NCBI RefSeq assembly: GCF_009708215.1
Contig: NZ_CP046175.1
Coordinates: forward strand, 5,580,001-5,644,000
Source of the DNA: Occultella kanbiaonis
Lineage (GTDB): Bacteria; Actinomycetota; Actinomycetes; Actinomycetales; Beutenbergiaceae
DNA length: 64,000 nucleotides
Direction: 5' to 3'
Shown here: positions 1 to 64,000 of the stretch, one piece after another
Position numbering within the stretch: position 1 is the first letter of the stretch
How the letters are laid out: the number at the start of each line of letters is the position of its first letter
Notes under the pieces: generated by a model
What the model was told of the DNA's origin: nothing
The model's database searches: none
The model's input: the letters and a program-made list of their open reading frames with translations, nothing else
Program-made: the position numbers and the translations under genes

Positions 1-450
1 CACGGCCTCGGCGCCCGCGACGTCGGCCAGGTCCGCGCGGTCACCCGGCGTTGCCTGCAGTGGGGCATGGGCGCCGGAGCCGTCATCGGCGTCGCCATCG
101 CCGGACTCGGATGGCTCGTCACGCCGCTGTTCACCTCCGACCCGCAGGTACAGCGAGCCGCGGCCATCTCGCTGGTGGTGATCGGTCTCCTGCTGCCGCT
201 GGCCGCGTGGCCGTTCGTGCTCGACGGCGTGCTGATGGGCGCGGGCGACGGCCGGTTCCTCGCATGGGCCGGTGTGATCACCCTGGTCACGTACCTGCCG
301 ATGGTCGGAGCGGTCTGGCTCTGGGCGCCCGACGGCGCAGCGGGGCTCGCGTGGTTGTGGGTCGCCTTCGCGGGTGGGTTCATCGGGGCGCGCGCCATCA
401 CCACGGGTCTGCGAGCGCGGGGGACCGCCTGGATGGTGCTTGGCGCATAG
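1..450 (+). CDS. MATE-family efflux transporter, C-terminal part (5' end outside window)
   Basis: The reading frame is open from base 1 and ends at a TAG at 448-450, giving the last 149 residues of a longer protein. The visible part is a polytopic membrane protein with at least four hydrophobic segments separated by short loops. The stretch LPLAAWPFVLDGVLMGAGD resembles the helix 10-11 region of MATE (DinF-like) multidrug/oligosaccharide antiporters, where an (F/L)DGxLxGxGD pattern is usual. MATE proteins are Na+- or H+-coupled exporters in the cytoplasmic membrane. The family call rests on this C-terminal stretch only; the substrate cannot be inferred. It is co-oriented with the next gene but separated by about 180 bp containing a promoter-like region. 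Confidence 0.8.
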   Translation, partial: HGLGARDVGQVRAVTRRCLQWGMGAGAVIGVAIAGLGWLVTPLFTSDPQVQRAAAISLVVIGLLLPLAAWPFVLDGVLMGAGDGRFLAWAGVITLVTYLPMVGAVWLWAPDGAAGLAWLWVAFAGGFIGARAITTGLRARGTAWMVLGA

Positions 451-555
451 CGCACACGCCGACGCTCGGTCGGCACACCGAGCAGGAGTGCGCCCGGCGC
501 CCAGCACGACCTCGGGTATCACGACAGCCGCTTCGGCCTCTCTTCAGGGTGAGAC

Positions 556-577
556 GGGGCGCCCGAACGGGCACCCC
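556..577. promoter_or_regulatory. Candidate CIS operator A upstream of the SARP regulator
   Basis: A near-perfect inverted repeat with arms GGGGCGCCCG and CGGGCACCCC around a central AA (one mismatch between the arms). Read on the minus strand it contains GGTGCCCGTTCGGGCGC, matching sites at 17679-17698 and 18491-18510. Its right end falls where the -35 box of the TATGCT promoter at 595-600 should be. Role as an operator is inference from the three-fold recurrence and position. Confidence 0.45.
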
Positions 578-594
578 GGCGGGCCCGACCGGCC

Positions 595-600
595 TATGCT
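595..600 (+). promoter_or_regulatory. Possible -10 box (TATGCT) for the SARP regulator
   Basis: TATGCT matches the actinobacterial -10 consensus TANNNT and lies 28 bp before the GTG start. The -35 position 17 bp upstream (572-577) overlaps the inverted repeat at 556-577, so the factor bound there would act directly on this promoter. The -35 itself is not recognisable. Confidence 0.35.
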
Positions 601-628
601 CAGAAACGTTCCGACCGGGAGGCTACCC

Positions 629-3600
629 GTGGCCGAAGGCGTCCGACTCGATGACCTGGCACCGGCCTCGCTGTCGCGCGTCCCCACGGCCGGCGGAGTG
701 CCCCGACCGGCTCTGCTCCGGGCCCTCGACGGGATCAGGGCGGCGCGCCTCGGGCTCGTCGTGGCCTGGCCGGGAACCGGCAAGACCACCCTGATGGCGC
801 GCTGGGCCCGAAGCCAGGGCGGACTCGTGGCCTGGTGCCGGCTGACACTCGCAGACGCGGACCCGCGCGCGCTGATCCGTACCCTCGCGGTCGCCGTCCG
901 CACCGTCGGGACGGCCGGCGCACCCGAGCCCGGAGCGGTGGCCGCACCCGAGCCGCGCGCCGTGCCCGGAACCGAGCCGCGCGCGGTGACCGTACCGACG
1001 AACAGGCCGCGCGAAGGCACCAGCCGACACCCCGCCGTCGAACCGACCAGCGCGCACGGCGTGCTCCACCTCGTCGACCTGCTCCCGGCGCCGCTGCTTC
1101 TCGTCCTCGACGACGTCCACCACATCGTCGGCACCCCCGCCGAGGCCGAGCTGGAGACCCTCATCCTCGGCACCGGTGACCGTCTGAGGATCCTGCTCGG
1201 GTCCCGGACCATGCCCACCCTGAACCTGACCCGCTCGGAGATCCCGGCGCCGGTCGTGCTCACCGGACGCGATCTGCGGCTCCGCATCTGGGACACCGAC
1301 GCCCTCATGCGCTCGGCCGGGGACGAGCCGCTCCCGCTCGACGACCTGGTCGTGATCACGAGGGAGACGGAGGGCTGGGCCGCTGCGGTGCGCCTGTTCC
1401 AGCGTTCCATCGAGGGCCGTCTCCCCGCTGAGCGCCGGCGTGCGGTCCATGCCCTGGCGATGCACGCCGACTACGCGGCCGGCTACCTTGACGCGACAGT
1501 GCTTCGTGGGCTGCCGGCGCACCAGCGCGACTTCCTGTCGGACGTGGCCGTGTTCGAGAACCTCAGCGCCGCCCGCGTGGACGCCCACCGTGGAACCAGC
1601 ACCGGGCATGAGGACCTTCGGTCCGTGGCCCGCTCCCTGCCGCTGCTGATCGATGTGGGCAACGGCCGCTTCCGGATGCACCGCGTGCTGCGCCGTCATC
1701 TGATCTCGGCCGCCCGTGCGGAGCTCGGTCCGGTGCGGACCTCAGCCTGGTTCTCCGGTGCCGCCACGATCCTGCGCACCGAGGGCGCCACCCACGAGGC
1801 GCTGCGCGCACTCTGCCTGGCCGAGGACTGGCGGCACCTGGCCGACCTCCTCGAGGACGTCGGGTCCGGATCCGTCGACATCCAGGGTCGGCTGTGGACC
1901 GACCCGCTGCCGGTGGACCGGATCGGCCCCCCACCCTGGCGCACCATCGCGCGCGCCCGCGCAGCGCACCTCGAGGGACAGTTCGACCGGGTGCGCAACC
2001 TCCTGAACGACCTGAGCGACTCCACGAGCCCTGCGGAGCGTGCCGCGACCCGGCTGATCTCTGCGGGTGCGGGGGTCTGGTCGACGGCGCCCGCCCGCGA
2101 TCACGCCGACGGGTGGGAGCACTGCGTCCGCGAGGCGAGCAGGCGCGACCCGTTGCAGGCAGCCCGGCGAGCGGCCCGGCAGCGAGGCCCGGGCGCCACC
2201 CTCGCGGAGGGCATCAGCCTGTTGATCGCCGGCGATCAACGCACGGCGACCGAGGTGCTGCACCGGTGCGCGTCCGACCCGGAGGCGCCGGATGAGATGG
2301 CGCTCGCCGCGCGGCTGGCGGAGGTCTCGATGGCCTCCACCCGCCCGACGCTGCCGACCCTCGCCGCGATCGATCGGGTGTACGTGGCCGCCGAACAGGC
2401 GGGGCACACGTGGCTGGCCCGGCTGGCGCACGGCGCGATCGTCAGTTTCGACGGCGATGAGCGGTCCCATCGCCGCGCCCAGCAGCTGATCCGCCACTGC
2501 GACCGGATCGGCGACGCGTGGGGAGCGGCGATCATCGCCTGGTCGCTGGCGCTGTCCTGCCTACGCGCCGGTGGCGTGCATCCGCAGGAGTGGGACGATC
2601 TCGGTCTACGCTTCCGGACCCTCGGCGCCACGTCGCTCGAGGCGTGGGCACGGTCCCTGTACGCGCTCACCGCCACCGCCGCCCGGCTCCCGGATGCGAC
2701 GGCCGACGCGGTGGCGGCAGAGTCCTTCGCTCGCACCCTCGCGGTGCCCGGCGCCCTTGCCATCGCGTACGCGACGCTGGCCCGCAGCGGCGCCGCCGAC
2801 GGTGCGCACGCCGCCGAGATGATGCACCTGGCGACCTCGACGGCCGAGGCGGAAGGACTGCTCGCCCGGCCGTGGGAGTGGCTGTCTCCCACCGCCGTCG
2901 AGGCCCATGACGCCGAGCCGGGGCCCGGCCGCGCCGCCGAGCCGGCATCGGGCGCTGCCGCGTCGGCCGACCCACCGGACCGGTCCGCACCGCCGTCCCA
3001 CGTGGTGGCCGAATTGGACGTGCACTGCTTCGGCGCGTTCTCGATCACGGTTCGGGGCCGCGCCGTCGACCTTGGCCAGATGCGGCCCCGGGCCCGCGCG
3101 GTGCTGCGGATCCTCGCCCTCAGCGCCGGCCGGCCGGTGCACCGGGAACGGCTGGCCGAGGCGCTGTGGCGCGACCTCGACCCGGCCGCGGCGATGCACA
3201 ACCTCCAGGTCAGCGTCTCCACGATCCGGCGGTGCCTGGAACCGGGTCGCCCGGCCCGCAGCAGCACCCTGCTGGTGCGGGACGGGGAGGCCTACACGCT
3301 CCGCCTGCGCAGCTCCTCCCGATGCGACGTCGTCGAGTTCGAGGCCGCGCTCCGGACCGCGAACAAAACCCGGAACACCGACCAGGTCGCGCACGCCGCG
3401 GCGCTGCGGCGCGCCCTCGACCTGTACGCCGCGGACCTGCTCCCGGAGGACGGCCCGGCCGAGTGGGTGACCGACCCGAGGGATCGCTACCGGAGCCAGG
3501 CCGCGGAGGCCGCCGCTGCGCTCGGCGCGCTCGAACTCGCCGCCGGCAACCTCGAGGCGGCGACCTCGGCGGCCAACCGCAGCATCGAGCTGAACACCTT

Positions 3601-3778
3601 CCGCGACGCGTCCTGGCAACTGCTGATCGACGCGCTGCACCGGTCCGGCGCGGCCGCGGAGGCCCAGCGCGCGCAACGTGGCTACGCCCGGATGCTCGCC
3701 ACCCTCGGCGTCCCCGCGGACACTACTCGCGTCCTCGGAACTCTACCTCTGCCAGTGCCACGAACGACTCGGGGCTAG
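629..3778 (+). CDS. Large SARP/BTAD-type transcriptional regulator with N-terminal NTPase domain
   Basis: The GTG start at 629 is preferred because GGGAGG lies at 617-622; an in-frame ATG at 596 has no such site. The 1049-residue protein opens with a P-loop NTPase domain (PGTGKTT, residues 48-54) and a Walker B-like LLLVLDDVHHI near residue 155, as in MalT/LuxR-type STAND ATPases. A helical, TPR-like middle follows. From about residue 793 comes an OmpR-like winged helix (FGAFSITVRGR ... RPVHRERLAEALW), then a bacterial transcriptional activation domain to the end. Such SARP-ATPase fusions are cluster-situated regulators in actinobacteria, often near secondary-metabolite or CIS loci. It faces the CIS genes, and its last 56 bp overlap the 3' end of the convergent gene, so it is the likely regulator of that locus. 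DNA targets are inference. Confidence 0.85.
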   Translation: MAEGVRLDDLAPASLSRVPTAGGVPRPALLRALDGIRAARLGLVVAWPGTGKTTLMARWARSQGGLVAWCRLTLADADPRALIRTLAVAVRTVGTAGAPEPGAVAAPEPRAVPGTEPRAVTVPTNRPREGTSRHPAVEPTSAHGVLHLVDLLPAPLLLVLDDVHHIVGTPAEAELETLILGTGDRLRILLGSRTMPTLNLTRSEIPAPVVLTGRDLRLRIWDTDALMRSAGDEPLPLDDLVVITRETEGWAAAVRLFQRSIEGRLPAERRRAVHALAMHADYAAGYLDATVLRGLPAHQRDFLSDVAVFENLSAARVDAHRGTSTGHEDLRSVARSLPLLIDVGNGRFRMHRVLRRHLISAARAELGPVRTSAWFSGAATILRTEGATHEALRALCLAEDWRHLADLLEDVGSGSVDIQGRLWTDPLPVDRIGPPPWRTIARARAAHLEGQFDRVRNLLNDLSDSTSPAERAATRLISAGAGVWSTAPARDHADGWEHCVREASRRDPLQAARRAARQRGPGATLAEGISLLIAGDQRTATEVLHRCASDPEAPDEMALAARLAEVSMASTRPTLPTLAAIDRVYVAAEQAGHTWLARLAHGAIVSFDGDERSHRRAQQLIRHCDRIGDAWGAAIIAWSLALSCLRAGGVHPQEWDDLGLRFRTLGATSLEAWARSLYALTATAARLPDATADAVAAESFARTLAVPGALAIAYATLARSGAADGAHAAEMMHLATSTAEAEGLLARPWEWLSPTAVEAHDAEPGPGRAAEPASGAAASADPPDRSAPPSHVVAELDVHCFGAFSITVRGRAVDLGQMRPRARAVLRILALSAGRPVHRERLAEALWRDLDPAAAMHNLQVSVSTIRRCLEPGRPARSSTLLVRDGEAYTLRLRSSSRCDVVEFEAALRTANKTRNTDQVAHAAALRRALDLYAADLLPEDGPAEWVTDPRDRYRSQAAEAAAALGALELAAGNLEAATSAANRSIELNTFRDASWQLLIDALHRSGAAAEAQRAQRGYARMLATLGVPADTTRVLGTLPLPVPRTTRG

Positions 3779-5405
3779 GCGCGAAGGTGTCGACGATGGT
3801 CAGCCGCACGGCGACCACGTTCTCGGCCACGAGCTCGATGCTCTGAGCCCCGGCCCGGTCCTCGAGCACGATCTCCTCGCTCTCCTGGGCACCGGTGGAC
3901 GTGGTCGTCGTGACGGTCAGTGTCTGTGGCCGGTCCGCGGCCAGGAAGTCCTCCTGCACCGTGGACGCGCCCGGCGTGATCAGGATCCGGACCATCCGGA
4001 ACGGCTGAGCGAACGTCATGTCCACCCACTCGCCCGCCCCGGGTCCCGGCGCCGCCGGTGTCCAGGCCCGGTCGAAGGTGCCGTCGCCGAGGTTCGTCAC
4101 GGGTGTCTCGGGGCCCTGACTCGAGGCTGTGAATCCGGTCGGATTCACGGCGGCGTTGCCCTGGGCGCGGTCCAGCACGGCCTCGTAGGCACGCTCGAGC
4201 TCGGGCCGGAAGTAGAGCCCGACGGCGGTGAGCAGGCCGAGGATGACGACGGTGCTGACGAGCCTCGTCGGGAACCGGCGTCGCCGGGTCTTGGGCCGGG
4301 TACCGGCGACCGGCCCGGGCTTGGCGTCGGGGCGCAGGAGTCGCCGCCACCAGGACCTGCTCGGCTGTACCTTCGCCTCGGCGAGGCTGGTGCCACACCG
4401 GCGGCAGAACTTGCGGGTGGGCACGTTCCCGGTGCCGCAGCTGCCGCAGATGAGATCACCGGGCGCGGGCGGCGGCTCGTCCGCGGGGACCGGTCGCGGC
4501 GCCGGTCGGGGCTTTGCCGCCCCCGGCCGCACCGCCATCGGTGCGCCCGGTGCTCTCGCGGCGGGCTCGTCGGCGCCGGTCGGGCGGGGCGCGCCGGGGC
4601 GTTGCCCGACGGCGGGGGTGGAGGGGTCGGCGGAGCTCCGGGTGGTTCGGCGCCTGCGCTGCGCCGGCGGTGCGACGAGCGCGGGCGCGATCGCCGCCGC
4701 CGGCTTCGCCTGCTCGATGGTCTCGCGGGTCGGGGTGCCGTTCGGGTGCGGCTGGTCCGCCCGGCGGGCCGGGCCGTCCTCGACGCCCGACGGCGCAGCC
4801 TCGCCAGTGCCCGACGTGGCCGTCTCGCCAGTGCCCGACTGGGCAGTCTCGTTCGTGCCCGACGGCGCACCCTCGCCAATTCCCGACGTGGCCGCCTCGT
4901 TCGTGCCCGACGGCGCACCCCCGCCAATTCCCGACGTGGCCACCTCGTTCGTGGCCGGCGGTACCGCCGCCGTCGGGGCGGTCGTGGGTTCGGCGACGGG
5001 TCGCGCCGCTGGCACCGTCCCCGCGCTGGCAGCCGTGGCGGCGGTGGTCGCCGCGGCCTCCTGCCCGGTCCCGGGCGCCGGCTCGACCGCCGTGCGCTGC
5101 TCGGCCCGGGGTGCAGGCTCAGGAACCGGCTCCGGGACGGTAACCGGTGGAGGAACGGGAGCCTGTTCAGGCTCGGGCACGGGCTCCGGTTCCGGCGCGG
5201 GCTCAGGCAGCTGCACGGGCACCGGCGCGGGCTCAGGCAGCTGCACTGGCACCGGCTCCGGCACGGGCACCGGCTCGACTTCGGGCTCAGGTTCGAGTCC
5301 ATGCTCGTCGGCTGCGGGATCCTCCCACTCCAGGTAGGTGCCGCAGCCACCACAGAACTGCTCCCCGACCTCGTTGCGGGTGCCGCATTCGGGACAGATC
5401 ACCAT
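3723..5405 (-). CDS. Zinc-ribbon / disordered / TM / glycan-binding-like membrane protein of the CIS locus (CisA-like architecture)
   Basis: 560 residues. The N-terminus is a zinc ribbon (CPECGTRN...FCGGCG, residues 4-25). A long Pro/Glu/Val- then Ala/Gly/Thr-rich disordered region follows, including 16-residue repeats encoded by a 48-bp tandem duplication at 4849-4944. A second zinc ribbon (CGSCGTGN...CRRCG) lies near residues 320-340, then one membrane span (LVSTVVILGLLTAVGLYF). The last 150 residues form a beta-rich domain resembling NADase-type glycan-binding/discoidin folds. It is the last gene of the CIS block, overlapping the preceding gene by one base (TGATG). The topology recalls the membrane protein CisA reported to be needed by the Streptomyces cytoplasmic CIS; that equivalence is inference. 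Its 3' end overlaps the convergent SARP gene by 56 bp. Confidence 0.75.
   Translation of the reverse strand: MVICPECGTRNEVGEQFCGGCGTYLEWEDPAADEHGLEPEPEVEPVPVPEPVPVQLPEPAPVPVQLPEPAPEPEPVPEPEQAPVPPPVTVPEPVPEPAPRAEQRTAVEPAPGTGQEAAATTAATAASAGTVPAARPVAEPTTAPTAAVPPATNEVATSGIGGGAPSGTNEAATSGIGEGAPSGTNETAQSGTGETATSGTGEAAPSGVEDGPARRADQPHPNGTPTRETIEQAKPAAAIAPALVAPPAQRRRRTTRSSADPSTPAVGQRPGAPRPTGADEPAARAPGAPMAVRPGAAKPRPAPRPVPADEPPPAPGDLICGSCGTGNVPTRKFCRRCGTSLAEAKVQPSRSWWRRLLRPDAKPGPVAGTRPKTRRRRFPTRLVSTVVILGLLTAVGLYFRPELERAYEAVLDRAQGNAAVNPTGFTASSQGPETPVTNLGDGTFDRAWTPAAPGPGAGEWVDMTFAQPFRMVRILITPGASTVQEDFLAADRPQTLTVTTTTSTGAQESEEIVLEDRAGAQSIELVAENVVAVRLTIVDTFAPSPESFVALAEVEFRGRE
4849..4944. repeat. 48-bp near-perfect tandem duplication inside the zinc-ribbon protein gene
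   Basis: Two consecutive 48-bp units (4849-4896 and 4897-4944) differ at two positions and encode two copies of a 16-residue segment of the TNEAATSGIGEGAPSG type. Shorter, more diverged copies lie just upstream (about 4795-4848). The unit keeps the reading frame, so copy number can change only the length of the disordered linker. Confidence 0.85.
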
Positions 5406-5947
5406 CAGGCCACCTCCACGATCTCCACGACGTGTGGCACGTGCGCCGGTTTGACGTCACGCACCACGCGATCCACCCGACGCAGGTCCACGGCGTCGAC
5501 GTCGGGCACCTCCACCGTCACCGTCAGCTCCGCGGGCGAGCGCCCCGGCAGGTCCGCGCCCGGGGTCCGCGACCAGATCGTGCCGCCCGAGTCGGTCACG
5601 GTGACCTCGCCACCGGTGACCAGCCGCACGGCCAGCTCCACTCCGGCCACCGTGCCGCGACGGCGGTGGATCTGAGCGGCCTGCGCGACGATCTCGCGCT
5701 TGCGCTCGACCGACCACGAGTCGTCGACCTCGACCCCCACCCAGTCCGCGAGCCAGTCCAGGAAGTCCTCCGGCGCCAGGTGCGGGTCGATGTAGGTCCA
5801 CAACGAGTCCAGCGTGGTGAACGTCGGCGCGAGCACCTCGTCCAGCGCCCGCGTGAACAGCTGCATCATCTCGTCGTCGCCGTACACGCCGGGCAACCGG
5901 GAGCCCACCGGGACCACCGGGACGAGCCCTGGGATCATGCCGCGCAT
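5405..5947 (-). CDS. CIS baseplate protein, phage tail protein I-like
   Basis: 180 residues. The sequence MQLFTRALDEVLAPTFTTLDSL...IDPHLAPEDFLDWLADWVGV followed by an Arg-rich helix (IHRRRGTVAGVELAVRLVTG) is characteristic of the tail-protein-I domain found in eCIS clusters beside the gp6-like baseplate protein. In contractile tails this family belongs to the baseplate wedge, on the distal side of gp6. The start (ATG at 5947) is one base from the stop of the upstream baseplate gene and has a GGGGGACTGAG ribosome-binding region, so translation is probably coupled. The stop shares one base with the next start. The family is clear; the exact subunit equivalence to Afp proteins is less so. Confidence 0.8.
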   Translation of the reverse strand: MRGMIPGLVPVVPVGSRLPGVYGDDEMMQLFTRALDEVLAPTFTTLDSLWTYIDPHLAPEDFLDWLADWVGVEVDDSWSVERKREIVAQAAQIHRRRGTVAGVELAVRLVTGGEVTVTDSGGTIWSRTPGADLPGRSPAELTVTVEVPDVDAVDLRRVDRVVRDVKPAHVPHVVEIVEVA

Positions 5948-5948
5948 C

Positions 5949-7898
5949 TCAGTCCCCCGCCGTGACGCGGACCTGGTGGCGGTAGGAGAACGCCAGCGCG
6001 TGCTGGTCCAGTTCGATCCGCTGCACCGGCTCCCCGCGGCGGGACGTGATCGGGTCCGCTGCGAACAGCTTGACGTCCTCGACCAGCTCCGTGCCGGGCA
6101 GCCGCTGCAGCACCGCGTACACCTCGCCCGCCTGGACCGGCCTCCCGAACGGCCACCCCTCGCCGTCGAGCCCTCCGGTGAGCGGGTCGAAGTACCTGTT
6201 CAGGGCCCGGACGGCGTCCCGTTCGAGCACGTGCGCCGTCGTCCGTGGTCGCGGACTCAGCCGGGCGACCACGGTGACCCCCTGATAGAACGGTGGCTCC
6301 ACGAGCACGCGCACGCCCACGGGCCGCCGGTCGTCGAGGTAGGCGGCCACGGCGGCGAGGTCATCGGTGGAGGGCACCATGTCCTCGAACCGCAGCTGAC
6401 CCTCGTCGTCGGGAACCGCCGAGGGGACCACGAGCACCCGCACACCGCCGGCGTCGGCGTCCCCCACCGCGGGCACGCACCGGACCCTGGCGATGCCGGG
6501 CGCCGCCGCGCGGGCGAGCTGTTCGTAGTCCTCGGCCGTGATCGCCCGGTCCCGGGTCCGCAGCGCCAGCGGTCCACGAAGGCGCGCCTCGGCCACCGAT
6601 TCCGCCGCCACCCCGCCGAGCGCCGGGCGCCGGTTCTCGACCCGGTCCACGAACGGGACCGTGGCACGCATCACGCTGATCGTCCGGGCGCCCACGTTGC
6701 CCGCCGGGCCGCCCCCGGTGCGGTAGCTGCGCACCCGTAGGGGCGCGCCCTTGGGCGGCACCGCGCCGTACCCGCGCAGCGAGCCGTCCACCTGACGCAC
6801 CGCCGGACCGAGGTGCACCGCCCCCTGCGCCCGGTCGACCCAGAAGACGTGGTCATCCCGGCCGGCACCCGCGAACGAGTCCACCTCCGTCCAGCGCTGC
6901 CAGCCACCGCCGTCGGCCACATCGAGCTCGATCGGCGGGCCCCCCGCCACGACCGGGCGGTGCTCGAGCGGGAACACCTGCGCGGGCGTCCCCTCGGACA
7001 GGCCGAGCACCTCCTCGTCGATGGTCTCCGCGTGGACCACCGCCACCGTGCCGCCGATGGTGAAGGCACTCGCGGCGCTCATGGTCGGGGAGGCGCTGTA
7101 GAACGGGTAGCCCTCGTCCGCGGGAATCACCCGGCACCGCAGCCAGCCGGCGCGGATCCGCCCGATGACCGAGGCCGTGTGGGTCTCGGGGACATGCACC
7201 ACGACGTCCCCGGCCCGGTTCAGCCCGCCGGTCCCGTCACTGTCCAGGTCACACCCGACCCAGCGCCGTCCGTCCCAGGCCTCCCAGACCAGGGGCGGGT
7301 TCCGCGGGTCGACGCCCACACCCTGCACGTCGCACTCGAAGCGCAGCACCACCGCGCACGACGGCGCCGGCTCGTCGAGGCCGAGGAGCAGCACATCGTC
7401 CTCGACCGGCTTCCCGGAGAAGACCTCGAACCCGTCCCCGCCGAGCAGGTCATCGTCGCGTGACAGCGGTTCGCCGTCGGCGCCGTGGGTCAGCACGTGC
7501 GCGAGGCGGCGCGGCGGCACCTCCAGCGGGCGGACCGTGGCGAACCTCGTGGCCGGGTCGTCCTCCGTGCGCAGCGTCGAGACCTCGAACCCCTCCGGCA
7601 CCACGACCGTCTCCGGCTGCTCGGCGGAGAGCCAGAACGTGGCGTCCGCCGTGGCCGCCGTGGGTGGGAGCAGGCTCATCCCGAGCAGGTCCAGGAACGT
7701 GAGGTAGAGGCGGTCCGGGACCCGATTGAGCCGGTAGAACAGCTCGTCGGTCATGAACGCGACCGTCTCGATCAGCGTCACCCCGGGGTCGGACACGTTG
7801 TGGTCCGTCCACTCCGGGTTGTGCCGTTGGACCATCCGCTTGGCGTCGTCGACGAGGTCCTGGAAACGGCGGTCGTCGAGGTTCGGGGTGGGCAGCAT
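5949..7898 (-). CDS. CIS baseplate assembly protein J / gp6-like (Afp11-like)
   Basis: About 649 residues. The N-terminus MLPTPNLDDRRFQDLVDDAKRM and the stretch WTDHNVSDPGVTLIETVAFM are hallmarks of the putative baseplate assembly family of eCIS and of gp6/Baseplate_J proteins that form the ring joining spike hub and wedges. The C-terminal third (AITAEDYEQLARAAAPGIARVRC) is the usual Baseplate_J core. The ATG at 7898 is preferred: it follows the TGA of the gp25-like gene by one base and has GGAG upstream. An in-frame ATG at 7919 would overlap that gene by 20 bp and lacks a site. Confidence 0.9.
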   Translation of the reverse strand: MLPTPNLDDRRFQDLVDDAKRMVQRHNPEWTDHNVSDPGVTLIETVAFMTDELFYRLNRVPDRLYLTFLDLLGMSLLPPTAATADATFWLSAEQPETVVVPEGFEVSTLRTEDDPATRFATVRPLEVPPRRLAHVLTHGADGEPLSRDDDLLGGDGFEVFSGKPVEDDVLLLGLDEPAPSCAVVLRFECDVQGVGVDPRNPPLVWEAWDGRRWVGCDLDSDGTGGLNRAGDVVVHVPETHTASVIGRIRAGWLRCRVIPADEGYPFYSASPTMSAASAFTIGGTVAVVHAETIDEEVLGLSEGTPAQVFPLEHRPVVAGGPPIELDVADGGGWQRWTEVDSFAGAGRDDHVFWVDRAQGAVHLGPAVRQVDGSLRGYGAVPPKGAPLRVRSYRTGGGPAGNVGARTISVMRATVPFVDRVENRRPALGGVAAESVAEARLRGPLALRTRDRAITAEDYEQLARAAAPGIARVRCVPAVGDADAGGVRVLVVPSAVPDDEGQLRFEDMVPSTDDLAAVAAYLDDRRPVGVRVLVEPPFYQGVTVVARLSPRPRTTAHVLERDAVRALNRYFDPLTGGLDGEGWPFGRPVQAGEVYAVLQRLPGTELVEDVKLFAADPITSRRGEPVQRIELDQHALAFSYRHQVRVTAGD

Positions 7899-7899
7899 G

Positions 7900-8310
7900 T
7901 CAGGCTCCGGCCTCGTCATGGGTGGGGATCACGTAGAACGGGAAGACCAGGTTGCGCGGCTCGTTGGTGCCGCGGACGGAGTAGACGACGTCGACGTACA
8001 GCACGCCATCGTCGACGGCGTCGAACCGCACCACCACGTCCTCGAGGTCGATGCGTGGCTCCCACCGCTCGAGCGCGACCCGCACGACGTAGGCGATGTC
8101 GCCCGCCGTCGCGGCATTCGCCGGTGCGAAGACATAGTCGTGGATGGCGCACCCGAACTCCGGGCGCATCGGCCGTTCGCCCGGCGAGGTCGCCAGGACG
8201 AGCCGGATGGCCTCCTCGATCTCGCGGGTCTCGCGGACCAGCGCGACCCGGCCGGTCCGGTCGAACCGCAGCGGGAAGGACCAGCCGGCCCCGATGAACT
8301 CCTGACCCAT
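7900..8310 (-). CDS. GPW/gp25-family baseplate protein (Afp9-like)
   Basis: 136 residues, the usual length for the gp25 family. The conserved core EIEEAIRLVLATSPGERPMRPEFGC and the signature EPR motif (RWEPRIDL) are present; in T4 and Afp-type particles this loop contacts the sheath and transmits the baseplate signal that starts contraction. The ATG at 8310 has GGGAGG five bases upstream. The gene sits between the VgrG spike and gp6-like genes, as in most eCIS clusters. Nothing unusual is seen. Confidence 0.93.
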   Translation of the reverse strand: MGQEFIGAGWSFPLRFDRTGRVALVRETREIEEAIRLVLATSPGERPMRPEFGCAIHDYVFAPANAATAGDIAYVVRVALERWEPRIDLEDVVVRFDAVDDGVLYVDVVYSVRGTNEPRNLVFPFYVIPTHDEAGA

Positions 8311-8323
8311 GCCTGCCTCCCGC

Positions 8324-10159
8324 CTAGTTGATCTTCACGAGGGCGCCGCGAATGGTCGCCATGGCGCCGGCGGAGAGCTCGGCCGAGGCCTGGCCGTTCA
8401 CCTTCACGTTGGCGGCGGTCAGCTCCGCAGTCGCCTGGCCGGCGACCTTCACGGTGGCGCCCCCGGCCTCGAACCCGGCGCTGGCCTTGAGCTTGATGTT
8501 GATCGCCTCCATGGTGATGTCACCGCCGACGCTCTTCACCGAGATGTTGTTCTGCGCCTCGACGGCCACATCCTGCTTCGCCTTGATGCGCACCGGCCCC
8601 TCGGAGAAGATCTCGATGCCCGCCTGCTGCTTCTGGGTGAGGGTGATGCGCTGCTGGCCGGCGTTCGTGCTGATCACGAGGGACTCCTCGCCGGGCTTCT
8701 CGAGGAACTCCACCAGCATCCCGGTGCGCGAGACGAAGGCCCGCCGGGTGACCTTGCCGTCGCTGCCGACGTGCTGGGACCAGGCCTTGTCCGGCCGGTC
8801 CGGGCCGTTGTACAGGCCGCCGAGGATGTACGGCGAGCCGAACTCCCCCTCGGCGAACGCGACGAGCACCTCGTCGCCGACCTCGGGCAGCACCACCGTG
8901 CCGCGCGCCGCACCCGCGCCCACCTGGACGAGGCGGGCCCACTCGCTCTCGTAGTCGCCCGAGTAGGTCGGGAGCTTGATCTTCACCCGGCCAAGGCCGT
9001 CCGGGTCCTTGAGGTTCGTCACGATCGCCGGGATCACGCCCGACCGGACCTCCGAGCGGTCCTCACCGCGGGTGACCCCGAACAGGGACCGCTCGGAGGC
9101 ACCGGAGGCGGTGAACGACGTGCGGAACCCCTCCGCGGTGAACTCGTGCCGGACCTGGGTGAGCGTGTACGTCCCCTCGAAGGTCTTCCCCACCCCGGCC
9201 ACGCGCACGGCGACCCCGGCCGCGAGCGCCGGGTTGCCGAACCCGCCGCCCTCGATCTCCGCGAACCCGCCGCTGATCCGCTCGGTGAGCGCCGCCGCCT
9301 CGCCGTCGCACTCCGCCTGGGTGCTCAGCGCGGCGCGGGAGACCACGTGGCTGGCGGCACCGACCGTCGACGCGAGCTTGGCCGGGCTGTCCGCACCGGC
9401 GAGCGTGGCCACCTGGGTCCGGGCCGTGGCCAGCCCGACGAGTTCGCGCTTCTGGCCGGGGTCCCAGCCGCGGACCTCGACCTTGGGCACCTGACCCGCG
9501 GATGTCACCGTGGCCCTCACCCACTCGAGGTCGACACCCCGCTCGATGACCAGCGGGTTGTCGCGCCCACCGGGCGCGGGCGCGGAGGAGGAGTCGGTCG
9601 GGGCGACGAAGTCCAGCGCGCCGTCGCGCACCTTCGCCCGGGCGCCGACCCGGTCCCCGATCCTGGCGAGGAAGTCCCAGTCGCTGATCCCGTCCTGGGT
9701 GATGTGCGTGAAGATCGGCTTGCGCACGTCGATCTTCCCCACGCTCAGCCCGTGCGCCCCGGCGATGGTGCTGACGATGTCGCCGGGACCGACGTTCAGG
9801 TAGGCCTTGATCCGGGTGCCGTGCTGGAGCTTGTGGGAGGCGTCCAGCCCACGCACGATCGCGAACATGCCGGTCGGCCCGAGTTCCGTCTCGAGGGCGG
9901 TGACGTCACCGGTGAGCAGCTCCGTGGGTCCGCCGGGACCGCTGGTCTGCACCTTCAGAGCGATCTTGGACCCGATCTTCAGGCCCGCCTTCTCGATCAG
10001 GTCGGCCTGCGGGTCGGCGAAGCGCAGCGAGAACACGGCCGGCAGGCGGATCGCGTCCTCGATGTGCCCGGACACCAGCGCGGCCGCGAGGAGCGGGGAC
10101 AGTGGCGACCCGTCCACAGTCACGATCAGGGCCGAGGTGAAGGTCTCAGTCGCCGGCAC
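8324..10159 (-). CDS. VgrG-like spike protein (gp27/gp5 fusion, Afp8-like)
   Basis: 611 residues. The N-terminal half is a gp27-like hub domain (ALVSGHIEDAIRLPAVFSLRFADP...). Near residue 380 an OB-fold starts (SGVIPAIVTNLKDPDGLGRVKIKLP), the phage baseplate protein V/gp5 domain with the usual WARLVQVGAG and LPEVGDEVLVAF motifs. The C-terminus is a short-period beta-helix rich in KVAGQATAELTAANVKVNG-like repeats that would form the trimeric needle. The start is a GTG at 10159 with GGGAGGTGG upstream; it overlaps the end of the LysM gene by 14 bp. The PAAR tip that should cap it is encoded at 27095-27412. Confidence 0.93.
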   Translation of the reverse strand: MPATETFTSALIVTVDGSPLSPLLAAALVSGHIEDAIRLPAVFSLRFADPQADLIEKAGLKIGSKIALKVQTSGPGGPTELLTGDVTALETELGPTGMFAIVRGLDASHKLQHGTRIKAYLNVGPGDIVSTIAGAHGLSVGKIDVRKPIFTHITQDGISDWDFLARIGDRVGARAKVRDGALDFVAPTDSSSAPAPGGRDNPLVIERGVDLEWVRATVTSAGQVPKVEVRGWDPGQKRELVGLATARTQVATLAGADSPAKLASTVGAASHVVSRAALSTQAECDGEAAALTERISGGFAEIEGGGFGNPALAAGVAVRVAGVGKTFEGTYTLTQVRHEFTAEGFRTSFTASGASERSLFGVTRGEDRSEVRSGVIPAIVTNLKDPDGLGRVKIKLPTYSGDYESEWARLVQVGAGAARGTVVLPEVGDEVLVAFAEGEFGSPYILGGLYNGPDRPDKAWSQHVGSDGKVTRRAFVSRTGMLVEFLEKPGEESLVISTNAGQQRITLTQKQQAGIEIFSEGPVRIKAKQDVAVEAQNNISVKSVGGDITMEAINIKLKASAGFEAGGATVKVAGQATAELTAANVKVNGQASAELSAGAMATIRGALVKIN

Positions 10160-10943
10160 GGGCCACCTCCCGCGCTCGCTCGCCGCCAGGCAGGACCGCG
10201 CGCGGCAGTTCGTCGGCCGCGGGCAGCAGGAGCCGGCGCCCGGGCCTGAGCCGGACCGGGTCGTCCACCCCGTTGAGCTCGGCCACCGCCCGCCACAGCG
10301 ACGGGTCCCCGTACTCGGCGTAGGCGATGCCGGCCAGCGTGTCCCCCGCCCGGAGCACGTGCTCCCGGCGCGGCACGAGCCCGCCCGAGGTGGGGTTCTG
10401 CCCGGGCTGCTCCCCGGCGATCTCGTTCAGGGTCACCGCGCACGTGGCCCGGACCGGCAACCCGGCGGACGTGAACAGGGTGTAGGTCGCCGTGACGGAC
10501 TCGATGTAGGCGAGGAACCCGGTCAGGGCGCCCCACCGGAACAGCACCCACGGAGGTGAGGCCTTCTTCTGCCCGAACGACGCCGAGGTCGGCACACAGC
10601 AGGAGAACAGCCTCTCGACCTTCTTCACCACCGAGGAGTCCAGCGTGTCCGAGGCGTCGAAGAACATCTCCAGGGTGAGCGAGGTCGGCTGCGGCCCGGT
10701 GTACTGCGGGGGTCCGGCCTTCTTGTTGCCGGTGGCGGGGCTCTCCTTCCACACCGCACGCTTCGACAGGCTCAGCTCCTTGGGGTTGAACTGGAAGTCG
10801 ATCCGGTCCAGCTTCGGCCCCGGCTTTGACAGCGATCCGTCCAGGGAGGGCTCGTGCAACTGCAGGTAGGCGTGCTCGAGCCGCGCGGGGGAGCCGGCAC
10901 CGCCGGCCCCGGCGGCCTCGAACGCTACGGGTGCGGGAGGCAT
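10146..10943 (-). CDS. LysM-containing CIS tube-hub protein (Afp7-like)
   Basis: 265 residues. The body matches the CIS tube/hub family (DRIDFQFNPKELSLSKRAVW, SLTLEMFFDASDTLDSSV). The C-terminus from about residue 195 is a LysM domain (REHVLRAGDTLAGIAYAEYG...LRPGRRLLLP). In Afp- and T4-like systems the equivalent (Afp7/gp53) joins the tube to the spike hub; the LysM fold is structural there rather than necessarily binding peptidoglycan. The ATG at 10943 is preceded by GTGAGG. It is followed directly by the VgrG gene, the standard order. Confidence 0.88.
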   Translation of the reverse strand: MPPAPVAFEAAGAGGAGSPARLEHAYLQLHEPSLDGSLSKPGPKLDRIDFQFNPKELSLSKRAVWKESPATGNKKAGPPQYTGPQPTSLTLEMFFDASDTLDSSVVKKVERLFSCCVPTSASFGQKKASPPWVLFRWGALTGFLAYIESVTATYTLFTSAGLPVRATCAVTLNEIAGEQPGQNPTSGGLVPRREHVLRAGDTLAGIAYAEYGDPSLWRAVAELNGVDDPVRLRPGRRLLLPAADELPRAVLPGGERAREVARAGD

Positions 10944-10950
10944 GACGTCC

Positions 10951-11388
10951 TCACTTCGATCCAGGGGCGAGGAACCCGTGGTGGGCGATCTCCACCGACT
11001 CGGTCAGCACGGCCGGGGAGTCCGGGTTGAACGTGGGGCCGGACCAGCGCACCGGAACGATGTCCATGAGCCCCCAGCTGGCGATCACCCGCCCGTCGAC
11101 GGTCTTCGCCTCGATGGCTCCGGTGCGGCGCTTGTACCCCTTGGCGATGGAGGAGAACCACTCGGCGACCTTCGTGGTGTCCTTGCCGAGCGGCCGCGAC
11201 AGGGTGATGTTCGGGTACTTCAGGCGGGTCGGCAGCTGCCACGGGTTGCCGTTGTTGCCGCCCTCCTCGCGCACCTCGATCACGACCTCGCAGCCCAGGC
11301 CGCTGCACGAGCTGAACGAGCCGAGGTCGACTCCGTCGAGTTTGACGGTGTACTGCACCCCGATGCCGGTCTCGATGTCTTCGAGCAT
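10951..11388 (-). CDS. Phage-tail-tube-like protein, second tube paralogue (Afp5-like)
   Basis: 145 residues. The start MLEDIETGIGVQYTVKLDG at 11388 has GAGAGGA upstream; the open frame extends further 5' but that part reads as Arg/Cys-rich shadow of the previous gene. The sequence YTVKLDGVDLGSFSSCSGLGCEVVIEV and the C-terminal RWSGPTFNPDSPAVLTESVEIAHHGF match the gp19-like tail-tube family. Its position next to the LysM hub suggests the specialised ring that starts the tube at the baseplate, with the gene at 15564-16010 encoding the repeated tube subunit. That division is inference from eCIS gene order. Confidence 0.87.
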   Translation of the reverse strand: MLEDIETGIGVQYTVKLDGVDLGSFSSCSGLGCEVVIEVREEGGNNGNPWQLPTRLKYPNITLSRPLGKDTTKVAEWFSSIAKGYKRRTGAIEAKTVDGRVIASWGLMDIVPVRWSGPTFNPDSPAVLTESVEIAHHGFLAPGSK

Positions 11389-11401
11389 GTTCGTCCTCTC
11401 C

Positions 11402-14400
11402 CTACCGCAGGTCCGTGCGCATGCCGCGGCGTTCACGGTCCACGAGCAGTTGCGTCCGAAGCCGTCGCAGGATCGGGCCGGCCAACCGATCTGCCAGTTC
11501 GTCGACGGCGCCCGCGGACAGGTCCCGCAGGCCCGCCGACCCACCGTCGGGCGGTGGTTCCGAGCGGGAGACCGTGGTCACCTCGGGCGTGGCTGCGGCA
11601 GCAGCCGGGGCGACGGCGGGGGTCGGGTTCGCCGTGGGGGCTGCGGTCGACGGCGGGCCGGGTTGGGCCGCGGACTGGTTCAGCGGCATCGCGGCGGACT
11701 GGGCGGCGCCGGATCCGTCGTCCGGCACGGTCGCGCCGGGCGCCGCGCCGCGACCGCGGTGGCCGCCGAGGAAGTTGGACCGCGCCCGCGGGGACGGACG
11801 GCTGGGTGGGCGGTTCGGCGCGAGGCTGGTCTCGATCCCGTCGATGCCGACCGCCCGCGCGACGGGCAGCTCGTCGGCGCCGACCGCTGTCCGGGACACG
11901 ACCGGGCCGTCGACCGTGGTGGGCGAGGACCAGTCCTCCGACGCCGGATCCCAGTCCGGCGCGACGGGCGACGGGGCGGCCCGGCCGCCCGCAGCCCGGG
12001 CCTGGTCGGAGGCGGGTGGACCGGAGGCGGACATGCCGTCGGCGGCGGTCCGGGAGAGCATGGCCAACGGACCACGGCCGCTGTCCCCGATCAGGCCGAT
12101 CGGACGCGGGGTCGACGCTGGGCTCGTCGTGGCCAGCGCAAGCCCTGCGGACCCAAGCCCTGTAGCCGGCGCGCCGGAGCGGGCCGCCCCGGAGGCGACG
12201 GCCCGGGCGACCACGGGGGCCACCGGAGCCACCGGAGCCACCGAGCCGAGGGTTCTCGCCGACTCGTGGGTCCGCGACGGCGCCAGGGTTCCCGATACCC
12301 AGGCAGCCGATGACGCATCGTCGCCCACCGGCGACCGAGCACCCACCGCCGTCTGTCTCTGTACCGACGACCCCACCGACGACCCGGTCCCCATCGACGG
12401 CCCGGTCGACGACTCGGCCCCAACGGACGGCTGACCTGACCCGCCACCGGCGGCCGCCGGACCGTCGACCGACGCGACGGGCAGCTCCACTCCCGGTCCA
12501 CCGCGGCCGGAGCCACCGGAGATCGGGTCAAGGGTCGGGTCGAGGGCCGCATCCGACCCGACCGGGCCGATCGCGGCGCGCTGCGCGAGGATCCCGGTGT
12601 CCCTGAAGGTGCTCATCGGGTCACCGGAACTCGGCGTACTCGGCTCCGGTACGGCGCTCGATGCCTCGCCGAACGAGCTCGCCGCGAGTGCGCCGCTCGG
12701 CGATGAGGCCGGGCCCGGCGCCGTTCGCGGGTCCGAGGTCCCCGCGGGACCGGTCGCACGGACGGACGGTGCATGGTGCGTTTCGGCCGAGGCAGCAGCA
12801 CCCGAGGCGGTGGCGCCCGAGGCGGTAGCGCCCGAGGCAGCGGCACTCGAGGCGACAGGACCCGAGGCGACAGGACCCGAGGCGACAGGACCTGAGGCGG
12901 CAGGACCGGAGGCGACAGGACCCGAGGCCGCAGCACCCGGGGCGGCGGCGGACTCGGACGCGGCCGCGCGCTGGACCAGTGGATGCTGCGCGGCGCGATC
13001 CGGCAGCGTACGACCCTGCGTCGGTGCACCGGCCCCGACTGCGCCCGCTCCACTGTTCCGCTGGTCGGCCACCCGCTGCAGCGGCGCGAGCGTCGGCCGA
13101 TCCGCCGCGAGTCCGCCGGTCCCGGGCCCGACACCAGTCCCAGACCCGGCACCGGTCGCAGACGCGACACCATTCCCAGACCCGGCACCAATCACAGACC
13201 CGGCACCAGTCCCAGACCCGGCATCAATCACAGACCCGGCACCGGTGGCGGACCCGGCACCAGTCACGGACCCGGTCCCGGCTGCGCGGTCGAGGCCCGA
13301 TGCCTGCGCCGCACTCGGTGCCGGCTCCGCGCCCGTAGCCGCTGCACTCTCAGTCGGCGCCGGTGTGGCACCCGTCTCCGCGACCCGCTGGACGGGCGCC
13401 CTGTCCGTGTCACCGCGCAGTGCCGGGCCACCGGGTGCGCCGGCTCCGACCCCGTCCGGCGTGCCGCCCGGAGCCGGCGAGGCGGCCGGCGGGGCGAGCG
13501 GCATCGGGGCGTGCGGTGGATCGACCGAGGGGACGGTCGGCACATCCACCGCACGCGGCTCGGGACCGACGCTGCCCACGATCGGGACCTCGGTCGGCGC
13601 CGCGACGATGCCCGGTGTCGCGGTCGGCGCCGCGACGATGCCCGGTGTCGCGGTCGACGTCGAGTCGTCCGGGGTCGCCGAACCGACCGGTTCCGTGCCC
13701 ATCGGGCTCGCGCCGAGCGAGGGAGCGCCATCCGAGCCGACCGGCCCGAACCCCGAGGTGGACCGCTGGAGTGGCAGCGGCGCCGCGACAGGACCGGCGG
13801 GCCCAGCTGAGCCGATCGAGCCCGGTGCCGAACCGCCCGTACCGCCGCCCGGTGCCGAACCGCCCGTCACGCCACCCGGTGCCGAACCGCCCGTCGCGCC
13901 ACCCGGTGCCGAACCGCCCGTCGCGCCACCCGGTGGCGGCCCGAGCGTGCCCGGCGTCGGCCCGAGGACGCCGACGGACGCCGTCGACCCGCCCGTCGAT
14001 GCCCCGGCCACGGTTGGCTCGACCGTGGCCGGTGACCTCATGACCCGGGTCGCATCGCCCCGGGGGACGGTGCGCGCGACAGTCGGCGACGGCCCGGAGC
14101 CGGGTGGCTGCGCCGGCGCCACGCCCGGTGCCACGGTCGGTCCTGGGCTCGACCCGACCGGAGCCGAAGGTGCGACGGCGGTGTCCCGCGCGTCCGCCGT
14201 CGGCAGCGGTGCACCGAGCCCGAGGCGCGGGGGCACCACCTCCGACGCCGACCGCGCGAGGGGCGCGGGCGCCGCCGGGCCAGTCCGCTGCAGGGGCATG
14301 CCCGCGGCACCGATCCCCTCGTGACTCGACGGCTGCGGCTCGGCGACGATCGGCACGAACGTGGCACCCCCCTCGGTGTAGCCGACCCGATCGTCGGCGA

Positions 14401-14956
14401 CCGGCTCGGGCTCCTCGGGTCCGGTATGGAGCGCCGCCGGGTCACTGGCGACGTCATCGCCGAACCCGTGCTCAGGCCCCGGATCGACCGGTGCGGTCGT
14501 ATCGGGAACGACGGCGGGGCGGGACACCGGCAGCCCGCGCACCTCGGCGCCGGTCCGGGTCATTGCGCCCGGGGCGCCGAGGGCGGCCCGCTGGACGTGC
14601 GGCGTCGGCGGTGGGGGCGGCAGCAACCGGAGGTCCGATGCGTCGGCACGCGGCGTCGGTGCACCGGTGTCCGCGAGGCCACGGCGATCGCCGTCGACGA
14701 CCCCCGACGGCGCGGACGCGTCCACCAGGTGGGTCATCGGCCCCATGAACGACGGCGACGACCAGGAACTCAGGGAGTGTGGGAACGCCGTCGGGCGGTG
14801 CACCAGCTGGACCGGCTCGATGGTGCGCTGCAGGGGCGGGAGGAACGCCCACCCGGCCGGCCCGGGCTCAGCCGGCGCCTGCCTGGCCGGCCCGGGCGAG
14901 GGGGACGGCAGCGCCGGTGGTGCCTTCTCCTTCGCTCGTTGCCAGGGCCATCGCAT
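11402..14956 (-). CDS. Very long Pro/Ala/Gly-rich low-complexity CIS-locus protein with recurrent QR motifs
   Basis: 1184 residues, the largest CIS gene, starting at an ATG with AGGTGAGCC upstream, 3 bp after the 52-aa gene. It begins basic and Trp-rich (MRWPWQRAKEKAPP), then is almost wholly disordered, with minisatellite-coded repeats (GGSAPGGAT x4; SGPVASGPAASG; GTGAGS). The tripeptide (L/V/A)QR recurs at least nine times (PLQRT, HVQRA, PLPLQRS, PVQRV, PLVQRA and others). Only the C-terminal 40 residues look folded and charged (DELADRLAGPILRRLRTQLLVDRERRG). A comparable long disordered protein is usual at this position in actinobacterial CIS clusters; no established function is known to me. 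It could be the tape measure, a scaffold or a cargo adaptor. Coding is supported by its place between tightly packed CIS genes and the conserved-looking ends. Confidence 0.7.
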   Translation of the reverse strand: MRWPWQRAKEKAPPALPSPSPGPARQAPAEPGPAGWAFLPPLQRTIEPVQLVHRPTAFPHSLSSWSSPSFMGPMTHLVDASAPSGVVDGDRRGLADTGAPTPRADASDLRLLPPPPPTPHVQRAALGAPGAMTRTGAEVRGLPVSRPAVVPDTTAPVDPGPEHGFGDDVASDPAALHTGPEEPEPVADDRVGYTEGGATFVPIVAEPQPSSHEGIGAAGMPLQRTGPAAPAPLARSASEVVPPRLGLGAPLPTADARDTAVAPSAPVGSSPGPTVAPGVAPAQPPGSGPSPTVARTVPRGDATRVMRSPATVEPTVAGASTGGSTASVGVLGPTPGTLGPPPGGATGGSAPGGATGGSAPGGVTGGSAPGGGTGGSAPGSIGSAGPAGPVAAPLPLQRSTSGFGPVGSDGAPSLGASPMGTEPVGSATPDDSTSTATPGIVAAPTATPGIVAAPTEVPIVGSVGPEPRAVDVPTVPSVDPPHAPMPLAPPAASPAPGGTPDGVGAGAPGGPALRGDTDRAPVQRVAETGATPAPTESAAATGAEPAPSAAQASGLDRAAGTGSVTGAGSATGAGSVIDAGSGTGAGSVIGAGSGNGVASATGAGSGTGVGPGTGGLAADRPTLAPLQRVADQRNSGAGAVGAGAPTQGRTLPDRAAQHPLVQRAAASESAAAPGAAASGPVASGPAASGPVASGPVASGPVASSAAASGATASGATASGAAASAETHHAPSVRATGPAGTSDPRTAPGPASSPSGALAASSFGEASSAVPEPSTPSSGDPMSTFRDTGILAQRAAIGPVGSDAALDPTLDPISGGSGRGGPGVELPVASVDGPAAAGGGSGQPSVGAESSTGPSMGTGSSVGSSVQRQTAVGARSPVGDDASSAAWVSGTLAPSRTHESARTLGSVAPVAPVAPVVARAVASGAARSGAPATGLGSAGLALATTSPASTPRPIGLIGDSGRGPLAMLSRTAADGMSASGPPASDQARAAGGRAAPSPVAPDWDPASEDWSSPTTVDGPVVSRTAVGADELPVARAVGIDGIETSLAPNRPPSRPSPRARSNFLGGHRGRGAAPGATVPDDGSGAAQSAAMPLNQSAAQPGPPSTAAPTANPTPAVAPAAAAATPEVTTVSRSEPPPDGGSAGLRDLSAGAVDELADRLAGPILRRLRTQLLVDRERRGMRTDLR
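13591..13650. repeat. Perfect 30-bp tandem duplication in the 1184-aa CIS gene
   Basis: Units 13591-13620 and 13621-13650 are identical and encode two copies of a ten-residue segment (PGIVAAPTAT). A third, diverged partial copy follows at 13651. The unit is a multiple of three, so the frame is kept. Confidence 0.9.
13824..13931. repeat. 27-bp minisatellite (four copies) in the 1184-aa CIS gene
   Basis: Four head-to-tail 27-bp units start at 13824, 13851, 13878 and 13905, encoding GGSAPGGAT-type nonapeptides. Units three and four are identical. Other short-period repeats in the same gene lie around 12830-12940 (15-bp period) and 13120-13270 (about 12-18 bp period). Confidence 0.9.
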
Positions 14957-14959
14957 GGC

Positions 14960-15118
14960 TCACCTGTCCTCGGAAAGACGCCGGTTGATGTCCGCGATCT
15001 CGGACACGAAGCGCAGCCGCTGCGGGTGTTCCAGATCGAGGATCTCGTCACGGGACCAGTGGAAGTGGTAGGCGACGTACGCGACCTCCTGGTAGATGCG
15101 ATCGGCCGCGTACGTCAC
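14960..15118 (-). CDS. 52-aa DUF6760-like small CIS protein
   Basis: The GTG start at 15118 overlaps the upstream TGA as GTGA and has GGGGGA just before it, so translation is coupled. The product begins MTYAADRIYQEVAYVAYHFHW and continues with a charged stretch (DEILDLEHPQRLRFVSEIADINRRLSED). Very short proteins with this EVAYVAYHFHW pattern are conserved in eCIS and tail clusters between the tail-assembly gene and the long disordered gene, and I recall them as DUF6760. Function is unknown; size and position suggest an assembly cofactor. Confidence 0.75.
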   Translation of the reverse strand: MTYAADRIYQEVAYVAYHFHWSRDEILDLEHPQRLRFVSEIADINRRLSEDR

Positions 15119-15564
15119 GATTCCCCCAGGCGGCCACCCGAGAGGTCGAGGGTGAACCGGTGCGAACACGACGGACACGTGACCGCCGCCCGGGTGTGCC
15201 CCTCGGCGTTGATGCGGCGGTAGAAGTCCTGAAGGAACGCCACGTCGGAGGCGAACATGTTCTCGACCACGTTCGCGTTGACGACCCCGAGGGTGCCGAG
15301 GGAGGTGATCACCCGCCCGAGCAGCACCACCGTGGTGAACGCCGGGTTCTCCTGCACGCGCGCGTCATAGAGCGGCAGGAGCTCGTCACGCGCCGTGGCG
15401 AGGCGCATCGTGCCCCGACGATGCACCGTTCCGTCGCCGTCCATGAAACCGCGCGGCAACTCGAAGTCGAACTCGGTGCGCAGCGCCGAGCGATCCGGAC
15501 CAGCAGGCTGGACGGCCTCCTGGTCCGGATCGGCCGGCGCCAACGTCGCGTGTGTGCGCTGCAT
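15115..15564 (-). CDS. Phage tail assembly-type protein of the CIS locus
   Basis: 149 residues. The core (FDFELPRGFMDGDGTVHRRG, MRLATARDELLPLYDARVQENPAF, ITSLGTLGVVNANVVENMFASDVAFLQDFYRRIN) matches the small protein always found downstream of the tube gene in eCIS clusters and related to phage tail assembly chaperones. The C-terminus carries a single CPSC motif followed by SHRF, hinting at a half zinc site. Start and stop overlap the neighbouring genes by 1 and 4 bp. The N-terminal 25 residues look variable. Confidence 0.78.
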   Translation of the reverse strand: MQRTHATLAPADPDQEAVQPAGPDRSALRTEFDFELPRGFMDGDGTVHRRGTMRLATARDELLPLYDARVQENPAFTTVVLLGRVITSLGTLGVVNANVVENMFASDVAFLQDFYRRINAEGHTRAAVTCPSCSHRFTLDLSGGRLGES

Positions 15565-16010
15565 CAGGCGATCGCGACCTCGTCGTAGCAGACGGTGGCC
15601 TTCTCGGTCGCCTGCTCCGTGGCTCCGGCCTTGAGGGAGGTCACCTCGAGGCTCCGGACCCAGCAGTTGGTGAAGTTGTAGGTCATGAGCAGCCCGTCCT
15701 GGTAGTCGAGCAGCTCGACCGCGGCGGTCTTGCGTGAGCCGGCCATGTCGCCCTGCATCACGGTCTTCAGCCAGTCGCTGATCGTTTTGGAGTCGGTGAG
15801 GCCCCGGGTGACGGTGAACTCCCCCGGCTTGGGACGGCCGACCATCTGACGGACGACGTACTTGCCGTCCTTCATCTGCTGTTTCATCTCGATCTTGTCC
15901 ACCTCGGACTTCAGGCCACCGACCTCGATCACCTTGGGGATCTCGATGCCGTCGATGGTGACCCTGAAGGCGTAGGCGGAGGACGAGTCAAGTGCGTCTG
16001 CGAGTGGCAT
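15564..16010 (-). CDS. CIS inner tube protein (Afp1-like, gp19 family)
   Basis: 148 residues, the typical length of the major tube subunit. Motifs include AYAFRVTIDGIEIPKVIEVGG, IEMKQQMKDGKYVVRQMVGRP and the C-terminal LEVTSLKAGATEQATEKATVCY. Hexameric rings of this protein stack into the rigid tube that is propelled through a membrane. The ATG at 16010 has AAGGAG upstream. It lies directly downstream of the sheath gene and 1 bp overlaps the assembly gene. Confidence 0.93.
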   Translation of the reverse strand: MPLADALDSSSAYAFRVTIDGIEIPKVIEVGGLKSEVDKIEMKQQMKDGKYVVRQMVGRPKPGEFTVTRGLTDSKTISDWLKTVMQGDMAGSRKTAAVELLDYQDGLLMTYNFTNCWVRSLEVTSLKAGATEQATEKATVCYDEVAIA

Positions 16011-16023
16011 TGTTCGGCTCCTT

Positions 16024-17583
16024 CTATTCGCTCACGAGTGATGTGCCGCCGGAGAACTGCGACAGCTGGAAGATCACGAACTCCGCCGGCTTCACCGGCG
16101 CGATCCCGATCTGGCAGACGACCTGACCGGCATCGATGCCCTCCGCCGGGTTCGTCTCGTCGTCACACTTGACGAAGTACGCCTCGTCGGGGGTGCTACC
16201 GAACAGGGCGCCCTTGCGCCACTCGTTCACCAGGAACGCCGAGATCGTGCGCCGGATCCGGGCCCAGAGGGCTCGGTCGTTCGGCTCGAAGACCACCCAT
16301 TGGGTGCCACCGAGGATCGACTCCTCCAGGTAGTTGAAGAGCCGCCGCACGTTGATGTAGCGCCACGCCGGGTCCGAGGAGAGCGTCCGCGCACCCCAGA
16401 CCCGCACGCCCCGGCCCGGGAAGGTCCGGATCGCGTTCACGCCGACCGGGTTGAGCAGGTCATGCTCCGCCTTCGTGATCTGCGTCTGCAGGGTGATGGC
16501 ACCGCGCACGACCTCGTTCGCCGGGGCCTTGTGCACGCCACGCTCACCGTCGCTGCGGGCCCAGATGCCGGCCATGTGGCCCGACGGCGGCACGAACCTG
16601 GTCGAGCCGTCGCCCGGGTCGAAGATCTTGACGTACGGCCAGTACAGCGCCGCGTACTTGGAGTCGTAGCCGGCGCCGCCGACCCGCCAGTCCTTGACCT
16701 GCTGCGCATTGAGGTTCGGCGGTGGGTCCAGGATCGCCATCCGGTCGCCCATCAGCTCGCAGTGGGCGATCATCGCGAGCTGCACGGCCTGGAACGTCTC
16801 CAGATCGATGGCCTCCTGCTCCAGCGCGGCGACCAGGTCCGGGACGGCCACGATGGTCACCTCGTCGATGGCCTCGAGGCCGCTGAACCCGGTGCGGTCG
16901 GCGGCGTCACCGATGTAGTCGTCGGCGCCGAGGTCGGTGGTCGACGGCGGCACCGGCTCGGGCTCCGGGGCGACGAGGTCCGCTGAGCCCTTGTCCGGCT
17001 TGGCGAGGGCACTGCCGGAGGCGACCTCCTCGATCGTGATGAGCTTGGAGTGCTGGTTCACCTTCGTGGCGACGTTGTCCGCGCCGCGCTTGGTCGTGAC
17101 GTTGTCGAAGGTCTCCGTCTCCTTGCCCTCGACGTTGATCACCAGTTTGAACTGGTCGTCCGGCGGGTTCTCCCCACCGGCGTCGGCGACCTGGACGCTG
17201 ACCTTCTTGCCCTTCGGCGCGTCGTCCTTGGCCACCACGCGGTAGCCGCCGATCTGCGCATGGGCCGGCCCTGCGGGCAACGCCTTCGGCGCCCGCGACC
17301 GTCCCGACTTGGCGCCGTTGTCCGCGCCGATCCGGACGACGTAGCAGTTGCCGCCGCCGTTCAGGAAGTACCCGTACACGGAGTGGGCCAGGTACGACCC
17401 CGAGATGAAGTCCCCGAAGGTCTCGGAGAACTGGGTCCAGTTGGATACGAGCGTCGGCTCGTTCACCGGGCCCTTCGCAGCCAGGCCGACGAATGCTGCG
17501 ACTGAGGTACCGACCCCTTCGATCGGTCGTGACCCAGCCTCAACCTCCTCGACATATACGCCTGGCGAGAGATACGTCGGCAT
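16024..17583 (-). CDS. CIS contractile sheath protein (Afp2-4-like)
   Basis: 519 residues. The N-terminus PTYLSPGVYVEEVEAGSRPI and TSVAAFVGLAAKGP is the universal contractile-sheath signature; the C-terminal domain (NPVGVNAIRTFPGRGVRVWGARTL, RYINVRRLFNYLEESI, VNEWRKGALFG) is the conserved tail-sheath handshake region. There is a single sheath gene here, unlike the three of Afp/PVC. The ATG at 17583 has GAGGAGG upstream. An upstream 120-bp gap holds inverted-repeat site B, so this is a likely transcription start for the structural operon. Confidence 0.96.
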   Translation of the reverse strand: MPTYLSPGVYVEEVEAGSRPIEGVGTSVAAFVGLAAKGPVNEPTLVSNWTQFSETFGDFISGSYLAHSVYGYFLNGGGNCYVVRIGADNGAKSGRSRAPKALPAGPAHAQIGGYRVVAKDDAPKGKKVSVQVADAGGENPPDDQFKLVINVEGKETETFDNVTTKRGADNVATKVNQHSKLITIEEVASGSALAKPDKGSADLVAPEPEPVPPSTTDLGADDYIGDAADRTGFSGLEAIDEVTIVAVPDLVAALEQEAIDLETFQAVQLAMIAHCELMGDRMAILDPPPNLNAQQVKDWRVGGAGYDSKYAALYWPYVKIFDPGDGSTRFVPPSGHMAGIWARSDGERGVHKAPANEVVRGAITLQTQITKAEHDLLNPVGVNAIRTFPGRGVRVWGARTLSSDPAWRYINVRRLFNYLEESILGGTQWVVFEPNDRALWARIRRTISAFLVNEWRKGALFGSTPDEAYFVKCDDETNPAEGIDAGQVVCQIGIAPVKPAEFVIFQLSQFSGGTSLVSE

Positions 17584-17678
17584 GTCGCCTCCTCGGGCGC
17601 TTCGATGGTGGAGAGGCCAGCCTGCCGGGCGCAGCGGGCGGGCACAGTGTCCGCGCGGACGAGCAGTCGGGAAGCAGC

Positions 17679-17698
17679 GGGTGCGCGAACGGGCACCC
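17679..17698. promoter_or_regulatory. Candidate CIS operator B upstream of the sheath operon
   Basis: Inverted repeat: on the minus strand GGTGC and GCACC arms around CCGTTCGC, about 96 bp upstream of the sheath start. It shares GGTGCCCGTTCG with site A and closely matches site C. No convincing -10/-35 pair was found next to it. The binding factor is unknown; the SARP at 629-3778 is the obvious candidate. Confidence 0.45.
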
Positions 17699-17703
17699 CC
17701 GGT

Positions 17704-18408
17704 TCACGCCTCGAGCTGGTCCTCTTCCGCCTCGCGCTGCACGAAGGCCCCTTGGAGCTCCTCCTCCTCGGCTTCGCGCTGCACGAACGCGCCCTGGAGC
17801 TCCTCCTCCTCGGCGCCGTCGCGCTGCACCGGCGCCGGCCCGGACATGACCCGCTCCGCGTTCGCCGCCGCCTCCCGCTCGAACCGGTCGGACGGGTCGC
17901 TGACCCGCACCCCGTCACCGGTGGACGTGCCGTCCACCGGACCGGTGCGCTGCTGCACCACGTGGGTGAGTTCGTGCGCGAGCATCGTGCGGCCCGCCTG
18001 GGAGCCCGGGTCGTACCGGTCCCGCTGGAACACCACGTTCGAGCCGACCGTGTAGGCGTGCGCGTTGACGGCGGCGGCCGAGTCGCTGGCGGCCCCGTCG
18101 GTGTGCACCCGCACGTCGCTGAAGTCGTGCCCCAGGCGTGCCTCCATGTCGGTGCGGACGCCGTCGTCGAGGGCGCTCCCGCCACCCGACCCGATGACGT
18201 CGAGGACCGGGGACCGCTCCTGCTCGACCAGCTCGGAGACGCCCGCGTTGCCGATCGCGCGCTGCAGGCGCAGCAGCCCCACGGAACCGAGCCGGTCCGG
18301 CCGGCCGGGTCGCGCGGCCACCGGGGACGCGCCGGCGTCCTCACTGGTGCGCCTGGTCGAGCCCGGCCGGACCGGGCCGATCTCGTCGGCGTGGTCGTGG
18401 CTGTGCAT
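17704..18408 (-). CDS. DUF4157 (eCIS core) zincin-like protein with tandem acidic C-terminal repeats
   Basis: 234 residues from the ATG at 18408 (GAGGGG upstream). Residues about 76-155 form the DUF4157 domain: DVRVHTDGAASDSAAAVNA, then LAHELTHVVQQ with an HExxH zinc site at 145-149. DUF4157 is a marker domain of proteins associated with eCIS, often leading a toxin or cargo. Here no toxin domain follows; the tail is instead acidic with two tandem copies of an EEELQGAFVQREAE unit. Residues 47-54 carry LRLQRAIGNAG, the LQRxxGN motif frequent in eCIS-associated proteins. It could be a processing protease, a cargo adaptor or an effector. It sits between the ATPase and sheath genes. Confidence 0.85.
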   Translation of the reverse strand: MHSHDHADEIGPVRPGSTRRTSEDAGASPVAARPGRPDRLGSVGLLRLQRAIGNAGVSELVEQERSPVLDVIGSGGGSALDDGVRTDMEARLGHDFSDVRVHTDGAASDSAAAVNAHAYTVGSNVVFQRDRYDPGSQAGRTMLAHELTHVVQQRTGPVDGTSTGDGVRVSDPSDRFEREAAANAERVMSGPAPVQRDGAEEEELQGAFVQREAEEEELQGAFVQREAEEDQLEA

Positions 18409-18490
18409 CACACACCCCTCTTCAGACGCGGAGTCCCGGGTCGGTGGACAGCGATGCTGCCACCTCCTGGCCCTGCGGCGCATGCTCGCC

Positions 18491-18510
18491 GGTGCGCCCG
18501 ATCGGGCACC
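18491..18510. promoter_or_regulatory. Candidate CIS operator C upstream of the DUF4157 gene
   Basis: GGTGCGCCCGATCGGGCACC: GGTGC/GCACC arms; on the minus strand it begins GGTGCCCGATCG, as sites A and B do apart from A/T at the centre. It lies about 83 bp before the DUF4157 start in a 199-bp gap that holds no gene. Operator role is inference. Confidence 0.45.
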
Positions 18511-18606
18511 GCGAGGGGACCGTCCGGGCAGCCCGGCCGGGTCCCTCCGCGCCGTCGGCGGCCCGCTGGGGCACCGGGTCCCGAGCACGCCGGGCGCGGC
18601 GCGCGG

Positions 18607-20844
18607 TCAACCGATGAGATCCCAGTACCTGCCGAACTCGGCGGGCAGGCTGAGGCGCCCCATCTTGCGGTACTCACGCTGCACGGCGGTGACGAGGTGG
18701 CCCATGCCGAGCGGGGCGCCGTCGGCGGCGGCGAGGTAGGCGGCGGTGACCGCCGAGGAGCGGATCGCCCCGCCCGCGAGCGCGAACGCTTCCGCGCAGA
18801 AGGTCAGATCGAGGTCGTCCGCCCGGGGCACCACGGTGCCGAGGCAGCGGTCCCAGAGCGCGAGCCGGTGGCCGGGGTCGGGGAGCGGGAAGTCCACGAG
18901 CACGTCGAGCCGTCGGGTGAACGCGTCGTCGATGTTGGACCGCAGGTTCGTGGTCAGGATGAGCAGACCGTCGAAGCTCTCGATGCGCTGGAGCAGGTAG
19001 GCGCTCTCGACGTTCGCGTACCGGTCGTGGGCGTCCTTGACCTCGGAACGCTTGCCGAAGACGGCGTCCGCCTCGTCGAAGAGCAGCACGGCGTTCATCC
19101 GGGCGGCGCCGGCGAAGATCCGTTCGAGGTTCTTCTCCGTCTCACCGATGTACTTGTCCACCACGGTGGCCAGGTCCACGACGTACAGCTCCAGGCCGAG
19201 GTCCCCGGCGACGACCTCCGCGGACATCGTCTTCCCCGTGCCGGAGTCCCCCGCGAACAGGGCGGCCACGCCGTGCCCGCGGCCACCGCCGGGTCGCATC
19301 CGCCAGTCGCCGAGCACGCGTTCGCGGTGCCGCGCGCGCAGGCTCAGCTCCCGCAGACCCGTCAGCGTCGCCGGTGGCAGCACCAGGTCCTCCCACCCGA
19401 CGGCCGGTTCGATCCGGCGGGCCAGCCGGTCAAGGGCGGTTCCGTTCTCCGCCCGGGCACCCCGGCGCAGGTGCTCGGCCGCGATCCGGCCGCCGTCGAG
19501 CCGCGCCTGGACCTGAGCCGCCCGCGCGGCCCGGACCACCTGTTCGGGGTTCAGGCGGTACTGCGAGGTGGCGGCCGCGACGTCCAGCGTCTGTGCGTCG
19601 AACGCCGCGCCGTCGTCCGGATCCCCCTCGCCCGAGGTCGGTGGGGGCCCGTCGGTCGCCGGGGCACCCGGATCGGACAGGGCGAGCGCCCAGAGCCGGG
19701 CCCGTTCGGCGTCCGTGCTGGCCGGCGCGTCGACCAGCAGCGGCGTCCGCGGCGCCCATGCCGGATCCCACGGGGCGGCACCGACGAGGAGCACCGGCAG
19801 ACCGGGGCATCCGGCGAGGCCGGCAAGTCCGGCTCGCGCCGCGGGCGCCTCGCCGAGTGCCTCCACGGGACCGGCCACCAGGCCCGCCCCGCCGAGCATG
19901 GCCTCCCGCACCGCCAGGTCCACGAGCTCGGCCGGCTCCGCCCCCGCGGCCAGGTGCTGCAGGTCGAGCACGACGGCGTCCCGGCCGAGCGCACGCAGCG
20001 CACCGATGGCGAGCAGCCGGCCCGAACCCGTGGCCGCCTCGTGCACGTGGATGAGGTCCACCCCGGCGTCGAGCGCGCGGGCCAGCGGGGCCACGTCCCC
20101 CCACACGGCGTCCGAGGCCGGGATCAGGGCACCGGCCAGTGTCGGGTCCGGGTTGTCATCGCCGAGCAGATGAGCGGCCACCCGGTCCGGTATCCGCAGG
20201 GTCCGCACCGGCAGCGGCTGGTCGGCGTCGTCCACCTGCACCAGGCGCCCGGTGATGAGCGGACCGTGCACGAGATGGGCCCGGGCCGCGCCCGAGCCGA
20301 GCGGCCGGCCACACAGTGTCAGCGCCGTCGCGACGGTCGGCCGCCGCCGGGTCACGTCATCGTTGAGGTAGCCGAAGAGCTGCCCGAACCGGGGATCGAC
20401 GTCGGCGGCCAGCGCGAGCAGGAGCAGGTCGACGTCGAGGGCGTCGAGACCGAACCGGTCCGCGACCTCCCGCAGCCGCAGCCGCGCACCGGACCGTTGC
20501 GCGGTGTCCGCCGCCCGCTCGCACTCCGTCAGGCGTGCGGACGCCGTGGTCGCCACCGGCGGTTCCGGGCGGCGCTCGAGGATCGTCTCGACCGCCTCGT
20601 CGCTGAGATAGAGGCCTCGGAAGGGATCGTCGGGCTGTGGGTCATGGGCCCGCCGCTCGGCGACGAGGCCGCGGATCCGCTCCTCGATCACGCCGAGGCG
20701 GCCGAGCAGATGCGTGATGCTCGGCTCCTCCCCGGCGCTCCGGCCCGGCGCGAGCGCTCCCAACGCCGGAGAACGCTCGGTATCGGCCGTCAGGCGCTCG
20801 GCCTGCGACGACTCGACCCGGGCCGGGTCCTGGGTCGTCGTCAC
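18607..20844 (-). CDS. CIS AAA+ ATPase (Afp15-like)
   Basis: 745 residues from a GTG at 20844 that overlaps the upstream TGA as GTGA; the frame is open further upstream but reads as Arg/Ala shadow. The C-terminal AAA+ domain has Walker A GDSGTGKTMSAE (about 531-542), Walker B VLLFDEADAVFGKR and sensor LILTTNLRSNIDDAFTRRLD. The N-terminal 450 residues are a helical and degenerate ATPase-like region typical of the eCIS ATPase family. In Afp/PVC the homologue is needed for assembly or cargo loading and is not a permanent structural part. It lies between the terminator (Afp16-like) and DUF4157 genes. Confidence 0.92.
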   Translation of the reverse strand: MTTTQDPARVESSQAERLTADTERSPALGALAPGRSAGEEPSITHLLGRLGVIEERIRGLVAERRAHDPQPDDPFRGLYLSDEAVETILERRPEPPVATTASARLTECERAADTAQRSGARLRLREVADRFGLDALDVDLLLLALAADVDPRFGQLFGYLNDDVTRRRPTVATALTLCGRPLGSGAARAHLVHGPLITGRLVQVDDADQPLPVRTLRIPDRVAAHLLGDDNPDPTLAGALIPASDAVWGDVAPLARALDAGVDLIHVHEAATGSGRLLAIGALRALGRDAVVLDLQHLAAGAEPAELVDLAVREAMLGGAGLVAGPVEALGEAPAARAGLAGLAGCPGLPVLLVGAAPWDPAWAPRTPLLVDAPASTDAERARLWALALSDPGAPATDGPPPTSGEGDPDDGAAFDAQTLDVAAATSQYRLNPEQVVRAARAAQVQARLDGGRIAAEHLRRGARAENGTALDRLARRIEPAVGWEDLVLPPATLTGLRELSLRARHRERVLGDWRMRPGGGRGHGVAALFAGDSGTGKTMSAEVVAGDLGLELYVVDLATVVDKYIGETEKNLERIFAGAARMNAVLLFDEADAVFGKRSEVKDAHDRYANVESAYLLQRIESFDGLLILTTNLRSNIDDAFTRRLDVLVDFPLPDPGHRLALWDRCLGTVVPRADDLDLTFCAEAFALAGGAIRSSAVTAAYLAAADGAPLGMGHLVTAVQREYRKMGRLSLPAEFGRYWDLIG

Positions 20845-21530
20845 CGGCGCCGCGCCCGGGCCTTCGGCGACGTCGGTGCCGACGGTTCCTCCGCGCCGGC
20901 AGGCGCGGTCACCTCGGTGCGCGGCGGCGGACTGTGCTTGCGCCGCCCGACGTCCGCTCCGCCGTCGGGCACCACATCCCGCGCATCGAGGACGAGCGGT
21001 TCGCGCACGGGCGGGCCGGCCGCCGGCCCCAGCCGCACCGCGAGCGGCGCCACCACGACCACGTCGATCGACGGCTTCAGCTCCCCGCCGAGCGCACTCC
21101 ACACGTCGGCGAAGCCACGGTCCTCCGGGGGCGGCAGCCCGACGAGCAGCTGCACGAGCGGGTCCGCGCCCGGCGGGAGCACCAGGTCATGGTCCGGGAG
21201 GACCTCGTGCTGGACGAGATGGGCGAGCACCACCTCGAGCAGCCGGTGCTCGTCCTCGGGCCGCTGCGTCCAGGCCGTGACGAGATAGGACATGCGGAAG
21301 TACCGCGGCGGGTGGGACCGGGTGACCCCCTCCGGCGTCCGCGTCTGGATGGTTCCCCGGGTCCGGCGGCGCAGGTCCTCGCGCAGGTCGTAGAGGTAGA
21401 GGTTGACGGTCGGGGCGTTGCGCCGCGCGGCCCACTCGGTGGTCGGCGCGTCGAGGACCACCTCCGCCTCGGCGCCGCCGAGCGCCGCACGCACCATCGC
21501 GCGCAGGGCGGTGTCGATCTCGGTGATCAT
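20841..21530 (-). CDS. DUF4255 / Pvc16-family tail terminator (Afp16-like)
   Basis: About 229 residues. The N-terminus (MITEIDTALRAMVRAAL) and the pattern NLYLYDLREDLRRRTRGTIQ...HPPRYFRMSYLVTAWTQRPEDEHRLLEVVL define the DUF4255/Pvc16 family that caps the tube-sheath and sets its final length. The C-terminal 45 residues are Pro/Arg/Ala-rich and probably disordered. The ATG at 21530 is chosen because AGGGGG sits six bases upstream; a GTG two codons earlier overlaps the previous stop. Tightly coupled with both neighbours. Confidence 0.9.
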   Translation of the reverse strand: MITEIDTALRAMVRAALGGAEAEVVLDAPTTEWAARRNAPTVNLYLYDLREDLRRRTRGTIQTRTPEGVTRSHPPRYFRMSYLVTAWTQRPEDEHRLLEVVLAHLVQHEVLPDHDLVLPPGADPLVQLLVGLPPPEDRGFADVWSALGGELKPSIDVVVVAPLAVRLGPAAGPPVREPLVLDARDVVPDGGADVGRRKHSPPPRTEVTAPAGAEEPSAPTSPKARARRR

Positions 21531-21532
21531 GG

Positions 21533-24500
21533 TCACCCCCTGAACAGGAAGTTGGGCGCCTGGATGGACCTCGCGACCACCAGCAGCGGGCCGCGGACCT
21601 CACCGAACGCGCCGGCCGGTGAGAGCGCGATGACGTCCCGCTCCCCGAGCAGGTCGCGGGAGACGAGCACGAGGGGGATGACCAGCCGGCCCTCCGCACT
21701 GACCACGTACGGTCCCGGATTGACCGTGATGCCCTGGCTCCAGGTCAGCGTGACCGCCTGGCCGGGTGGGAAGTCCTCGCCGTAGGCCAGGACCGCGTCG
21801 CCTGGGCGGGCCACCGACGGCAGCAGCCGGATCTCCGGCTGAAGGACCGTGACGACGGCGCGCGCGGCGTCATTCGTCGGGTCGACGTCCACGCCGGCGC
21901 CGGAGCCCGGCCCCACCGCGACGACCGCCGTGACCTCCCCGGTCTGCGCCGGCCCGATCGGGAGCAGGCCCGCGACCAGCACGGCCGACTCGCCCGGCGC
22001 GAGCGGGCCGACGGTACACACCCCGGCCCCGGTCAGGCAGGCCACCGCCGCGGGGTCGGCGACCGGTGGCGGCGTCGCCGGAGGCGTCGCCGAGACCGAC
22101 GGGGCGACGGCGGCCGGGTAGCCGGTCGTGACCGTCGCCTCCGTCACGGGCGCGGTTCCGGTGTTGGTGACCGTGTAGGTGGCGAGCACGGGCTGGCCGC
22201 CGACCCACGCCGTCGGGGCGCTCAGGGTGAGCGTGACGGCCAGGTCCACCTGGCCGTCCGTCGTACCGGGCACACCCGAGATGTTGATCGTCGTAGCGAC
22301 GGAGTTGTTGTCGACGTCCCGGTCGGGCCCACCGGGCAGGACCACGGCGGTGACCTCCGGGTTCGTGCCCGGCACCCGGCCCAGGACGGTGATGGTCAGG
22401 ATGCTCACGCCGAGCGGGCCGAGCGGCTCGGTGGGCAGACAGGTGAGCACGAGGTCATCGAGGGTGCAGCCGGTTGGCAGCTCCCCGAACTGCAGCTCCG
22501 CCGGCACTTCCAGCAGCACCCGATACGTGCCCACCGGGCGCTGCCCCTCGTTGCGGACCGTGAGGGTGAGCTCGCTGGCGCCACCGACCGGGACCACGTT
22601 CGGGCTGGCGGTCATGGTCAGGGACAGATCCACGTCGGGCTGGACGGCCGGCTCGGTCTCCGGTCCCGGCTCCTGGGTGACCTCGCGCAGCCCGGTGCCG
22701 TCGGGCGCGATGGCATAGATGCCCCAGTCGTTGGCGACACCCGCCGCTTGCCCCGCGAGGTAGATCTCGGACCCGTCCGGGGACCAGGCCGGGTCGGTCG
22801 CTGCGCTGAGGACCTCCCGGCTCGGCGTCGCAAACTCGTCGGGCCCGAACCCGACGAGCGGAGTCACCGTCGACACGGGCCCGGTCCGGTCGTCCGGGTT
22901 GAGGGTGACCAGGCCGATCCCGCCGCGAAGGTCGAACGCGTCCTCGGCAGACGAGCCGAACAAGGGAAGGTTCGCATCGGCGAGCGCGATGACGGTGCCG
23001 TCCGGAGACCACGCCGGGGAGCGTCCGGCGACAGGCACCGGGATGCACCCGGATCCTTCGCAGTCCTCGGCAAGATGACTGATCGGCGTCAGGACCGGTG
23101 CGCTGGGATCGGAGAGGTCGATCAGGGTGAGCCGCTGGTCGATCCCGCCGACGGCTGCGGTGGAGAAGGCCGTCCACCCGGTCGCCGCAAGGGTGCGGCC
23201 GTCCGGCGCCCAACTGGGCTCGGCGAAGTAGCCGTCCTCGAAGGGATCGGTGATCAGCACGGTCTCGCCCACGGAGCCGTCCGTCACGAACTGCGCCACC
23301 ATGATCTGCTCGGTGATCCCCTCGCCCGCGTAGCGACGCTCGAACGCGATCCGGGTCCCATCCGGTGACCATGCGGGGTTGACGTCCACGGCAGGTGGTC
23401 CGGACCCGTCGCCGGTGCCTGGGTCCCAGGCATAGCCGAGCGGCGCGACGGTGCTGCCGTCGGCTGCGGCGAGCATCAGGCGGCGGCCCACCTGCTCGCT
23501 CTCGGTGACGACCTCGGTGCTGAACACGAGCCAGGCGCCGTCCGGTGAATAGGCGGCGCCGCCGTCGTCCTGCTCGGTGGAGCCGGGGAACACGCGCGGG
23601 TTCGCACCGGTTGCTGCCCCGACGTCCCCGACATCGTCGGGAGTGGAGCCGGCGGTCGCCCGGAGGATCGTGTCGATCTCACCCTGCGCGGGGAACCCGG
23701 AGGGCGGGTCGGTCCAGGCCGCGTGGGACTCGGCGACGCCGGGTGTGGCGAGCACGGGGTAGGACTCACCGAGTGACGCCTCGAAGTCCTCGAACTCGAA
23801 GAGATCGATCGAGAGTTCGGTCGCGAGGACGTCGCCGTACGGGTCGTACTCGGCGCTGGTGAAGGTCAGGACCGCCTCACCGCCCTGGAAGCCTCCCTCT
23901 GTTTCCACGATGATCGGCTCGCTGCCCTGCAGGGTGGTCAGTCCCGTGTTCGCCCAGGGATCCTCGACGGAGTCCTCCCACATCTCGGGCGACCCGACGA
24001 GGTAGATCAGGGCGATCGATCCGTCGGGACGGTAACGGCTGGTCCCGAACGCAAGGACCGGAACCTGTGCCTGCTCCTCCCACATCAGCCCGGTCGCGCT
24101 GGGCTGCACGTCCGCGCCGGGATCGTCGGTGATCCGGATCGGCTCCGCGGTGGGCTGCGCCGTGTCGACGATGTAGAGGTCGCCGAGCGGATCCTCCCGC
24201 GTCGAGGAGAACGCGAGATCCCAGGAGAACCCGAGCCCCACCGGCAACCAGGTCGGCCACACGTCGTCGCCCGGACCGCGAGGCACGGTGTCGACGGTCC
24301 CACCGGTACAGGGCGGAGCCCCGATCGTGGCGATGTCGATGTGCCAGGTCTCGTCGCCGCTCCTGGTGGCGTACGCGACCCGGGTTCCGTCCGGCGAGAC
24401 CACGGGGTGGGAGACCCGCGCGTCATCGCAGGTGATCCGGATCGGGTCGCCCTCGTCGTAGCGCACGTACACATCTCCGACCGGGGACTCCGTGGTGCCC

Positions 24501-24799
24501 ACCCAAGAGGAGGCGGACGTCGCGGCGGAACTCACCGTGAACGTCGTCGAGAGCTCGCGGTCGCCCTCGGACCCGGGTACGGGTTCCACGTCGGGATCGG
24601 CGAGATACTCGACCCCGCCGGCCGAGCCGATGCTGTAGGCGGCTTCCACGAGACCCCCGGACCCCTGCGTGAACGCGACCCGCGTCGCGACCGCGTCCGG
24701 CGCCGGGAGCTGCGCCGTGACCGGGGGCATGGGCACGGCGGCGACCGCGGCCGGGGCGAGCAGCCCCAGCGCCGCGGTCACCGCCAACGTGCGTGCCAT
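21533..24799 (-). CDS. Secreted TolB-like beta-propeller protein with CARDB/DUF11-type repeats in the CIS locus
   Basis: 1088 residues. A Sec signal peptide opens it (MARTLAVTAALGLLAPAAVA). Residues about 90-740 contain repeated WD40-like PD40 motifs (SPDGTRVAYATRSGD, SPDGAWLVFSTE, SPDGTRIAFERRYAG, SPDGTVIALADA, SPDGSEIYLAG), predicting one or two TolB-like propellers. Two CARDB/DUF11-like Ig domains follow (LSLTMTASPNVVPVGG..., LAVTLTLSAPTAWVGGQ...), then a C-terminal beta domain ending QAPNFLFRG. The protein is exported, unlike the particle subunits, yet is locked into the operon by a four-base overlap with the terminator gene. It might bind envelope components during CIS action; that is inference. 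Confidence 0.8.
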   Translation of the reverse strand: MARTLAVTAALGLLAPAAVAAVPMPPVTAQLPAPDAVATRVAFTQGSGGLVEAAYSIGSAGGVEYLADPDVEPVPGSEGDRELSTTFTVSSAATSASSWVGTTESPVGDVYVRYDEGDPIRITCDDARVSHPVVSPDGTRVAYATRSGDETWHIDIATIGAPPCTGGTVDTVPRGPGDDVWPTWLPVGLGFSWDLAFSSTREDPLGDLYIVDTAQPTAEPIRITDDPGADVQPSATGLMWEEQAQVPVLAFGTSRYRPDGSIALIYLVGSPEMWEDSVEDPWANTGLTTLQGSEPIIVETEGGFQGGEAVLTFTSAEYDPYGDVLATELSIDLFEFEDFEASLGESYPVLATPGVAESHAAWTDPPSGFPAQGEIDTILRATAGSTPDDVGDVGAATGANPRVFPGSTEQDDGGAAYSPDGAWLVFSTEVVTESEQVGRRLMLAAADGSTVAPLGYAWDPGTGDGSGPPAVDVNPAWSPDGTRIAFERRYAGEGITEQIMVAQFVTDGSVGETVLITDPFEDGYFAEPSWAPDGRTLAATGWTAFSTAAVGGIDQRLTLIDLSDPSAPVLTPISHLAEDCEGSGCIPVPVAGRSPAWSPDGTVIALADANLPLFGSSAEDAFDLRGGIGLVTLNPDDRTGPVSTVTPLVGFGPDEFATPSREVLSAATDPAWSPDGSEIYLAGQAAGVANDWGIYAIAPDGTGLREVTQEPGPETEPAVQPDVDLSLTMTASPNVVPVGGASELTLTVRNEGQRPVGTYRVLLEVPAELQFGELPTGCTLDDLVLTCLPTEPLGPLGVSILTITVLGRVPGTNPEVTAVVLPGGPDRDVDNNSVATTINISGVPGTTDGQVDLAVTLTLSAPTAWVGGQPVLATYTVTNTGTAPVTEATVTTGYPAAVAPSVSATPPATPPPVADPAAVACLTGAGVCTVGPLAPGESAVLVAGLLPIGPAQTGEVTAVVAVGPGSGAGVDVDPTNDAARAVVTVLQPEIRLLPSVARPGDAVLAYGEDFPPGQAVTLTWSQGITVNPGPYVVSAEGRLVIPLVLVSRDLLGERDVIALSPAGAFGEVRGPLLVVARSIQAPNFLFRG

Positions 24800-24919
24800 G
24801 TCCCTCTTCCCTGAATCCGGCTCGTCCTACTCGGGGGACAGGCCGATCGCCGCATCCAACCCCACGGTGCCCAGTCGGGGCGCCCACGTCAGCGGCACCG
24901 GGCCCGCCCTGCGCGCACC

Positions 24920-24945
24920 GGTGCCTGCCCGATCGGGCAGGCGCC
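24920..24945. terminator. Perfect palindrome downstream of the LuxR gene, possible terminator or operator
   Basis: GCCTGCCCGATCGGGCAGGC (24923-24942) is a perfect 20-bp palindrome, extended by GGT/GCC flanks. It lies 20 bp after the LuxR stop and about 120 bp before the TolB-like start. It can fold into an 8-bp stem with a GATC loop, fitting an attenuator or U-less terminator. Its CCCGATCGGGC centre is also shared with operator site C. Which role applies cannot be decided here. Confidence 0.45.
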
Positions 24946-24964
24946 TGCGCCCACCGGGTCCCGT

Positions 24965-25603
24965 CTAGATCAGGCCTTCGCGCAGCGCGTACGCGACGGC
25001 GTGCGACCGGTTCCGCAGCTGGAGCCGGGTCGTGACGTCATGCAGCACGTTCTTCACCGTACGCTCGGAGTAGGCCAGGTGCTGGGCGATCTCGGCCGTG
25101 TCCAGACCGTCCGCGATCAACCGCAGCACCTCGATCTCGCGGGTCGCCAGACCGGTGAAGGTCAGGCCCCGGGGACGCAGCACCTGACGCTGCAACGTCC
25201 CCACCTGGTCGAGCAGCCGCCCGAGCAGGTCCGGCGGCACGCTGCCCTCCCCGACGGCGGCGCCGGTGATCACCTGCACCAACCGGTCCGGCGTCGCCTC
25301 GCTGCGACGCACCAGACCGACGGCCCCGGCCTCGACCGACGTGACCACGTCCGTGCCGTCCAGGGTGCCGGCCACCAGGACCGGCCTGCTCAGTCCCCGA
25401 CGATGCACGACCCGGATCGTCCGGAGCGCGTCCTCATCGACTGCGTCCGTGACGACCACGACCACCCGCGCATCATCCGCCTCATCCGACCGAAGGACCC
25501 GAACCTCGGGTCGTGGCCGGAGCGCACTGACCACGCCCGCCTCCGAGATCGGATCGCGGGCACTCACCCACACTTCTACGCGTTCCATGTCCAGTTGTCC
25601 CAT
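24965..25603 (-). CDS. LuxR-family regulator with degenerate receiver domain
   Basis: 212 residues. The C-terminal 65 form a clear LuxR/NarL HTH (FTGLATREIEVLRLIADGLDTAEIAQHL, SERTVKNVLHDV). The N-terminal 120 have the alternating hydrophobic pattern of a receiver domain, but the acidic pocket is reduced (VSARDP), and after strand 3 the sequence is VVVVVTDAVDED rather than the usual DxxMP, so phosphorylation is doubtful. Such atypical receivers often bind ligands or act constitutively. It is the first gene on the minus strand of the CIS block and diverges from the membrane-protein gene at 25758, so it may control both directions. The ATG at 25603 has GGTGG close upstream; a second ATG follows at codon 6. 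Confidence 0.85.
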   Translation of the reverse strand: MGQLDMERVEVWVSARDPISEAGVVSALRPRPEVRVLRSDEADDARVVVVVTDAVDEDALRTIRVVHRRGLSRPVLVAGTLDGTDVVTSVEAGAVGLVRRSEATPDRLVQVITGAAVGEGSVPPDLLGRLLDQVGTLQRQVLRPRGLTFTGLATREIEVLRLIADGLDTAEIAQHLAYSERTVKNVLHDVTTRLQLRNRSHAVAYALREGLI

Positions 25604-25744
25604 CCCCCACCCGATCTCTGATACCGAGTGCTCGGGTACCAGTGTGCTCAGCGCACTGATCGTGCAATCAACGCTGACTCACCGGGCAGCAGCGTTGCCC
25701 GCATGGCCCGCCTCCCGGGCGGTCCGGGGACGACCGCGCGGGAA

Positions 25745-25750
25745 TACGGT
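25745..25750 (+). promoter_or_regulatory. Possible -10 box of a leaderless promoter for the CIS membrane protein
   Basis: TACGGT fits TANNNT and ends seven bases before the ATG at 25758; no good Shine-Dalgarno is present. This spacing is typical of leaderless actinobacterial transcripts. The -35 is weak. Confidence 0.3.
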
Positions 25751-25757
25751 CGAGGCC

Positions 25758-27083
25758 ATGACGACCTTGGCGAAACTCGACTCCACGAGCCTGCGGCTGG
25801 CCGCCGGCTCGGAGGCCGTGGTGCCGCTGAGCATCCGCAACACCGGCACGATCGTGGAGGGCTACCGGATCGAGGTGCTCGGCACCCCCGGCGCCTGGGC
25901 GACGGTCGAGCCGGCCCAGATCGACGGCCTCTACCCGGACACCTCCACCACGGCCTCCATCACGTTCCGGCCACCGAAGGACGGAACGGTCCCGGCCGGC
26001 TCCTTCGACTTCGGCGTGCGCGTGGTGCCGATGGAGCACCCCGAGGAGGCCGTGATCCCCGAGGGGGTCGTCGAGGTACTGCCGTACCTGGACACGACCG
26101 CCGAGCTGGTGCCCCGCTCCTCACACGGGCGCCGCGGCGCGACGCACCAGGTCGCCGTGGACAACCGCGGGAACGTGCCGGTCACCGTGAACCTGGCCGG
26201 CACCGACGACAAGTCCCAGCTGGTGTTCAGGATCCAGCCGCCGCAGCTGGTCGTCGAGCCGGGTCAGGCCGCCTTCGCGAAGGTGCACGTCAAGCCGGTG
26301 AAGTCGTTCTGGCGTGGCCCGGACGTGACCCACCCGTTCGTGGTGTCCGCCGCCGCGGACGCGACCACCCCGGTGGCCCTGGACGGCTCGCACGTGCAGA
26401 CGGCGATGCTGCCGAAGTGGTTCTTCAAGGCCCTGCTCGCGCTGCTCGCACTACTCGCGCTGCTGGCGCTGCTCTGGTTCACGGTGCTGCGCCCGACCAT
26501 CGAGTCCGCCGCGCAGGCCGCCGTCGCCGAGGAGCGCCAGGAGGCCGTCGAGGCGGCCGAGCAGGCCCAGCAGGCAGCGGCACAGGCCCAGGAGGCCGCC
26601 GCCGGCGCGCAGACCGCCGCGGAGACGGCCGGGAACTCCGCCGCCGCGGCCGAGGAGCGCGTCGTCGAGGTCGAGGAGGCGGTGACGAACATTCTCGGCG
26701 GCTCCGAGATCGTGGTTCCGGCGAGCCTGCGCCTCCAGGTGGACACCGGGCAGGGCGCGACGGCCACCACCTCGCACACCGTGCCGGAGAACACCACGCT
26801 CCGGGTCACCGACTGGGTGTTCTCGAACCCGCAGGGCGACTTCGGCCGGGTGGTCGTCCGGCACGGGGAGACGATCGTCTTCGACCTCGCCCTGGAGAAC
26901 TTCCGCACGGTCGACTTCCACTTCCAGTCGCCGCTGGTGGTGGCCGACGGCGAGACTCTGGATGTGACGGTCACGTGCAGTCAGGTGGGGGCGCCGCCCG
27001 CCGTCGATCCGCCGGCCACCTGCGACACGGCCGTCCTGATCGGCGGCACGAACGCCACGCCCGCGCCGCCGGCCACACCCTAG
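25758..27083 (+). CDS. CIS-locus membrane protein: two Ig-like domains, TM helix, coiled coil, C-terminal beta domain
   Basis: 441 residues from the ATG at 25758. Residues 1-215 are two beta-sandwich (CARDB/NEW3-like) domains (MTTLAKLDSTSLRLAAGSEA, LSIRNTGTIVEGYRIEV, HQVAVDNRGNVPVTVNLAG). No signal peptide precedes them, so they are likely cytoplasmic. A Leu-rich membrane span follows (about 223-241), then an Ala/Glu/Gln coiled coil to about 300 and a C-terminal beta domain of 120 residues. It is usually annotated only as hydrolytic protein or hypothetical in CIS clusters; no catalytic motif is seen. It forms a two-gene unit with PAAR (11 bp gap). A role in anchoring the particle or its tip at the membrane is inference. 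Confidence 0.75.
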   Translation: MTTLAKLDSTSLRLAAGSEAVVPLSIRNTGTIVEGYRIEVLGTPGAWATVEPAQIDGLYPDTSTTASITFRPPKDGTVPAGSFDFGVRVVPMEHPEEAVIPEGVVEVLPYLDTTAELVPRSSHGRRGATHQVAVDNRGNVPVTVNLAGTDDKSQLVFRIQPPQLVVEPGQAAFAKVHVKPVKSFWRGPDVTHPFVVSAAADATTPVALDGSHVQTAMLPKWFFKALLALLALLALLALLWFTVLRPTIESAAQAAVAEERQEAVEAAEQAQQAAAQAQEAAAGAQTAAETAGNSAAAAEERVVEVEEAVTNILGGSEIVVPASLRLQVDTGQGATATTSHTVPENTTLRVTDWVFSNPQGDFGRVVVRHGETIVFDLALENFRTVDFHFQSPLVVADGETLDVTVTCSQVGAPPAVDPPATCDTAVLIGGTNATPAPPATP

Positions 27084-27094
27084 GCGGCGGCGCC

Positions 27095-27412
27095 ATGCCC
27101 ATGGGACCCGCGCTGCGCGCCGGCGACGTGGCCCTCTGCTCCCTGTTCGACGGGCCGAAGCCGCATGTGGGCGGCCCGATCACGCCGGCGGCCGCGGTCC
27201 CGACGGTGCTCATCGGAGGCATGCCCGCGGCCGTCGCGAACAACGTTCCCGGCGGGGTCGCCTGCGTCTCGCCGGCCCCGAACGGGATCGCCATGGGCTC
27301 GGTCACCGTCATGATCGGGAACTTCCCCGCCGCCCGGCTCGGCGATCTGACCATGCACGGACAACCGATCGCCCCCGGGCCCGGCTGCCTCACCGTCATC
27401 ATCGGCGGCTGA
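27095..27412 (+). CDS. PAAR-like tip protein (Afp10-like)
   Basis: 105 residues from the ATG at 27095 (AGGCGG upstream; the open frame to the left is a shadow). The sequence PMGPALRAGDVALCSLFDGPKPHVGGPI, then VLIGGMPAAVANNV and a third strand set ending LTVIIGG, is the three-fold PAAR-like fold that sharpens the VgrG needle. It is separated from its VgrG gene by 17 kb and placed on the opposite strand behind a membrane-protein gene. It carries no C-terminal extension, so it is not a fused toxin. Confidence 0.88.
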   Translation: MPMGPALRAGDVALCSLFDGPKPHVGGPITPAAAVPTVLIGGMPAAVANNVPGGVACVSPAPNGIAMGSVTVMIGNFPAARLGDLTMHGQPIAPGPGCLTVIIGG

Positions 27413-27477
27413 CCACCCGCGCCGGCTCGACCCGCCCCAGCAACGGGACCCTCCGCCGTCGGGCGTCGTGGAACACG

Positions 27478-27509
27478 CGAGGGCCCGGCGTCGCAACGCC
27501 GGGCCCTCG
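27478..27509. terminator. Bidirectional hairpin terminator between PAAR and rplI
   Basis: A perfect 14-bp stem (CGAGGGCCCGGCGT / ACGCCGGGCCCTCG) with loop CGCA lies between the convergent PAAR and rplI genes. No T-run follows on either side, as is common in actinobacteria. Confidence 0.8.
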
Positions 27510-27530
27510 CGGGTACTGCTGGGTACTACG

Positions 27531-27977
27531 TCAGGCCGGGACGACCTGGATGTCCACCGTCGCGGAGACGTCCGTGTGCAGACGGACCTTGACGGAGTGG
27601 GTGCCGAGGGACTTGATCGGGTTGCCGATCTCGACCTTGCGGCGGTCCACCGACGGGCCACCGGCGGCCGCGATGGCCTCGGTGATGTCCGTGGTGGTGA
27701 CCGCACCGAAGAGCCGGTCGCCCTTGCCGGCGCGGACCTTCACGACCACGGGCTTGGACTGCAGCGAGTCACGAACCGAACGGGCGTCCTCGATGGTCGA
27801 GATCTCGCGCTTGCGTCGAGCCGCCTGGATCTGGTCGATCTGCTTCTGCGCACCCTTGGTCCAGCCTGTGGCCAGGCCACGCGGGAGGAGGAAGTTGCGG
27901 GCGTACCCGTCCTTGACCTCGATCACGTCGCCGGGGGTGCCGAGGCCGGTGACCTCGTGGGTGAGAATGAGCTTCAT
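27531..27977 (-). CDS. rplI: 50S ribosomal protein L9
   Basis: 148 residues, normal length. The N-terminal [36 protein letters not shown] is the L9 signature that binds 23S rRNA; the connecting helix and C-terminal domain follow ([19 protein letters not shown]). It is the last gene of the rpsF-ssb-rpsR-rplI operon and is followed by the hairpin at 27478-27509. Confidence 0.99.
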
Positions 27978-27994
27978 GGTGTGCTCCTCCAGCC

Positions 27995-28240
27995 TCAGCG
28001 AGCAGAGCTCGAGTAGGGCAGCAGAGCCATCTCACGGGCGTTCTTCACGGCCCGGGCGATCTCACGCTGCTGCTGAACGTTGACACCGGTCACGCGGCGC
28101 GCGCGGATCTTGCCGCGGTCCGAGATGAACTTCCGCAGCAGCACGGTGTCCTTGTAGTCGATCGGTCCCTCGAGCTTGACGGCCTTGAGGGGGTTCGCCT
28201 TCTTCTTGATGATGGGCTTGCGCGACTCACGCTTCGCCAT
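27995..28240 (-). CDS. rpsR: 30S ribosomal protein S18
   Basis: 81 residues. The motif [50 protein letters not shown] is diagnostic for S18, which pairs with S6 on the platform of the small subunit. It carries no CxxC zinc motif, so it is the zinc-independent type. The gene is third in the rpsF operon, 17 bp before rplI. Confidence 0.99.
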
Positions 28241-28299
28241 GGTGGTACTCCTTCGCTACTCGCGCGTCAGGCCGGGGCCGCGCGCGATCAGATGATGAT

Positions 28300-28863
28300 C
28301 TAGAAAGGGGGCTCGTCGCCGAAGCTCGAGCCGCCCGTTGCCCACGGGTCGTCCGCGGGGGCGTTGCCGCCGCCGCTGGTACCGCCGCCGCCGTTGCCAC
28401 CGCCGCTGTTGCCGCTGTAGCCACCGCCACCGCCGCCGCCCTGGAAACCGCCGCCACCGCCACCGCCACCGAAGTTGCCGCCGCCACCGCCGCCACCACG
28501 CTGGGTGCGGGTGACCTTGGCACTGGCGTACCGCAGCGACGGGCCGACCTCGTCGACCTGAAGCTCGACGACCGTGCGCTTCTCGCCCTCGCGGGTCTCG
28601 TACGAGCGCTGGACGAGCCGGCCCTGAGCGATCACGCGCATCCCCTTGGTGAGGGACTCCGCGATGTTCTCCGCGGCCTCACGCCAGATGGAGCAGCGCA
28701 TGAACAGGGTGTCGCCGTCCTTCCACTCGTTCGACTGGCGGTCGAACTGGCGGGGGGTCGAGGCGATCGTGAAGTTCGCCACGGCCGCACCGGACGGCGT
28801 GAACCGCAGCTCGGGGTCGGCCGTGAGGTTTCCGATCACTGTGATGACGGTGTCGCCTGCCAT
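28300..28863 (-). CDS. ssb: Single-stranded DNA-binding protein
   Basis: 187 residues. The OB-fold occupies 1-115 ([45 protein letters not shown]). A very Gly-rich linker follows, encoded by GGN repeats, and the acidic tip [17 protein letters not shown] ends the protein; that tip recruits replication and repair partners. Its place between rpsF and rpsR is the standard bacterial operon order. Confidence 0.98.
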
Positions 28864-28897
28864 GAACGCTCCTTCTTCGGTTGGCGGTCAGTCGCGC

Positions 28898-29188
28898 TCA
28901 GTGCGCGTCGGGACGGATGAGCTTGGTGCGAAGCACGGACTCGTTGAGCCCGAGCTGACGATCGAGCTCCTGAGCGAGCTCGGAGGTCGCGGTCAGATTC
29001 ACCACGGCGTAGATGCCCTCGGACCGCTTCGCGATCTCGAAAGCCAGGCGGCGCTTGCCCCAGATGTCGATCTTGTCGACACTGCCACCACCAGTGGTGA
29101 TGACGCCCAGGAACTTGTCCAGGGACGGAGCAACGGTGCGCTCGTCGATCTCGGGGTCGAGGATCACCATCAGTTCGTATTGACGCAT
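28898..29188 (-). CDS. rpsF: 30S ribosomal protein S6
   Basis: 96 residues from the ATG at 29188, chosen because GAAGGAGGTGGG stands upstream; an ORF start four codons earlier lies on top of that site. [19 protein letters not shown] and [23 protein letters not shown] are diagnostic of S6. First gene of the rpsF-ssb-rpsR-rplI operon. A 7-bp hairpin stands in its leader (29218-29236). Confidence 0.98.
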
Positions 29189-29217
29189 GCTTGAACCCAC
29201 CTCCTTCGGACTTTACG

Positions 29218-29236
29218 GTCACGGTCTCTCCGTGAC
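29218..29236 (-). promoter_or_regulatory. Leader hairpin before rpsF
   Basis: Perfect arms GTCACGG / CCGTGAC with a five-base loop, about 30 bp before rpsF. S6:S18 leaders in bacteria are hairpins with a CCG-containing bulge bound by the S6:S18 pair; this hairpin is rich in CCG/ACCG and at the right place, but I could not fold the full consensus. Confidence 0.3.
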
Positions 29237-29314
29237 AGGAGGGTGCTGCGTGCTCCCCGGGTCCGCCCGGACACATGGATGACCACGGTTCCGGACGAGG
29301 GGGAATACCCGACC

Positions 29315-29320
29315 AGCCTA
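29315..29320 (-). promoter_or_regulatory. Possible -10 box (TAGGCT) of the rpsF operon
   Basis: On the minus strand TAGGCT stands about 127 bp before rpsF, leaving a leader long enough for the hairpin at 29218-29236. The -35 (CGGTCG, 17-bp spacer) is poor. Confidence 0.3.
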
Positions 29321-29358
29321 CCGGACCGTCACGACCCCGACCGACGCGCGGTCGCAGG

Positions 29359-29367
29359 TGTGGACAA
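29359..29367. promoter_or_regulatory. DnaA-box-like 9-mer (TTGTCCACA on the minus strand)
   Basis: TGTGGACAA is the exact complement of TTGTCCACA, the preferred actinobacterial DnaA box. It lies alone in the intergenic region between the PBP gene and rpsF, just upstream of the candidate rpsF promoter. Confidence 0.4.
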
Positions 29368-29391
29368 CGTCACGGTGCCGGCGGGGCGGGA

Positions 29392-31869
29392 TCAGGGGTC
29401 GGTGCGGCCGGGCGGCGTGAACAGGTCACCCCAGCCCGGCAGGCCGGTGCCGTTCGTCGGTTCGTCCGTCGGTTCGTCCGTCGGCTCCTCGGTCGGCTCC
29501 TCGGTGGGCTCCTCGGTGGTCGGCTCCTCCGTCGGCTCCTCCGTGGTCGGCTCCTCGGTCGGCTCCGGCGTGGTGGGCTCCTGCGTGGGCTCCTCCGTGG
29601 TCGGCTCCTCGGTCGGCTCCGGCGTGGTCGGCTCCTGGGTCGGCTGCCAGGTCGGCCGCTCCGGCTCGGTGCGTTCCGGGAACTCCTCGACCGGCAGGTC
29701 CGCGACCGCCGTGGTCATGTACTCGGTCCAGATGTCGGTGGGGAACGACCCGCCGGAGATCGGACTGACGCCGCCGAACCCGTCCACCATCGAGACCTCC
29801 TCGCCGTTCTCGCCGACCTGATACATGGCCACGGAGGTGGTGATCTGGGGGACGAAGCCTACGAACCAGGCCGACCTGTAGTCGTTCGAGCTGCCTGTCT
29901 TGCCGGCTGCGGGGCGACCGATCTCGCTGGCGGTCTCGCCGGTGCCGCTCTCCACGACCTGCTGCATGGCGTAGGTCGCGTCCGCGATCACGTCCGCCTC
30001 GAACTCCTGCTCGCCCTCCGAGCCCCCGGTGTAGAGGACCTGACCGTCACCGGTCGTGGCCGAGGCGACGATGAAACGGTCCCGGTGGACGCCGCCGGAG
30101 GCGATCGTGGAGTAGGCCTCGGCCATGTCCGCCGGGTGCGGGGCCGCCGGGCCGAGCACGTTGGCGGGCACCGGGTCGATCACGGTCTCCTCCGGGATCC
30201 CCAGCCGGTGCGCGACGTCGACCAGCCGCTCGGGGCCGACGTCCGAGTTCAGTTGCACGTACACGGTGTTGACCGAGTTCTCGGTCGCCTCGACCAGATC
30301 GATGTTGCCGCGGTTGATCCGGTCGAAGTTGCGGACCTCGTAGCCGTCGAAGTCCATCGGTGAGTAGCTCGCATACCGCTCCTCCAGTGAGACACCGCTC
30401 TCGAGGGCGGCGATCAGCCCGAACACCTTGAAGGTCGAGCCACCCTGGGCCACGTCCTGGGTCGCCGCGTTGCGCTGGATGGTCAGATAGTCCGCGCCGC
30501 CGTAGAGCGCGACGATCGCGCCCGTCTCGTTGTCGATCGAGGTCAGCGCCACCCGGACCCCCTCCGGGGTGTCCTCCGGCACGTTCTGCGAGGCCGTGAT
30601 GGCCGCCTGCTGCAGCTCGGGATCGATCGTGGACACGATGTCCAGGCCGCCGCCGTCGATCTGGTCTGCGGTCAGGCCGGCCTCGAGCAGTTCGACCCGG
30701 ATCATCTCGAGCAGGTATCCGGTGGGTCCGGCGTAGGTGTCGGTGCGGGTCGGCTCGATCGTGGCCGGGAACTCCTGGGCGTTGCGCTCGGCCTCGGTGA
30801 TGAAGCCACCGTCGACCATGAAGTCGAGCGTCCGGTTCCAGCGCACCTCCGCCTGCTCCGGACTGATGGCCGGGTCCCAGTTGGACGGCGACGGGATGAT
30901 CCCGGCGATCAGCGCGGACTCGGACAGGGTCAGTTCCGCGGCGGAGTGACCGAAGTACTCCTGCGCGGCCCGCTCGATGCCGTAGGCACCCCGGCCGAAG
31001 TAGATCGTGTTCATGTAGTTGCCGAGGATCTCGTCCTTGCTCTGCTCACGGTCGATCTTGATCGCGAGGATCGCCTCCCGGAACTTGTCCGCGTAGCTCG
31101 AGGTCTGACCGGTGTAGTACCGCTCGACATACTGCTGGGTGAGGGTCGAGCCGCCCTGGGTCGGGTTGCCGCGGAGGTTGTTCCACAGTGCCCGGGCGAT
31201 CCCGATCGGGTCCACCCCGGCGTTGGAGTAGAAGCGACGGTCCTCGGAGGCGACGATGGCCTGGCCGACGTGGTCCGGCAGCGCCGAGGGATCGTCGATG
31301 ATCTCCCGGTTCACCTCGGCGAAGGTGCCCATCGGCGTGGTCCCGTCCGCGAAGTAGACGGTGCTGCCCTCGGCCAGCGCGACATCCTCCGGCTCGGGCA
31401 CGTCGGTCATCTGGTAGGCGTACACGAACAGACCGACGCCGAGCAGGAGGAACGTCACGAACGTGCCGAGCACGAACCGCCAGCTCGGCAGCCAGCGGTG
31501 GATGGGGCCCTTGTTCGGGCGCGGGTAGTTCCAGAACCGGCGGGGCTGCTGGTACGGGCGGCCCTTGTAGCCCTTCTTCGCCCTGGCCTTCCTACCGCTC
31601 TTCGCGGAACGGCCCGACGGCGCAGCGGCGCTCCTCGTGGTCGTGGTCCTTCTCGTGGGCTGCTCCGAGCGCGCCGTGGCGGTCTTCTTCCACTGTGCAC
31701 CGGAGCCGGCCCCGGAGGCCGGCGGGATCACGGGCGGCCGCGTGCCGCTCGAAGGGGTCGCGGCGGGTTCGGCAGGGCTGGACCCCTGGCGGCCACGCAC
31801 GCTCCGACGGGTCGGCGGCGTCGCCGGGTCGCGGGGGTCTGGAGCGCCGGGACGTCGTCCTTCTGCCAC
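29392..31869 (-). CDS. Bifunctional class A penicillin-binding protein (PonA-like)
   Basis: 825 residues from a GTG at 31869 with AGAGAGG seven bases upstream. A basic, Pro/Arg-rich cytoplasmic part of about 150 residues precedes one TM helix (WRFVLGTFVTFLLLGVGLFVYAY). The GT51 glycosyltransferase shows EDRRFYSNAGVDPIGIARAL and QGGSTLTQQYV; the transpeptidase shows SxxK (GGSTFKVF), SVN (ENSVNTVY) and KTGSS. It polymerises and crosslinks peptidoglycan outside the membrane. The C-terminus is a 75-residue Thr/Glu/Pro repeat tail (PTEEPTTEEPTQEPTTPEP). Near-oriC neighbours (rpsF operon, padR-ino1) match the mycobacterial ponA1 setting. Confidence 0.95.
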   Translation of the reverse strand: MAEGRRPGAPDPRDPATPPTRRSVRGRQGSSPAEPAATPSSGTRPPVIPPASGAGSGAQWKKTATARSEQPTRRTTTTRSAAAPSGRSAKSGRKARAKKGYKGRPYQQPRRFWNYPRPNKGPIHRWLPSWRFVLGTFVTFLLLGVGLFVYAYQMTDVPEPEDVALAEGSTVYFADGTTPMGTFAEVNREIIDDPSALPDHVGQAIVASEDRRFYSNAGVDPIGIARALWNNLRGNPTQGGSTLTQQYVERYYTGQTSSYADKFREAILAIKIDREQSKDEILGNYMNTIYFGRGAYGIERAAQEYFGHSAAELTLSESALIAGIIPSPSNWDPAISPEQAEVRWNRTLDFMVDGGFITEAERNAQEFPATIEPTRTDTYAGPTGYLLEMIRVELLEAGLTADQIDGGGLDIVSTIDPELQQAAITASQNVPEDTPEGVRVALTSIDNETGAIVALYGGADYLTIQRNAATQDVAQGGSTFKVFGLIAALESGVSLEERYASYSPMDFDGYEVRNFDRINRGNIDLVEATENSVNTVYVQLNSDVGPERLVDVAHRLGIPEETVIDPVPANVLGPAAPHPADMAEAYSTIASGGVHRDRFIVASATTGDGQVLYTGGSEGEQEFEADVIADATYAMQQVVESGTGETASEIGRPAAGKTGSSNDYRSAWFVGFVPQITTSVAMYQVGENGEEVSMVDGFGGVSPISGGSFPTDIWTEYMTTAVADLPVEEFPERTEPERPTWQPTQEPTTPEPTEEPTTEEPTQEPTTPEPTEEPTTEEPTEEPTTEEPTEEPTEEPTDEPTDEPTNGTGLPGWGDLFTPPGRTDP

Positions 31870-32084
31870 GTTCGAACCTCTCTGATGGGTCACGCCGGTA
31901 CCCATCCGGCGGGCACAAGCGCCTCCCAGTATGCGTCCGAAGTCTGGGAGAACGCCGGATCCAGGCCGGTTTCACCGGCCCCACACAGGATCCGCCACTC
32001 GCCGGTGACCGCCGCCACAGCCGACGTCGAGGACCCGCCCGCGGCACCCGGCACCACGCTGGTCCTTGACGCCGAACGCGGGTT

Positions 32085-32107
32085 CGATGTATCAATTCGA
32101 TACATCG
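32085..32107. promoter_or_regulatory. PadR-type operator overlapping the padR-ino1 promoter/RBS
   Basis: Perfect 9-bp inverted repeat CGATGTATC and GATACATCG separated by AATTC. The ATGTAT...ATACAT core is the classic binding site of PadR repressors. It ends one base into the GGAGGT ribosome-binding site of the PadR gene at 32117, so autorepression of the operon is very likely. Confidence 0.8.
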
Positions 32108-32116
32108 GAGGTGCAT

Positions 32117-32782
32117 ATGGCGTCACGTGGTGAGGTGCTGGAGCTGGCCATTCTCGGCCAGCTGCGCGGTTCACCGCTGCACGGATACGAGTTGCGCAAG
32201 CGCCTCAACGCCACGCTCGGGATGTTCCGGGCGTTGTCCTACGGGTCCCTCTATCCGTGCCTGCGTGCGCTGCAGGGCGGGGGGTGGATCCAACCCGTCG
32301 ACACGGCGGCACTACCGCACGCCCTGGCCGGCAAGCGGACCCGAATCGTCTACGAGCTGACCGACTCCGGGCGGGACCGGCTGGGCGACTCGCTCGCCCG
32401 GGCCGAGCCCGCGGCGTGGGACGACGAGACCTTCGATGTCCGGTTCAGCCTGTTCTCCGACACCGACGCCGAGACCCGGCTGCGCATCCTTGAGGGGCGC
32501 CGGATGCGCATGGTCGAGCGGCACGAGGTGATGCGCCAGCACGCCCAACGCAGCCGCGAGCGCCGGGACCGCTACACCCTGGCCCTGCAGCAGCACGGCC
32601 TCGACCAGATCGAGCGTGAGGTCCGCTGGCTCGAGGACCTCATCCACGCCGAACGGCACCCGGACACACCGACCGCACCCACGCCGTCGGACACCACCGG
32701 CCCACCGCCCACCCGGCCCGGACGGACCGGGGCCGAACCACTCACCACGACTTCAACCACCCACAGCAAGGAGCAAGGATGA
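32117..32782 (+). CDS. PadR-family transcriptional regulator
   Basis: 221 residues from the ATG at 32117 with GGAGGT at 32107-32112. The winged-helix N-terminus ([55 protein letters not shown]) is typical of PadR; a helical C-terminal dimerisation region follows ([19 protein letters not shown]...) and then a Pro/Thr-rich tail. It overlaps ino1 by four bases (ATGA), the arrangement known for the PadR-ino1 pair of actinobacteria. The palindrome at 32085-32107 should be its own operator. Confidence 0.93.
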
Positions 32783-33858
32783 GCACCATCCGCGTGGCCA
32801 TCGCCGGCGTCGGGAACTGCGCCGCCTCCCTCGTCCAGGGCGTGCACTTCTACGCCGGTGCGGACCCGTCCGCCAGCGTGCCGGGCCTCATGCACGTCGA
32901 GTTCGGGCCGTACCACGTCCGTGACATCGAGTTCGTTGCCGCATTCGACGTCGACGCGAAGAAGGTCGGCTTCGACCTCTCCGAAGCGATCCTGGCGAGC
33001 GAGAACAACACCATCAAGATCTGTGACGTGCCGCCGCTGGACGTCCCGGTACAGCGCGGGCACACCCTCGACGGCCTCGGCAAGTACTACCGCGAGACCA
33101 TCGAGGAGTCCGGTGCGCAGCCCGTGGACGTGGTCGCTGCGCTGCGTGAGTCCGGCGCGGACGTGCTGATCTGCTACCTGCCGGTCGGGTCGGAGGACGC
33201 CGCCAAGTTCTACGCCCAGGCTGCGATCGATGCCGGCGTGGCGTTCGTGAACGCGCTGCCGGTCTTCATCGCGGGCACCAAGGAGTGGGCGGACAAGTTC
33301 ACGGCCGCCGGGGTGCCGATCGTCGGCGACGACATCAAGTCCCAGGTCGGCGCGACCATCACCCACCGCGTGATGGCGAAGCTGTTCCAGGACCGCGGCG
33401 TGGTCCTGGACCGCACGTACCAGCTCAACGTCGGCGGCAACATGGACTTCAAGAACATGCTGGAGCGGGACCGGCTCGAGTCGAAGAAGATCTCCAAGAC
33501 CCAGGCCGTCACGTCCAACGTGGATCACGACCTCGGTGCGAGGAACGTGCACATCGGCCCCTCGGACTACATCCAGTGGCTCGACGACCGCAAGTGGGCG
33601 TACGTGCGCCTCGAGGGCCGTGCGTTCGGCGAGGTCCCCCTGAACCTCGAGTACAAGCTGGAGGTCTGGGACTCTCCGAACTCGGCCGGCATCATCATCG
33701 ACGCGCTCCGGGCCGCGAAGATCGCCAAGGACCGCGGCATCGGCGGCCCGATCCTGTCCGCGGCCAGCTACTTCATGAAGTCCCCGCCGGAGCAGTACGA
33801 CGACGAGACCGCCCGGGCGAAGGTGGAGGCCTTCATCCGCGGCGAGATCGAGCGCTGA
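32779..33858 (+). CDS. ino1: Inositol-3-phosphate synthase
   Basis: 359 residues, matching the short actinobacterial MIPS. The NAD-binding N-terminus reads [19 protein letters not shown]; the conserved core includes [20 protein letters not shown] and [13 protein letters not shown]. The enzyme isomerises glucose 6-phosphate to 1D-myo-inositol 3-phosphate, the precursor of phosphatidylinositol and mycothiol. Coupled to the PadR gene by a four-base overlap and followed by a strong hairpin. Confidence 0.95.
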
Positions 33859-33878
33859 GCCGGCGCCCCACGCACGCC

Positions 33879-33918
33879 CGAACGCCCACCGCCGCAGTCC
33901 TCCGGCGGTGGGCGTTCG
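33879..33918. terminator. Strong bidirectional terminator after ino1
   Basis: A perfect 16-bp stem (CGAACGCCCACCGCCG and its complement) with loop CAGTCCTC lies between the convergent ino1 and oxidoreductase genes. Confidence 0.9.
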
Positions 33919-33935
33919 CACGCCGGCCCTGGCCC

Positions 33936-34901
33936 CTAGATCCGGACCACGAGCTTTCCGGTGGTGTGGCGGGTGGCGAAGTCCGCGACCGCCCGTGGGC
34001 CTTCGTCGAGCGTGTAGCGCCGACCGATGTGGGCGCTCAGCTCGCCGCGGGCGGCAGCATCGGCGACCTCCGCCATGCCGCCGAGGCGGCCGTCCATGTC
34101 GAGGACGAAACGCAGGTCGACGTCATCACGGCCGAGCCACTCGGGTCGGGTGACGGGGAAGGTGATGCTGATCAGGCGACCACCGACGCGGACCGCGGTC
34201 GCCAGCTCGGTGAGCCGGTCACCCGGTCGCACGAGGTTGAAGGCGGCATCGACGTCACGCGGGTACTCGGCCGGGTCATAGCCGATGACCTGCGCCGCGC
34301 CGAGTCTGCGGATCGCTTCGGCATCCTCGGGCCTCGTCGTGGCGATCACTCGGGCGACCGGGGCCAGCAGCGGCAGGAGGGTGGTGCCGACGCCGACGGT
34401 CGCACCCACGACGAGCACCGTCTCGCCGGGCCGGACCCCGGCGGAGGCCACGAGGGCGCGCGCGGTCAGACCCACCGTCGGCAGCGCGGCAGCCGCCTCG
34501 ACGTCCAGACCCGACGGGCGGTGGGCGATGAACGGGGTGTCCGCCTCGAAGACGGCGTACTCGGCGAGCGCCCCGGTGCCCAGCGACGGTCGCGCGGCAC
34601 CGGCCATGTCCCTCAGCGCGCGCGGGAGCGCCTGGCCGAACACCTCGTCGCCCACGCGATAGCCGCTCACCCCGGGGCCGACCTCGCTCACAGTGCCGGC
34701 GAAGTCATTGCCGGGGACGTGCGGGAACTCCAGCGGGAACGCGTCACGGAACTCACCACTCGGGACCTTCACGTCGGCGGGGTTGATCGAGGCCGCCCGG
34801 ATCCGCACCTGGAACTGGCCAGGTCCCGGGCTCGGGGCCGGGATCTCGGCGACCGTGTACGTCTCGGGCGACCCGTAGTCATTGGCGACGACTGCCTTCA
34901 T
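33936..34901 (-). CDS. NADP-dependent quinone oxidoreductase-like (MDR family)
   Basis: 321 residues. MKAVVANDYGSPETYTVAEIPAP, NPADVKVPSGEF, PHVPGNDFAGTVSEVGPGVSGYRVGDEVFG and the dinucleotide-binding region GETVLVVGATVGVGTTLLPL fit the zinc-free quinone oxidoreductase branch of medium-chain dehydrogenases; the zinc ligands of alcohol dehydrogenases are absent. The substrate is unknown. It diverges from a TetR gene, and the shared gap holds two copies of a palindromic motif, so it is the probable target of that repressor. AGGAGG stands six bases before the ATG. Confidence 0.9.
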   Translation of the reverse strand: MKAVVANDYGSPETYTVAEIPAPSPGPGQFQVRIRAASINPADVKVPSGEFRDAFPLEFPHVPGNDFAGTVSEVGPGVSGYRVGDEVFGQALPRALRDMAGAARPSLGTGALAEYAVFEADTPFIAHRPSGLDVEAAAALPTVGLTARALVASAGVRPGETVLVVGATVGVGTTLLPLLAPVARVIATTRPEDAEAIRRLGAAQVIGYDPAEYPRDVDAAFNLVRPGDRLTELATAVRVGGRLISITFPVTRPEWLGRDDVDLRFVLDMDGRLGGMAEVADAAARGELSAHIGRRYTLDEGPRAVADFATRHTTGKLVVRI

Positions 34902-34920
34902 GGAGCATCCTCCTCTAAGC

Positions 34921-34933
34921 GGACCACGCGGTC
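34921..34933. promoter_or_regulatory. TetR operator copy 1
   Basis: GGACCACGCGGTC, an imperfect palindrome (GACC/GGTC arms), identical to copy 2 at 34963-34975. It lies 20 bp before the oxidoreductase start, between promoter and start codon. Confidence 0.65.
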
Positions 34934-34962
34934 AGGTTCGGTTGGGCACGCTAGCACCAACC

Positions 34963-34975
34963 GGACCACGCGGTC
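34963..34975. promoter_or_regulatory. TetR operator copy 2
   Basis: The same 13-mer as copy 1, 42 bp apart (four helical turns). It sits between the -35 position and the TAGGCT -10 box (34983-34988) of the TetR gene, where a repressor would block it. Confidence 0.65.
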
Positions 34976-34982
34976 GACTTAG

Positions 34983-34988
34983 TAGGCT
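34983..34988 (+). promoter_or_regulatory. -10 box of a leaderless promoter for the TetR gene
   Basis: TAGGCT fits the TANNNT consensus and ends six bases before the GTG start at 34995; no ribosome-binding site is present, so the transcript probably starts at the start codon. Confidence 0.5.
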
Positions 34989-34994
34989 GCGGGT

Positions 34995-35594
34995 GTGACC
35001 AGCACCCGTCTCCCACGCGCCGACGCCGCCCGCAACAGGCGGCTACTCCTGGCCGCCGCCGCCGAGGAGTTCGCCGAGCACGGCCTGGACGCTTCCGTCG
35101 CCGACATCGCCCGGCGCGCAGGGGTGGGCAAGGGCACGGTCTTCCGCCACTTCGCCACCAAGGACGATCTCATCGCCGCGATCCTCATCGACCGCATGGC
35201 GGAGCTGAGCGACCTCGGCGAGCGTCTCCTCGACGCCGATGACGCCGAAGCCGGGCTGCGCGAGTTCCTGACGGCGGCAGCGCGCCAGCGGCAGGAGCGC
35301 GACCTCTCCTTCCTCGCCGCCGCGAGCGAGTCGAGCGCCGAGGTGGCCGGCGCGCGGGAGCGGATGCTCGATGCGATCGACCGCCTCGTCGAACGTTCCC
35401 GCGCGCAGGGCGTGGTGCGCGACGACATCACCGGCACCGACGTGTTCCTGTTGATGTGCGCCCCGAACTACGTCGCCGGGTACGTGCCGAACGCGTCCCC
35501 GGACCTGTGGCGCCGCTACCTCGCGGTGATCCTCGACGGCCTACGGCCCGAGGGCGCCCGTCCGCTCCCGGCCGCGGCACCCGAGCTGACCTGA
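34995..35594 (+). CDS. TetR-family repressor
   Basis: 199 residues from a GTG with no Shine-Dalgarno but a TAGGCT box six bases upstream (leaderless). The N-terminal HTH is clear (RRLLLAAAAEEFAEHGLDASVADIARRAGVGKGTVFRHFATKDDLIAAIL). The C-terminal ligand domain resembles the TetR_C group acting on small lipophilic compounds but gives no ligand. Divergent from the oxidoreductase at 33936-34901; the two GGACCACGCGGTC sites between them are its likely operators. Confidence 0.93.
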   Translation: MTSTRLPRADAARNRRLLLAAAAEEFAEHGLDASVADIARRAGVGKGTVFRHFATKDDLIAAILIDRMAELSDLGERLLDADDAEAGLREFLTAAARQRQERDLSFLAAASESSAEVAGARERMLDAIDRLVERSRAQGVVRDDITGTDVFLLMCAPNYVAGYVPNASPDLWRRYLAVILDGLRPEGARPLPAAAPELT

Positions 35595-35685
35595 CCGCCG
35601 AGGCGGCACGCGTCGGTCAGGTGCGCATGCTCCCGGGCAGCCGACCCCGTGGCGTTCTCGTCGCAGCGCACGGGGCCCACGGCGG

Positions 35686-36015
35686 TCAGTCGTCGAACAG
35701 CTCCGACAGCCAGTGCTCCCGCCGCTTGCGCGGCCGCCGACGGTCCTCGCGGTACGGCTCCTGGTAGCCGTCGTACCCGGGGCGCGGGGGACTCGGGTCC
35801 CGCCGTGGGGCCGGGAAGGCCTCGGGCCTGGGCTCTTGACCCCAGGGGGCCGCGGGCGTCGGCGGTCCAGCCGGGAGCTCCGCGGTCGCCCGGTCGAGGA
35901 TCTTGTCGAGCTCACCCCGGTCCAGCCAGATCCCGCGGCACACGGGGCAGTAGTCGATCTCGACACCGGCACGGTCGCTCATCACGAGCGTCGCGTCGTC
36001 GTTCGGGCATTTCAT
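35686..36015 (-). CDS. zf-TFIIB domain protein
   Basis: 109 residues from the ATG at 36015 (GAGGAGA upstream). The N-terminal 40 residues (MKCPNDDATLVM...YCPVCRGIWLDRGELDKIL) are the zf-TFIIB domain; the first zinc pair is C-P-N-D, a common variant with Asp in place of the second Cys. The rest is a Pro/Arg-rich linker and a short acidic end (HWLSELFDD). Function of the family is not established. It is convergent with the TetR gene and divergent from the sigma factor gene. Confidence 0.88.
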   Translation of the reverse strand: MKCPNDDATLVMSDRAGVEIDYCPVCRGIWLDRGELDKILDRATAELPAGPPTPAAPWGQEPRPEAFPAPRRDPSPPRPGYDGYQEPYREDRRRPRKRREHWLSELFDD

Positions 36016-36262
36016 CTCGGTCTCCTCATCTCGACTCCGTGGTCCAACGAGCGCCGCGGCCATCAGGTTCCCGACGCGGAGTCCCGACCGTCGGTGGGCA
36101 GTGCGCCGGACGCCGTCGATCGCTAGCGTGGACACCGGAGCCAACCCGAGGGGGATCATGTCGAGCGTGCCGCTGGGCCCGGACGTCACCGGCCCGCTCG
36201 CTCCTGGCGGCGCGGGCCACCTACGATCCGCCGCGGCCGCGGCGTAGCCGGGCCGGTTCGAC

Positions 36263-37510
36263 ATGCCCGACGGCGTCGCCACGGTTCTCGAGGAGACGTT
36301 GCGCGCTCAGTGGGGCCGGCTGCTGGCCCTGCTGGCCGTACGGTTCCGTCGCCTCGATCTCGCCGAGGACGCGCTCGCGGACGCCTTCGAGGCGGCGGCC
36401 CGCACGTGGCCGGCCGAGGGGGTGCCGGCGAACCCACCCGCCTGGCTGTTCACGGCGGCCCGGCGCCGCATCCTCGACCGGCTCCGCGCGGAGTCCGTCG
36501 CGGCACGCAAGGAGCGCCTACTGGTCGTCGACGCCGCCCTCGCGAGCGCACCGGTGATGGCCGACCCGGGTGGGCTCATCGCCGACGAGCGGCTGCGGCT
36601 GGTGTTCCTGTGCGCCCACCCGGTGCTCGCGCCGGAGAACGCCGCTGCCCTGACCCTGCGCCTGGTCCTCGGGATCCCGACGGCGGACGTCGCGGCCCTC
36701 TTCCACGTCCCCGAGGCCACCATGGCTGCCCGTCTCACCCGCGCCAAGCGCCGGGTCGCCGACGCAGGTGTCCCGTTCGTGGTCCCCGAGGCACCCGCCC
36801 GCGCCGAGCGGCTCGACACCGTGGCGGAGGTCGCCTATCTGACGTTCACGGCCGGGTACGCGCCGGCCACCGGCGAGGCCGCGATCCGTCGTGAGCTGGC
36901 GGATGCGGCGGTGCGCCTGGTCCGCACGTTGCGCGAGCTGATGCCGGGTGAGCCCGTGGTGGAGACCCTGCTCGCGCTCGTCCTGCTCCAGCACTCGCGT
37001 CGGGACGCCCGCACCGACGCGGCCGGCACCCTCGTGCTGCTTCCCGACCAGGACCGGAGCCGCTGGCACCGCGCCGAGATCGAGGAGGCACTCGCGATCC
37101 TGACGCCGCTCGTCACCACCGAGGTGAGCGGGCCGGCGCAGTCATACCTGCTCCAGGGGCTGATCGCGGCCGAGCACGCGATTGCCCCGAGCGCGCCGGC
37201 CACCCGGTGGGGCGTGATCGCCGCACACTACGCCGAGCTCGAGCAGCTGACGGGGTCCCCGGTGGTCCGGCTCAACCACGCCGTCGCCGTCGCCGAGGCC
37301 CGCGGTCCCGCCGACGGTCTCGCGCTGCTCGAGGGACTCGAGGACCGGTTGCCGCGCAGTCACCGCCTGCCCGCCGTCCGTGGCGAGCTCCTGAGCCGGC
37401 TCGGTGACGTCGTCGGTGCCCGAGCCGAGTTCGACCTGGCGATCGAGCGCTGCGCGAACACGGCCGAGGTCGCGTTGCTGCGCGCACGGCGCGCCCGTCC
37501 GACCGACTGA
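36263..37510 (+). CDS. ECF sigma factor with long C-terminal domain (ECF42-like, DUF6596)
   Basis: 415 residues. Region 2 lies at about 10-75 (LAEDALADAFEAAARTWPAEGVPANPPAWLFTAARRRILDRLR) and region 4 at about 120-165 (LRLVLGIPTADVAALFHVPEATMAARLTRAKRR). The C-terminal 230 residues (TVAEVAYLTFTAGYAPATGE...; LNHAVAVAEARGPADGLALLEGL) match the DUF6596/TPR-like extension of ECF42 sigma factors, which act without an anti-sigma factor. ECF42 genes usually follow a YCII (DGPF) protein gene; none is present here. No ribosome-binding site precedes the ATG; the start may be misplaced or leaderless. Confidence 0.9.
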   Translation: MPDGVATVLEETLRAQWGRLLALLAVRFRRLDLAEDALADAFEAAARTWPAEGVPANPPAWLFTAARRRILDRLRAESVAARKERLLVVDAALASAPVMADPGGLIADERLRLVFLCAHPVLAPENAAALTLRLVLGIPTADVAALFHVPEATMAARLTRAKRRVADAGVPFVVPEAPARAERLDTVAEVAYLTFTAGYAPATGEAAIRRELADAAVRLVRTLRELMPGEPVVETLLALVLLQHSRRDARTDAAGTLVLLPDQDRSRWHRAEIEEALAILTPLVTTEVSGPAQSYLLQGLIAAEHAIAPSAPATRWGVIAAHYAELEQLTGSPVVRLNHAVAVAEARGPADGLALLEGLEDRLPRSHRLPAVRGELLSRLGDVVGARAEFDLAIERCANTAEVALLRARRARPTD

Positions 37511-37553
37511 ACCCTCGCCGTCGGGCCCTGGTGCTGGTGGCAGGATGCACGCC

Positions 37554-38795
37554 ATGGACGGACCCGTCACCCGCGGCACCTGGGGCATGCGCACGAACGT
37601 GCTGCGGCGCGGCCAGGGGCACGACTCGAACCGGGTCGGATACATCGAGCTGTTCTTCGACCTGGTGTTCGTCTTCGCGGTGACCCAGCTCTCGCACTCA
37701 CTCATCACGCACCCGGACCTGACCACCCTCGGGCACACCCTGATCCTCGCGGCCGCCGTCTGGTACATGTGGATCGACACCACCTGGGTGACCAACTGGC
37801 TCGACCCCGAGCGGCTCCCGGTGCGGGCCCTGCTCATCACGATGATGCTGTTCGGGCTGGTGATGTCCGGCGCGATCCCCGAGGCATTCGGGCCCAAGGC
37901 GCTCCTGTTCGCGGTCACGTTCGTGACGATCCAGGTGGGCCGCTCACTGTTCACGGTCCTCGCGCTGGCCCGGCACTGGCCCGTGAATGCGGTCAACTTC
38001 GCGCGGATCACGATCTGGCTGGCCGTGTCCGGAGTCTTCTGGATCGTCGGCGCCCTGGTCGGCGACGACCGGCTGCAGCTGGCCCTGTGGGCACTGGCGG
38101 TCGTGATCGACTACTGCGGGCCGCGGGCGATGTTCCGGGTGCCGGTCCTCGGCGCGACGGACCCGGCCACCTGGACGGTGCGTGGGGAGCACATGGCCGA
38201 GCGGGTCGGGCTGTTCATGATCATCACGCTCGGCGAGTCGATCATCATCACGGGCTCGGCGTTCGCGGAACTGGACCTCGCCCCGGTCACCGTCGCCGCG
38301 TTCCTGGCGGCCTTCGCGAGCACGGTGCTGATGTGGCTGCTCTACTTCGACCGCGCGGAGGGCCGCGCAACGGCCTACTTCGCCGGCTCCGAGCGGACCG
38401 GGATGATCGCGCAGACCGGCTACACCTACGTACCCCTGCTGATGGTCCTCGGCATCGTCGGCACCGCCGTCGCGGACGAGTTGGTGCTGCTGCACCCGAT
38501 GGGGCACGACGGCGTCGGTCACGCCGATCCGTGGACGGCGGGCCTGATCTGTGGTGCCGCGGCCGTCTTCCTGGTCGGCAACGTGCTGTTCCGCCGCGCC
38601 ACCGGACGAGCCTGGTCGCGCCCGCACCTCGCCGGGGTGGCCGCCCTCGCCCTGCTGTACGCCGCGCACGTGGTGCTCACGCCGCTCGCGCTGAACTGGA
38701 TCTCCAACGCCGTGCTGCTGGGCGTGATCTGTTGGGACCTGGCCGGCACGGACGATGCGGTCGGGACCGCCCCGGAACCGACCTCGGATCAGTGA
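37554..38795 (+). CDS. Low-temperature-requirement A (LtrA) family membrane protein
   Basis: About 413 residues; an in-frame ATG at 37545 is an alternative. The N-terminus NRVGYIELFFDLVFVFAVTQLSHSL is the LtrA hallmark, followed by about ten hydrophobic helices; ERVGLFMIITLGESIIITG is the second conserved block. LtrA proteins are integral membrane proteins of unclear activity, named from a Listeria mutant that failed to grow in the cold. The gene follows the sigma factor gene by 43 bp on the same strand and may be cotranscribed. Confidence 0.92.
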   Translation: MDGPVTRGTWGMRTNVLRRGQGHDSNRVGYIELFFDLVFVFAVTQLSHSLITHPDLTTLGHTLILAAAVWYMWIDTTWVTNWLDPERLPVRALLITMMLFGLVMSGAIPEAFGPKALLFAVTFVTIQVGRSLFTVLALARHWPVNAVNFARITIWLAVSGVFWIVGALVGDDRLQLALWALAVVIDYCGPRAMFRVPVLGATDPATWTVRGEHMAERVGLFMIITLGESIIITGSAFAELDLAPVTVAAFLAAFASTVLMWLLYFDRAEGRATAYFAGSERTGMIAQTGYTYVPLLMVLGIVGTAVADELVLLHPMGHDGVGHADPWTAGLICGAAAVFLVGNVLFRRATGRAWSRPHLAGVAALALLYAAHVVLTPLALNWISNAVLLGVICWDLAGTDDAVGTAPEPTSDQ

Positions 38796-38882
38796 GCAAG
38801 AGCGTTCACCCGCCTGCCACCGCCGGTTCAGCGGCACCACATAGGGTGCTTGCGTCATCCATTCCACATGGTCAGGAGCATC

Positions 38883-39659
38883 ATGCACGTCTATGCACAC
38901 CGCGGCGCGTCGATCGAGCTTCCGGAGAATACTCTGGCGGCTTTCGCAAAGGCGCTCGAATACGGCGCCGAGGGAATCGAGCTCGACTGCTACAGGGCGA
39001 AGGACGGCCGCGTCGTCGTCATTCATGACGAGACCCTCGACCGCACCACCGATGCCACCGGGCCGGTGAACGAGCGGACGTCGGAGGAATTGCGTCAGGT
39101 CGATGCCGGCCAGGGTGAGTATGTGCCGACCCTCGACGAGGTTCTTGCCCTGGTCACAGGGAAGATGCGCGTCAACATCGAGATCAAGGACCCCGAGGCG
39201 GTGGACGGCGTGATCGCCGCCGTCGCGGCGTTCGACGACCTCGACTGGTTCGCCTCGTCCGGTCACTGGGACGCCCTCGAGCAGATCCACGAGCGGACCG
39301 GTGCGCAGGTGTACCCACTCACGATCGGGACGAAGGAGAACGCCGAGGCGATGCTGGAGCGGTACCGCGACCAGGTCACTCCCGAGCAGGCCGCCGCGCT
39401 GGAACGGATCGCGCGGGACTGGACCGACGCCGTCGCGTTCGGCAGGAGCGTGAACGCGCCCGGGATCTCGATCTACGAACAGAACCTCACGCCGGAGATC
39501 ATCGAAGGCATCCACGCGGCCGGCATGGAGGCGTGGGTGTGGACCGTGAACGATCCGGCGCGCGCCCTGGAGGTGGCCGCGATGGGAGCCGACGCCATCT
39601 GCACCGATGCCCCGCGCGAGATCCTGACCGCCCGGGACGCCGCACCGGCAACCGCCTGA
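38883..39659 (+). CDS. Glycerophosphodiester phosphodiesterase (first copy)
   Basis: 258 residues from the ATG at 38883 with AGGAG upstream. Catalytic motifs of GDPD enzymes are present: AHRGASIELPENT near the start and the metal ligands in GIELDCYRAKDGRVVVIHDETLDRTT. The C-terminal MEAWVWTVNDPARALEVAAMGADAICTD closes the TIM barrel. It hydrolyses glycerophosphodiesters to glycerol 3-phosphate and an alcohol. No signal peptide is visible, so it is cytoplasmic. A second GDPD gene and a Ugp-like importer lie next to it on the other strand, suggesting one catabolic locus. Confidence 0.93.
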   Translation: MHVYAHRGASIELPENTLAAFAKALEYGAEGIELDCYRAKDGRVVVIHDETLDRTTDATGPVNERTSEELRQVDAGQGEYVPTLDEVLALVTGKMRVNIEIKDPEAVDGVIAAVAAFDDLDWFASSGHWDALEQIHERTGAQVYPLTIGTKENAEAMLERYRDQVTPEQAAALERIARDWTDAVAFGRSVNAPGISIYEQNLTPEIIEGIHAAGMEAWVWTVNDPARALEVAAMGADAICTDAPREILTARDAAPATA

Positions 39660-39680
39660 CCTGATCCGTCGCCGGCCCGC

Positions 39681-39830
39681 TGAGATCGCACCCATGCCGC
39701 TGACCTCGCACCATCACACAGTGCGAGGTCAGCACGGCGGGTGCGAGGTCAGCACGGCGGGTGCGAGGTCAGCACGGCGGGTGCGAGGTCAGCACGGCGG
39801 GTGCGAGGTCAGCACGGCAGGTGCGATCTC
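39681..39830. repeat. Hairpin plus 20-bp tandem repeat between convergent GDPD genes
   Basis: Five tandem copies of GTGCGAGGTCAGCACGGCGG (39721-39820; the last ends GGCAG) and a partial sixth ending in GTGCGATCTC. To the left, 39699-39711 (GCTGACCTCGCAC) is the exact inverse of the repeat core and pairs with the first copy across CATCACACA. Further left GAGATCGCACC mirrors the right end. The whole is a large imperfect palindrome expanded on one arm, probably acting as a terminator for both genes. Confidence 0.9.
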
Positions 39831-39866
39831 GACGCCGGCCAGGCGCACCGGGCGGATTCCTGCCGG

Positions 39867-39928
39867 GCGAGGCAGAGGTCAGGTCCGCCGGGTCCCGGCG
39901 AGGCAGAGGTCAGGTCCGCCGGGTCCCG
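39867..39928. repeat. Perfect 31-bp tandem duplication across the 3' end of the second GDPD gene
   Basis: 39867-39897 and 39898-39928 are identical. The right copy contains the last codons and stop of the gene at 39910-40650; the left copy is the same sequence repeated beyond the stop. A recent slippage or unequal exchange event fits best. Confidence 0.95.
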
Positions 39929-40650
39929 GCGAGCCAGCCGAGCAGCCGGTCCGGCCGGTCGGTGATGATGGCGTCCGCGCCTGCCTCGAGCGCCGCGGCC
40001 CAGCCGTCGGGCTCGTTCAGCGTCCAGACCATCGCGCGCAGACCGCGGTCGTGGATGGCGTCGACCGCGCCGAACCCGCCCTCGAGGACATCCGCCCGTG
40101 GGTTGCACCAGCGGGCGCCGGTGTCCGTGCACGTCTCGAGGACGTCGTCGGACCAGGTCGCGGTCAGGTACCCCCGCGGCAGATCCGGGGCGAGGTCGCG
40201 CGCGAGGCTCAACGACTCGGCGCTGAAGCTCTGCACGATCACCCGGCCGGCCAGGCCGGCGTCGGCGATGGTGGCCAGTTCGCGGCCCAACGCCGAAGCC
40301 GTCCACGGACCGCTCACCTCGAGCAGCAGGCCGAGGTCGTCGTACCGAGCGAGGACGCCCAGCACGTCCGCCAACAGCGGCACCGGCGTGCCCGAGTAGG
40401 CCGGGTCGAACCAGGACCCGACCTCGAGGCGAGCGACGCCGTCGAGGTCGAGGTCCCGGAGCAGCCCGGACCCGGGCGCGGTCCGCCCCAGCGAGTGGTC
40501 ATGGAAGACCACCCCGACGCCGTCGACGGTCAGCTGCAGGTCGATCTCGACCAGGTGGGCGCCGGTCCGGGCGGCGCTGACGAGCGCCGCCACGGTGTTC
40601 TCCGGCGCCACCGACGAGTTCCCGCGGTGGGCGACGACGAGCGGTGTCAC
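39910..40650 (-). CDS. Glycerophosphodiester phosphodiesterase (second copy)
   Basis: 246 residues from a GTG at 40650 that overlaps the upstream TGA as GTGA. VTPLVVAHRGNSSVAPENTVAAL and VEIDLQLTVDGVGVVFHDHSLGRTA give the catalytic site; GLRAMVWTLNEPDGWAAALEAGADAIITDRPDRL closes the barrel. It is translationally coupled to the solute-binding protein gene of the ABC operon, which points to glycerophosphodiesters or glycerol 3-phosphate as the imported substrate. The two GDPD proteins of the window are clearly diverged, not a recent duplication. Confidence 0.93.
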   Translation of the reverse strand: MTPLVVAHRGNSSVAPENTVAALVSAARTGAHLVEIDLQLTVDGVGVVFHDHSLGRTAPGSGLLRDLDLDGVARLEVGSWFDPAYSGTPVPLLADVLGVLARYDDLGLLLEVSGPWTASALGRELATIADAGLAGRVIVQSFSAESLSLARDLAPDLPRGYLTATWSDDVLETCTDTGARWCNPRADVLEGGFGAVDAIHDRGLRAMVWTLNEPDGWAAALEAGADAIITDRPDRLLGWLAGTRRT

Positions 40651-42032
40651 AGGTGCGGTTCGACGTTCTGCTCGAAGGCCCGCTGCAGCTCGTTCGTGAG
40701 GTCGGCGAAGACGGGCTCGGCGTCTTCGCCGCTGAGGATGATCCGCTCGAAGTGCTCGGAGATCAGCAGGTCGCCGCCGGGCAGGAGGGCGCGGGCGTAG
40801 TCCTGGACCTTCGTGATCTCGAGCTGGTCGATCGGGATCTGACGGTCCGGGACCTCGGCGATGGCCGCCTGCATGGTCTCGGTCTCGATCGCGGCCTTGC
40901 GGGTCGGCATGTAGCCGGTGAAGACGGCCCACCTGGCCGAGTTCTCGGGGGTGGTGAGGTGGCGCAGGAGCATTCCGCCGGCGAGCTGCTTCTCCGGGGT
41001 CGGCCCGGAGATCGTGAGCCCGTTCCCTCCGGTCGGGACCCGGGGTGCGTCAGCCGGGATTGTGCCGCCGGGCATGAAGGCGACGCCAAGGGTCGGGAGC
41101 ATCTCGCGGTAGGAGACGATGCCGCCGGTCGAGCCCATGATCGCCCCGTACAGGCCGGCGGCGAACTCGGCGGCCTGGTCGACGGCCACCTTGGACCAGG
41201 CGTCCGGTCCGTTGAACGCGTCGCGGTAGAAGTTGCCGACCCAGAGGGCTTCCTCGGTGTCCAGGGACCACTCCCATTCGTGGGAGAACGCGGCGTCGTG
41301 CGCCCACAGGATGCTCTGGCCGAACCAGGCGGTGTTCGAGGGCCCGGGGGCACTCCAGCCCATCGCGGCACCGTCGGCCGGCAGCACGGACTGGATCTGC
41401 GGCGACCACTCCTGGAACTCGGTCCAGGTGTCGGGACCCCGGTCCGGCAGGCCCGCGGACTCCCACACGGCCTTGTTGTAGTAGAACATCGGCGTCGAGC
41501 GACCGTACGGCACGGCCCAGTGCTGGCCGTCGAACTCGTAGTCGCCGTAGAGAGCCTCCTGGAAGTCGTCCACCTCGACCTCGAGGTGCTCCAGCAGCCC
41601 GTCGACCGGGATCGTGTTGCCGGAGGTCAGGTACTGGAACCAGAACACGTCCGAGGCCTGTGCGACGTCCGGCTGCTCGGACGTCCCGGCCGAGGCACGG
41701 AAGTTCTGCGCAAGCTCCTCGTACGAGCCGCCGCCGGAGATGTGGTTGATGGCGATGCCGGTCTCGGCGGAGAACTCCGCGACCAGCTCCTGCTCGAGCT
41801 CGGTGCCCTGCTGCAGGGACATGAACGTGATCTGCTCGGCCGGCTCGACCGTGGACCAGTCGGTCCCGGCAGCGGTCTCGGCGTTGCCGCCACCCTCGCT
41901 GGAACCGACGGACGGGCCGGAGCAGGCCGCGAGGAACCCGGCCCCGAGGCCGAGCCCACCGAACTGCAGGAGCCTTCGGCGGGAGGGCTGGCGGAGGGAC
42001 TCGGGCAGGATGAGACCGCTACGAGAACGCAT
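40647..42032 (-). CDS. ABC transporter solute-binding lipoprotein (UgpB-like)
   Basis: 461 residues. The N-terminus has a twin-arginine region (SRRRLLQFGGLGLGAGF) and a lipobox LAAC, indicating a Tat-exported lipoprotein. The mature part is a family 1 extracellular binding protein (ITFMSLQQGTELEQELVAEFSAETGI; MGSTGGIVSYREMLPTLGVAFMPGG). Linked GDPD genes on both sides support a glycerol-3-phosphate/glycerophosphodiester specificity; sugar binding cannot be excluded. Operon order is permease, permease, binding protein, GDPD. Confidence 0.9.
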   Translation of the reverse strand: MRSRSGLILPESLRQPSRRRLLQFGGLGLGAGFLAACSGPSVGSSEGGGNAETAAGTDWSTVEPAEQITFMSLQQGTELEQELVAEFSAETGIAINHISGGGSYEELAQNFRASAGTSEQPDVAQASDVFWFQYLTSGNTIPVDGLLEHLEVEVDDFQEALYGDYEFDGQHWAVPYGRSTPMFYYNKAVWESAGLPDRGPDTWTEFQEWSPQIQSVLPADGAAMGWSAPGPSNTAWFGQSILWAHDAAFSHEWEWSLDTEEALWVGNFYRDAFNGPDAWSKVAVDQAAEFAAGLYGAIMGSTGGIVSYREMLPTLGVAFMPGGTIPADAPRVPTGGNGLTISGPTPEKQLAGGMLLRHLTTPENSARWAVFTGYMPTRKAAIETETMQAAIAEVPDRQIPIDQLEITKVQDYARALLPGGDLLISEHFERIILSGEDAEPVFADLTNELQRAFEQNVEPHL

Positions 42033-42095
42033 GGGGGAGTACTCCTTGTGGGGGTTTCTGCTCGGGGTTGGGAGGGGTTCGAGGGGGTGGCCGGC

Positions 42096-43046
42096 TCAGC
42101 CGGTGACCGCCCCGGCGGTGAGGCCGGCCACGAGCCGGCGCTGCAGGACCAGGAACACGGCCAGCATCGGGAGCTTCAGCAACGTGGTGGCTGCCAGCAG
42201 CACACCCCAGTTCTGGATGCCCTCGAGGTCCTGCAGGTGGGTCAGGCCCACCGGCAGGGTCATCAGGTCCGGGCTCTTGGCCACCAGGGAGGGCCAGAGG
42301 TACTCGTTCCACTCGCCGACCAGGGTCACGAGGGTGACCGCGGCGATGGTGGGGACCGAGATCGGAACGACCACCCGGAACAGCCGGCGCAGGTGCCCGG
42401 CCCCGTCCAGCTCCGCGGCCTCGAGCAGGGACCGGGGCAACTGCATGAACTGCTGCCGGAACAGGAACGTCCCGAACGCGCTGGCCAGGCCGGGCAGGAT
42501 GATGCCCAGGTAGGTGTTCGTCCAGTCCAGGCCGGCCACCAGCACGTAGTTCGGGATGATCGTGATCTGGCCCGGGATCAGCAGCGTGAACAGCACGAGC
42601 ATGAACGCGAGCTTCTTGAACGGGACGTCCACGAAGACGAGGGCGTAGGCGCAGGCCAGGCCGAGAACCACCTTGAGGAACGTGCTGACCACCGTGATGA
42701 ACACGCTGTTGAAGATCATCCGGCCGATCGGGATCGAGTTCGCGACCGCGATGAAGTTGTCGAAGTTCCACTCCTGCGGCAACCACTGGATCGGCCAGGT
42801 GGAGATCTCCGGGTTCGACTTGAAGCTCGCCAGCAGCATCCAGATCAGGGGAAACGCCATGACGAGCGCGGCCAGCACGAGCGTCACGTAGAGGCCGCCG
42901 TCCAGGGCGATCGCGCCCGGGCTGCGCCGACGTCGACGGCGCTCGGGCGGCTCGGGCGGTTCCGGCGCCTGCCCGCGGGGGCTCGGGTCGCCCGCCGTGG
43001 CCGGCACGACCGGAGCGGCCGGGGTGTCGGTGGTGCTCGTGCTCAC
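42096..43046 (-). CDS. ABC transporter permease (UgpE/MalG type)
   Basis: 316 residues with six membrane helices after a Pro/Arg-rich 50-residue N-terminus. The EAA loop (EAAELDGAGHLRRLFRVVVPISVPTI) that docks the ATPase is intact. Overlaps the upstream permease gene by four bases. No ATPase gene is linked; a shared MsiK-type ATPase encoded elsewhere is likely. Confidence 0.93.
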   Translation of the reverse strand: MSTSTTDTPAAPVVPATAGDPSPRGQAPEPPEPPERRRRRRSPGAIALDGGLYVTLVLAALVMAFPLIWMLLASFKSNPEISTWPIQWLPQEWNFDNFIAVANSIPIGRMIFNSVFITVVSTFLKVVLGLACAYALVFVDVPFKKLAFMLVLFTLLIPGQITIIPNYVLVAGLDWTNTYLGIILPGLASAFGTFLFRQQFMQLPRSLLEAAELDGAGHLRRLFRVVVPISVPTIAAVTLVTLVGEWNEYLWPSLVAKSPDLMTLPVGLTHLQDLEGIQNWGVLLAATTLLKLPMLAVFLVLQRRLVAGLTAGAVTG

Positions 43047-43975
43047 TGGTAGTGCACCCGCCTCTCGACGAACTTCATCTGGATGGCCGTGACCAGGAGC
43101 AGGATCACGAAGAGGATCGTCGCGACCGCGGAGCCGTACCCGCCGCGGCCGATCTGGAAGCCCTCGACGTAGACCTGGTACATGAGCGTCTTGGTGGAGC
43201 CGAGCGGGCCACCGTTCGTCATCGAGCGGATCAGGTCGAAGGACTGCAGCGCGCTGAGGGTGAGCGTGATCAGCAGGAAGAAGGTGATCGGCCCGAGCAG
43301 TGGCAGCACGATCGCCCGGAACACCCGCCAGGTGCCGGCGCCGTCGAGTGCGGCGGCGTCACGCAGGTCCTGAGGCACGGACTGCAGGCCCGCCAGGTAG
43401 ATCAGCGCGACGTACCCGACGTGCTTCCACAACGTGACGATGACGATCATGATCAGCGGCCATGGCTCCTGCGTGAACCACGGCGGCGAGGAGAGCCCGA
43501 ACCAGCCGAGCACCGTGCGGAGCAGACCGATGTTCGGGTTGAAGATGTACATCCACAGGAACCCGACGGCGATCCCGGACAGGACGTACGGGGCGAACGT
43601 GACCGTGCGGACGATCCCGCGTCCGAACAGCTTGCGGTTCAGGGCGAGCGCCAGGGCCAGGCCGATCGCCATGCCGCCCGCCACGGTGGCGACCGTATAG
43701 AGCAGGGTCGTGACGACGATCCGGGCGGACTCCGGGTCGTTGAACCACTCGACGTAGTTCCCGAACCCGATGAATTGTGCGAAGTCCGAGCCGACGTTCC
43801 AATTGAGCATCGAATAGTAGAAGCTCAGGAACATCGGGCGATAAGTGAATATCAGAAGCAGCGCAAGGTTCGGTCCCGCGAGCAGAGCGAAGACGCCGAT
43901 ATTGCGCCACAGCTTCTTTCTTCGGGCCGTCCGCCGCCCCGGCGGGGCAGCACTGGATAGCGCATGCGAACTCAT
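43043..43975 (-). CDS. ABC transporter permease (UgpA/MalF type)
   Basis: 310 residues with six predicted helices. The EAA-type loop reads DAAALDGAGTWRVFRAIVLPLLGPITFF. It is the first gene of the operon and pairs with the permease at 42096-43046. The first 20 codons (MSSHALSSAAPPGRRTARRKK) are basic and cytoplasmic. The region upstream is less GC-rich than the surroundings and probably holds the promoter. Confidence 0.93.
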   Translation of the reverse strand: MSSHALSSAAPPGRRTARRKKLWRNIGVFALLAGPNLALLLIFTYRPMFLSFYYSMLNWNVGSDFAQFIGFGNYVEWFNDPESARIVVTTLLYTVATVAGGMAIGLALALALNRKLFGRGIVRTVTFAPYVLSGIAVGFLWMYIFNPNIGLLRTVLGWFGLSSPPWFTQEPWPLIMIVIVTLWKHVGYVALIYLAGLQSVPQDLRDAAALDGAGTWRVFRAIVLPLLGPITFFLLITLTLSALQSFDLIRSMTNGGPLGSTKTLMYQVYVEGFQIGRGGYGSAVATILFVILLLVTAIQMKFVERRVHYQ

Positions 43976-44234
43976 GGAGATGCATTCCGATCGTGACGGT
44001 GGCGTTTCTTGGTGGCGCGGCGGTCAGAATGCGCGCCTGCAATTCCAGAGAGGACGCTACCCCTGGCGTTCGCGCGGGGTCGACCGTCCGCAGCGCATCC
44101 GACCGCTTGTTCCGTCAACGTTCACCTGACGTCAGGGACCGGACACCGTGCCGTCGACGTCGTCCCGAGTTCGGGACCGGCCCCGCACTCCCGCGCGCCG
44201 ACGTACTCCCCGAGGGGAGCGTCCTCGACCGCGA

Positions 44235-44240
44235 TAGCCT
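44235..44240 (+). promoter_or_regulatory. -10 box of a leaderless promoter for the MFS gene
   Basis: TAGCCT (TANNNT) ends six bases before the GTG at 44247; there is no ribosome-binding site. Confidence 0.4.
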
Positions 44241-44246
44241 GCGTTG

Positions 44247-45578
44247 GTGAGTGTGATCGCGGACCTCCGCACCGTCCTCGTCCACCGGGACTTCCGCAAG
44301 CTGTTCTCGGTCCGCCTCGTCTCGCAGTGCGGGGACGGCATGTTCCAGGCGGGGCTGGCCACACTGTTCTTCTTCTCACCGGAGAACCTCGCGACCGCCG
44401 GGGCGGTCGCCGCTGCCTTCGCGGTGCTGCTGCTCCCGTTCACGATCGTCGGGCCGTTCGCCGGGCCGCTCCTCGACCGTTGGCGACGGCGTCAGGTGCT
44501 TGCCGTCGGCAACGCGATCCGGGTGGTGCTCGCCCTCGCGCTTGCGGTCATCATGGCCACCCAGGGTGTCGGCCCGGCGGTGTACATCCTCGCTCTGCTC
44601 ACGCTCGGCGTGAACCGGTTCCTGCTCGCAGCGCTCTCGGCCGGGCTGCCACGCGTGGTGCCACGCGAACAGCTCCTGATGGCGAACACCCTCACGCCGA
44701 CCCTCGGGGCGGTCTCGGCGGTGGTGGGCGCCGGGCTCGGTTTCGGGCTCGGATGGCTCGTCCCGGCGGGCCCAGGCAAGGACGGGCTGGTGCTCGCCAC
44801 CGCGGCGGTGCTGTTCGGTTGTGCGGCACTGCTCGCGCTGCGCATGGCCCCGGACCTGCTCGGCCCCGCGCGGGCGGCACGCACCCTGACCGGGTTCGCG
44901 GCGTTCTCCGCCGATGTGCGGGCCACGCTCCGCGACCTGGTCGACGGTGCCGGCTACCTGATCCGACGGCGCACTCCGGGCATGGCGCTCGCGGTGATGG
45001 CGCTGCACCGGTTCCTGTACGGGCTGAACTTCATCGCGCTGATCCTGATCTCCCGGAACCTGCTCTCCGATCCGACGGACGCGGCCGCCGGCCTCGCGAT
45101 GTTCGCCGTGCTCACTTCGGTCTCGTTCGCCGGGAACGGACTGGCGATCGTGGCCACCCCGATCGCGCACGAGCGGATGTCACCCTCGACGTGGATCGTC
45201 GTCTGCCTCGGCCTGGGCGCCGCCAGCCAGGTCCTGATGGCGGCGGCGCCGGAGTTCGCCGTGATCGCGGCGGCAGCGGTCCTGATGGGCCTGGCCGTCC
45301 AGGGGGCGAAGATCGCCGTCGACACGATCGTGCAGCGGGATACCCACGACTCGTTCCGCGGCCGCGCGTTCTCCCTCTACGACATGCTCTACAACGCCGC
45401 GTTCGCCGGGGCCGCGGCGCTGGCGGCGGCCGCGCTGCCGGACACCGGCTGGTCGAGGCCGGTGTTCGCGGCCCTCGCGGTCGCCTACGTGGTGATCGCC
45501 GTGGCCTACCGCCGTGGGGTGCGCCGGGTGCACGATCGTCCGGTGCCGGTGCTCGACGGCGAGCGCTCCCCGGTCTGA
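44247..45578 (+). CDS. MFS transporter
   Basis: About 443 residues from the GTG at 44247, placed six bases after a TAGCCT box (leaderless). The sequence LVHRDFRKLFSVRLVSQCGDGMFQAGL and the loop GPFAGPLLDRWRRRQVLAVGNAIR are typical of the DHA3-like (enterobactin exporter-like) MFS branch with twelve helices. The second half contains RGRAFSLYDMLYNAAFAGAAALAA. Substrate unknown. The gene stands alone between the ABC operon (divergent) and the reductase gene. Confidence 0.9.
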   Translation: MSVIADLRTVLVHRDFRKLFSVRLVSQCGDGMFQAGLATLFFFSPENLATAGAVAAAFAVLLLPFTIVGPFAGPLLDRWRRRQVLAVGNAIRVVLALALAVIMATQGVGPAVYILALLTLGVNRFLLAALSAGLPRVVPREQLLMANTLTPTLGAVSAVVGAGLGFGLGWLVPAGPGKDGLVLATAAVLFGCAALLALRMAPDLLGPARAARTLTGFAAFSADVRATLRDLVDGAGYLIRRRTPGMALAVMALHRFLYGLNFIALILISRNLLSDPTDAAAGLAMFAVLTSVSFAGNGLAIVATPIAHERMSPSTWIVVCLGLGAASQVLMAAAPEFAVIAAAAVLMGLAVQGAKIAVDTIVQRDTHDSFRGRAFSLYDMLYNAAFAGAAALAAAALPDTGWSRPVFAALAVAYVVIAVAYRRGVRRVHDRPVPVLDGERSPV

Positions 45579-45679
45579 CGCCGCACCTCGACCGCGGTGT
45601 ACGCACGGCGCGGCCGACGATGAGTTCGCCGCGCTCGATCGGTCTACCTCGACAACCGACCCGATCGAGAGTAGGCAGG

Positions 45680-46348
45680 ATGACCATGCGGCTGACCGTG
45701 CACGAGTTCCTCACCCTGGACGGCGTGATGCAGGGGCCCGGTGGCCCGGACGAGGACACCACCGGCGGCTTCACCCAGGGCGGCTGGATGGTGCCGTTCG
45801 GGGACGAGGACTTCGGCACCATCGTCGACAGCTGGTTCGCCCGGACCGGCGCCTTCCTGCTCGGCCGGACCACCTACGACATGATGCAGGAGTACTGGTC
45901 GAGGATCACCGACCCGGACAACGCCGTCGCCGTCGCCCTGAACACGCTGCGCAAGTACGTGGTCACCTCGTCCGGAACCACGGCCCAGTGGGCGAACACC
46001 GAACCGATCCCCGCCGTCGGGGAGGCCGACGTCGTCGAAGCGGTCCGCGCACTCAGGGGCGGACCGGGCCAGGGTGAGCTCCAGGTGCACGGCAGTCACC
46101 GGCTCGCCCGGTCCCTGCATATCGCCGGGCTCGTCGACACCTACCGTCTGATCACGTTCCCGGTCCTGGTCGGCGCCGGCAAGCGACTGTTCGAGCCCGG
46201 GGACCACCCGACGGCTCTGACCGTGCTGGAGACCCGGATCACCTCCACCGGCGGCGTCTACCAGGTGCTCGAGCCCAGCGCCGCCGCACCGGCGCGCGCG
46301 GAGTATGTCGTCGGCGAGGACGGCAAGGAGTCCGTCCGCTGGGAGTGA
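45680..46348 (+). CDS. Dihydrofolate reductase/RibD C-terminal family protein
   Basis: 222 residues; a second ATG at 45686 with CAGGA five bases upstream may be the true start. MRLTVHEFLTLDGVMQGPGGPDEDTTGGF, FLLGRTTYDMMQEYW, KYVVTSS and FPVLVGAGKRLFE follow the RibD_C/DHFR-like fold of NADPH-dependent reductases (YyaP/YwjB type). These proteins are neither proven folate nor riboflavin enzymes; substrate unknown. Confidence 0.92.
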   Translation: MTMRLTVHEFLTLDGVMQGPGGPDEDTTGGFTQGGWMVPFGDEDFGTIVDSWFARTGAFLLGRTTYDMMQEYWSRITDPDNAVAVALNTLRKYVVTSSGTTAQWANTEPIPAVGEADVVEAVRALRGGPGQGELQVHGSHRLARSLHIAGLVDTYRLITFPVLVGAGKRLFEPGDHPTALTVLETRITSTGGVYQVLEPSAAAPARAEYVVGEDGKESVRWE

Positions 46349-46363
46349 GGCGGCCCGACGCTC

Positions 46364-46723
46364 TCAGGACACGTCCACGCCGGCGTCCCGGAAGGGCGCG
46401 AGCGCGATCTCGAACACTTCGGGCGCCACCCGGTCGCGGTGCCAGATCAGCCGCGCAGCCAGCATCGTCGTTGCGATGGCACCGCTGATCGTCGCGACCC
46501 CGGCCAGCGTCCTCAGCTCATCGCCGCGTGGGCGGAGCCGGCCGCGCACGTACGTGTCGAGCGCCGCGGACTCGGACGCGGACAGCAGCGGACCTCGTGT
46601 CCCGTAGAGCTCGGCCACCTCGTCGGAGTCGAGGTGGGCGTCTTCGATCGCCTGGTAGCGGGTGCCGTCGAGCGTCGTGGCCCGATCGATGAAGTCGGTC
46701 ACAGCGGGGGGAAGTGCAGCCAT
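46364..46723 (-). CDS. Hypothetical protein
   Basis: 119 residues with a strong AAAGGAG upstream of the ATG. No family recognised. It is mixed helical with an acidic centre (AIEDAHLDSDEVAELYG) and a moderately hydrophobic stretch (LAGVATISGAIATTMLAARLI) that might be a membrane helix. It ends 16 bp from the convergent reductase gene and is followed upstream by the tRNA nucleotidyltransferase on the same strand. Confidence 0.6.
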   Translation of the reverse strand: MAALPPAVTDFIDRATTLDGTRYQAIEDAHLDSDEVAELYGTRGPLLSASESAALDTYVRGRLRPRGDELRTLAGVATISGAIATTMLAARLIWHRDRVAPEVFEIALAPFRDAGVDVS

Positions 46724-46774
46724 TCCGGTCTCCTTTGGCGGTCCGGGGGCGCGACGTCACGCCTCGTGGACTGG

Positions 46775-48244
46775 TCAGTCGGCCCCGCGGGCCGCCCACC
46801 AGGAGCGTAGTTCGGCCTCGGCACGCTCGGGGCCGAGCGGGCCGTGCTCCATCCGGAGCGCGAGCAGGTGCTTGTACGCGGCGCCGACGTCCCGGCCGGC
46901 CGGGATCTGGAGGATCTCCATGATCCGCGTGCCGTCGAGGTCCGGTCGGATCGCCTTGAGCTCCTCCTCGGCGGAGAGCGCCGCGATCCGGCGCTCGAGA
47001 TCGTCGTAGGCGTGTGAGAGCCGGGCCGCCTTGCGCTGGTTCCGGGTGGTGCAATCGGCCCGGGTCAGCCGGTGCAGCCGCTCGAGCTGGTCGCCGGCGT
47101 CGGTGATGTACCGGCGCACAGCCGAGTCCGTCCAGGCCGCCTCCCCGTACCCGTGGAAGCGCAGGTGCAGCGCGACCAGGTGGGATACGGCCTTGATGGT
47201 CGCCTTGTCGAAGCGCAGCTCCCGCAACCGCTTTGTGGCCAGCTTCGCGCCGACGATCTCGTGATGGTGGAAGCTCACGCCACCGCCCGGCTCGAGCCGC
47301 CGGGTGGCCGGCTTGCCGACGTCGTGGAGCAGCGCCGCGAGGCGCAGCACCAGGTCCGGCCCAGGCACCGGGCCGTCCGGACCGGTCTCGAGGTCGATGG
47401 CCTGGTCGAGCACGGTGAGCGAGTGCTCGTAGACGTCCTTGTGCCGGTGGTGCTCGTCGATGGTCAGCTGCATGCCGGGCAACTCGGGCAGCACGTGCTC
47501 GGCCAGCCCGGTGTAGACCATCAGCTCGAGGCCGCGCCGCGGAGCGGCCGACATCAGCAGTCGGACGAGCTCGGACTGGACCCGCTCGGCCGAGACGATC
47601 GTGATCCGCTCCGCCATCGCCGTCATCGCCTTCAGCACGGACTCATCGACGTCGAACCCGAGCTGGGCGGTGAACCGGGCCGCGCGCATCATCCGCAGCG
47701 GGTCGTCGTCGAACGACTGCTCCGCGGTGACAGGGGTGCGCAGCAGCCCGTTCGCGAGGTCGGTGAGCCCGTCGAACGGGTCCACGAACGTCAGGTCCGG
47801 CAGCCGGACCGCCATCGAGTTGACGGTGAAGTCCCGGCGGGACAGGTCGCCGTCGAGCGAGTCGCCGTACGCCACCTGCGGCTTGCGGGAGGTCGGGTCG
47901 TAGGCCTCGGTGCGGTAGGTGGTGACCTCGACGATGACGTCCCCGCGCCGGGCTCCGATGGTGCCGAACTCCCGGCCCATGTCCCAGTGGGCATCCCCCC
48001 ACGCGGCCAGGATCCGCTCCGTGTCGTCCGGGCGCGCGGAGGTCGCGAAGTCCAGGTCGACGCCCGCCCGGCCGAGGAAGGCGTCCCGCACCGGGCCGCC
48101 GACCAGCGCGAGCTCATGGCCGGCGTCCGCGAACGCCGTCCCGAGCTCGATCGCGTCCGGTGCGTACTCGGCGAGCACACCGAGCGCGACGCGCAGCAGT
48201 TCCGCGGGAGACTCTCGGGGCGGTATCGGTGACGTGGGGGGCAC
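46775..48244 (-). CDS. cca: CCA-adding tRNA nucleotidyltransferase
   Basis: About 489 residues; the start is set at a GTG (48244) before PPTSPIPPRESPAELL but no ribosome-binding site marks it. The catalytic head reads ELALVGGPVRDAFLGRAGVDLDFATSA, with the DxD metal site, and RRDFTVNSMAVRLPDLTFVDPFDG. A C-terminal HD domain follows (HKDVYEHSLTVLDQAI ... RLAALLHDVGKP). It adds or repairs the 3'-CCA of tRNA. Its divergent neighbour (Nudix) and the DUF6049-murJ genes reproduce the mycobacterial Rv3907c-Rv3910 order. Confidence 0.94.
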   Translation of the reverse strand: MPPTSPIPPRESPAELLRVALGVLAEYAPDAIELGTAFADAGHELALVGGPVRDAFLGRAGVDLDFATSARPDDTERILAAWGDAHWDMGREFGTIGARRGDVIVEVTTYRTEAYDPTSRKPQVAYGDSLDGDLSRRDFTVNSMAVRLPDLTFVDPFDGLTDLANGLLRTPVTAEQSFDDDPLRMMRAARFTAQLGFDVDESVLKAMTAMAERITIVSAERVQSELVRLLMSAAPRRGLELMVYTGLAEHVLPELPGMQLTIDEHHRHKDVYEHSLTVLDQAIDLETGPDGPVPGPDLVLRLAALLHDVGKPATRRLEPGGGVSFHHHEIVGAKLATKRLRELRFDKATIKAVSHLVALHLRFHGYGEAAWTDSAVRRYITDAGDQLERLHRLTRADCTTRNQRKAARLSHAYDDLERRIAALSAEEELKAIRPDLDGTRIMEILQIPAGRDVGAAYKHLLALRMEHGPLGPERAEAELRSWWAARGAD

Positions 48245-48367
48245 AACTGTCAAGCGTGCCACGTGCGGGCCCGGCGCTGCCAGCCGGTGCCCGCCGATCC
48301 GCCGCAGCTCGGTGCCCACCCGGCCCGAAGACGCGTGCCGAGTACCCCACCTTCGCGTGGCCTTGAT

Positions 48368-48373
48368 TACAGT
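48368..48373 (+). promoter_or_regulatory. -10 box of a leaderless promoter for the Nudix gene
   Basis: TACAGT (TANNNT) ends six bases before the ATG at 48380; no ribosome-binding site precedes that ATG. Confidence 0.4.
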
Positions 48374-48379
48374 GTCGTT

Positions 48380-48904
48380 ATGTCCGCCGCAGCTCCGACC
48401 CCTCGACCACGGGCGCCACGGCCCCCGGTCACGCGCCTGCGGCGCACCCACGCGCACTCGCTCCCGGTGGTCGACGAGACCTCCGCCGGCGGCCTCGTGG
48501 TGCGGGTCGTCGGTGGCGAGGCGTACACCGCGGTGATCGCGCGCCGCAACCGCGCGGGCCGGCTGGAATGGTGCCTGCCGAAGGGGCACCTCGAGGGCGC
48601 CGAGACCGCCGAGGAGGCCGCGGTCCGGGAGATCGCCGAGGAGACCGGGATCGAGGGACAGGTGCTTCGTCACCTCGCCACGATCGACTACTGGTTCGCG
48701 GGTTCGGACCGGCGCGTGCACAAGGTGGTCCACCACTATCTGCTCGAGGCGCTCGGCGGCGACCTCACCACGGAGAACGACCCCGACCACGAGGCCGAGG
48801 CGGTGGCCTGGGTGGCGCTGACCGATGTCGCGGCCCGGCTGGCCTACCCGAACGAGCGCCGGGTCGTGGCAACCGCCCGGGACATGCTCACCGGGCGCTC
48901 ATGA
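48380..48904 (+). CDS. Nudix hydrolase (MutT4-like)
   Basis: 174 residues from the ATG at 48380. The Nudix box GHLEGAETAEEAAVREIAEE plus TGI fits GX5EX7REUXEEXGU exactly. The N-terminal 35 residues are Arg/Pro-rich. By position, between the CCA-adding enzyme and DUF6049, it corresponds to mycobacterial MutT4. Nudix enzymes hydrolyse nucleoside diphosphate derivatives; the substrate here is not defined. Probably first gene of the operon with DUF6049 and murJ. Confidence 0.94.
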   Translation: MSAAAPTPRPRAPRPPVTRLRRTHAHSLPVVDETSAGGLVVRVVGGEAYTAVIARRNRAGRLEWCLPKGHLEGAETAEEAAVREIAEETGIEGQVLRHLATIDYWFAGSDRRVHKVVHHYLLEALGGDLTTENDPDHEAEAVAWVALTDVAARLAYPNERRVVATARDMLTGRS

Positions 48905-48926
48905 CGATCCACCGCGTGAGCCTGGG

Positions 48927-51182
48927 ATGACGCGCCGAGAACCCCGCACCTTCCACGTGCGGGCCGCGCTCGTGGCGTGCCTGCTCGGGATCCTCGCCGC
49001 GGTCGGCCCACTCGCTCCCGCCGTGACCGTGCCGGCCGCGCATGCCGCGCCCGGGGACGTCACCGTCGACATCACCGGCACGACCCCGGCCGTGCTCCGA
49101 CCCGGCCTGGATCTCGTCGTCACCGGCACGATCACCAACGAGACGGACGAGGTCCTCACGGATCCGTTCGTGCGCCTGCGGATGCAGACGCAGGTCCCGG
49201 ACTCCCGGAACGGCCTGGCCCGGTGGCTGAACGATGACTCCACGTCCGGCCGGGTCGAGACCCTGACCCTGGCGAACCTCGGCCAGGACGTCGCACCCGG
49301 CGCCACCGCACCCTTCACGGTCTCGATCCCGGCCGACCGCTCACCGTTCGGCGGCACCCCGGCCTGGGGTCCCCGCGGCTTCGAGATCGTCGTGTCCGAC
49401 GGCGGCGTCACCGGGCGGGCCAGATCCGTCCTGCTCTGGTACCCGGAGGCGATCGAGTCCGCCGGACCCACCGAGCTGACCGTGCTGCTCCCACTGACCC
49501 CCACGGCGCAGGAGTGGAGTACCGCCGCCGAGGAGGGGGTCCTCGTCGGGCAGGTGGCCGCGGGTCGGATCACCGCTCTGGTCGAGGCGACCCGGGACCT
49601 GCCGGTCGCGTGGGGCCTCGACCCCGTCCTCCTCGAGCTGCCGACCGGCCCGGTACCGTCCGGCGAGGGCCCCGACGGGCAGGAGCCGACCCAGGACGCC
49701 GGCCCGACCGAGCCGGCGGACGAGGAGAGCACCGGCACCCCGGACGACGATGCGACGACCGACCCCCCGCCGTCGGGCACGGCGCCCGACGACGACGCCA
49801 CCGAGGGTGACGACGAGGAACGTGACGACCCGGTCCTGACCGCGGCGCAACTCCCCGCGTTCGTCCAGCTGCTCGTGGACGCCAGCGCCCAGCGGGACGT
49901 CGTCGCCCTGTCCTACGGGGACGCCGACGCCATCACCATGGCCCGGGCGGACGACAGCACGCTGATCGATGCGGCCACCGACCGGACCGCCGCGCTGCTC
50001 GCCGAACGGGAGGTGACCGTCCTCGACGACGTGATCTGGCCGGCGGCCACCGACGAGTCGACCCTCACCGCGATCGCCCGGTCCGGGTCGGCGACGGTCG
50101 TGCTCCCCGCCGACGAGGTGCCGACCACCGGGGACCTGACCTACACGCCGTCGGGCCGGACCGAGATCACCACTGTGGGCGGGGACGTCGAGGCGGTGCT
50201 CTGGGACGGACCGCTCTCCGACACCCTCACCGACCCGGACCTGACCACGGCGGAGGCGCAGCAGTCCTTCCTCGCGCAGACCGCCGTGATCACGCGGGAA
50301 CGTCCGAACGACCCGCGTGGGCTCATGGCCGCAATGCCGCGCGATCTCGGCACCGACCCGTCCGAGATGGAGCGCCTCGGCACCATCCTCGACTCGCTCG
50401 CGGAGGCGCCCTGGCTCGAGGTCACCAGCCTGCGCAGCCTGCTCGGCCGCTCCGTCGGCACGGAGGGCCGGTCGTACGAGCCGGCCCCACCCGACGGTGA
50501 CCGTCTGACCACCGCGGAGCTCGCCCGGCTGGGCGAGACCTGGACGGAACTCGACGCCTTCAACCACGTCCTCGCCGAACCGGGCGCCCTCACGAACGGG
50601 CCTGCCGTCGCCCTGCTGAGCACGCCCTCGGCCGCGCTCATCGAGGTGCCGAGGGTCCGCACCACGCTCGCCGACGGCGCAGCGGACGCCGTCGCCGAGC
50701 TGCGCTCGATGATCACGGTCCAGGCCGGGAGCAGCGTGCTGCTCATCTCGGACGCGAGCGAGGTGCCGATCACGATCGACAACGCGCTCGACGCGGACGC
50801 GGACGTCGTGATCCAGCTCGACCCGAACGACCCGCGCCTGCAGGCCGACGAGGTGGTGCCGGCGACCATCCCGGCGAACGGCACCACCACGGTGCGGATC
50901 CCGGTGACGGCGGTCGCGAACGGGGACGTCACCGTGGTGGTCCTTGTGCTGCCCGAGGCGGGTGGCACACCCGTGGCCGAGCCATCGTCGTTCGACGTCC
51001 GGGTCCGCGCGGACTGGGAGAGCACGGGACTGACGGCAGCCGTCGTCGTGCTCGGAGTCGCGTTCGTGTTCGGCCTGTTCCGCACCATCCGCCGGGGCGG
51101 GCGGCGGTACCCACCGGAGGCCGCGGCCGCACTCGCCGAGGCCGACACCCCATCACCCACAGACACCGAGGACCCCCGATGA
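48927..51182 (+). CDS. DUF6049 secreted membrane-anchored protein of the murJ operon
   Basis: 751 residues. A signal peptide (RAALVACLLGILAAVGPLAPA ... AHA) is followed by an Ig-like domain (DVTVDITGTTPAVLRPGLDLVV), a 65-residue Asp/Glu/Pro/Thr-rich insertion at about 240-310, a large extracytoplasmic domain, and a C-terminal membrane helix (GLTAAVVVLGVAFVFGLF) with a basic tail. It matches the conserved actinobacterial protein encoded before murJ (Rv3909 in mycobacteria), function unknown. The stop overlaps the murJ start (ATGA). Confidence 0.88.
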   Translation: MTRREPRTFHVRAALVACLLGILAAVGPLAPAVTVPAAHAAPGDVTVDITGTTPAVLRPGLDLVVTGTITNETDEVLTDPFVRLRMQTQVPDSRNGLARWLNDDSTSGRVETLTLANLGQDVAPGATAPFTVSIPADRSPFGGTPAWGPRGFEIVVSDGGVTGRARSVLLWYPEAIESAGPTELTVLLPLTPTAQEWSTAAEEGVLVGQVAAGRITALVEATRDLPVAWGLDPVLLELPTGPVPSGEGPDGQEPTQDAGPTEPADEESTGTPDDDATTDPPPSGTAPDDDATEGDDEERDDPVLTAAQLPAFVQLLVDASAQRDVVALSYGDADAITMARADDSTLIDAATDRTAALLAEREVTVLDDVIWPAATDESTLTAIARSGSATVVLPADEVPTTGDLTYTPSGRTEITTVGGDVEAVLWDGPLSDTLTDPDLTTAEAQQSFLAQTAVITRERPNDPRGLMAAMPRDLGTDPSEMERLGTILDSLAEAPWLEVTSLRSLLGRSVGTEGRSYEPAPPDGDRLTTAELARLGETWTELDAFNHVLAEPGALTNGPAVALLSTPSAALIEVPRVRTTLADGAADAVAELRSMITVQAGSSVLLISDASEVPITIDNALDADADVVIQLDPNDPRLQADEVVPATIPANGTTTVRIPVTAVANGDVTVVVLVLPEAGGTPVAEPSSFDVRVRADWESTGLTAAVVVLGVAFVFGLFRTIRRGGRRYPPEAAAALAEADTPSPTDTEDPR

Positions 51183-54100
51183 GCGAACCGCGCGGAGGAC
51201 TGGCCGGTTCGGCAGCGCTGATGTTCTCCGGGACGCTCGTCTCCCGGATCCTCGGCCTGATCCGCAACGCCCTACTGGTGGCGGCGATCTTCTCGGCCGG
51301 CGGTGCCGCGGACGCGTTCTCGGTGGCGAACAAGCTTCCGAACATCATCTACATGCTGCTCGCCGGCGGGATCCTGAACGCCGTCCTGGTGCCACAGATC
51401 GTTCGGGCGATGCGCCGCAAGGACGGCGGCCAGGAGTACGTGAACCGGCTACTCACCCTCGCCGGGGCGTTCCTGCTCCTTGTGACGGTGGCGCTGACCC
51501 TCGCCTCCAGCCTGCTGGTCACCCTGTACGCGGCACAGTTCCAGAACGGGCCCTGGGGAGCGCTGTCGGTCTCGTTCGCGTTCTGGTGCATCCCTCAGCT
51601 CTTCTTCTACGGGATGTACGCGCTGCTCGGTCAGGTCCTGAACGCCCGCTCGGTGTTCGGCCCGTACATGTGGGCCCCGGCGGCGAACAACGTCATCGCG
51701 ATCGCCGGGCTCGTGACCTACCTGATCATCTTCGGCGGCTTCGACGAGGCCAACCCGCCCCCGGTCGAGGCCTGGGACGCCGGCCGGATCGCGCTCCTCG
51801 CGGGGAGCGCGACGCTCGGCGTCGCGGTGCAGGCACTCGTCCTGATCATCCCGCTGGCCCGCAGCGGCTTCCGGTTCCGCCCGGTCTGGGGTCTGCGCAA
51901 CACGGGCCTGGCCACCGCCGGCCGCGTGGCGACATGGGCGTTCGCCGCACTCGCCGTGGGCCAGGTCGGGTATCTGGCCGTGTCCAACCTGGCGGCGTCG
52001 GCAGGTGTCGCAAGCGACAACGACCTCGGCGTGGCCGGGAACGCCGCCTACGACAACGCGTTCCTGATCTTCATGCTGCCGCAGTCGCTGATCACCGTGT
52101 CCCTGGTGACGGCGATGTTCACCCGACTGTCGGAGCAGGCCGCGTCCGCCGACACCCGCGCGGTCCGGGACAGCCTGTCCTTCGGGCTGCGGACCCTGGC
52201 CGTGTTCACGGTCTTCGCGGCGGCGGCACTGATGGTGCTGGCCATCCCGGTCACGCAGGTGATCCAGTTCGACACCGCCTCGTTCCCGGCGTACCGGGCC
52301 GTCGGCGGCGTGCTCGTCGCGATGCTCGCCGGCCTGCCGGCGATCGCGATCTGGACGATGGCCCAGCGGGTCTACTTCGCGTTCGAGGACACGAAGTCGC
52401 TGTTCGGCATCCAGGTTCCGATGGCGGTGATCCTCATCGTCGGCAGCGTGCTCAGCTACTTCCTGCTCGACGTGCAGTGGTGGGTCGCCGGTGCCGGTGC
52501 GGCCACGACCGTCGCGAACACCGTCGGCGCCCTGGTCGCCTACCTGGCACTGCGCCGGCGGCTCCCGAGCCTCGACGGCAGCCGGGTCTTCCTGACCCAC
52601 CTGCGGGTGTTCATGGCCGCCGTGCCCGCCGCCCTGATCGGGTGGGGTCTGCTGCACCTGTGGGGCGTCGAGACGGGGTTCGCCGGGGCGCTGCTGCGGG
52701 TGCTCGTGCTCGGTGCGCTGATGCTGGCGATCTACCTGATCCTGCTGCGCCGGCTGCGGGTGGGAGAGCTCGATGCCCTGATGCGCAGGGTGTCCACGAT
52801 GGCGGCCCCCGCAACCCGGCCACTCGCCGCGCTGGCCGCGCGCGTCCCGATACCCGCGCCGTTGCGTACCATGTGGGGAAAGATCAGCGGAGTTCCACAG
52901 CGTATCGGAGGCGCCCCCGTGAATCGAGGCACCGCCACGGACCTGGTGGTCGGATCAACCATCGCGGACCGGTACGTCCTGCTCGCGCGGCTCGCGGCCC
53001 CCCTGGCACAGAGCAGTTACTGGACCGCACGGGACGAGATCCTGCAGCGCGAGGTCCGGATCGTCACCCTCGGCGGGCCCCATCGCGAGGAGGCGCTCGA
53101 CGCCGCCCGCCGCGCCGCGCTGGTCGGGGACGAACGCCTGGCCCGAATCCTGCGCGTGGGAACCTCCGACGGTCTGGGCTACCTCGTCACCGAGTTGTCG
53201 GACTCCCCGTCCCTCGCCGATCTCGTCCGCTCCGGTCCGCTGCCCGCGGCCGCGGCGCGCGCCATGGTCGGAGAGGCCGCCGGAGCCGTGGAGGCCGCCC
53301 GCAAGCGCGGCGTCCACCACCTGCACCTGCGACCGGCTTCACTGTTGGTCGGCGAGCGCGGCGTGGTGCTCACCGGTCTCGCCGTGGACGCGGCCCAGCT
53401 CGGCATCGACGGCGGCGACGCGCGCGCGGCGGCACGCACGGACAGCGTCGACCTCGTCGCCCTGCTGTACACGGCGCTGACCGGTACCTGGCCGGGCGAA
53501 CCCGCTCGTGCCGGCGGGCTGCCACTCGCGCCGCGCCACGGCGGTGCGCCGGTGCCGCCCGGAGACGTGGTCGAGGGCATCCCGCACGACCTCGACACGC
53601 TGTGCTCCGTCACGTTCGGTCCGCACGAGGACGGCCCGTACACCCCGGGCGAGCTGGTCCGTGACCTCGCGCCGTGGGACGACCTCGACCCGAGCGTGCT
53701 CGCGGCGGCTCGAACCGCGGACGACGGCGGAACTTCCGTGCCGCCGTCGGGCGTGGGTCATGGAGCCGCGCCGCAGGGCGCGGGACCGGATCGGTCATCG
53801 TCGGCCGGGGTGGCTGGTGCGGCCGCCGTGGCCGGCGCCGCGGGTGCGGCTGCCGCCGCTGGTGCCGGCTCCGCGGCTGCCGCTGGCTCCACGGCCACCG
53901 GAGCGGCCGGGGCCGATTCCGGCGCCGCAACTGGCGCGGGGGCGACGGTCGGATCCGGGACCACCGCGCGCTACGCAACCGGGGCCGACGCCGGGCCGAC
54001 CGACGCCGCCTTTCCGGTGCCCGACGGGGACCCTGGAAACGTCGGCCCGCCGGACGCGACCACCCAGCTGTCCCCGGTGCGTGGACCCGTGGACCCGAGT

Positions 54101-55474
54101 ACGTGGACCTTGAAGCCGCCGCCCGAGCCTGGCCGGCAGCGACCCTTCGACGATGTGGTGCGAGTGGACGAGCAGAACCCGGACCGTACCCAGATCATCG
54201 ACAGCTACCACGCCCGTCATGAGCACGCGGGCGGCAGCCCGACGGGGCCGGTGTCGCAGGGGTCGCTGTGGCAGCGTCTCGGCGCCAAGGGCCGTGCCCT
54301 CGTCGGTGCGGTCACCGGAGCGCTCGCGGGCGTCGGAGCAGGCGCGGGCACCCGCGCTGCCGAGACCGGAGCCGAAGCCGCCGGCGCGTCCGGCATCGCG
54401 GGCGCCACGACGGCGTTCGACGGCGGGCCGGCCGCCATCGACGGCGCTCCCACCATCGGGGCCGGACCGCGCCCTGCCCCGGCTCCCGTGCAGGCGGGCT
54501 GGGACCTGCCCGCCGGACCCGAGGGCGGTGCCGACGTCGATGCGACTCAGGCCGGGATCGACGACGCACCACTCGCTCCTGCGATCGGCGCCGGACCGCT
54601 GCCAACCCTCGGCGCGCCGTTGGCGGGCTGGGACCTGCCCCACGATGGCACCGACGACGACCTCGACGGTGCCTCGGACGCTGACCGGTCCCGCTCCGCC
54701 GTCGGCGCCGGGGCCGTGGCCGCCGTCGCCGGTTCGCAACGGGCCATCGGTGCCCTGAAGGAGAACGCGCGAGCGGTCGGAGACCGGTTCCGACGTCCCG
54801 AGGCCCACGAGGACGCCGACGACGAGCCGAGCGAGCCCCGCCCACGATTCAATCCGACCCCGATCGTCATCGTGCTGATGATCGCCCTCGTCATTCTCGC
54901 GGGGGTCCTCGCCTTCAACTCGCTCAACGAGGCACGCACGTCCTACGCACCTTCGACCGACCCGACGGCGACGGTGCCGGCCGACGGCACCGACCCCGCC
55001 GCGACGACGGAGCCGGCCCCGGAACCGACCACGCCAGCACCACCGGTCGTCGCCACGTTCGTCTCGGCGCAGTCGCTCGACCCGGCCTCCGGTGTCGGCG
55101 ACAACGAGGACACGGCCGGCCGGGCGATCGACGGCAACCCGGAGACCACCTGGAACTCGCTCCGGTACAACAACCCGAACTACGGGATCAAGGACGGCCT
55201 CGGGTTCGCCGTCGAGCTCGAGGCGCCCACGCTGATCACGACCGTCACCCTCGACGTGCACGGCAGCGGCGGCATCGTGCAGATCCGCAACACCGACCCG
55301 AGCGCACCCAACGGCGGCGAGGTCCTCGCCGAGGGCCCGATGGGACCGAACACGACGTACACCCTGTCCACACCCACCGAGCTCAGCTCGATCGTCCTGT
55401 GGTTCCCTGAACTGCCGGTCGCGGAGTCCGACGGCCGGAACCGGATCGAACTCGCGGAGATCACGGTCGGCTGA
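51179..55474 (+). CDS. murJ: MurJ lipid II flippase fused to pseudokinase, membrane span and glycan-binding-like domain
   Basis: 1431 residues. Residues 1-540 are the MurJ/MviN transporter ([24 protein letters not shown], 14 helices), which flips lipid II. Residues about 581-810 form a protein-kinase fold ([21 protein letters not shown]) whose catalytic loop is [11 protein letters not shown], lacking the HRD Asp, and with no DFG, so it is a pseudokinase. A 400-residue Ala/Gly-rich linker leads to a single helix ([19 protein letters not shown], about 1228-1246) and a C-terminal extracytoplasmic beta domain resembling discoidin/NADase-type glycan-binding folds. The layout equals mycobacterial MviN (Rv3910), where the phosphorylated pseudokinase recruits FhaA. 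Confidence 0.95.
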
Positions 55475-55548
55475 GCCGCTCGAAGGAACAATGCCGGGGC
55501 GGCCGTGGTTCACCTGAACAGCACCCACCACCCACCGAAGGACCGAGC

Positions 55549-56544
55549 ATGACCGAAGCCACGCCCACCGTCCACGACGTCGTCATCATCGGCTCCGGGC
55601 CGTCCGGCTACACCGCGGCCGTCTACGCGGCCCGCGCCGGCCTCGCCCCGATCGTGTTCGCCGGGTCGGTGACCGCGGGCGGTGCGCTGATGAACACCAC
55701 GGACGTCGAGAACTTCCCCGGATTCCCCACCGGCGTGCTCGGGCCGGAGCTCATGGAGAAGATGCAGGAGCAGGCCGAACGCTTCGGCGCGGACGTGCGC
55801 TACGAGGACGTGACCTCGGTGCGGCTCGCCGGTGACATCAAGACGGTCACCACAGAGGAGGGCGAGGACGTCCTGGCCCGTGCGGTGATCCTGGCCACCG
55901 GATCGGCGTACAAGGAGATGGGCCTGCCCGAGGAGAAGCAGTTCTCCGGTCGCGGTGTCTCCTGGTGTGCCACCTGCGACGGCTTCTTCTTCAAGGATCA
56001 GGACATCCTCGTGGTCGGCGGCGGCGACTCCGCGATGGAGGAGGCACTGTTCCTGACCCGGTTCGGCAGGACGGTCACCGTGGTGCACCGCCGCGACGAA
56101 CTCCGCGCCTCGAAGATCATGGCCGAGCGGGCCCTGAACGATCCGAAGATCACCTTCGCGTGGAACAGCGAGATCGTGGCCATCCACGGCGACGCCAAGG
56201 TCAGCGGGGCCACCCTGCGCGACACCGTGACCGGTGCGACGCGCGAGGTCGGCGCCAGCGGCATCTTCGTGGCGATCGGGCACCTGCCCCGCACGGAGCT
56301 GCTCGCCGGGCAGATCGATCTGAACAGCGAGGGCTACGTCGACGTCGAGCACCCGAGCACCCGCACGAACCTGCCGGGCGTCTTCGCGGCGGGTGACGTC
56401 GTCGACCACCACTACCGCCAGGCCATCACGGCAGCCGGTACCGGCTGCGCCGCGGCCCTGGACGCCGAGCGCTACCTGGCCGCGTTGGATGCGACGAACT
56501 CCGGGGACCCCGTCGGTGCGTTAGCCGCGGCCCTGGCCGAATGA
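55549..56544 (+). CDS. trxB: Thioredoxin-disulfide reductase
   Basis: 331 residues. FAD site [21 protein letters not shown], redox centre [10 protein letters not shown] (CATC), NADPH site [17 protein letters not shown] and the C-terminal [31 protein letters not shown] are all present. It reduces thioredoxin using NADPH. AAGGA stands before the ATG. It is followed by trxA 37 bp downstream; together they form the conserved oriC-proximal pair. Confidence 0.98.
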
Positions 56545-56581
56545 CCATCCCCATTCCCACACTCGAGATCCGAGGACACGC

Positions 56582-56911
56582 ATGAGCAACAACGTCACCC
56601 ACGCCACCGACGACTCGTTCGGCCAGGACGTACTGCAGGCCGACCAGCCGGTGATCGTCGACTTCTGGGCCAGTTGGTGCCCGCCCTGCCTCCAGTTCGC
56701 ACCGATCCTCGAGGAGATCGCGGACGAGTACGCCGGCAAGATCAAGGTCGTCAAGGTGGACGTGGACGCCAACCCCGACGTGGCCCGGGACTACAACGTG
56801 GTCTCGATCCCCACGATCAACGTCTACACCGGCGGTGAGCTGTCCAAGTCCCTGGTGGGCTCGCGCCCGAAGAAGAAGTTCCTCGACGAGATCTCCGAGT
56901 ACATCGCCTGA
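56582..56911 (+). CDS. trxA: Thioredoxin with CPPC active site
   Basis: 109 residues, normal thioredoxin length. The fold is standard (QPVIVDFWASWCPPCLQFAPILEEIADEY, VVSIPTINVYTGGE with the cis-Pro), but the active site is CPPC instead of the usual CGPC. The change should alter the redox potential or partner choice. It lies downstream of trxB and is followed by a terminator. Confidence 0.95.
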   Translation: MSNNVTHATDDSFGQDVLQADQPVIVDFWASWCPPCLQFAPILEEIADEYAGKIKVVKVDVDANPDVARDYNVVSIPTINVYTGGELSKSLVGSRPKKKFLDEISEYIA

Positions 56912-56948
56912 CGGGCCGGGCGCTGGCGCCCGCCGAGCCGTTAGCACT

Positions 56949-56984
56949 CCGACCCCCCGAGACGTGAAACACTCGGGGGGTCGG
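56949..56984 (+). terminator. Terminator after trxA
   Basis: Perfect 13-bp stem CCGACCCCCCGAG / CTCGGGGGGTCGG with a 10-base loop, followed by TCGTTT. Confidence 0.9.
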
Positions 56985-57026
56985 TCGTTTCCGGACCGGC
57001 GACCCATTTTCCGGAAGGCAACAGCA

Positions 57027-58442
57027 ATGAACGAACGCAGCCAGCAGGCACCCGTCGAGCCGACGACCACCGTCGCCGCCGCCGCCGCTGCTGCTGCTGC
57101 CGTCGCCCCCGCAGCCGGACCCGCGGCCGCGGCCATCCGCGGCGCCACACCCGCCCGCGGCACTCGCCTGGACCCGTGGCTCGGCAACTACGCCGACCGG
57201 ACCCACGGCATGAAGGCCTCGGAGATCCGGGCCCTGTTCGCCGTCGCGAACCGCCCCGAGGTGGTCTCCCTTGCCGGTGGCATGCCGTTCCTGGCCGGAC
57301 TGCCGCTGGACAACATCGCCGACCTCACCCAGCGGCTCCTCACCGAGCGGGGCGCCGTCGCCCTGCAGTACGGCTCCGGTCAGGGCGAGGAGGCACTGCG
57401 TGAGCAGATCCTCGAGGTGATGTCCCTCGAGGGCATCAAGGCGCACTCCGACGACGTCGTGGTGACCACAGGCTCCCAGCAGGCACTGGATCTGGTGACG
57501 CGGATCTTTGTCGACCCGGGCGACGTGGTCGTCGCCGAGGCCCCGAGCTACGTGGGCGCGCTCGGCGTCTTCCGCGCCTACCAGGCGGATGTCGTGCATG
57601 TGGACATGGACGACGCGGGGCTCATCCCCGAGGCCCTGGAGGCCACCCTCACCCGGCTCGACGCGGAGGGGCGCCGGGTCAAGCTGCTGTACACGGTCCC
57701 GAACTTCCACAACCCCGCCGGGGTCACGCTCTCCCTCGAACGACGCCCGCGGATCGTCGAGATCGCCAAGCGGCACGGCGTCCTGGTGCTCGAGGACAAC
57801 CCGTACGGTCTCCTCGGCTTCGACGGCGACCCGTTGCCCGCACTGCACTCCTACGACCCCGAGGCGGTCGTCTACCTCGGCTCGTTCTCGAAGACGTTCG
57901 CCCCCGGGTACCGCGTGGGCTGGGCCGTGGCCCCGCACGCCGTGCGGGAACGCCTCGTGCTGGCCAGCGAGTCGGCGATCCTGTGCCCGTCGATGATGAG
58001 CCAGCTCTCGGTCTCCACCTACCTGAGCACCTGCGACTGGCGGGGGCAGGTCAAGTCCTTCCGGGAGGTCTACCGGGAACGTCGGGACGCCATGCTCGCC
58101 GCCCTGGCCGAGCACATGCCGGCCGCCACCTGGACGGTGCCCGCCGGCGGGTTCTACACCTGGGTCACGTTGCCCGCGGGCCTCGACGCGCAGGCGATGC
58201 TTCCGCGCGCCGTCACCGGCCTGGTCGCCTACGTGCCGGGCACGGCCTTCTACGCGGATGGTCAGGGTCAGGACCACATGCGGCTCTCGTTCTGCTATCC
58301 CACACCCGAACGCATCCAGGAGGGCGTCCGCCGCCTCGCGACCGTCGTCAACGACGAGTACGAACTGGTGCGGATGTTCGGGACCGGGGCCGCCACCCAG
58401 GTGGTCCGCGGGACCCAAGCCCCCTCCCCGAACCAGGCCTGA
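57027..58442 (+). CDS. PLP-dependent aminotransferase, class I/II (2-aminoadipate/aromatic type)
   Basis: 471 residues from the ATG at 57027 (GGAAGG at 57012-57017). An unusual Ala-rich N-terminus (VAAAAAAAAAVAPAAGPAAAA, about residues 16-36) precedes the enzyme. The fold-type I core includes PEVVSLAGGMPF, LQYGSGQGEEALREQI, VTTGSQQALDLV, PNFHNPAGVTLSLERR and the PLP lysine motif GSFSKTFAPGYRVGW. The sequence is close to LysN/MocR-domain transaminases. Substrate is not certain. Conserved neighbour of the ligase and parAB in Micrococcales. Confidence 0.92.
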   Translation: MNERSQQAPVEPTTTVAAAAAAAAAVAPAAGPAAAAIRGATPARGTRLDPWLGNYADRTHGMKASEIRALFAVANRPEVVSLAGGMPFLAGLPLDNIADLTQRLLTERGAVALQYGSGQGEEALREQILEVMSLEGIKAHSDDVVVTTGSQQALDLVTRIFVDPGDVVVAEAPSYVGALGVFRAYQADVVHVDMDDAGLIPEALEATLTRLDAEGRRVKLLYTVPNFHNPAGVTLSLERRPRIVEIAKRHGVLVLEDNPYGLLGFDGDPLPALHSYDPEAVVYLGSFSKTFAPGYRVGWAVAPHAVRERLVLASESAILCPSMMSQLSVSTYLSTCDWRGQVKSFREVYRERRDAMLAALAEHMPAATWTVPAGGFYTWVTLPAGLDAQAMLPRAVTGLVAYVPGTAFYADGQGQDHMRLSFCYPTPERIQEGVRRLATVVNDEYELVRMFGTGAATQVVRGTQAPSPNQA

Positions 58443-58454
58443 GGACGCAACACC

Positions 58455-59432
58455 ATGGACGCCGCCGCACCCGACGCTGCCGGAGCACCCCTCGAACTGC
58501 TGATCCTCGCAGGGGGTCTGTCCCATGAACGGGACGTCTCGCTACGGTCCGGCCGTCGGGTGGCGGAGGCGCTTCGGGCGCTCGGGATGTCCGTCAGCGT
58601 TCGCGACGTCGACGCGGGACTGCTCGGCTACCTGGAGTCGGCGCGGCCGGACGTCGTGTGGCCGATCCTGCACGGTGCCACGGGCGAGGACGGCTCGATC
58701 CGGGACCTGCTCGAGCTCGTCGGCGTGCCCTATGTGGGTACCGACTCGGCCGGCTCCCGGATCGCTTGGAGCAAGCCTGTCTCGAAGACGCTGATGGCAC
58801 GGGCCGGTGCGTACACCCCGGAGTTCGCGAGCCTGCCCCAGTCGCTGTTCCGGGAGGTCGGCGCACAGGCTGTTCTCGACATCGTGCTCCAGCAGCTCGC
58901 GCTCCCGCTGGTGGTCAAGCCGGCCAAGGGGGGCTCCGCGCTTGGCGTGTCCGTGGTGACCGACGCCATGGAGCTGCCGCGGGCGATGGTCACCTGCTTC
59001 TCCTACGGGGAGAACGCCCTGCTCGAGCGGGTGATCGTCGGTACCGAGCTGGCGGTGTCCGTCGTCGATGTGGGTGATGGTCCCGTCGCGTTGCCCGCGG
59101 TGGAGATCTCCACCGAGGGTGCCTACGACTACGACGCCCGGTACAACCCTGGCCGGACCGAGTACTTCGCGCCGGCGCGGCTGACCCCGGAGGCCGCGCG
59201 CGCGGCGGCCGACCTCGCGGTCCTGGCCCATCGCACCCTTGGCCTGAGCCACCTCTCCCGGACGGACATGATCGTCGACGCCGACGGCGTGCCGTGGTTC
59301 CTGGAGGTGAACGTCGCCCCAGGTATGACCGAGACCTCGTTGCTCCCGCAGGCGGCCCAGGCCGGCACCCAGCCGCTGGGTGACCTGTACCGGAGCATCG
59401 TGGCCGCGGCCCGGGTCACCCAGCGGGACTGA
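58455..59432 (+). CDS. ATP-grasp ligase, D-alanine--D-alanine ligase family
   Basis: 325 residues. LLILAGGLSHERDVSLRSGRRVAEAL at the N-terminus, ILHGATGEDGSIRDLLELVGVPYVG, VVKPAKGGSALGVSVV and the Mg/ATP-binding LEVNVAPGMTETSLLP match the Ddl family. At about 325 residues it is the short, DdlB-like size. Whether it is the main Ddl for peptidoglycan or a paralogue near oriC cannot be told. It follows the aminotransferase by 12 bp. Confidence 0.88.
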   Translation: MDAAAPDAAGAPLELLILAGGLSHERDVSLRSGRRVAEALRALGMSVSVRDVDAGLLGYLESARPDVVWPILHGATGEDGSIRDLLELVGVPYVGTDSAGSRIAWSKPVSKTLMARAGAYTPEFASLPQSLFREVGAQAVLDIVLQQLALPLVVKPAKGGSALGVSVVTDAMELPRAMVTCFSYGENALLERVIVGTELAVSVVDVGDGPVALPAVEISTEGAYDYDARYNPGRTEYFAPARLTPEAARAAADLAVLAHRTLGLSHLSRTDMIVDADGVPWFLEVNVAPGMTETSLLPQAAQAGTQPLGDLYRSIVAAARVTQRD

Positions 59433-59457
59433 CGGCGAGGCGGTCAGCCCCGCAGCC

Positions 59458-60717
59458 TCAGTCTGCAGTCGGCTGGAGGACGCCCGGATCGTCGGGGGTG
59501 AGCGCGTTCAGGATGCGATTGAGGTCTTGAACGCTTGCAAACTCGATATTGATCCGGCCTTTACGCTGACCGAGGTTCACCTTGACCTTCGTGTCCAGCC
59601 GGTCCGAGAGCCGGCTCGCGAGGTTGTCGAGGGCCTCGCTGTGCTCGCCCGCCCGCGGTCGACGGCGCATCTCCGGTTGAGTCGGATCGTCGCCGAGCGT
59701 GACGATCTCCTCGGTCGCCCGGACACTTAGCCCTTCGGCCACGATCCGTTGCGCGAGCCGCTCCATCGCACCACCGTCGGGCAGCCCGAGCAGGGCGCGA
59801 GCATGGCCCGCGGACAGGACCCCGGCCGCGACCCGTCGCTGCACCAGCGGCGGCAGCTTGAGCAGCCGAAGGGTGTTGGAGATCTGCGGCCGCGACCGGG
59901 CAATCTTGGTTGCCAGCTGATCGTGCGTGCAGCCGAAGTCGTCCAGGAGCTGCTGGTACGCGGCCGCCTCCTCCAGCGGGTTCAGTTGTGCCCGGTGCAG
60001 GTTCTCCAGGAGCGCATCCCGGAGCATGTCGTCCTGGGCGGTGTCCCGGATGATGGCGGGAACCGTGTCATTGCCGGCGAGCCGGGATGCGCGCCACCGG
60101 CGCTCACCCATGATGAGCTCGTAGGTGGGGCGCCCTTCGACGTCGTAGCCCGAGGGGCGCACGACGACCGGCTGCAGGACGCCGACCTCACGGATGGAGC
60201 CCGAGAGTTCCTCGAGCTCGTCCTCATCGAACACCTGACGGGGCTGACTCGCGTTCGGCCGGATCGCATCCAGCGGGAGTTCGGCGAACCTCGCCCCGGG
60301 GACCGGCTGCAGGTCACCATCATCGAAGGCAGGTTGGGGCGCCGGGGCCTCGGTGGCCCGGTCAGCTCCTTCTGAGGTCTTGCCCACCGGGCCTGTGACC
60401 GGCTCGGACGAGTCCACCGGGCGTTCGTCCGTGCCGAGGGAGGACTCGAGCTCCGATGCGGACCCGGCGGCCTCGGAGTCGACCGAGTCGGAGACCGACG
60501 CGACGGGTGGGTCGTTCGGGCTCGGGGCCGCCGGGGACTGCGGACTCGTCGTCGGATCCACAACGGGCTCGGGTGGCGTCGCAACGGCCGTGGCCGCGCC
60601 GCGGGAGTCCGGGAAGAACACATCGACCGGGCGGCCTGGGCCGCCGCTGCCCGAGGGGGGTGCGGTCGGGATCAGCGCTCCGAGCCCTCGGCCAAGCCCT
60701 CGTCGACGCTCGCTCAT
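59458..60717 (-). CDS. parB: Chromosome partitioning protein ParB
   Basis: 419 residues. The N-terminus [17 protein letters not shown] binds ParA. An acidic, Ser/Pro-rich linker of about 120 residues follows. The CTP-binding core has [41 protein letters not shown], the [12 protein letters not shown] motif and [20 protein letters not shown]; the HTH ([20 protein letters not shown]) reads parS. A C-terminal dimerisation domain ends it ([19 protein letters not shown]). It loads as a CTP-dependent clamp at parS; the dense array at 61951-63934 is its obvious target. Start overlaps parA by four bases. Confidence 0.97.
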
Positions 60718-61925
60718 CGGTTCGCTCCTTCTACCTCGGGCGCCTCGGTGGACGCTTCGCCGGCTCCCTGGTCCACGGACGGTTCCGCGGTGGACGCCTC
60801 GCCGGACGCCTGACCAAGAGGCTGCTCCGGGGGCAGCGCCCCTCGCTTCGCGATCTCCCGAGCTGCCTCGAGGTAGGCGAGCGCACCGGAGGAGCCCGCG
60901 TCATAGGTCAGGACGGTCTGCCCGTAGCTGGGCGCCTCCGAGATGCGGACCGACCGCGGGATGGAGGTGTGGAGGGTCTGGTCCGGGAAGTGCTCGCGGA
61001 CCTCTTCGGCCACCTGGTGGGCCAGGTTCGTGCGACCGTCGAACATCGTCAACAGGATCGTGGACACGTGCAGTGCGGGGTTCAGGTGGGCCCGAATGAG
61101 GTTGATGTTGTTCAGGAGTTGGCTGAGGCCCTCCAGTGCGTAGTACTCGCACTGGATCGGGATCAACACCTCGCGTGCCGTGACGAACGCGTTGACGGTG
61201 AGCAATCCGAGGCTGGGCGGGCAATCCACAAAGACGTAGTCGATCCGTGGTTGACCCTTTCGTGACCGTTCCTTGAGATAAGTGGCCAGCGCGTTGCGGA
61301 GGCGGTTCTCCCTCGCCACGACCGAGACCAGTTCGATCTCCGCACCGGAGAGGTCGATCGTAGCCGGGACGCAGTACAGGCCCGGGATCGCCTCGCTCTC
61401 CTGAATGACCTCGGAGATCGGCACGTCGTTGATGAGGACGTCGTACGTCGAGGGGATACCGCTGTGGTGTTCGATTCCAAGCGCCGTGGACGCGTTTCCT
61501 TGAGGATCATTATCAATAACGAGCACCTTCAGGCCGGCCTTCGCGAGCGCCGCGGCCAGGTTCACGGTCGTCGTGGTCTTCCCGACGCCACCCTTCTGGT
61601 TCGCCACGGTGAAGACTCGGGTCTGCCACGGCGGAGGGAACCTCCGGCCTGCCAGTTCGATCCGCCGGCGTGCGTCAAGCGCAAGCTCGGCCGCGAGAGG
61701 AGTCGTCTCGTCCATGACCGGAATTGCCGACATCAGCTCGAGTCGGCGCTCCTCCTCGGGCGAGAGCGGTGATGTGACATCCGTGGGTGTCTGACCGACG
61801 ACACCGGTGTCTTCCTGGTCCACGTGGAGCGTCCATTCGAGGGGGATTGGCGTACCGTCCCAGCCTAAGCGTGATCCGGTGTCGCTCAGACCATCCACAC
61901 CCGCGCGTCGTGTACGCATCGTCAC
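60714..61925 (-). CDS. parA: Chromosome partitioning ATPase ParA
   Basis: 403 residues. A 105-residue variable N-terminus precedes the deviant Walker A motif [21 protein letters not shown] and [37 protein letters not shown] and [18 protein letters not shown] follow. The C-terminus is acidic and Ala/Glu-rich. ParA binds DNA non-specifically in its ATP form and pulls ParB-parS complexes. The start is uncertain: GTG at 61925, ATG at 61919, or a later codon, because a TAGGCT box (61862-61867) and a degenerate parS-like CCACGTGG (near 61820) lie inside the N-terminal coding part. Confidence 0.95.
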
Positions 61926-61950
61926 GTGTCGGTGCCGGGCCCGGGGATTC

Positions 61951-61964
61951 GTTCCACGTGAAAC
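61951..61964. other. parS site 1
   Basis: GTTCCACGTGAAAC; one substitution from GTTTCACGTGAAAC. It lies just upstream of parA. Confidence 0.85.
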
Positions 61965-62176
61965 GGGACGAACCCGGCAGGCAGGAACTCAGGACCGGTC
62001 GGCCTTCGCTGCGGCCCGGCCGGTCTGCGGAAACCGTCGCTGCCAGAGATCCGACGGGGGTGTCCGCGGCGCGCGAACTCAGTACATGCGGCGACGTGAC
62101 GCTGTGCGGCGAGGGCGATGGAACGAGCACCGCACGTTGTGCGCTCTCGCTGATCCCCAGCAAGGGAGGACACGTC

Positions 62177-62190
62177 GTTCCACGTGGAAC
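62177..62190. other. parS site 2
   Basis: GTTCCACGTGGAAC, a perfect palindrome with a C/G substitution in both arms. Confidence 0.8.
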
Positions 62191-62416
62191 AAGGTCATGG
62201 ATGCGCCCTCAGAGCCCTGGCATGGGTGCAGCTCACAGCATCCGGCCGAGCACCAGCACCAGCAGGTGCATCAACGGCCCGACATGCCAATGCCACCACG
62301 GAGGCCCCGTCCACCAGCTGGCGTGGGCGACCGCCACAAGCGGCCACACGCGTGAGGAACACGCATTCAACGCGACGGGTCACCGATCTTGGGCCGGCCT
62401 CCTGGAGGGAGCGAAC

Positions 62417-62430
62417 GTTTCACGTGAAAC
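62417..62430. other. parS site 3
   Basis: GTTTCACGTGAAAC, exact consensus core. Confidence 0.95.
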
Positions 62431-62588
62431 CCGTCCGAGAAGATCGCGCAATTCGGTGCCCAATGCAAGAGAGAGCCGGAATTTGTGATCCCGGTCGAGG
62501 GCCTTACCTCACGCCGTGGCTATCTTGGGCACGGCCCAGGGACACGGTGGCGGACCCAGCAACGGGACCTGTCAACAAGTCTCGCGGC

Positions 62589-62602
62589 GTTCCACGTGAA
62601 AC
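62589..62602. other. parS site 4
   Basis: GTTCCACGTGAAAC. Confidence 0.85.
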
Positions 62603-62834
62603 TGTGCTGCCCGACGCCGGTCGAACCACCAGGCGACCTCCGACCGCACACACGGCAATCTCATCGAGCGCCCTTACCGAGGGACGGGCCTGAGCTACCG
62701 ACGCAGCAGTGGCCTCGACCCACACGACGCCGCGATCAGCGGCGGAGGGACTGCGCGCCGCGGAAGCCAAGGATCCGCAGCGAGACCCCTCGCTGCGCCA
62801 CCTGACTAAGAACGCAACGCACCCGGGGAAGTCC

Positions 62835-62848
62835 GTTTCACGTGAAAC
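62835..62848. other. parS site 5
   Basis: GTTTCACGTGAAAC, exact core; first unit of the 70-bp repeat. A half-site TGTTTCACGGG follows 22 bp on. Confidence 0.95.
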
Positions 62849-62904
62849 GGAGCGGCTGTTTCACGGGTACATCTCGAACGAGGACAAGCGCCCTGCCGGG
62901 TTCC

Positions 62905-62918
62905 GTTTCACGTGAGAA
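62905..62918. other. Degenerate parS site 6
   Basis: GTTTCACGTGAGAA; left arm and core intact, right arm altered at two positions. It occupies the parS place of the second repeat unit. Confidence 0.55.
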
Positions 62919-62973
62919 GGAGCGGCTGACTCACGAGTACATCTCGACGGAAAACGGGCCGCTGCCAGATTCC

Positions 62974-62987
62974 GTTTCACGTGAAAC
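62974..62987. other. parS site 7
   Basis: GTTTCACGTGAAAC, exact core; third unit of the 70-bp repeat. Confidence 0.95.
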
Positions 62988-63043
62988 GGAGCGTTGTTCA
63001 AGTAGCGCACTTCAAAGGGAGACCAGGGGCCCAGCCGGAGATC

Positions 63044-63059
63044 TGTTTCACGTGAAACA
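63044..63059. other. parS site 8 (full 16-bp consensus)
   Basis: TGTTTCACGTGAAACA, the complete bacterial parS consensus; fourth unit of the 70-bp repeat. Confidence 0.97.
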
Positions 63060-63350
63060 GAGCCCCCCACGTGGTCCCCGTCCAGACGCGGAATTGGACT
63101 TGGGCGCAAGCCGGCGACCTGCCCGACGACGCCACAGCGCCGTAGCGCCCGACGTCTGCCGCTCAGTCACCTCGCAGATCGAACCAAGATGCACCTTCCA
63201 GGCGAGGGGCGTGCGCCAGTCCCACCGAGAGCTCCGTGTCGAGACAGTTCCGCCAACCCACACACCGCGCCGGCATCACCCCCGAGACGGTGCCCCGCGG
63301 GACAGCGACCGTCGATCTGGATCGGGCCGACCACGGAGCCGCCCGGGACC

Positions 63351-63364
63351 GTTTCACATGAAAC
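63351..63364. other. Degenerate parS site 9
   Basis: GTTTCACATGAAAC; both arms perfect but the central CACGTG is CACATG. Confidence 0.5.
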
Positions 63365-63645
63365 AGATCCCTTGGCCACGCCGTTCCGATCCGGGGGCAC
63401 AATCAGCAGTCCACGTTGCAGGGGGCCACGGTCGTGGCACCCCACGAATCGAACTGCGGCGAGCGAACCTCCAGTCGGCTCCAGCAGCCACCGGGGACGA
63501 GTGGATGACCTTCGCCCTCAGCGAGATCCGTCTCACGAGACATCGTGCCGACGAGAGCGATCGCGCCGTTCGATCAGATCCGGGCGGAAGGATGACGTGA
63601 CACGAACCCGAGCGAAGGCTTCGCGGTCAAGACGTCCTTCGGACC

Positions 63646-63659
63646 GTTCCACGTGAAAC
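63646..63659. other. parS site 10
   Basis: GTTCCACGTGAAAC. Confidence 0.85.
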
Positions 63660-63920
63660 GTGTCCAGGCGAAACACCATCCAGTCAGCACGCACCTCTGC
63701 ACAGGGCCCGACTCCCGCCCCGCCACAAGGCCTCACGCACCGGCGTGACAGTCGAACATCTCTACCTGAACGCCACACGCGCTTCGCACATCGTCGCCGG
63801 ACCCGCAGCCAGCGCAGTACCTGGAGTCACGATCCGAGGCCAGACCCAATGTCGGCAGAGCAACGACTGGCGTTCACACCGTCCGACGCTGCCCACACGC
63901 AGCGCTCGCGACACCCAGCC

Positions 63921-63934
63921 GTTCCACGTGAAAC
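63921..63934. other. parS site 11
   Basis: GTTCCACGTGAAAC, near the right end of the window; the array may continue beyond it. Confidence 0.85.
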
Positions 63935-64000
63935 TGCACGAGTATGGCGCACCGCTTCGATGCCCAGGCGCCGGCCCCGCGACACGTGCACTCGCACCGA

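What the first reader, a model, noticed from the sequence alone, without database searches (positions are those of the whole stretch)
3723..27412. Complete actinobacterial contractile injection system without tail fibres
Sheath, two tube proteins, LysM hub, VgrG, PAAR, gp25, gp6, tail-protein-I, AAA+ ATPase and terminator are all intact by sequence (seen). No receptor-binding fibre, holin or lysin gene is visible, while at least two membrane proteins and one secreted protein are built into the block. Known Streptomyces CIS lack fibres and act inside the producer cell; the same is inferred here. Its place next to the rpsF operon near oriC, outside Streptomyces, is notable.
Basis: partly seen in the sequence, partly recalled or inferred. 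Interest (0 to 1): 0.75.

Follow-up and report, generated by a model that had tools for sequence, protein, structure and literature searches.

The report
Self-firing injection machine with candidate ruler
An unnamed actinobacterium carries a complete phage-tail-like injection machine of the kind that in Streptomyces is thought to dock on the cell's own membrane and kill the producer, and its overlooked longest gene sits about where phages keep the protein that sets tail length, a gene three papers report as missing.

Summary
The block 3723-27412 is a complete, intact contractile injection system (CIS) whose closest solved relative is the cytoplasmic type IId CIS of Streptomyces coelicolor. The gene in the fibre slot (3723-5405) has the architecture of CisA, which S. 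coelicolor needs for firing: zinc ribbons, one membrane helix, an outer glycan-binding-type domain. The other membrane gene (25758-27083) is an Sco4256-type effector beside PAAR. An eCIS-core adaptor (17704-18411) is present, but no Sle1-type cargo gene. The block lies between a MATE gene and rplI, which are neighbours in 8 of 10 relatives fetched; relatives carry such clusters elsewhere, so its place near oriC is where it landed.

New lead: ORF 11402-14956, after a tail-assembly-chaperone-like gene and a small overlapping gene, holds about the position of a phage tape measure, a gene published work calls absent here. I found 99 candidate members, mostly Actinobacteria, Chloroflexota and Deinococcota, with conserved ends and a disordered middle of variable length; 24 carry a fused eCIS core. 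A ruler role is plausible but unproven: no sequence match to known tape measures, and published particle lengths do not follow ORF length cleanly. As a system: a new member of a known kind.

The parts
629..3778 (+). BTAD-type transcriptional regulator with AAA domain (ORF open from 374); probable cluster regulator
   Evidence: PF03704, PF00486; similar gene found in 13 of 20 relatives' clusters
3723..5405 (-). CisA-like membrane adaptor: two zinc ribbons, Pro-rich linker, one TM (381-399), C-terminal NADase-type glycan-binding / F5/8C-like domain
   Evidence: (NF047619, 9.4e-25); similar protein in 18 of 20 relatives
5405..5947 (-). Cis12, baseplate wedge (Tail_P2_I)
5949..7919 (-). Cis11, baseplate J / gp6-like
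   Evidence: 746 bits to S. coelicolor Cis11 in 9gtp
7900..8310 (-). Cis9, gp25-like
8324..10159 (-). Cis8, VgrG-like spike
10146..10943 (-). Cis7, CIS_tube/GpU + LysM hub
10951..11388 (-). Cis1b, tube initiator
   Evidence: best PDB match 9gtp
11402..14956 (-). Candidate tape measure / luminal scaffold (1184 aa): conserved N- and C-terminal ends, disordered-type PAGST-rich middle with VQR/LQR motifs; no known family
14960..15118 (-). DUF6760, 52 aa; 4-nt overlap with the chaperone-like gene
   Evidence: PF20546; overlap of 4 nt in 40 of 42 other loci
15115..15564 (-). Tail-assembly-chaperone-like protein
   Evidence: PHROG 508, 1.4e-4 (Roseiflexus homologue 5.7e-7); no Pfam family; fold search gave nothing
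15564..16010 (-). Cis1a, inner tube
16024..17583 (-). Cis2, contractile sheath
   Evidence: 723 bits to S. coelicolor sheath 8bky
17704..18411 (-). eCIS-core (DUF4157) protein, Sle2-like cargo adaptor; only one in the genome
   Evidence: PF13699 1.1e-33; genome search
18607..20844 (-). Cis15, AAA+ ATPase
20841..21536 (-). Cis16, tail terminator / cap (Pvc16_N)
21533..24799 (-). Secreted-type protein (N-terminal hydrophobic segment, PD40 propeller repeats, DUF11), overlapping the cap gene
   Evidence: a similar gene, often over a small part only, in 15 of 20 relatives
24965..25603 (-). LuxR/GerE-type regulator, divergent from the effector operon
   Evidence: found in 18 of 20 relatives
25758..27083 (+). 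Sco4256-type membrane effector: two Ig/ASH-like domains, TM 226-244, helix, C-terminal beta domain
   Evidence: found in 17 of 20 relatives
27095..27412 (+). PAAR spike tip, 11 nt after the end of the effector gene
   Evidence: PF05488

Best explanation
This is a cytoplasmic type IId CIS. Particles assemble free in the cytoplasm: sheath Cis2, tube Cis1a, cap Cis16, baseplate Cis1b/7/8/9/11/12. The chaperone-like protein and DUF6760 probably help thread the long 11402-14956 protein, which lies in the tube lumen with its C-terminal helix at the tube initiator/hub. The eCIS-core protein holds cargo there. The CisA-like protein, its zinc-ribbon half inside and glycan-binding-type domain outside, docks the baseplate to the cell's own membrane under stress and triggers contraction. 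The PAAR-tipped spike and the membrane-inserting Sco4256-type effector are then driven into or through the envelope, killing or altering the producer. Shown here: gene content, order, conservation, domain architecture. Inferred from S. coelicolor: cytoplasmic location, CisA triggering, self-killing. Inferred here only: a luminal, tape-measure-like role for 11402-14956. The confidence given is for the system as a whole; the ruler part alone is 0.45.
For: Full core set. Top PDB matches are S. coelicolor CIS structures 9gtp/8bky (entries tied to S. coelicolor by the papers' data sections) for Cis11, sheath and tube initiator, hundreds of bits above other systems for the first two and about 100 for the third. 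CisA-like architecture in the published CisA position; similar protein in 18 of 20 relatives (PMC12237407 sections). Effector with Sco4256 domain order; its N-terminal 222 aa are 36% identical (2e-43) to the homologue in Streptomyces ardesiacus, whose sheath is 97% identical to that of S. coelicolor over the 226 C-terminal residues compared (PMC10066040 and PMC10020575 passages). Chaperone-like gene before the long ORF. Long-ORF family with conserved ends, dN/dS at its C-terminal end 0.21-0.36 in all three comparisons, eCIS core fused into 24 of 99 members.
Against: No expression, imaging or phenotype data for this organism. CisA itself was not available for alignment: the match is by architecture, position and homologues in other genomes. 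In S. coelicolor, the purification proteomics passage I saw names Sco4242, Sco4256 and Sco4251 as the unknowns detected, not the gene at the long-ORF position, and tube filling depended on Sco4256-4258. Published particle lengths do not rise cleanly with long-ORF length. The long ORF matches no tape measure family. In Roseiflexus and Deinococcus the long ORF comes after the tube-initiator gene, here before it. Fold search of the chaperone-like model found nothing. In the closest pair of genomes dN/dS at the N-terminal end is 0.69, not low.
Confidence: 0.72

Rival explanations
1. The particle is a true extracellular CIS released by lysis and aimed at other cells, with the CisA-like protein or the secreted propeller protein (21533-24799) acting as an unconventional receptor-binding part.
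For: PMC12923769 passages report many fibre genes in Actinobacteriota systems; a PAAR tip is present here but absent from S. coelicolor; Vladimirov et al. called Sco4242 a putative fibre.
Against: The CisA-like gene has a predicted TM helix and zinc ribbons; the propeller protein has an N-terminal hydrophobic, signal-like segment, so it would leave the cell rather than join a cytoplasmic particle; no Pfam or NCBIfam fibre family in the block (one weak PHROG coil match) and no Collar family in the genome.
Confidence: 0.12
2. ORF 11402-14956 is not a ruler but a disordered cargo or effector (Tme-like) or an eCIS-core partner that only tethers cargo to the hub; length is set otherwise.
For: 24 of 99 members carry the eCIS core, as the Tme effector does (PMC11126660 passages); motif count correlates only weakly with length (Spearman 0.29); the S. 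coelicolor group has 233-nm particles and ORFs of about 1350 aa, Calidithermus about 238 nm and 930 aa.
Against: No catalytic domain in the window protein by Pfam, NCBIfam or PHROGs; a member is present in 49 of 56 named loci with enough sequence; it follows a chaperone-like gene.
Confidence: 0.4
3. The cluster is a decayed or silent remnant.
For: No Sle1-type effector beside the eCIS-core gene (slot 17584-18606 holds only that gene).
Against: All core ORFs intact, sheath 92-99% identical in the three congeners found, and the most variable gene stays open with dN/dS below 1 throughout.
Confidence: 0.05

Closest known systems
Streptomyces coelicolor CISSc (type IId, cytoplasmic; PDB 9gtp, 8bky)
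   Same: Core proteins, CisA-type gene after Cis12, Sco4256-type membrane effector, two tube proteins, no fibre gene
   Different: PAAR present here and next to the effector gene; one effector with a non-ricin C-terminal domain where S. coelicolor has Sco4256-4258; a secreted-type propeller gene overlapping the cap gene; inserted between MATE and rplI
SLP of Streptomyces lividans with Sle1/Sle2
   Same: eCIS-core gene next to the sheath (Sle2 position)
   Different: No coiled-coil Sle1-type cargo gene in the slot here
Roseiflexus / Calidithermus / Deinococcus type IId CIS
   Same: Sheath, tube, chaperone-like gene, small gene, long ORF near the hub genes; homologous C-terminal helix on the long ORF
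   Different: Long ORF is fused to the eCIS core there, split here, and in Roseiflexus and Deinococcus follows the tube-initiator gene instead of preceding it
Phage tape measure proteins with their chaperones (P2 E/E'-T, lambda G/GT-H; recalled)
   Same: Position after tube and chaperone genes and before the hub; long, variable length
   Different: No sequence match to any tape measure family in PHROGs; PAGST-rich, disordered in composition rather than helical
Tme of Streptomyces davawensis (passages of PMC11126660)
   Same: Long, largely disordered, eCIS-core-bearing protein before baseplate genes (fused members)
   Different: No nuclease domain or TM segment found in the window protein, and no eCIS core

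Membership tests
Type IId cytoplasmic CIS | Complete tail-like core (sheath, tube, hub, spike, wedge, cap, ATPase) most similar to the S. coelicolor system | tested here: met
   PDB comparison of three proteins. No phylogeny against all eCIS subtypes was made
Type IId cytoplasmic CIS | No conventional tail fibre gene | tested here: met
   No Pfam/NCBIfam fibre family in the block; one weak PHROG coil match (E 0.0049); Collar family absent genome-wide, the only fibre family searched genome-wide
Type IId cytoplasmic CIS | Free-floating cytoplasmic particles, contraction on stress | not testable with these tools
   needs cryo-tomography
CisA | Gene just downstream of baseplate wedge genes; cytoplasmic Cys-rich part, one TM, conserved ~150-aa outer domain | tested here: met
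   TM 381-399, CxxC pairs at 4/18 and 320/334
CisA | Sequence orthology to Sco4242 | tested here: inconclusive
   Sco4242 not obtained; aligned only to homologues in other genomes (C-terminal alignment)
Sco4256-type effector | Conserved N-terminal domain, central TM, variable C-terminal domain, near the CIS | tested here: met
   Sco4256 itself not obtained
Sco4256-type effector | Toxic when expressed, needed for CIS-mediated death | not testable with these tools
   experiment needed
Sle1/Sle2 effector pair | eCIS-core protein plus adjacent coiled-coil effector before the sheath | tested here: not met
   Only the eCIS-core gene is in the 1.02-kb slot
Tape measure protein (for 11402-14956) | Long ORF after tube and chaperone genes, before hub | tested here: met
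   order; chaperone-like PHROG 508; the tube-initiator gene Cis1b lies between it and the hub
Tape measure protein (for 11402-14956) | Sequence homology to a known tape measure family | tested here: not met
   no PHROG, Pfam or NCBIfam hit
Tape measure protein (for 11402-14956) | Length correlates with particle length | tested here: inconclusive
   published lengths versus ORFs of relatives: Roseiflexus 217 nm/872-975 aa; Calidithermus 238 nm/930 aa; S. coelicolor group 233 nm/1332-1368 aa; Deinococcus 365 nm/1838-1973 aa

The most novel reading that the evidence does not exclude
ORF 11402-14956 founds an unrecognised family of tape measure / luminal scaffold proteins of type IId CIS, in a system where the tape measure has been reported missing. 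It would be a disordered chain with fixed ends and VQR 'rungs', threaded by a tail-assembly chaperone and, with the eCIS-core adaptor (fused to it in Deinococcota, Chloroflexota and some Actinobacteria), setting tube length and cargo loading.
Probability: 0.45. Interest if true: 0.72.

Novelty: new member of a known kind. Interest (0 to 1): 0.5.

Why it matters
It extends the membrane-docked, self-directed CIS to this genus with all the parts needed to test it. It also makes an open question testable: three papers say the gene that sets length is absent from the Streptomyces clusters, although S. coelicolor particles are all one length. A conserved, overlooked ORF stands about where that gene should be.

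Tried and rejected
Rejected: a special link between the CIS and rpsF/oriC. In 8 of 10 relatives fetched, the MATE gene lies within 0.15-0.9 kb of rplI (the other two, G147 and G077, gave no MATE match there), and four of those eight carry a CIS elsewhere. Rejected: mobility marks; no tRNA in the window and no useful repeat at the two edges (the only shared 11-mer belongs to a GC-rich hairpin beside rplI). Rejected: VQR enrichment as a DNA-word artefact; in the window gene the motif uses different codons, and of the VQR words 4 are in frame, none in the other sense frames and 1 antisense.

Led nowhere: fold search of the chaperone-like protein (best E 0.58, model pLDDT 73). Fold search of the effector gave only general Ig-like matches with low TM-scores, so its C-terminal activity stays unknown. 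Two fairly close named loci are labelled Cellulomonas fimi HM71 (L181) and Pseudarthrobacter sulfonivorans (L119) (eight loci printed). Sco4242, Sco4256 and the S. coelicolor gene at the long-ORF position were not obtained; no exact species with a measured particle length was obtained, so the length comparison rests on relatives.

Weak points: of 56 named loci (out of 80) with at least 5.5 kb after the sheath, 7 lack a passing long ORF, six of them Chloroflexota; in four of these a long ORF ends with a match below my threshold. One decoy short ORF scored 21.7, above the lowest accepted hit of 16.5. Among the 99 family members, L151 is only 202 aa and L099 (D. grandis) is a tube-fused form. In the 20 unnamed clusters 19 long ORFs were picked by position; whole-protein BLAST alone found 14. 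The C-terminal model was seeded with 24 members that are also counted. The eCIS-core model was seeded with five sequences, four of them counted among the 24. In one search the core-to-C-terminus distance is 137-244 aa in 20 of 24, but four outliers (313, 334, 755, 820) make its overall relative spread larger than that of the N-terminal side.


Full report
WHAT IS THERE. The window is bases 5580001-5644000 of a 5,648,255-base single-contig genome. Between 3723 and 27412 lies an unbroken CIS cluster. Pfam and NCBIfam give every core part over curated cut-offs. Against solved structures, Cis11 scores 746 bits to 9gtp and 32 or less to the two other matches. The sheath scores 723 bits to 8bky, 714 to 8bl4 and 374.5 or less to other sheaths. 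The tube initiator scores 152.6 to 9gtp and 48.7 or less elsewhere. 9gtp, 8bky and 8bl4 are S. coelicolor CIS models (data sections of PMC12237407 and PMC10066040). This places it with the cytoplasmic type IId systems; no phylogeny was made.

DISTRIBUTION. A matching sheath occurs in 44 of 297 genomes of the order at E <= 1e-20 and 58 of 394 genomes drawn from the class at E <= 1e-60 (some genomes are in both draws). I fetched 20 clusters, chosen among the higher-identity hits, and mapped the window genes on them. From Cis12 to the sheath the order is kept in 20 of 20 for the genes found; one contig ends in the middle, and BLAST missed the long ORF in five more. Regulators, cargo genes and PAAR move.

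THE FIBRE SLOT. The gene after Cis12 encodes two CxxC zinc ribbons, a Pro-rich linker, one predicted TM helix and a C-terminal domain matching NADase-type glycan-binding domains (NF047619, 9.4e-25; PF25302). A similar protein is in 18 of 20 relatives, all 18 with a TM and 16 of them with both zinc ribbons; one of the two misses has its contig end before the gene. [quoted passage not shown]). A Cys-rich, probably Zn-binding stretch before its TM was noted by Vladimirov et al. (PMC10020575, passages). So the 'missing fibre' is, by layout and position, a membrane adaptor.

THE EFFECTOR SIDE. 25758-27083 has two Ig/ASH-like domains, a TM at 226-244, a long helix and a beta domain (model mean pLDDT 87.8; fold matches general). 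Its first 222 residues match the homologue in Streptomyces ardesiacus at 36% (2e-43). In S. coelicolor such proteins (Sco4256-4258) are toxic in E. coli and needed for stress death (PMC10066040, passages). The C-terminal domain here is not the ricin type; it is shared with Micromonospora, Stackebrandtia, some Streptomyces and Chloroflexota. PAAR starts 11 nt after it. PAAR sits next to this gene in 8 of the 20 relatives, between Cis9 and Cis8 in 4, and was not found in 8, some of whose stretches end nearby. An eCIS-core protein, the only one in the genome, sits before the sheath like Sle2 of S. lividans (PMC13277306, abstract, two sections and passages). The coiled-coil Sle1 partner is absent: the sheath-AAA slot is 1.02 kb here, and by the coordinates from about 0.2 to about 10 kb in relatives.

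WHERE IT SITS. In 8 of 10 relatives fetched, a MATE gene (window -896 to 450) lies within 0.15-0.9 kb of rplI; the other two gave no MATE match there. In the window the whole cluster separates them. Two congeners have both junctions, with MATE on one side and rplI on the other; a third shows the rplI side and its contig ends before the other. No rplI match was found in the other 17 cluster stretches. Four of the eight relatives carry a CIS at another place. The cluster therefore moved as a block, and its nearness to oriC is where it landed in this genus.

THE OVERLOOKED ORF. Casu et al. 2023 and 2025 and Nagakubo et al. 2023 state that a tape measure gene is absent from the Streptomyces clusters, although all S. 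coelicolor particles analysed are one length. Here the order is sheath, tube, 15115-15564, DUF6760, 11402-14956, tube initiator, hub. The protein of 15115-15564 matches PHROG 508 'tail assembly chaperone' (1.4e-4; Roseiflexus homologue 5.7e-7). It overlaps the small DUF6760 gene by 4 nt in 40 of 42 other loci, with GGGGGAA kept at that spot in 37 of 43. In contractile phages the tape measure gene follows just such a pair (recalled). In Roseiflexus and Deinococcus the long ORF follows the tube-initiator gene instead.

The 1184-aa product has no family. In 19 of 20 relatives the slot holds a counterpart of 560-1332 aa with similar ends, picked by position; in the 20th the contig ends. A model of the last 40 residues finds the C-terminus of a long ORF in 49 of 56 named loci with enough sequence, mostly Actinobacteria with some Chloroflexota, and in Deinococcus plasmids, which also seeded it (1838 and 1973 aa). 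In the genus, dN/dS in the two more distant comparisons is 0.16-0.36 at the ends and 0.58-0.65 in the middle; in the closest pair it is 0.69 (N-terminal), 0.53 (middle) and 0.21 (C-terminal). The protein alignment has 23-45 gaps per pair, yet the frame stays open. In the 99 middles VQR occurs 584 times where composition predicts 18; 66 of 99 have three or more VQR or LQR motifs, the rest fewer.

In 24 of 99 members the eCIS core is inside the long ORF, usually 137-244 residues from the end (20 of 24). Of 45 long-ORF loci over 19 kb, 6 are fused only, 27 separate only, 1 both, 11 neither (Fisher p = 0.008; loci are related, so this p is optimistic). That links the split genes 17704-18411 and 11402-14956 functionally.

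THE LENGTH TEST is inconclusive. Published extended lengths: R. castenholzii 217 nm, C. chliarophilus 238, D. aquatilis 365 (PMC12998442, one section and passages), S. coelicolor 233. The longest particle goes with the longest ORF, but Streptomyces breaks the order.

LITERATURE. No paper that I found names this ORF as a tape measure (searches; open-access library only). One paper mentions SCO4249 (listing only).

Noticed in passing
window 15100-15140 and homologous sites in L111-L183: GGGGGAA just before the overlapping stop/start of the chaperone-like and DUF6760 genes is kept in 37 of 43 sequences, with GAA where GAG is usual. It may be only a Shine-Dalgarno site, or a slippery site as in phage chaperone genes.
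   Followed up: partly
L102:16792-20937 (Streptomyces clavuligerus plasmid): The long ORF (1381 aa) is not annotated in the record as listed; at its 3' end only a 72-codon piece is. The listing is incomplete by design, but poor annotation may be one reason the gene was called absent.
   Followed up: no
L099:15675-19454 (Deinococcus grandis plasmid): A tube-like start is fused in frame to a long-ORF-like end; the genes between are not seen there. Real fusion or assembly loss is undecided.
   Followed up: no
window -3910 to -1280 (L238:8093-10720): dnaB next to the MATE gene carries an intein with a LAGLIDADG domain.
   Followed up: no
window 21533-24799: Secreted-type propeller/DUF11 gene overlapping the cap gene; the best-matching ORFs in 15 of 20 relatives are 721-2121 aa, some similar over a small part only. 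Role unknown; possibly a surface partner of the CIS.
   Followed up: no
window 17704-18411: The eCIS-core protein has four VQR/LQR motifs, the same short motif as the long ORF.
   Followed up: partly
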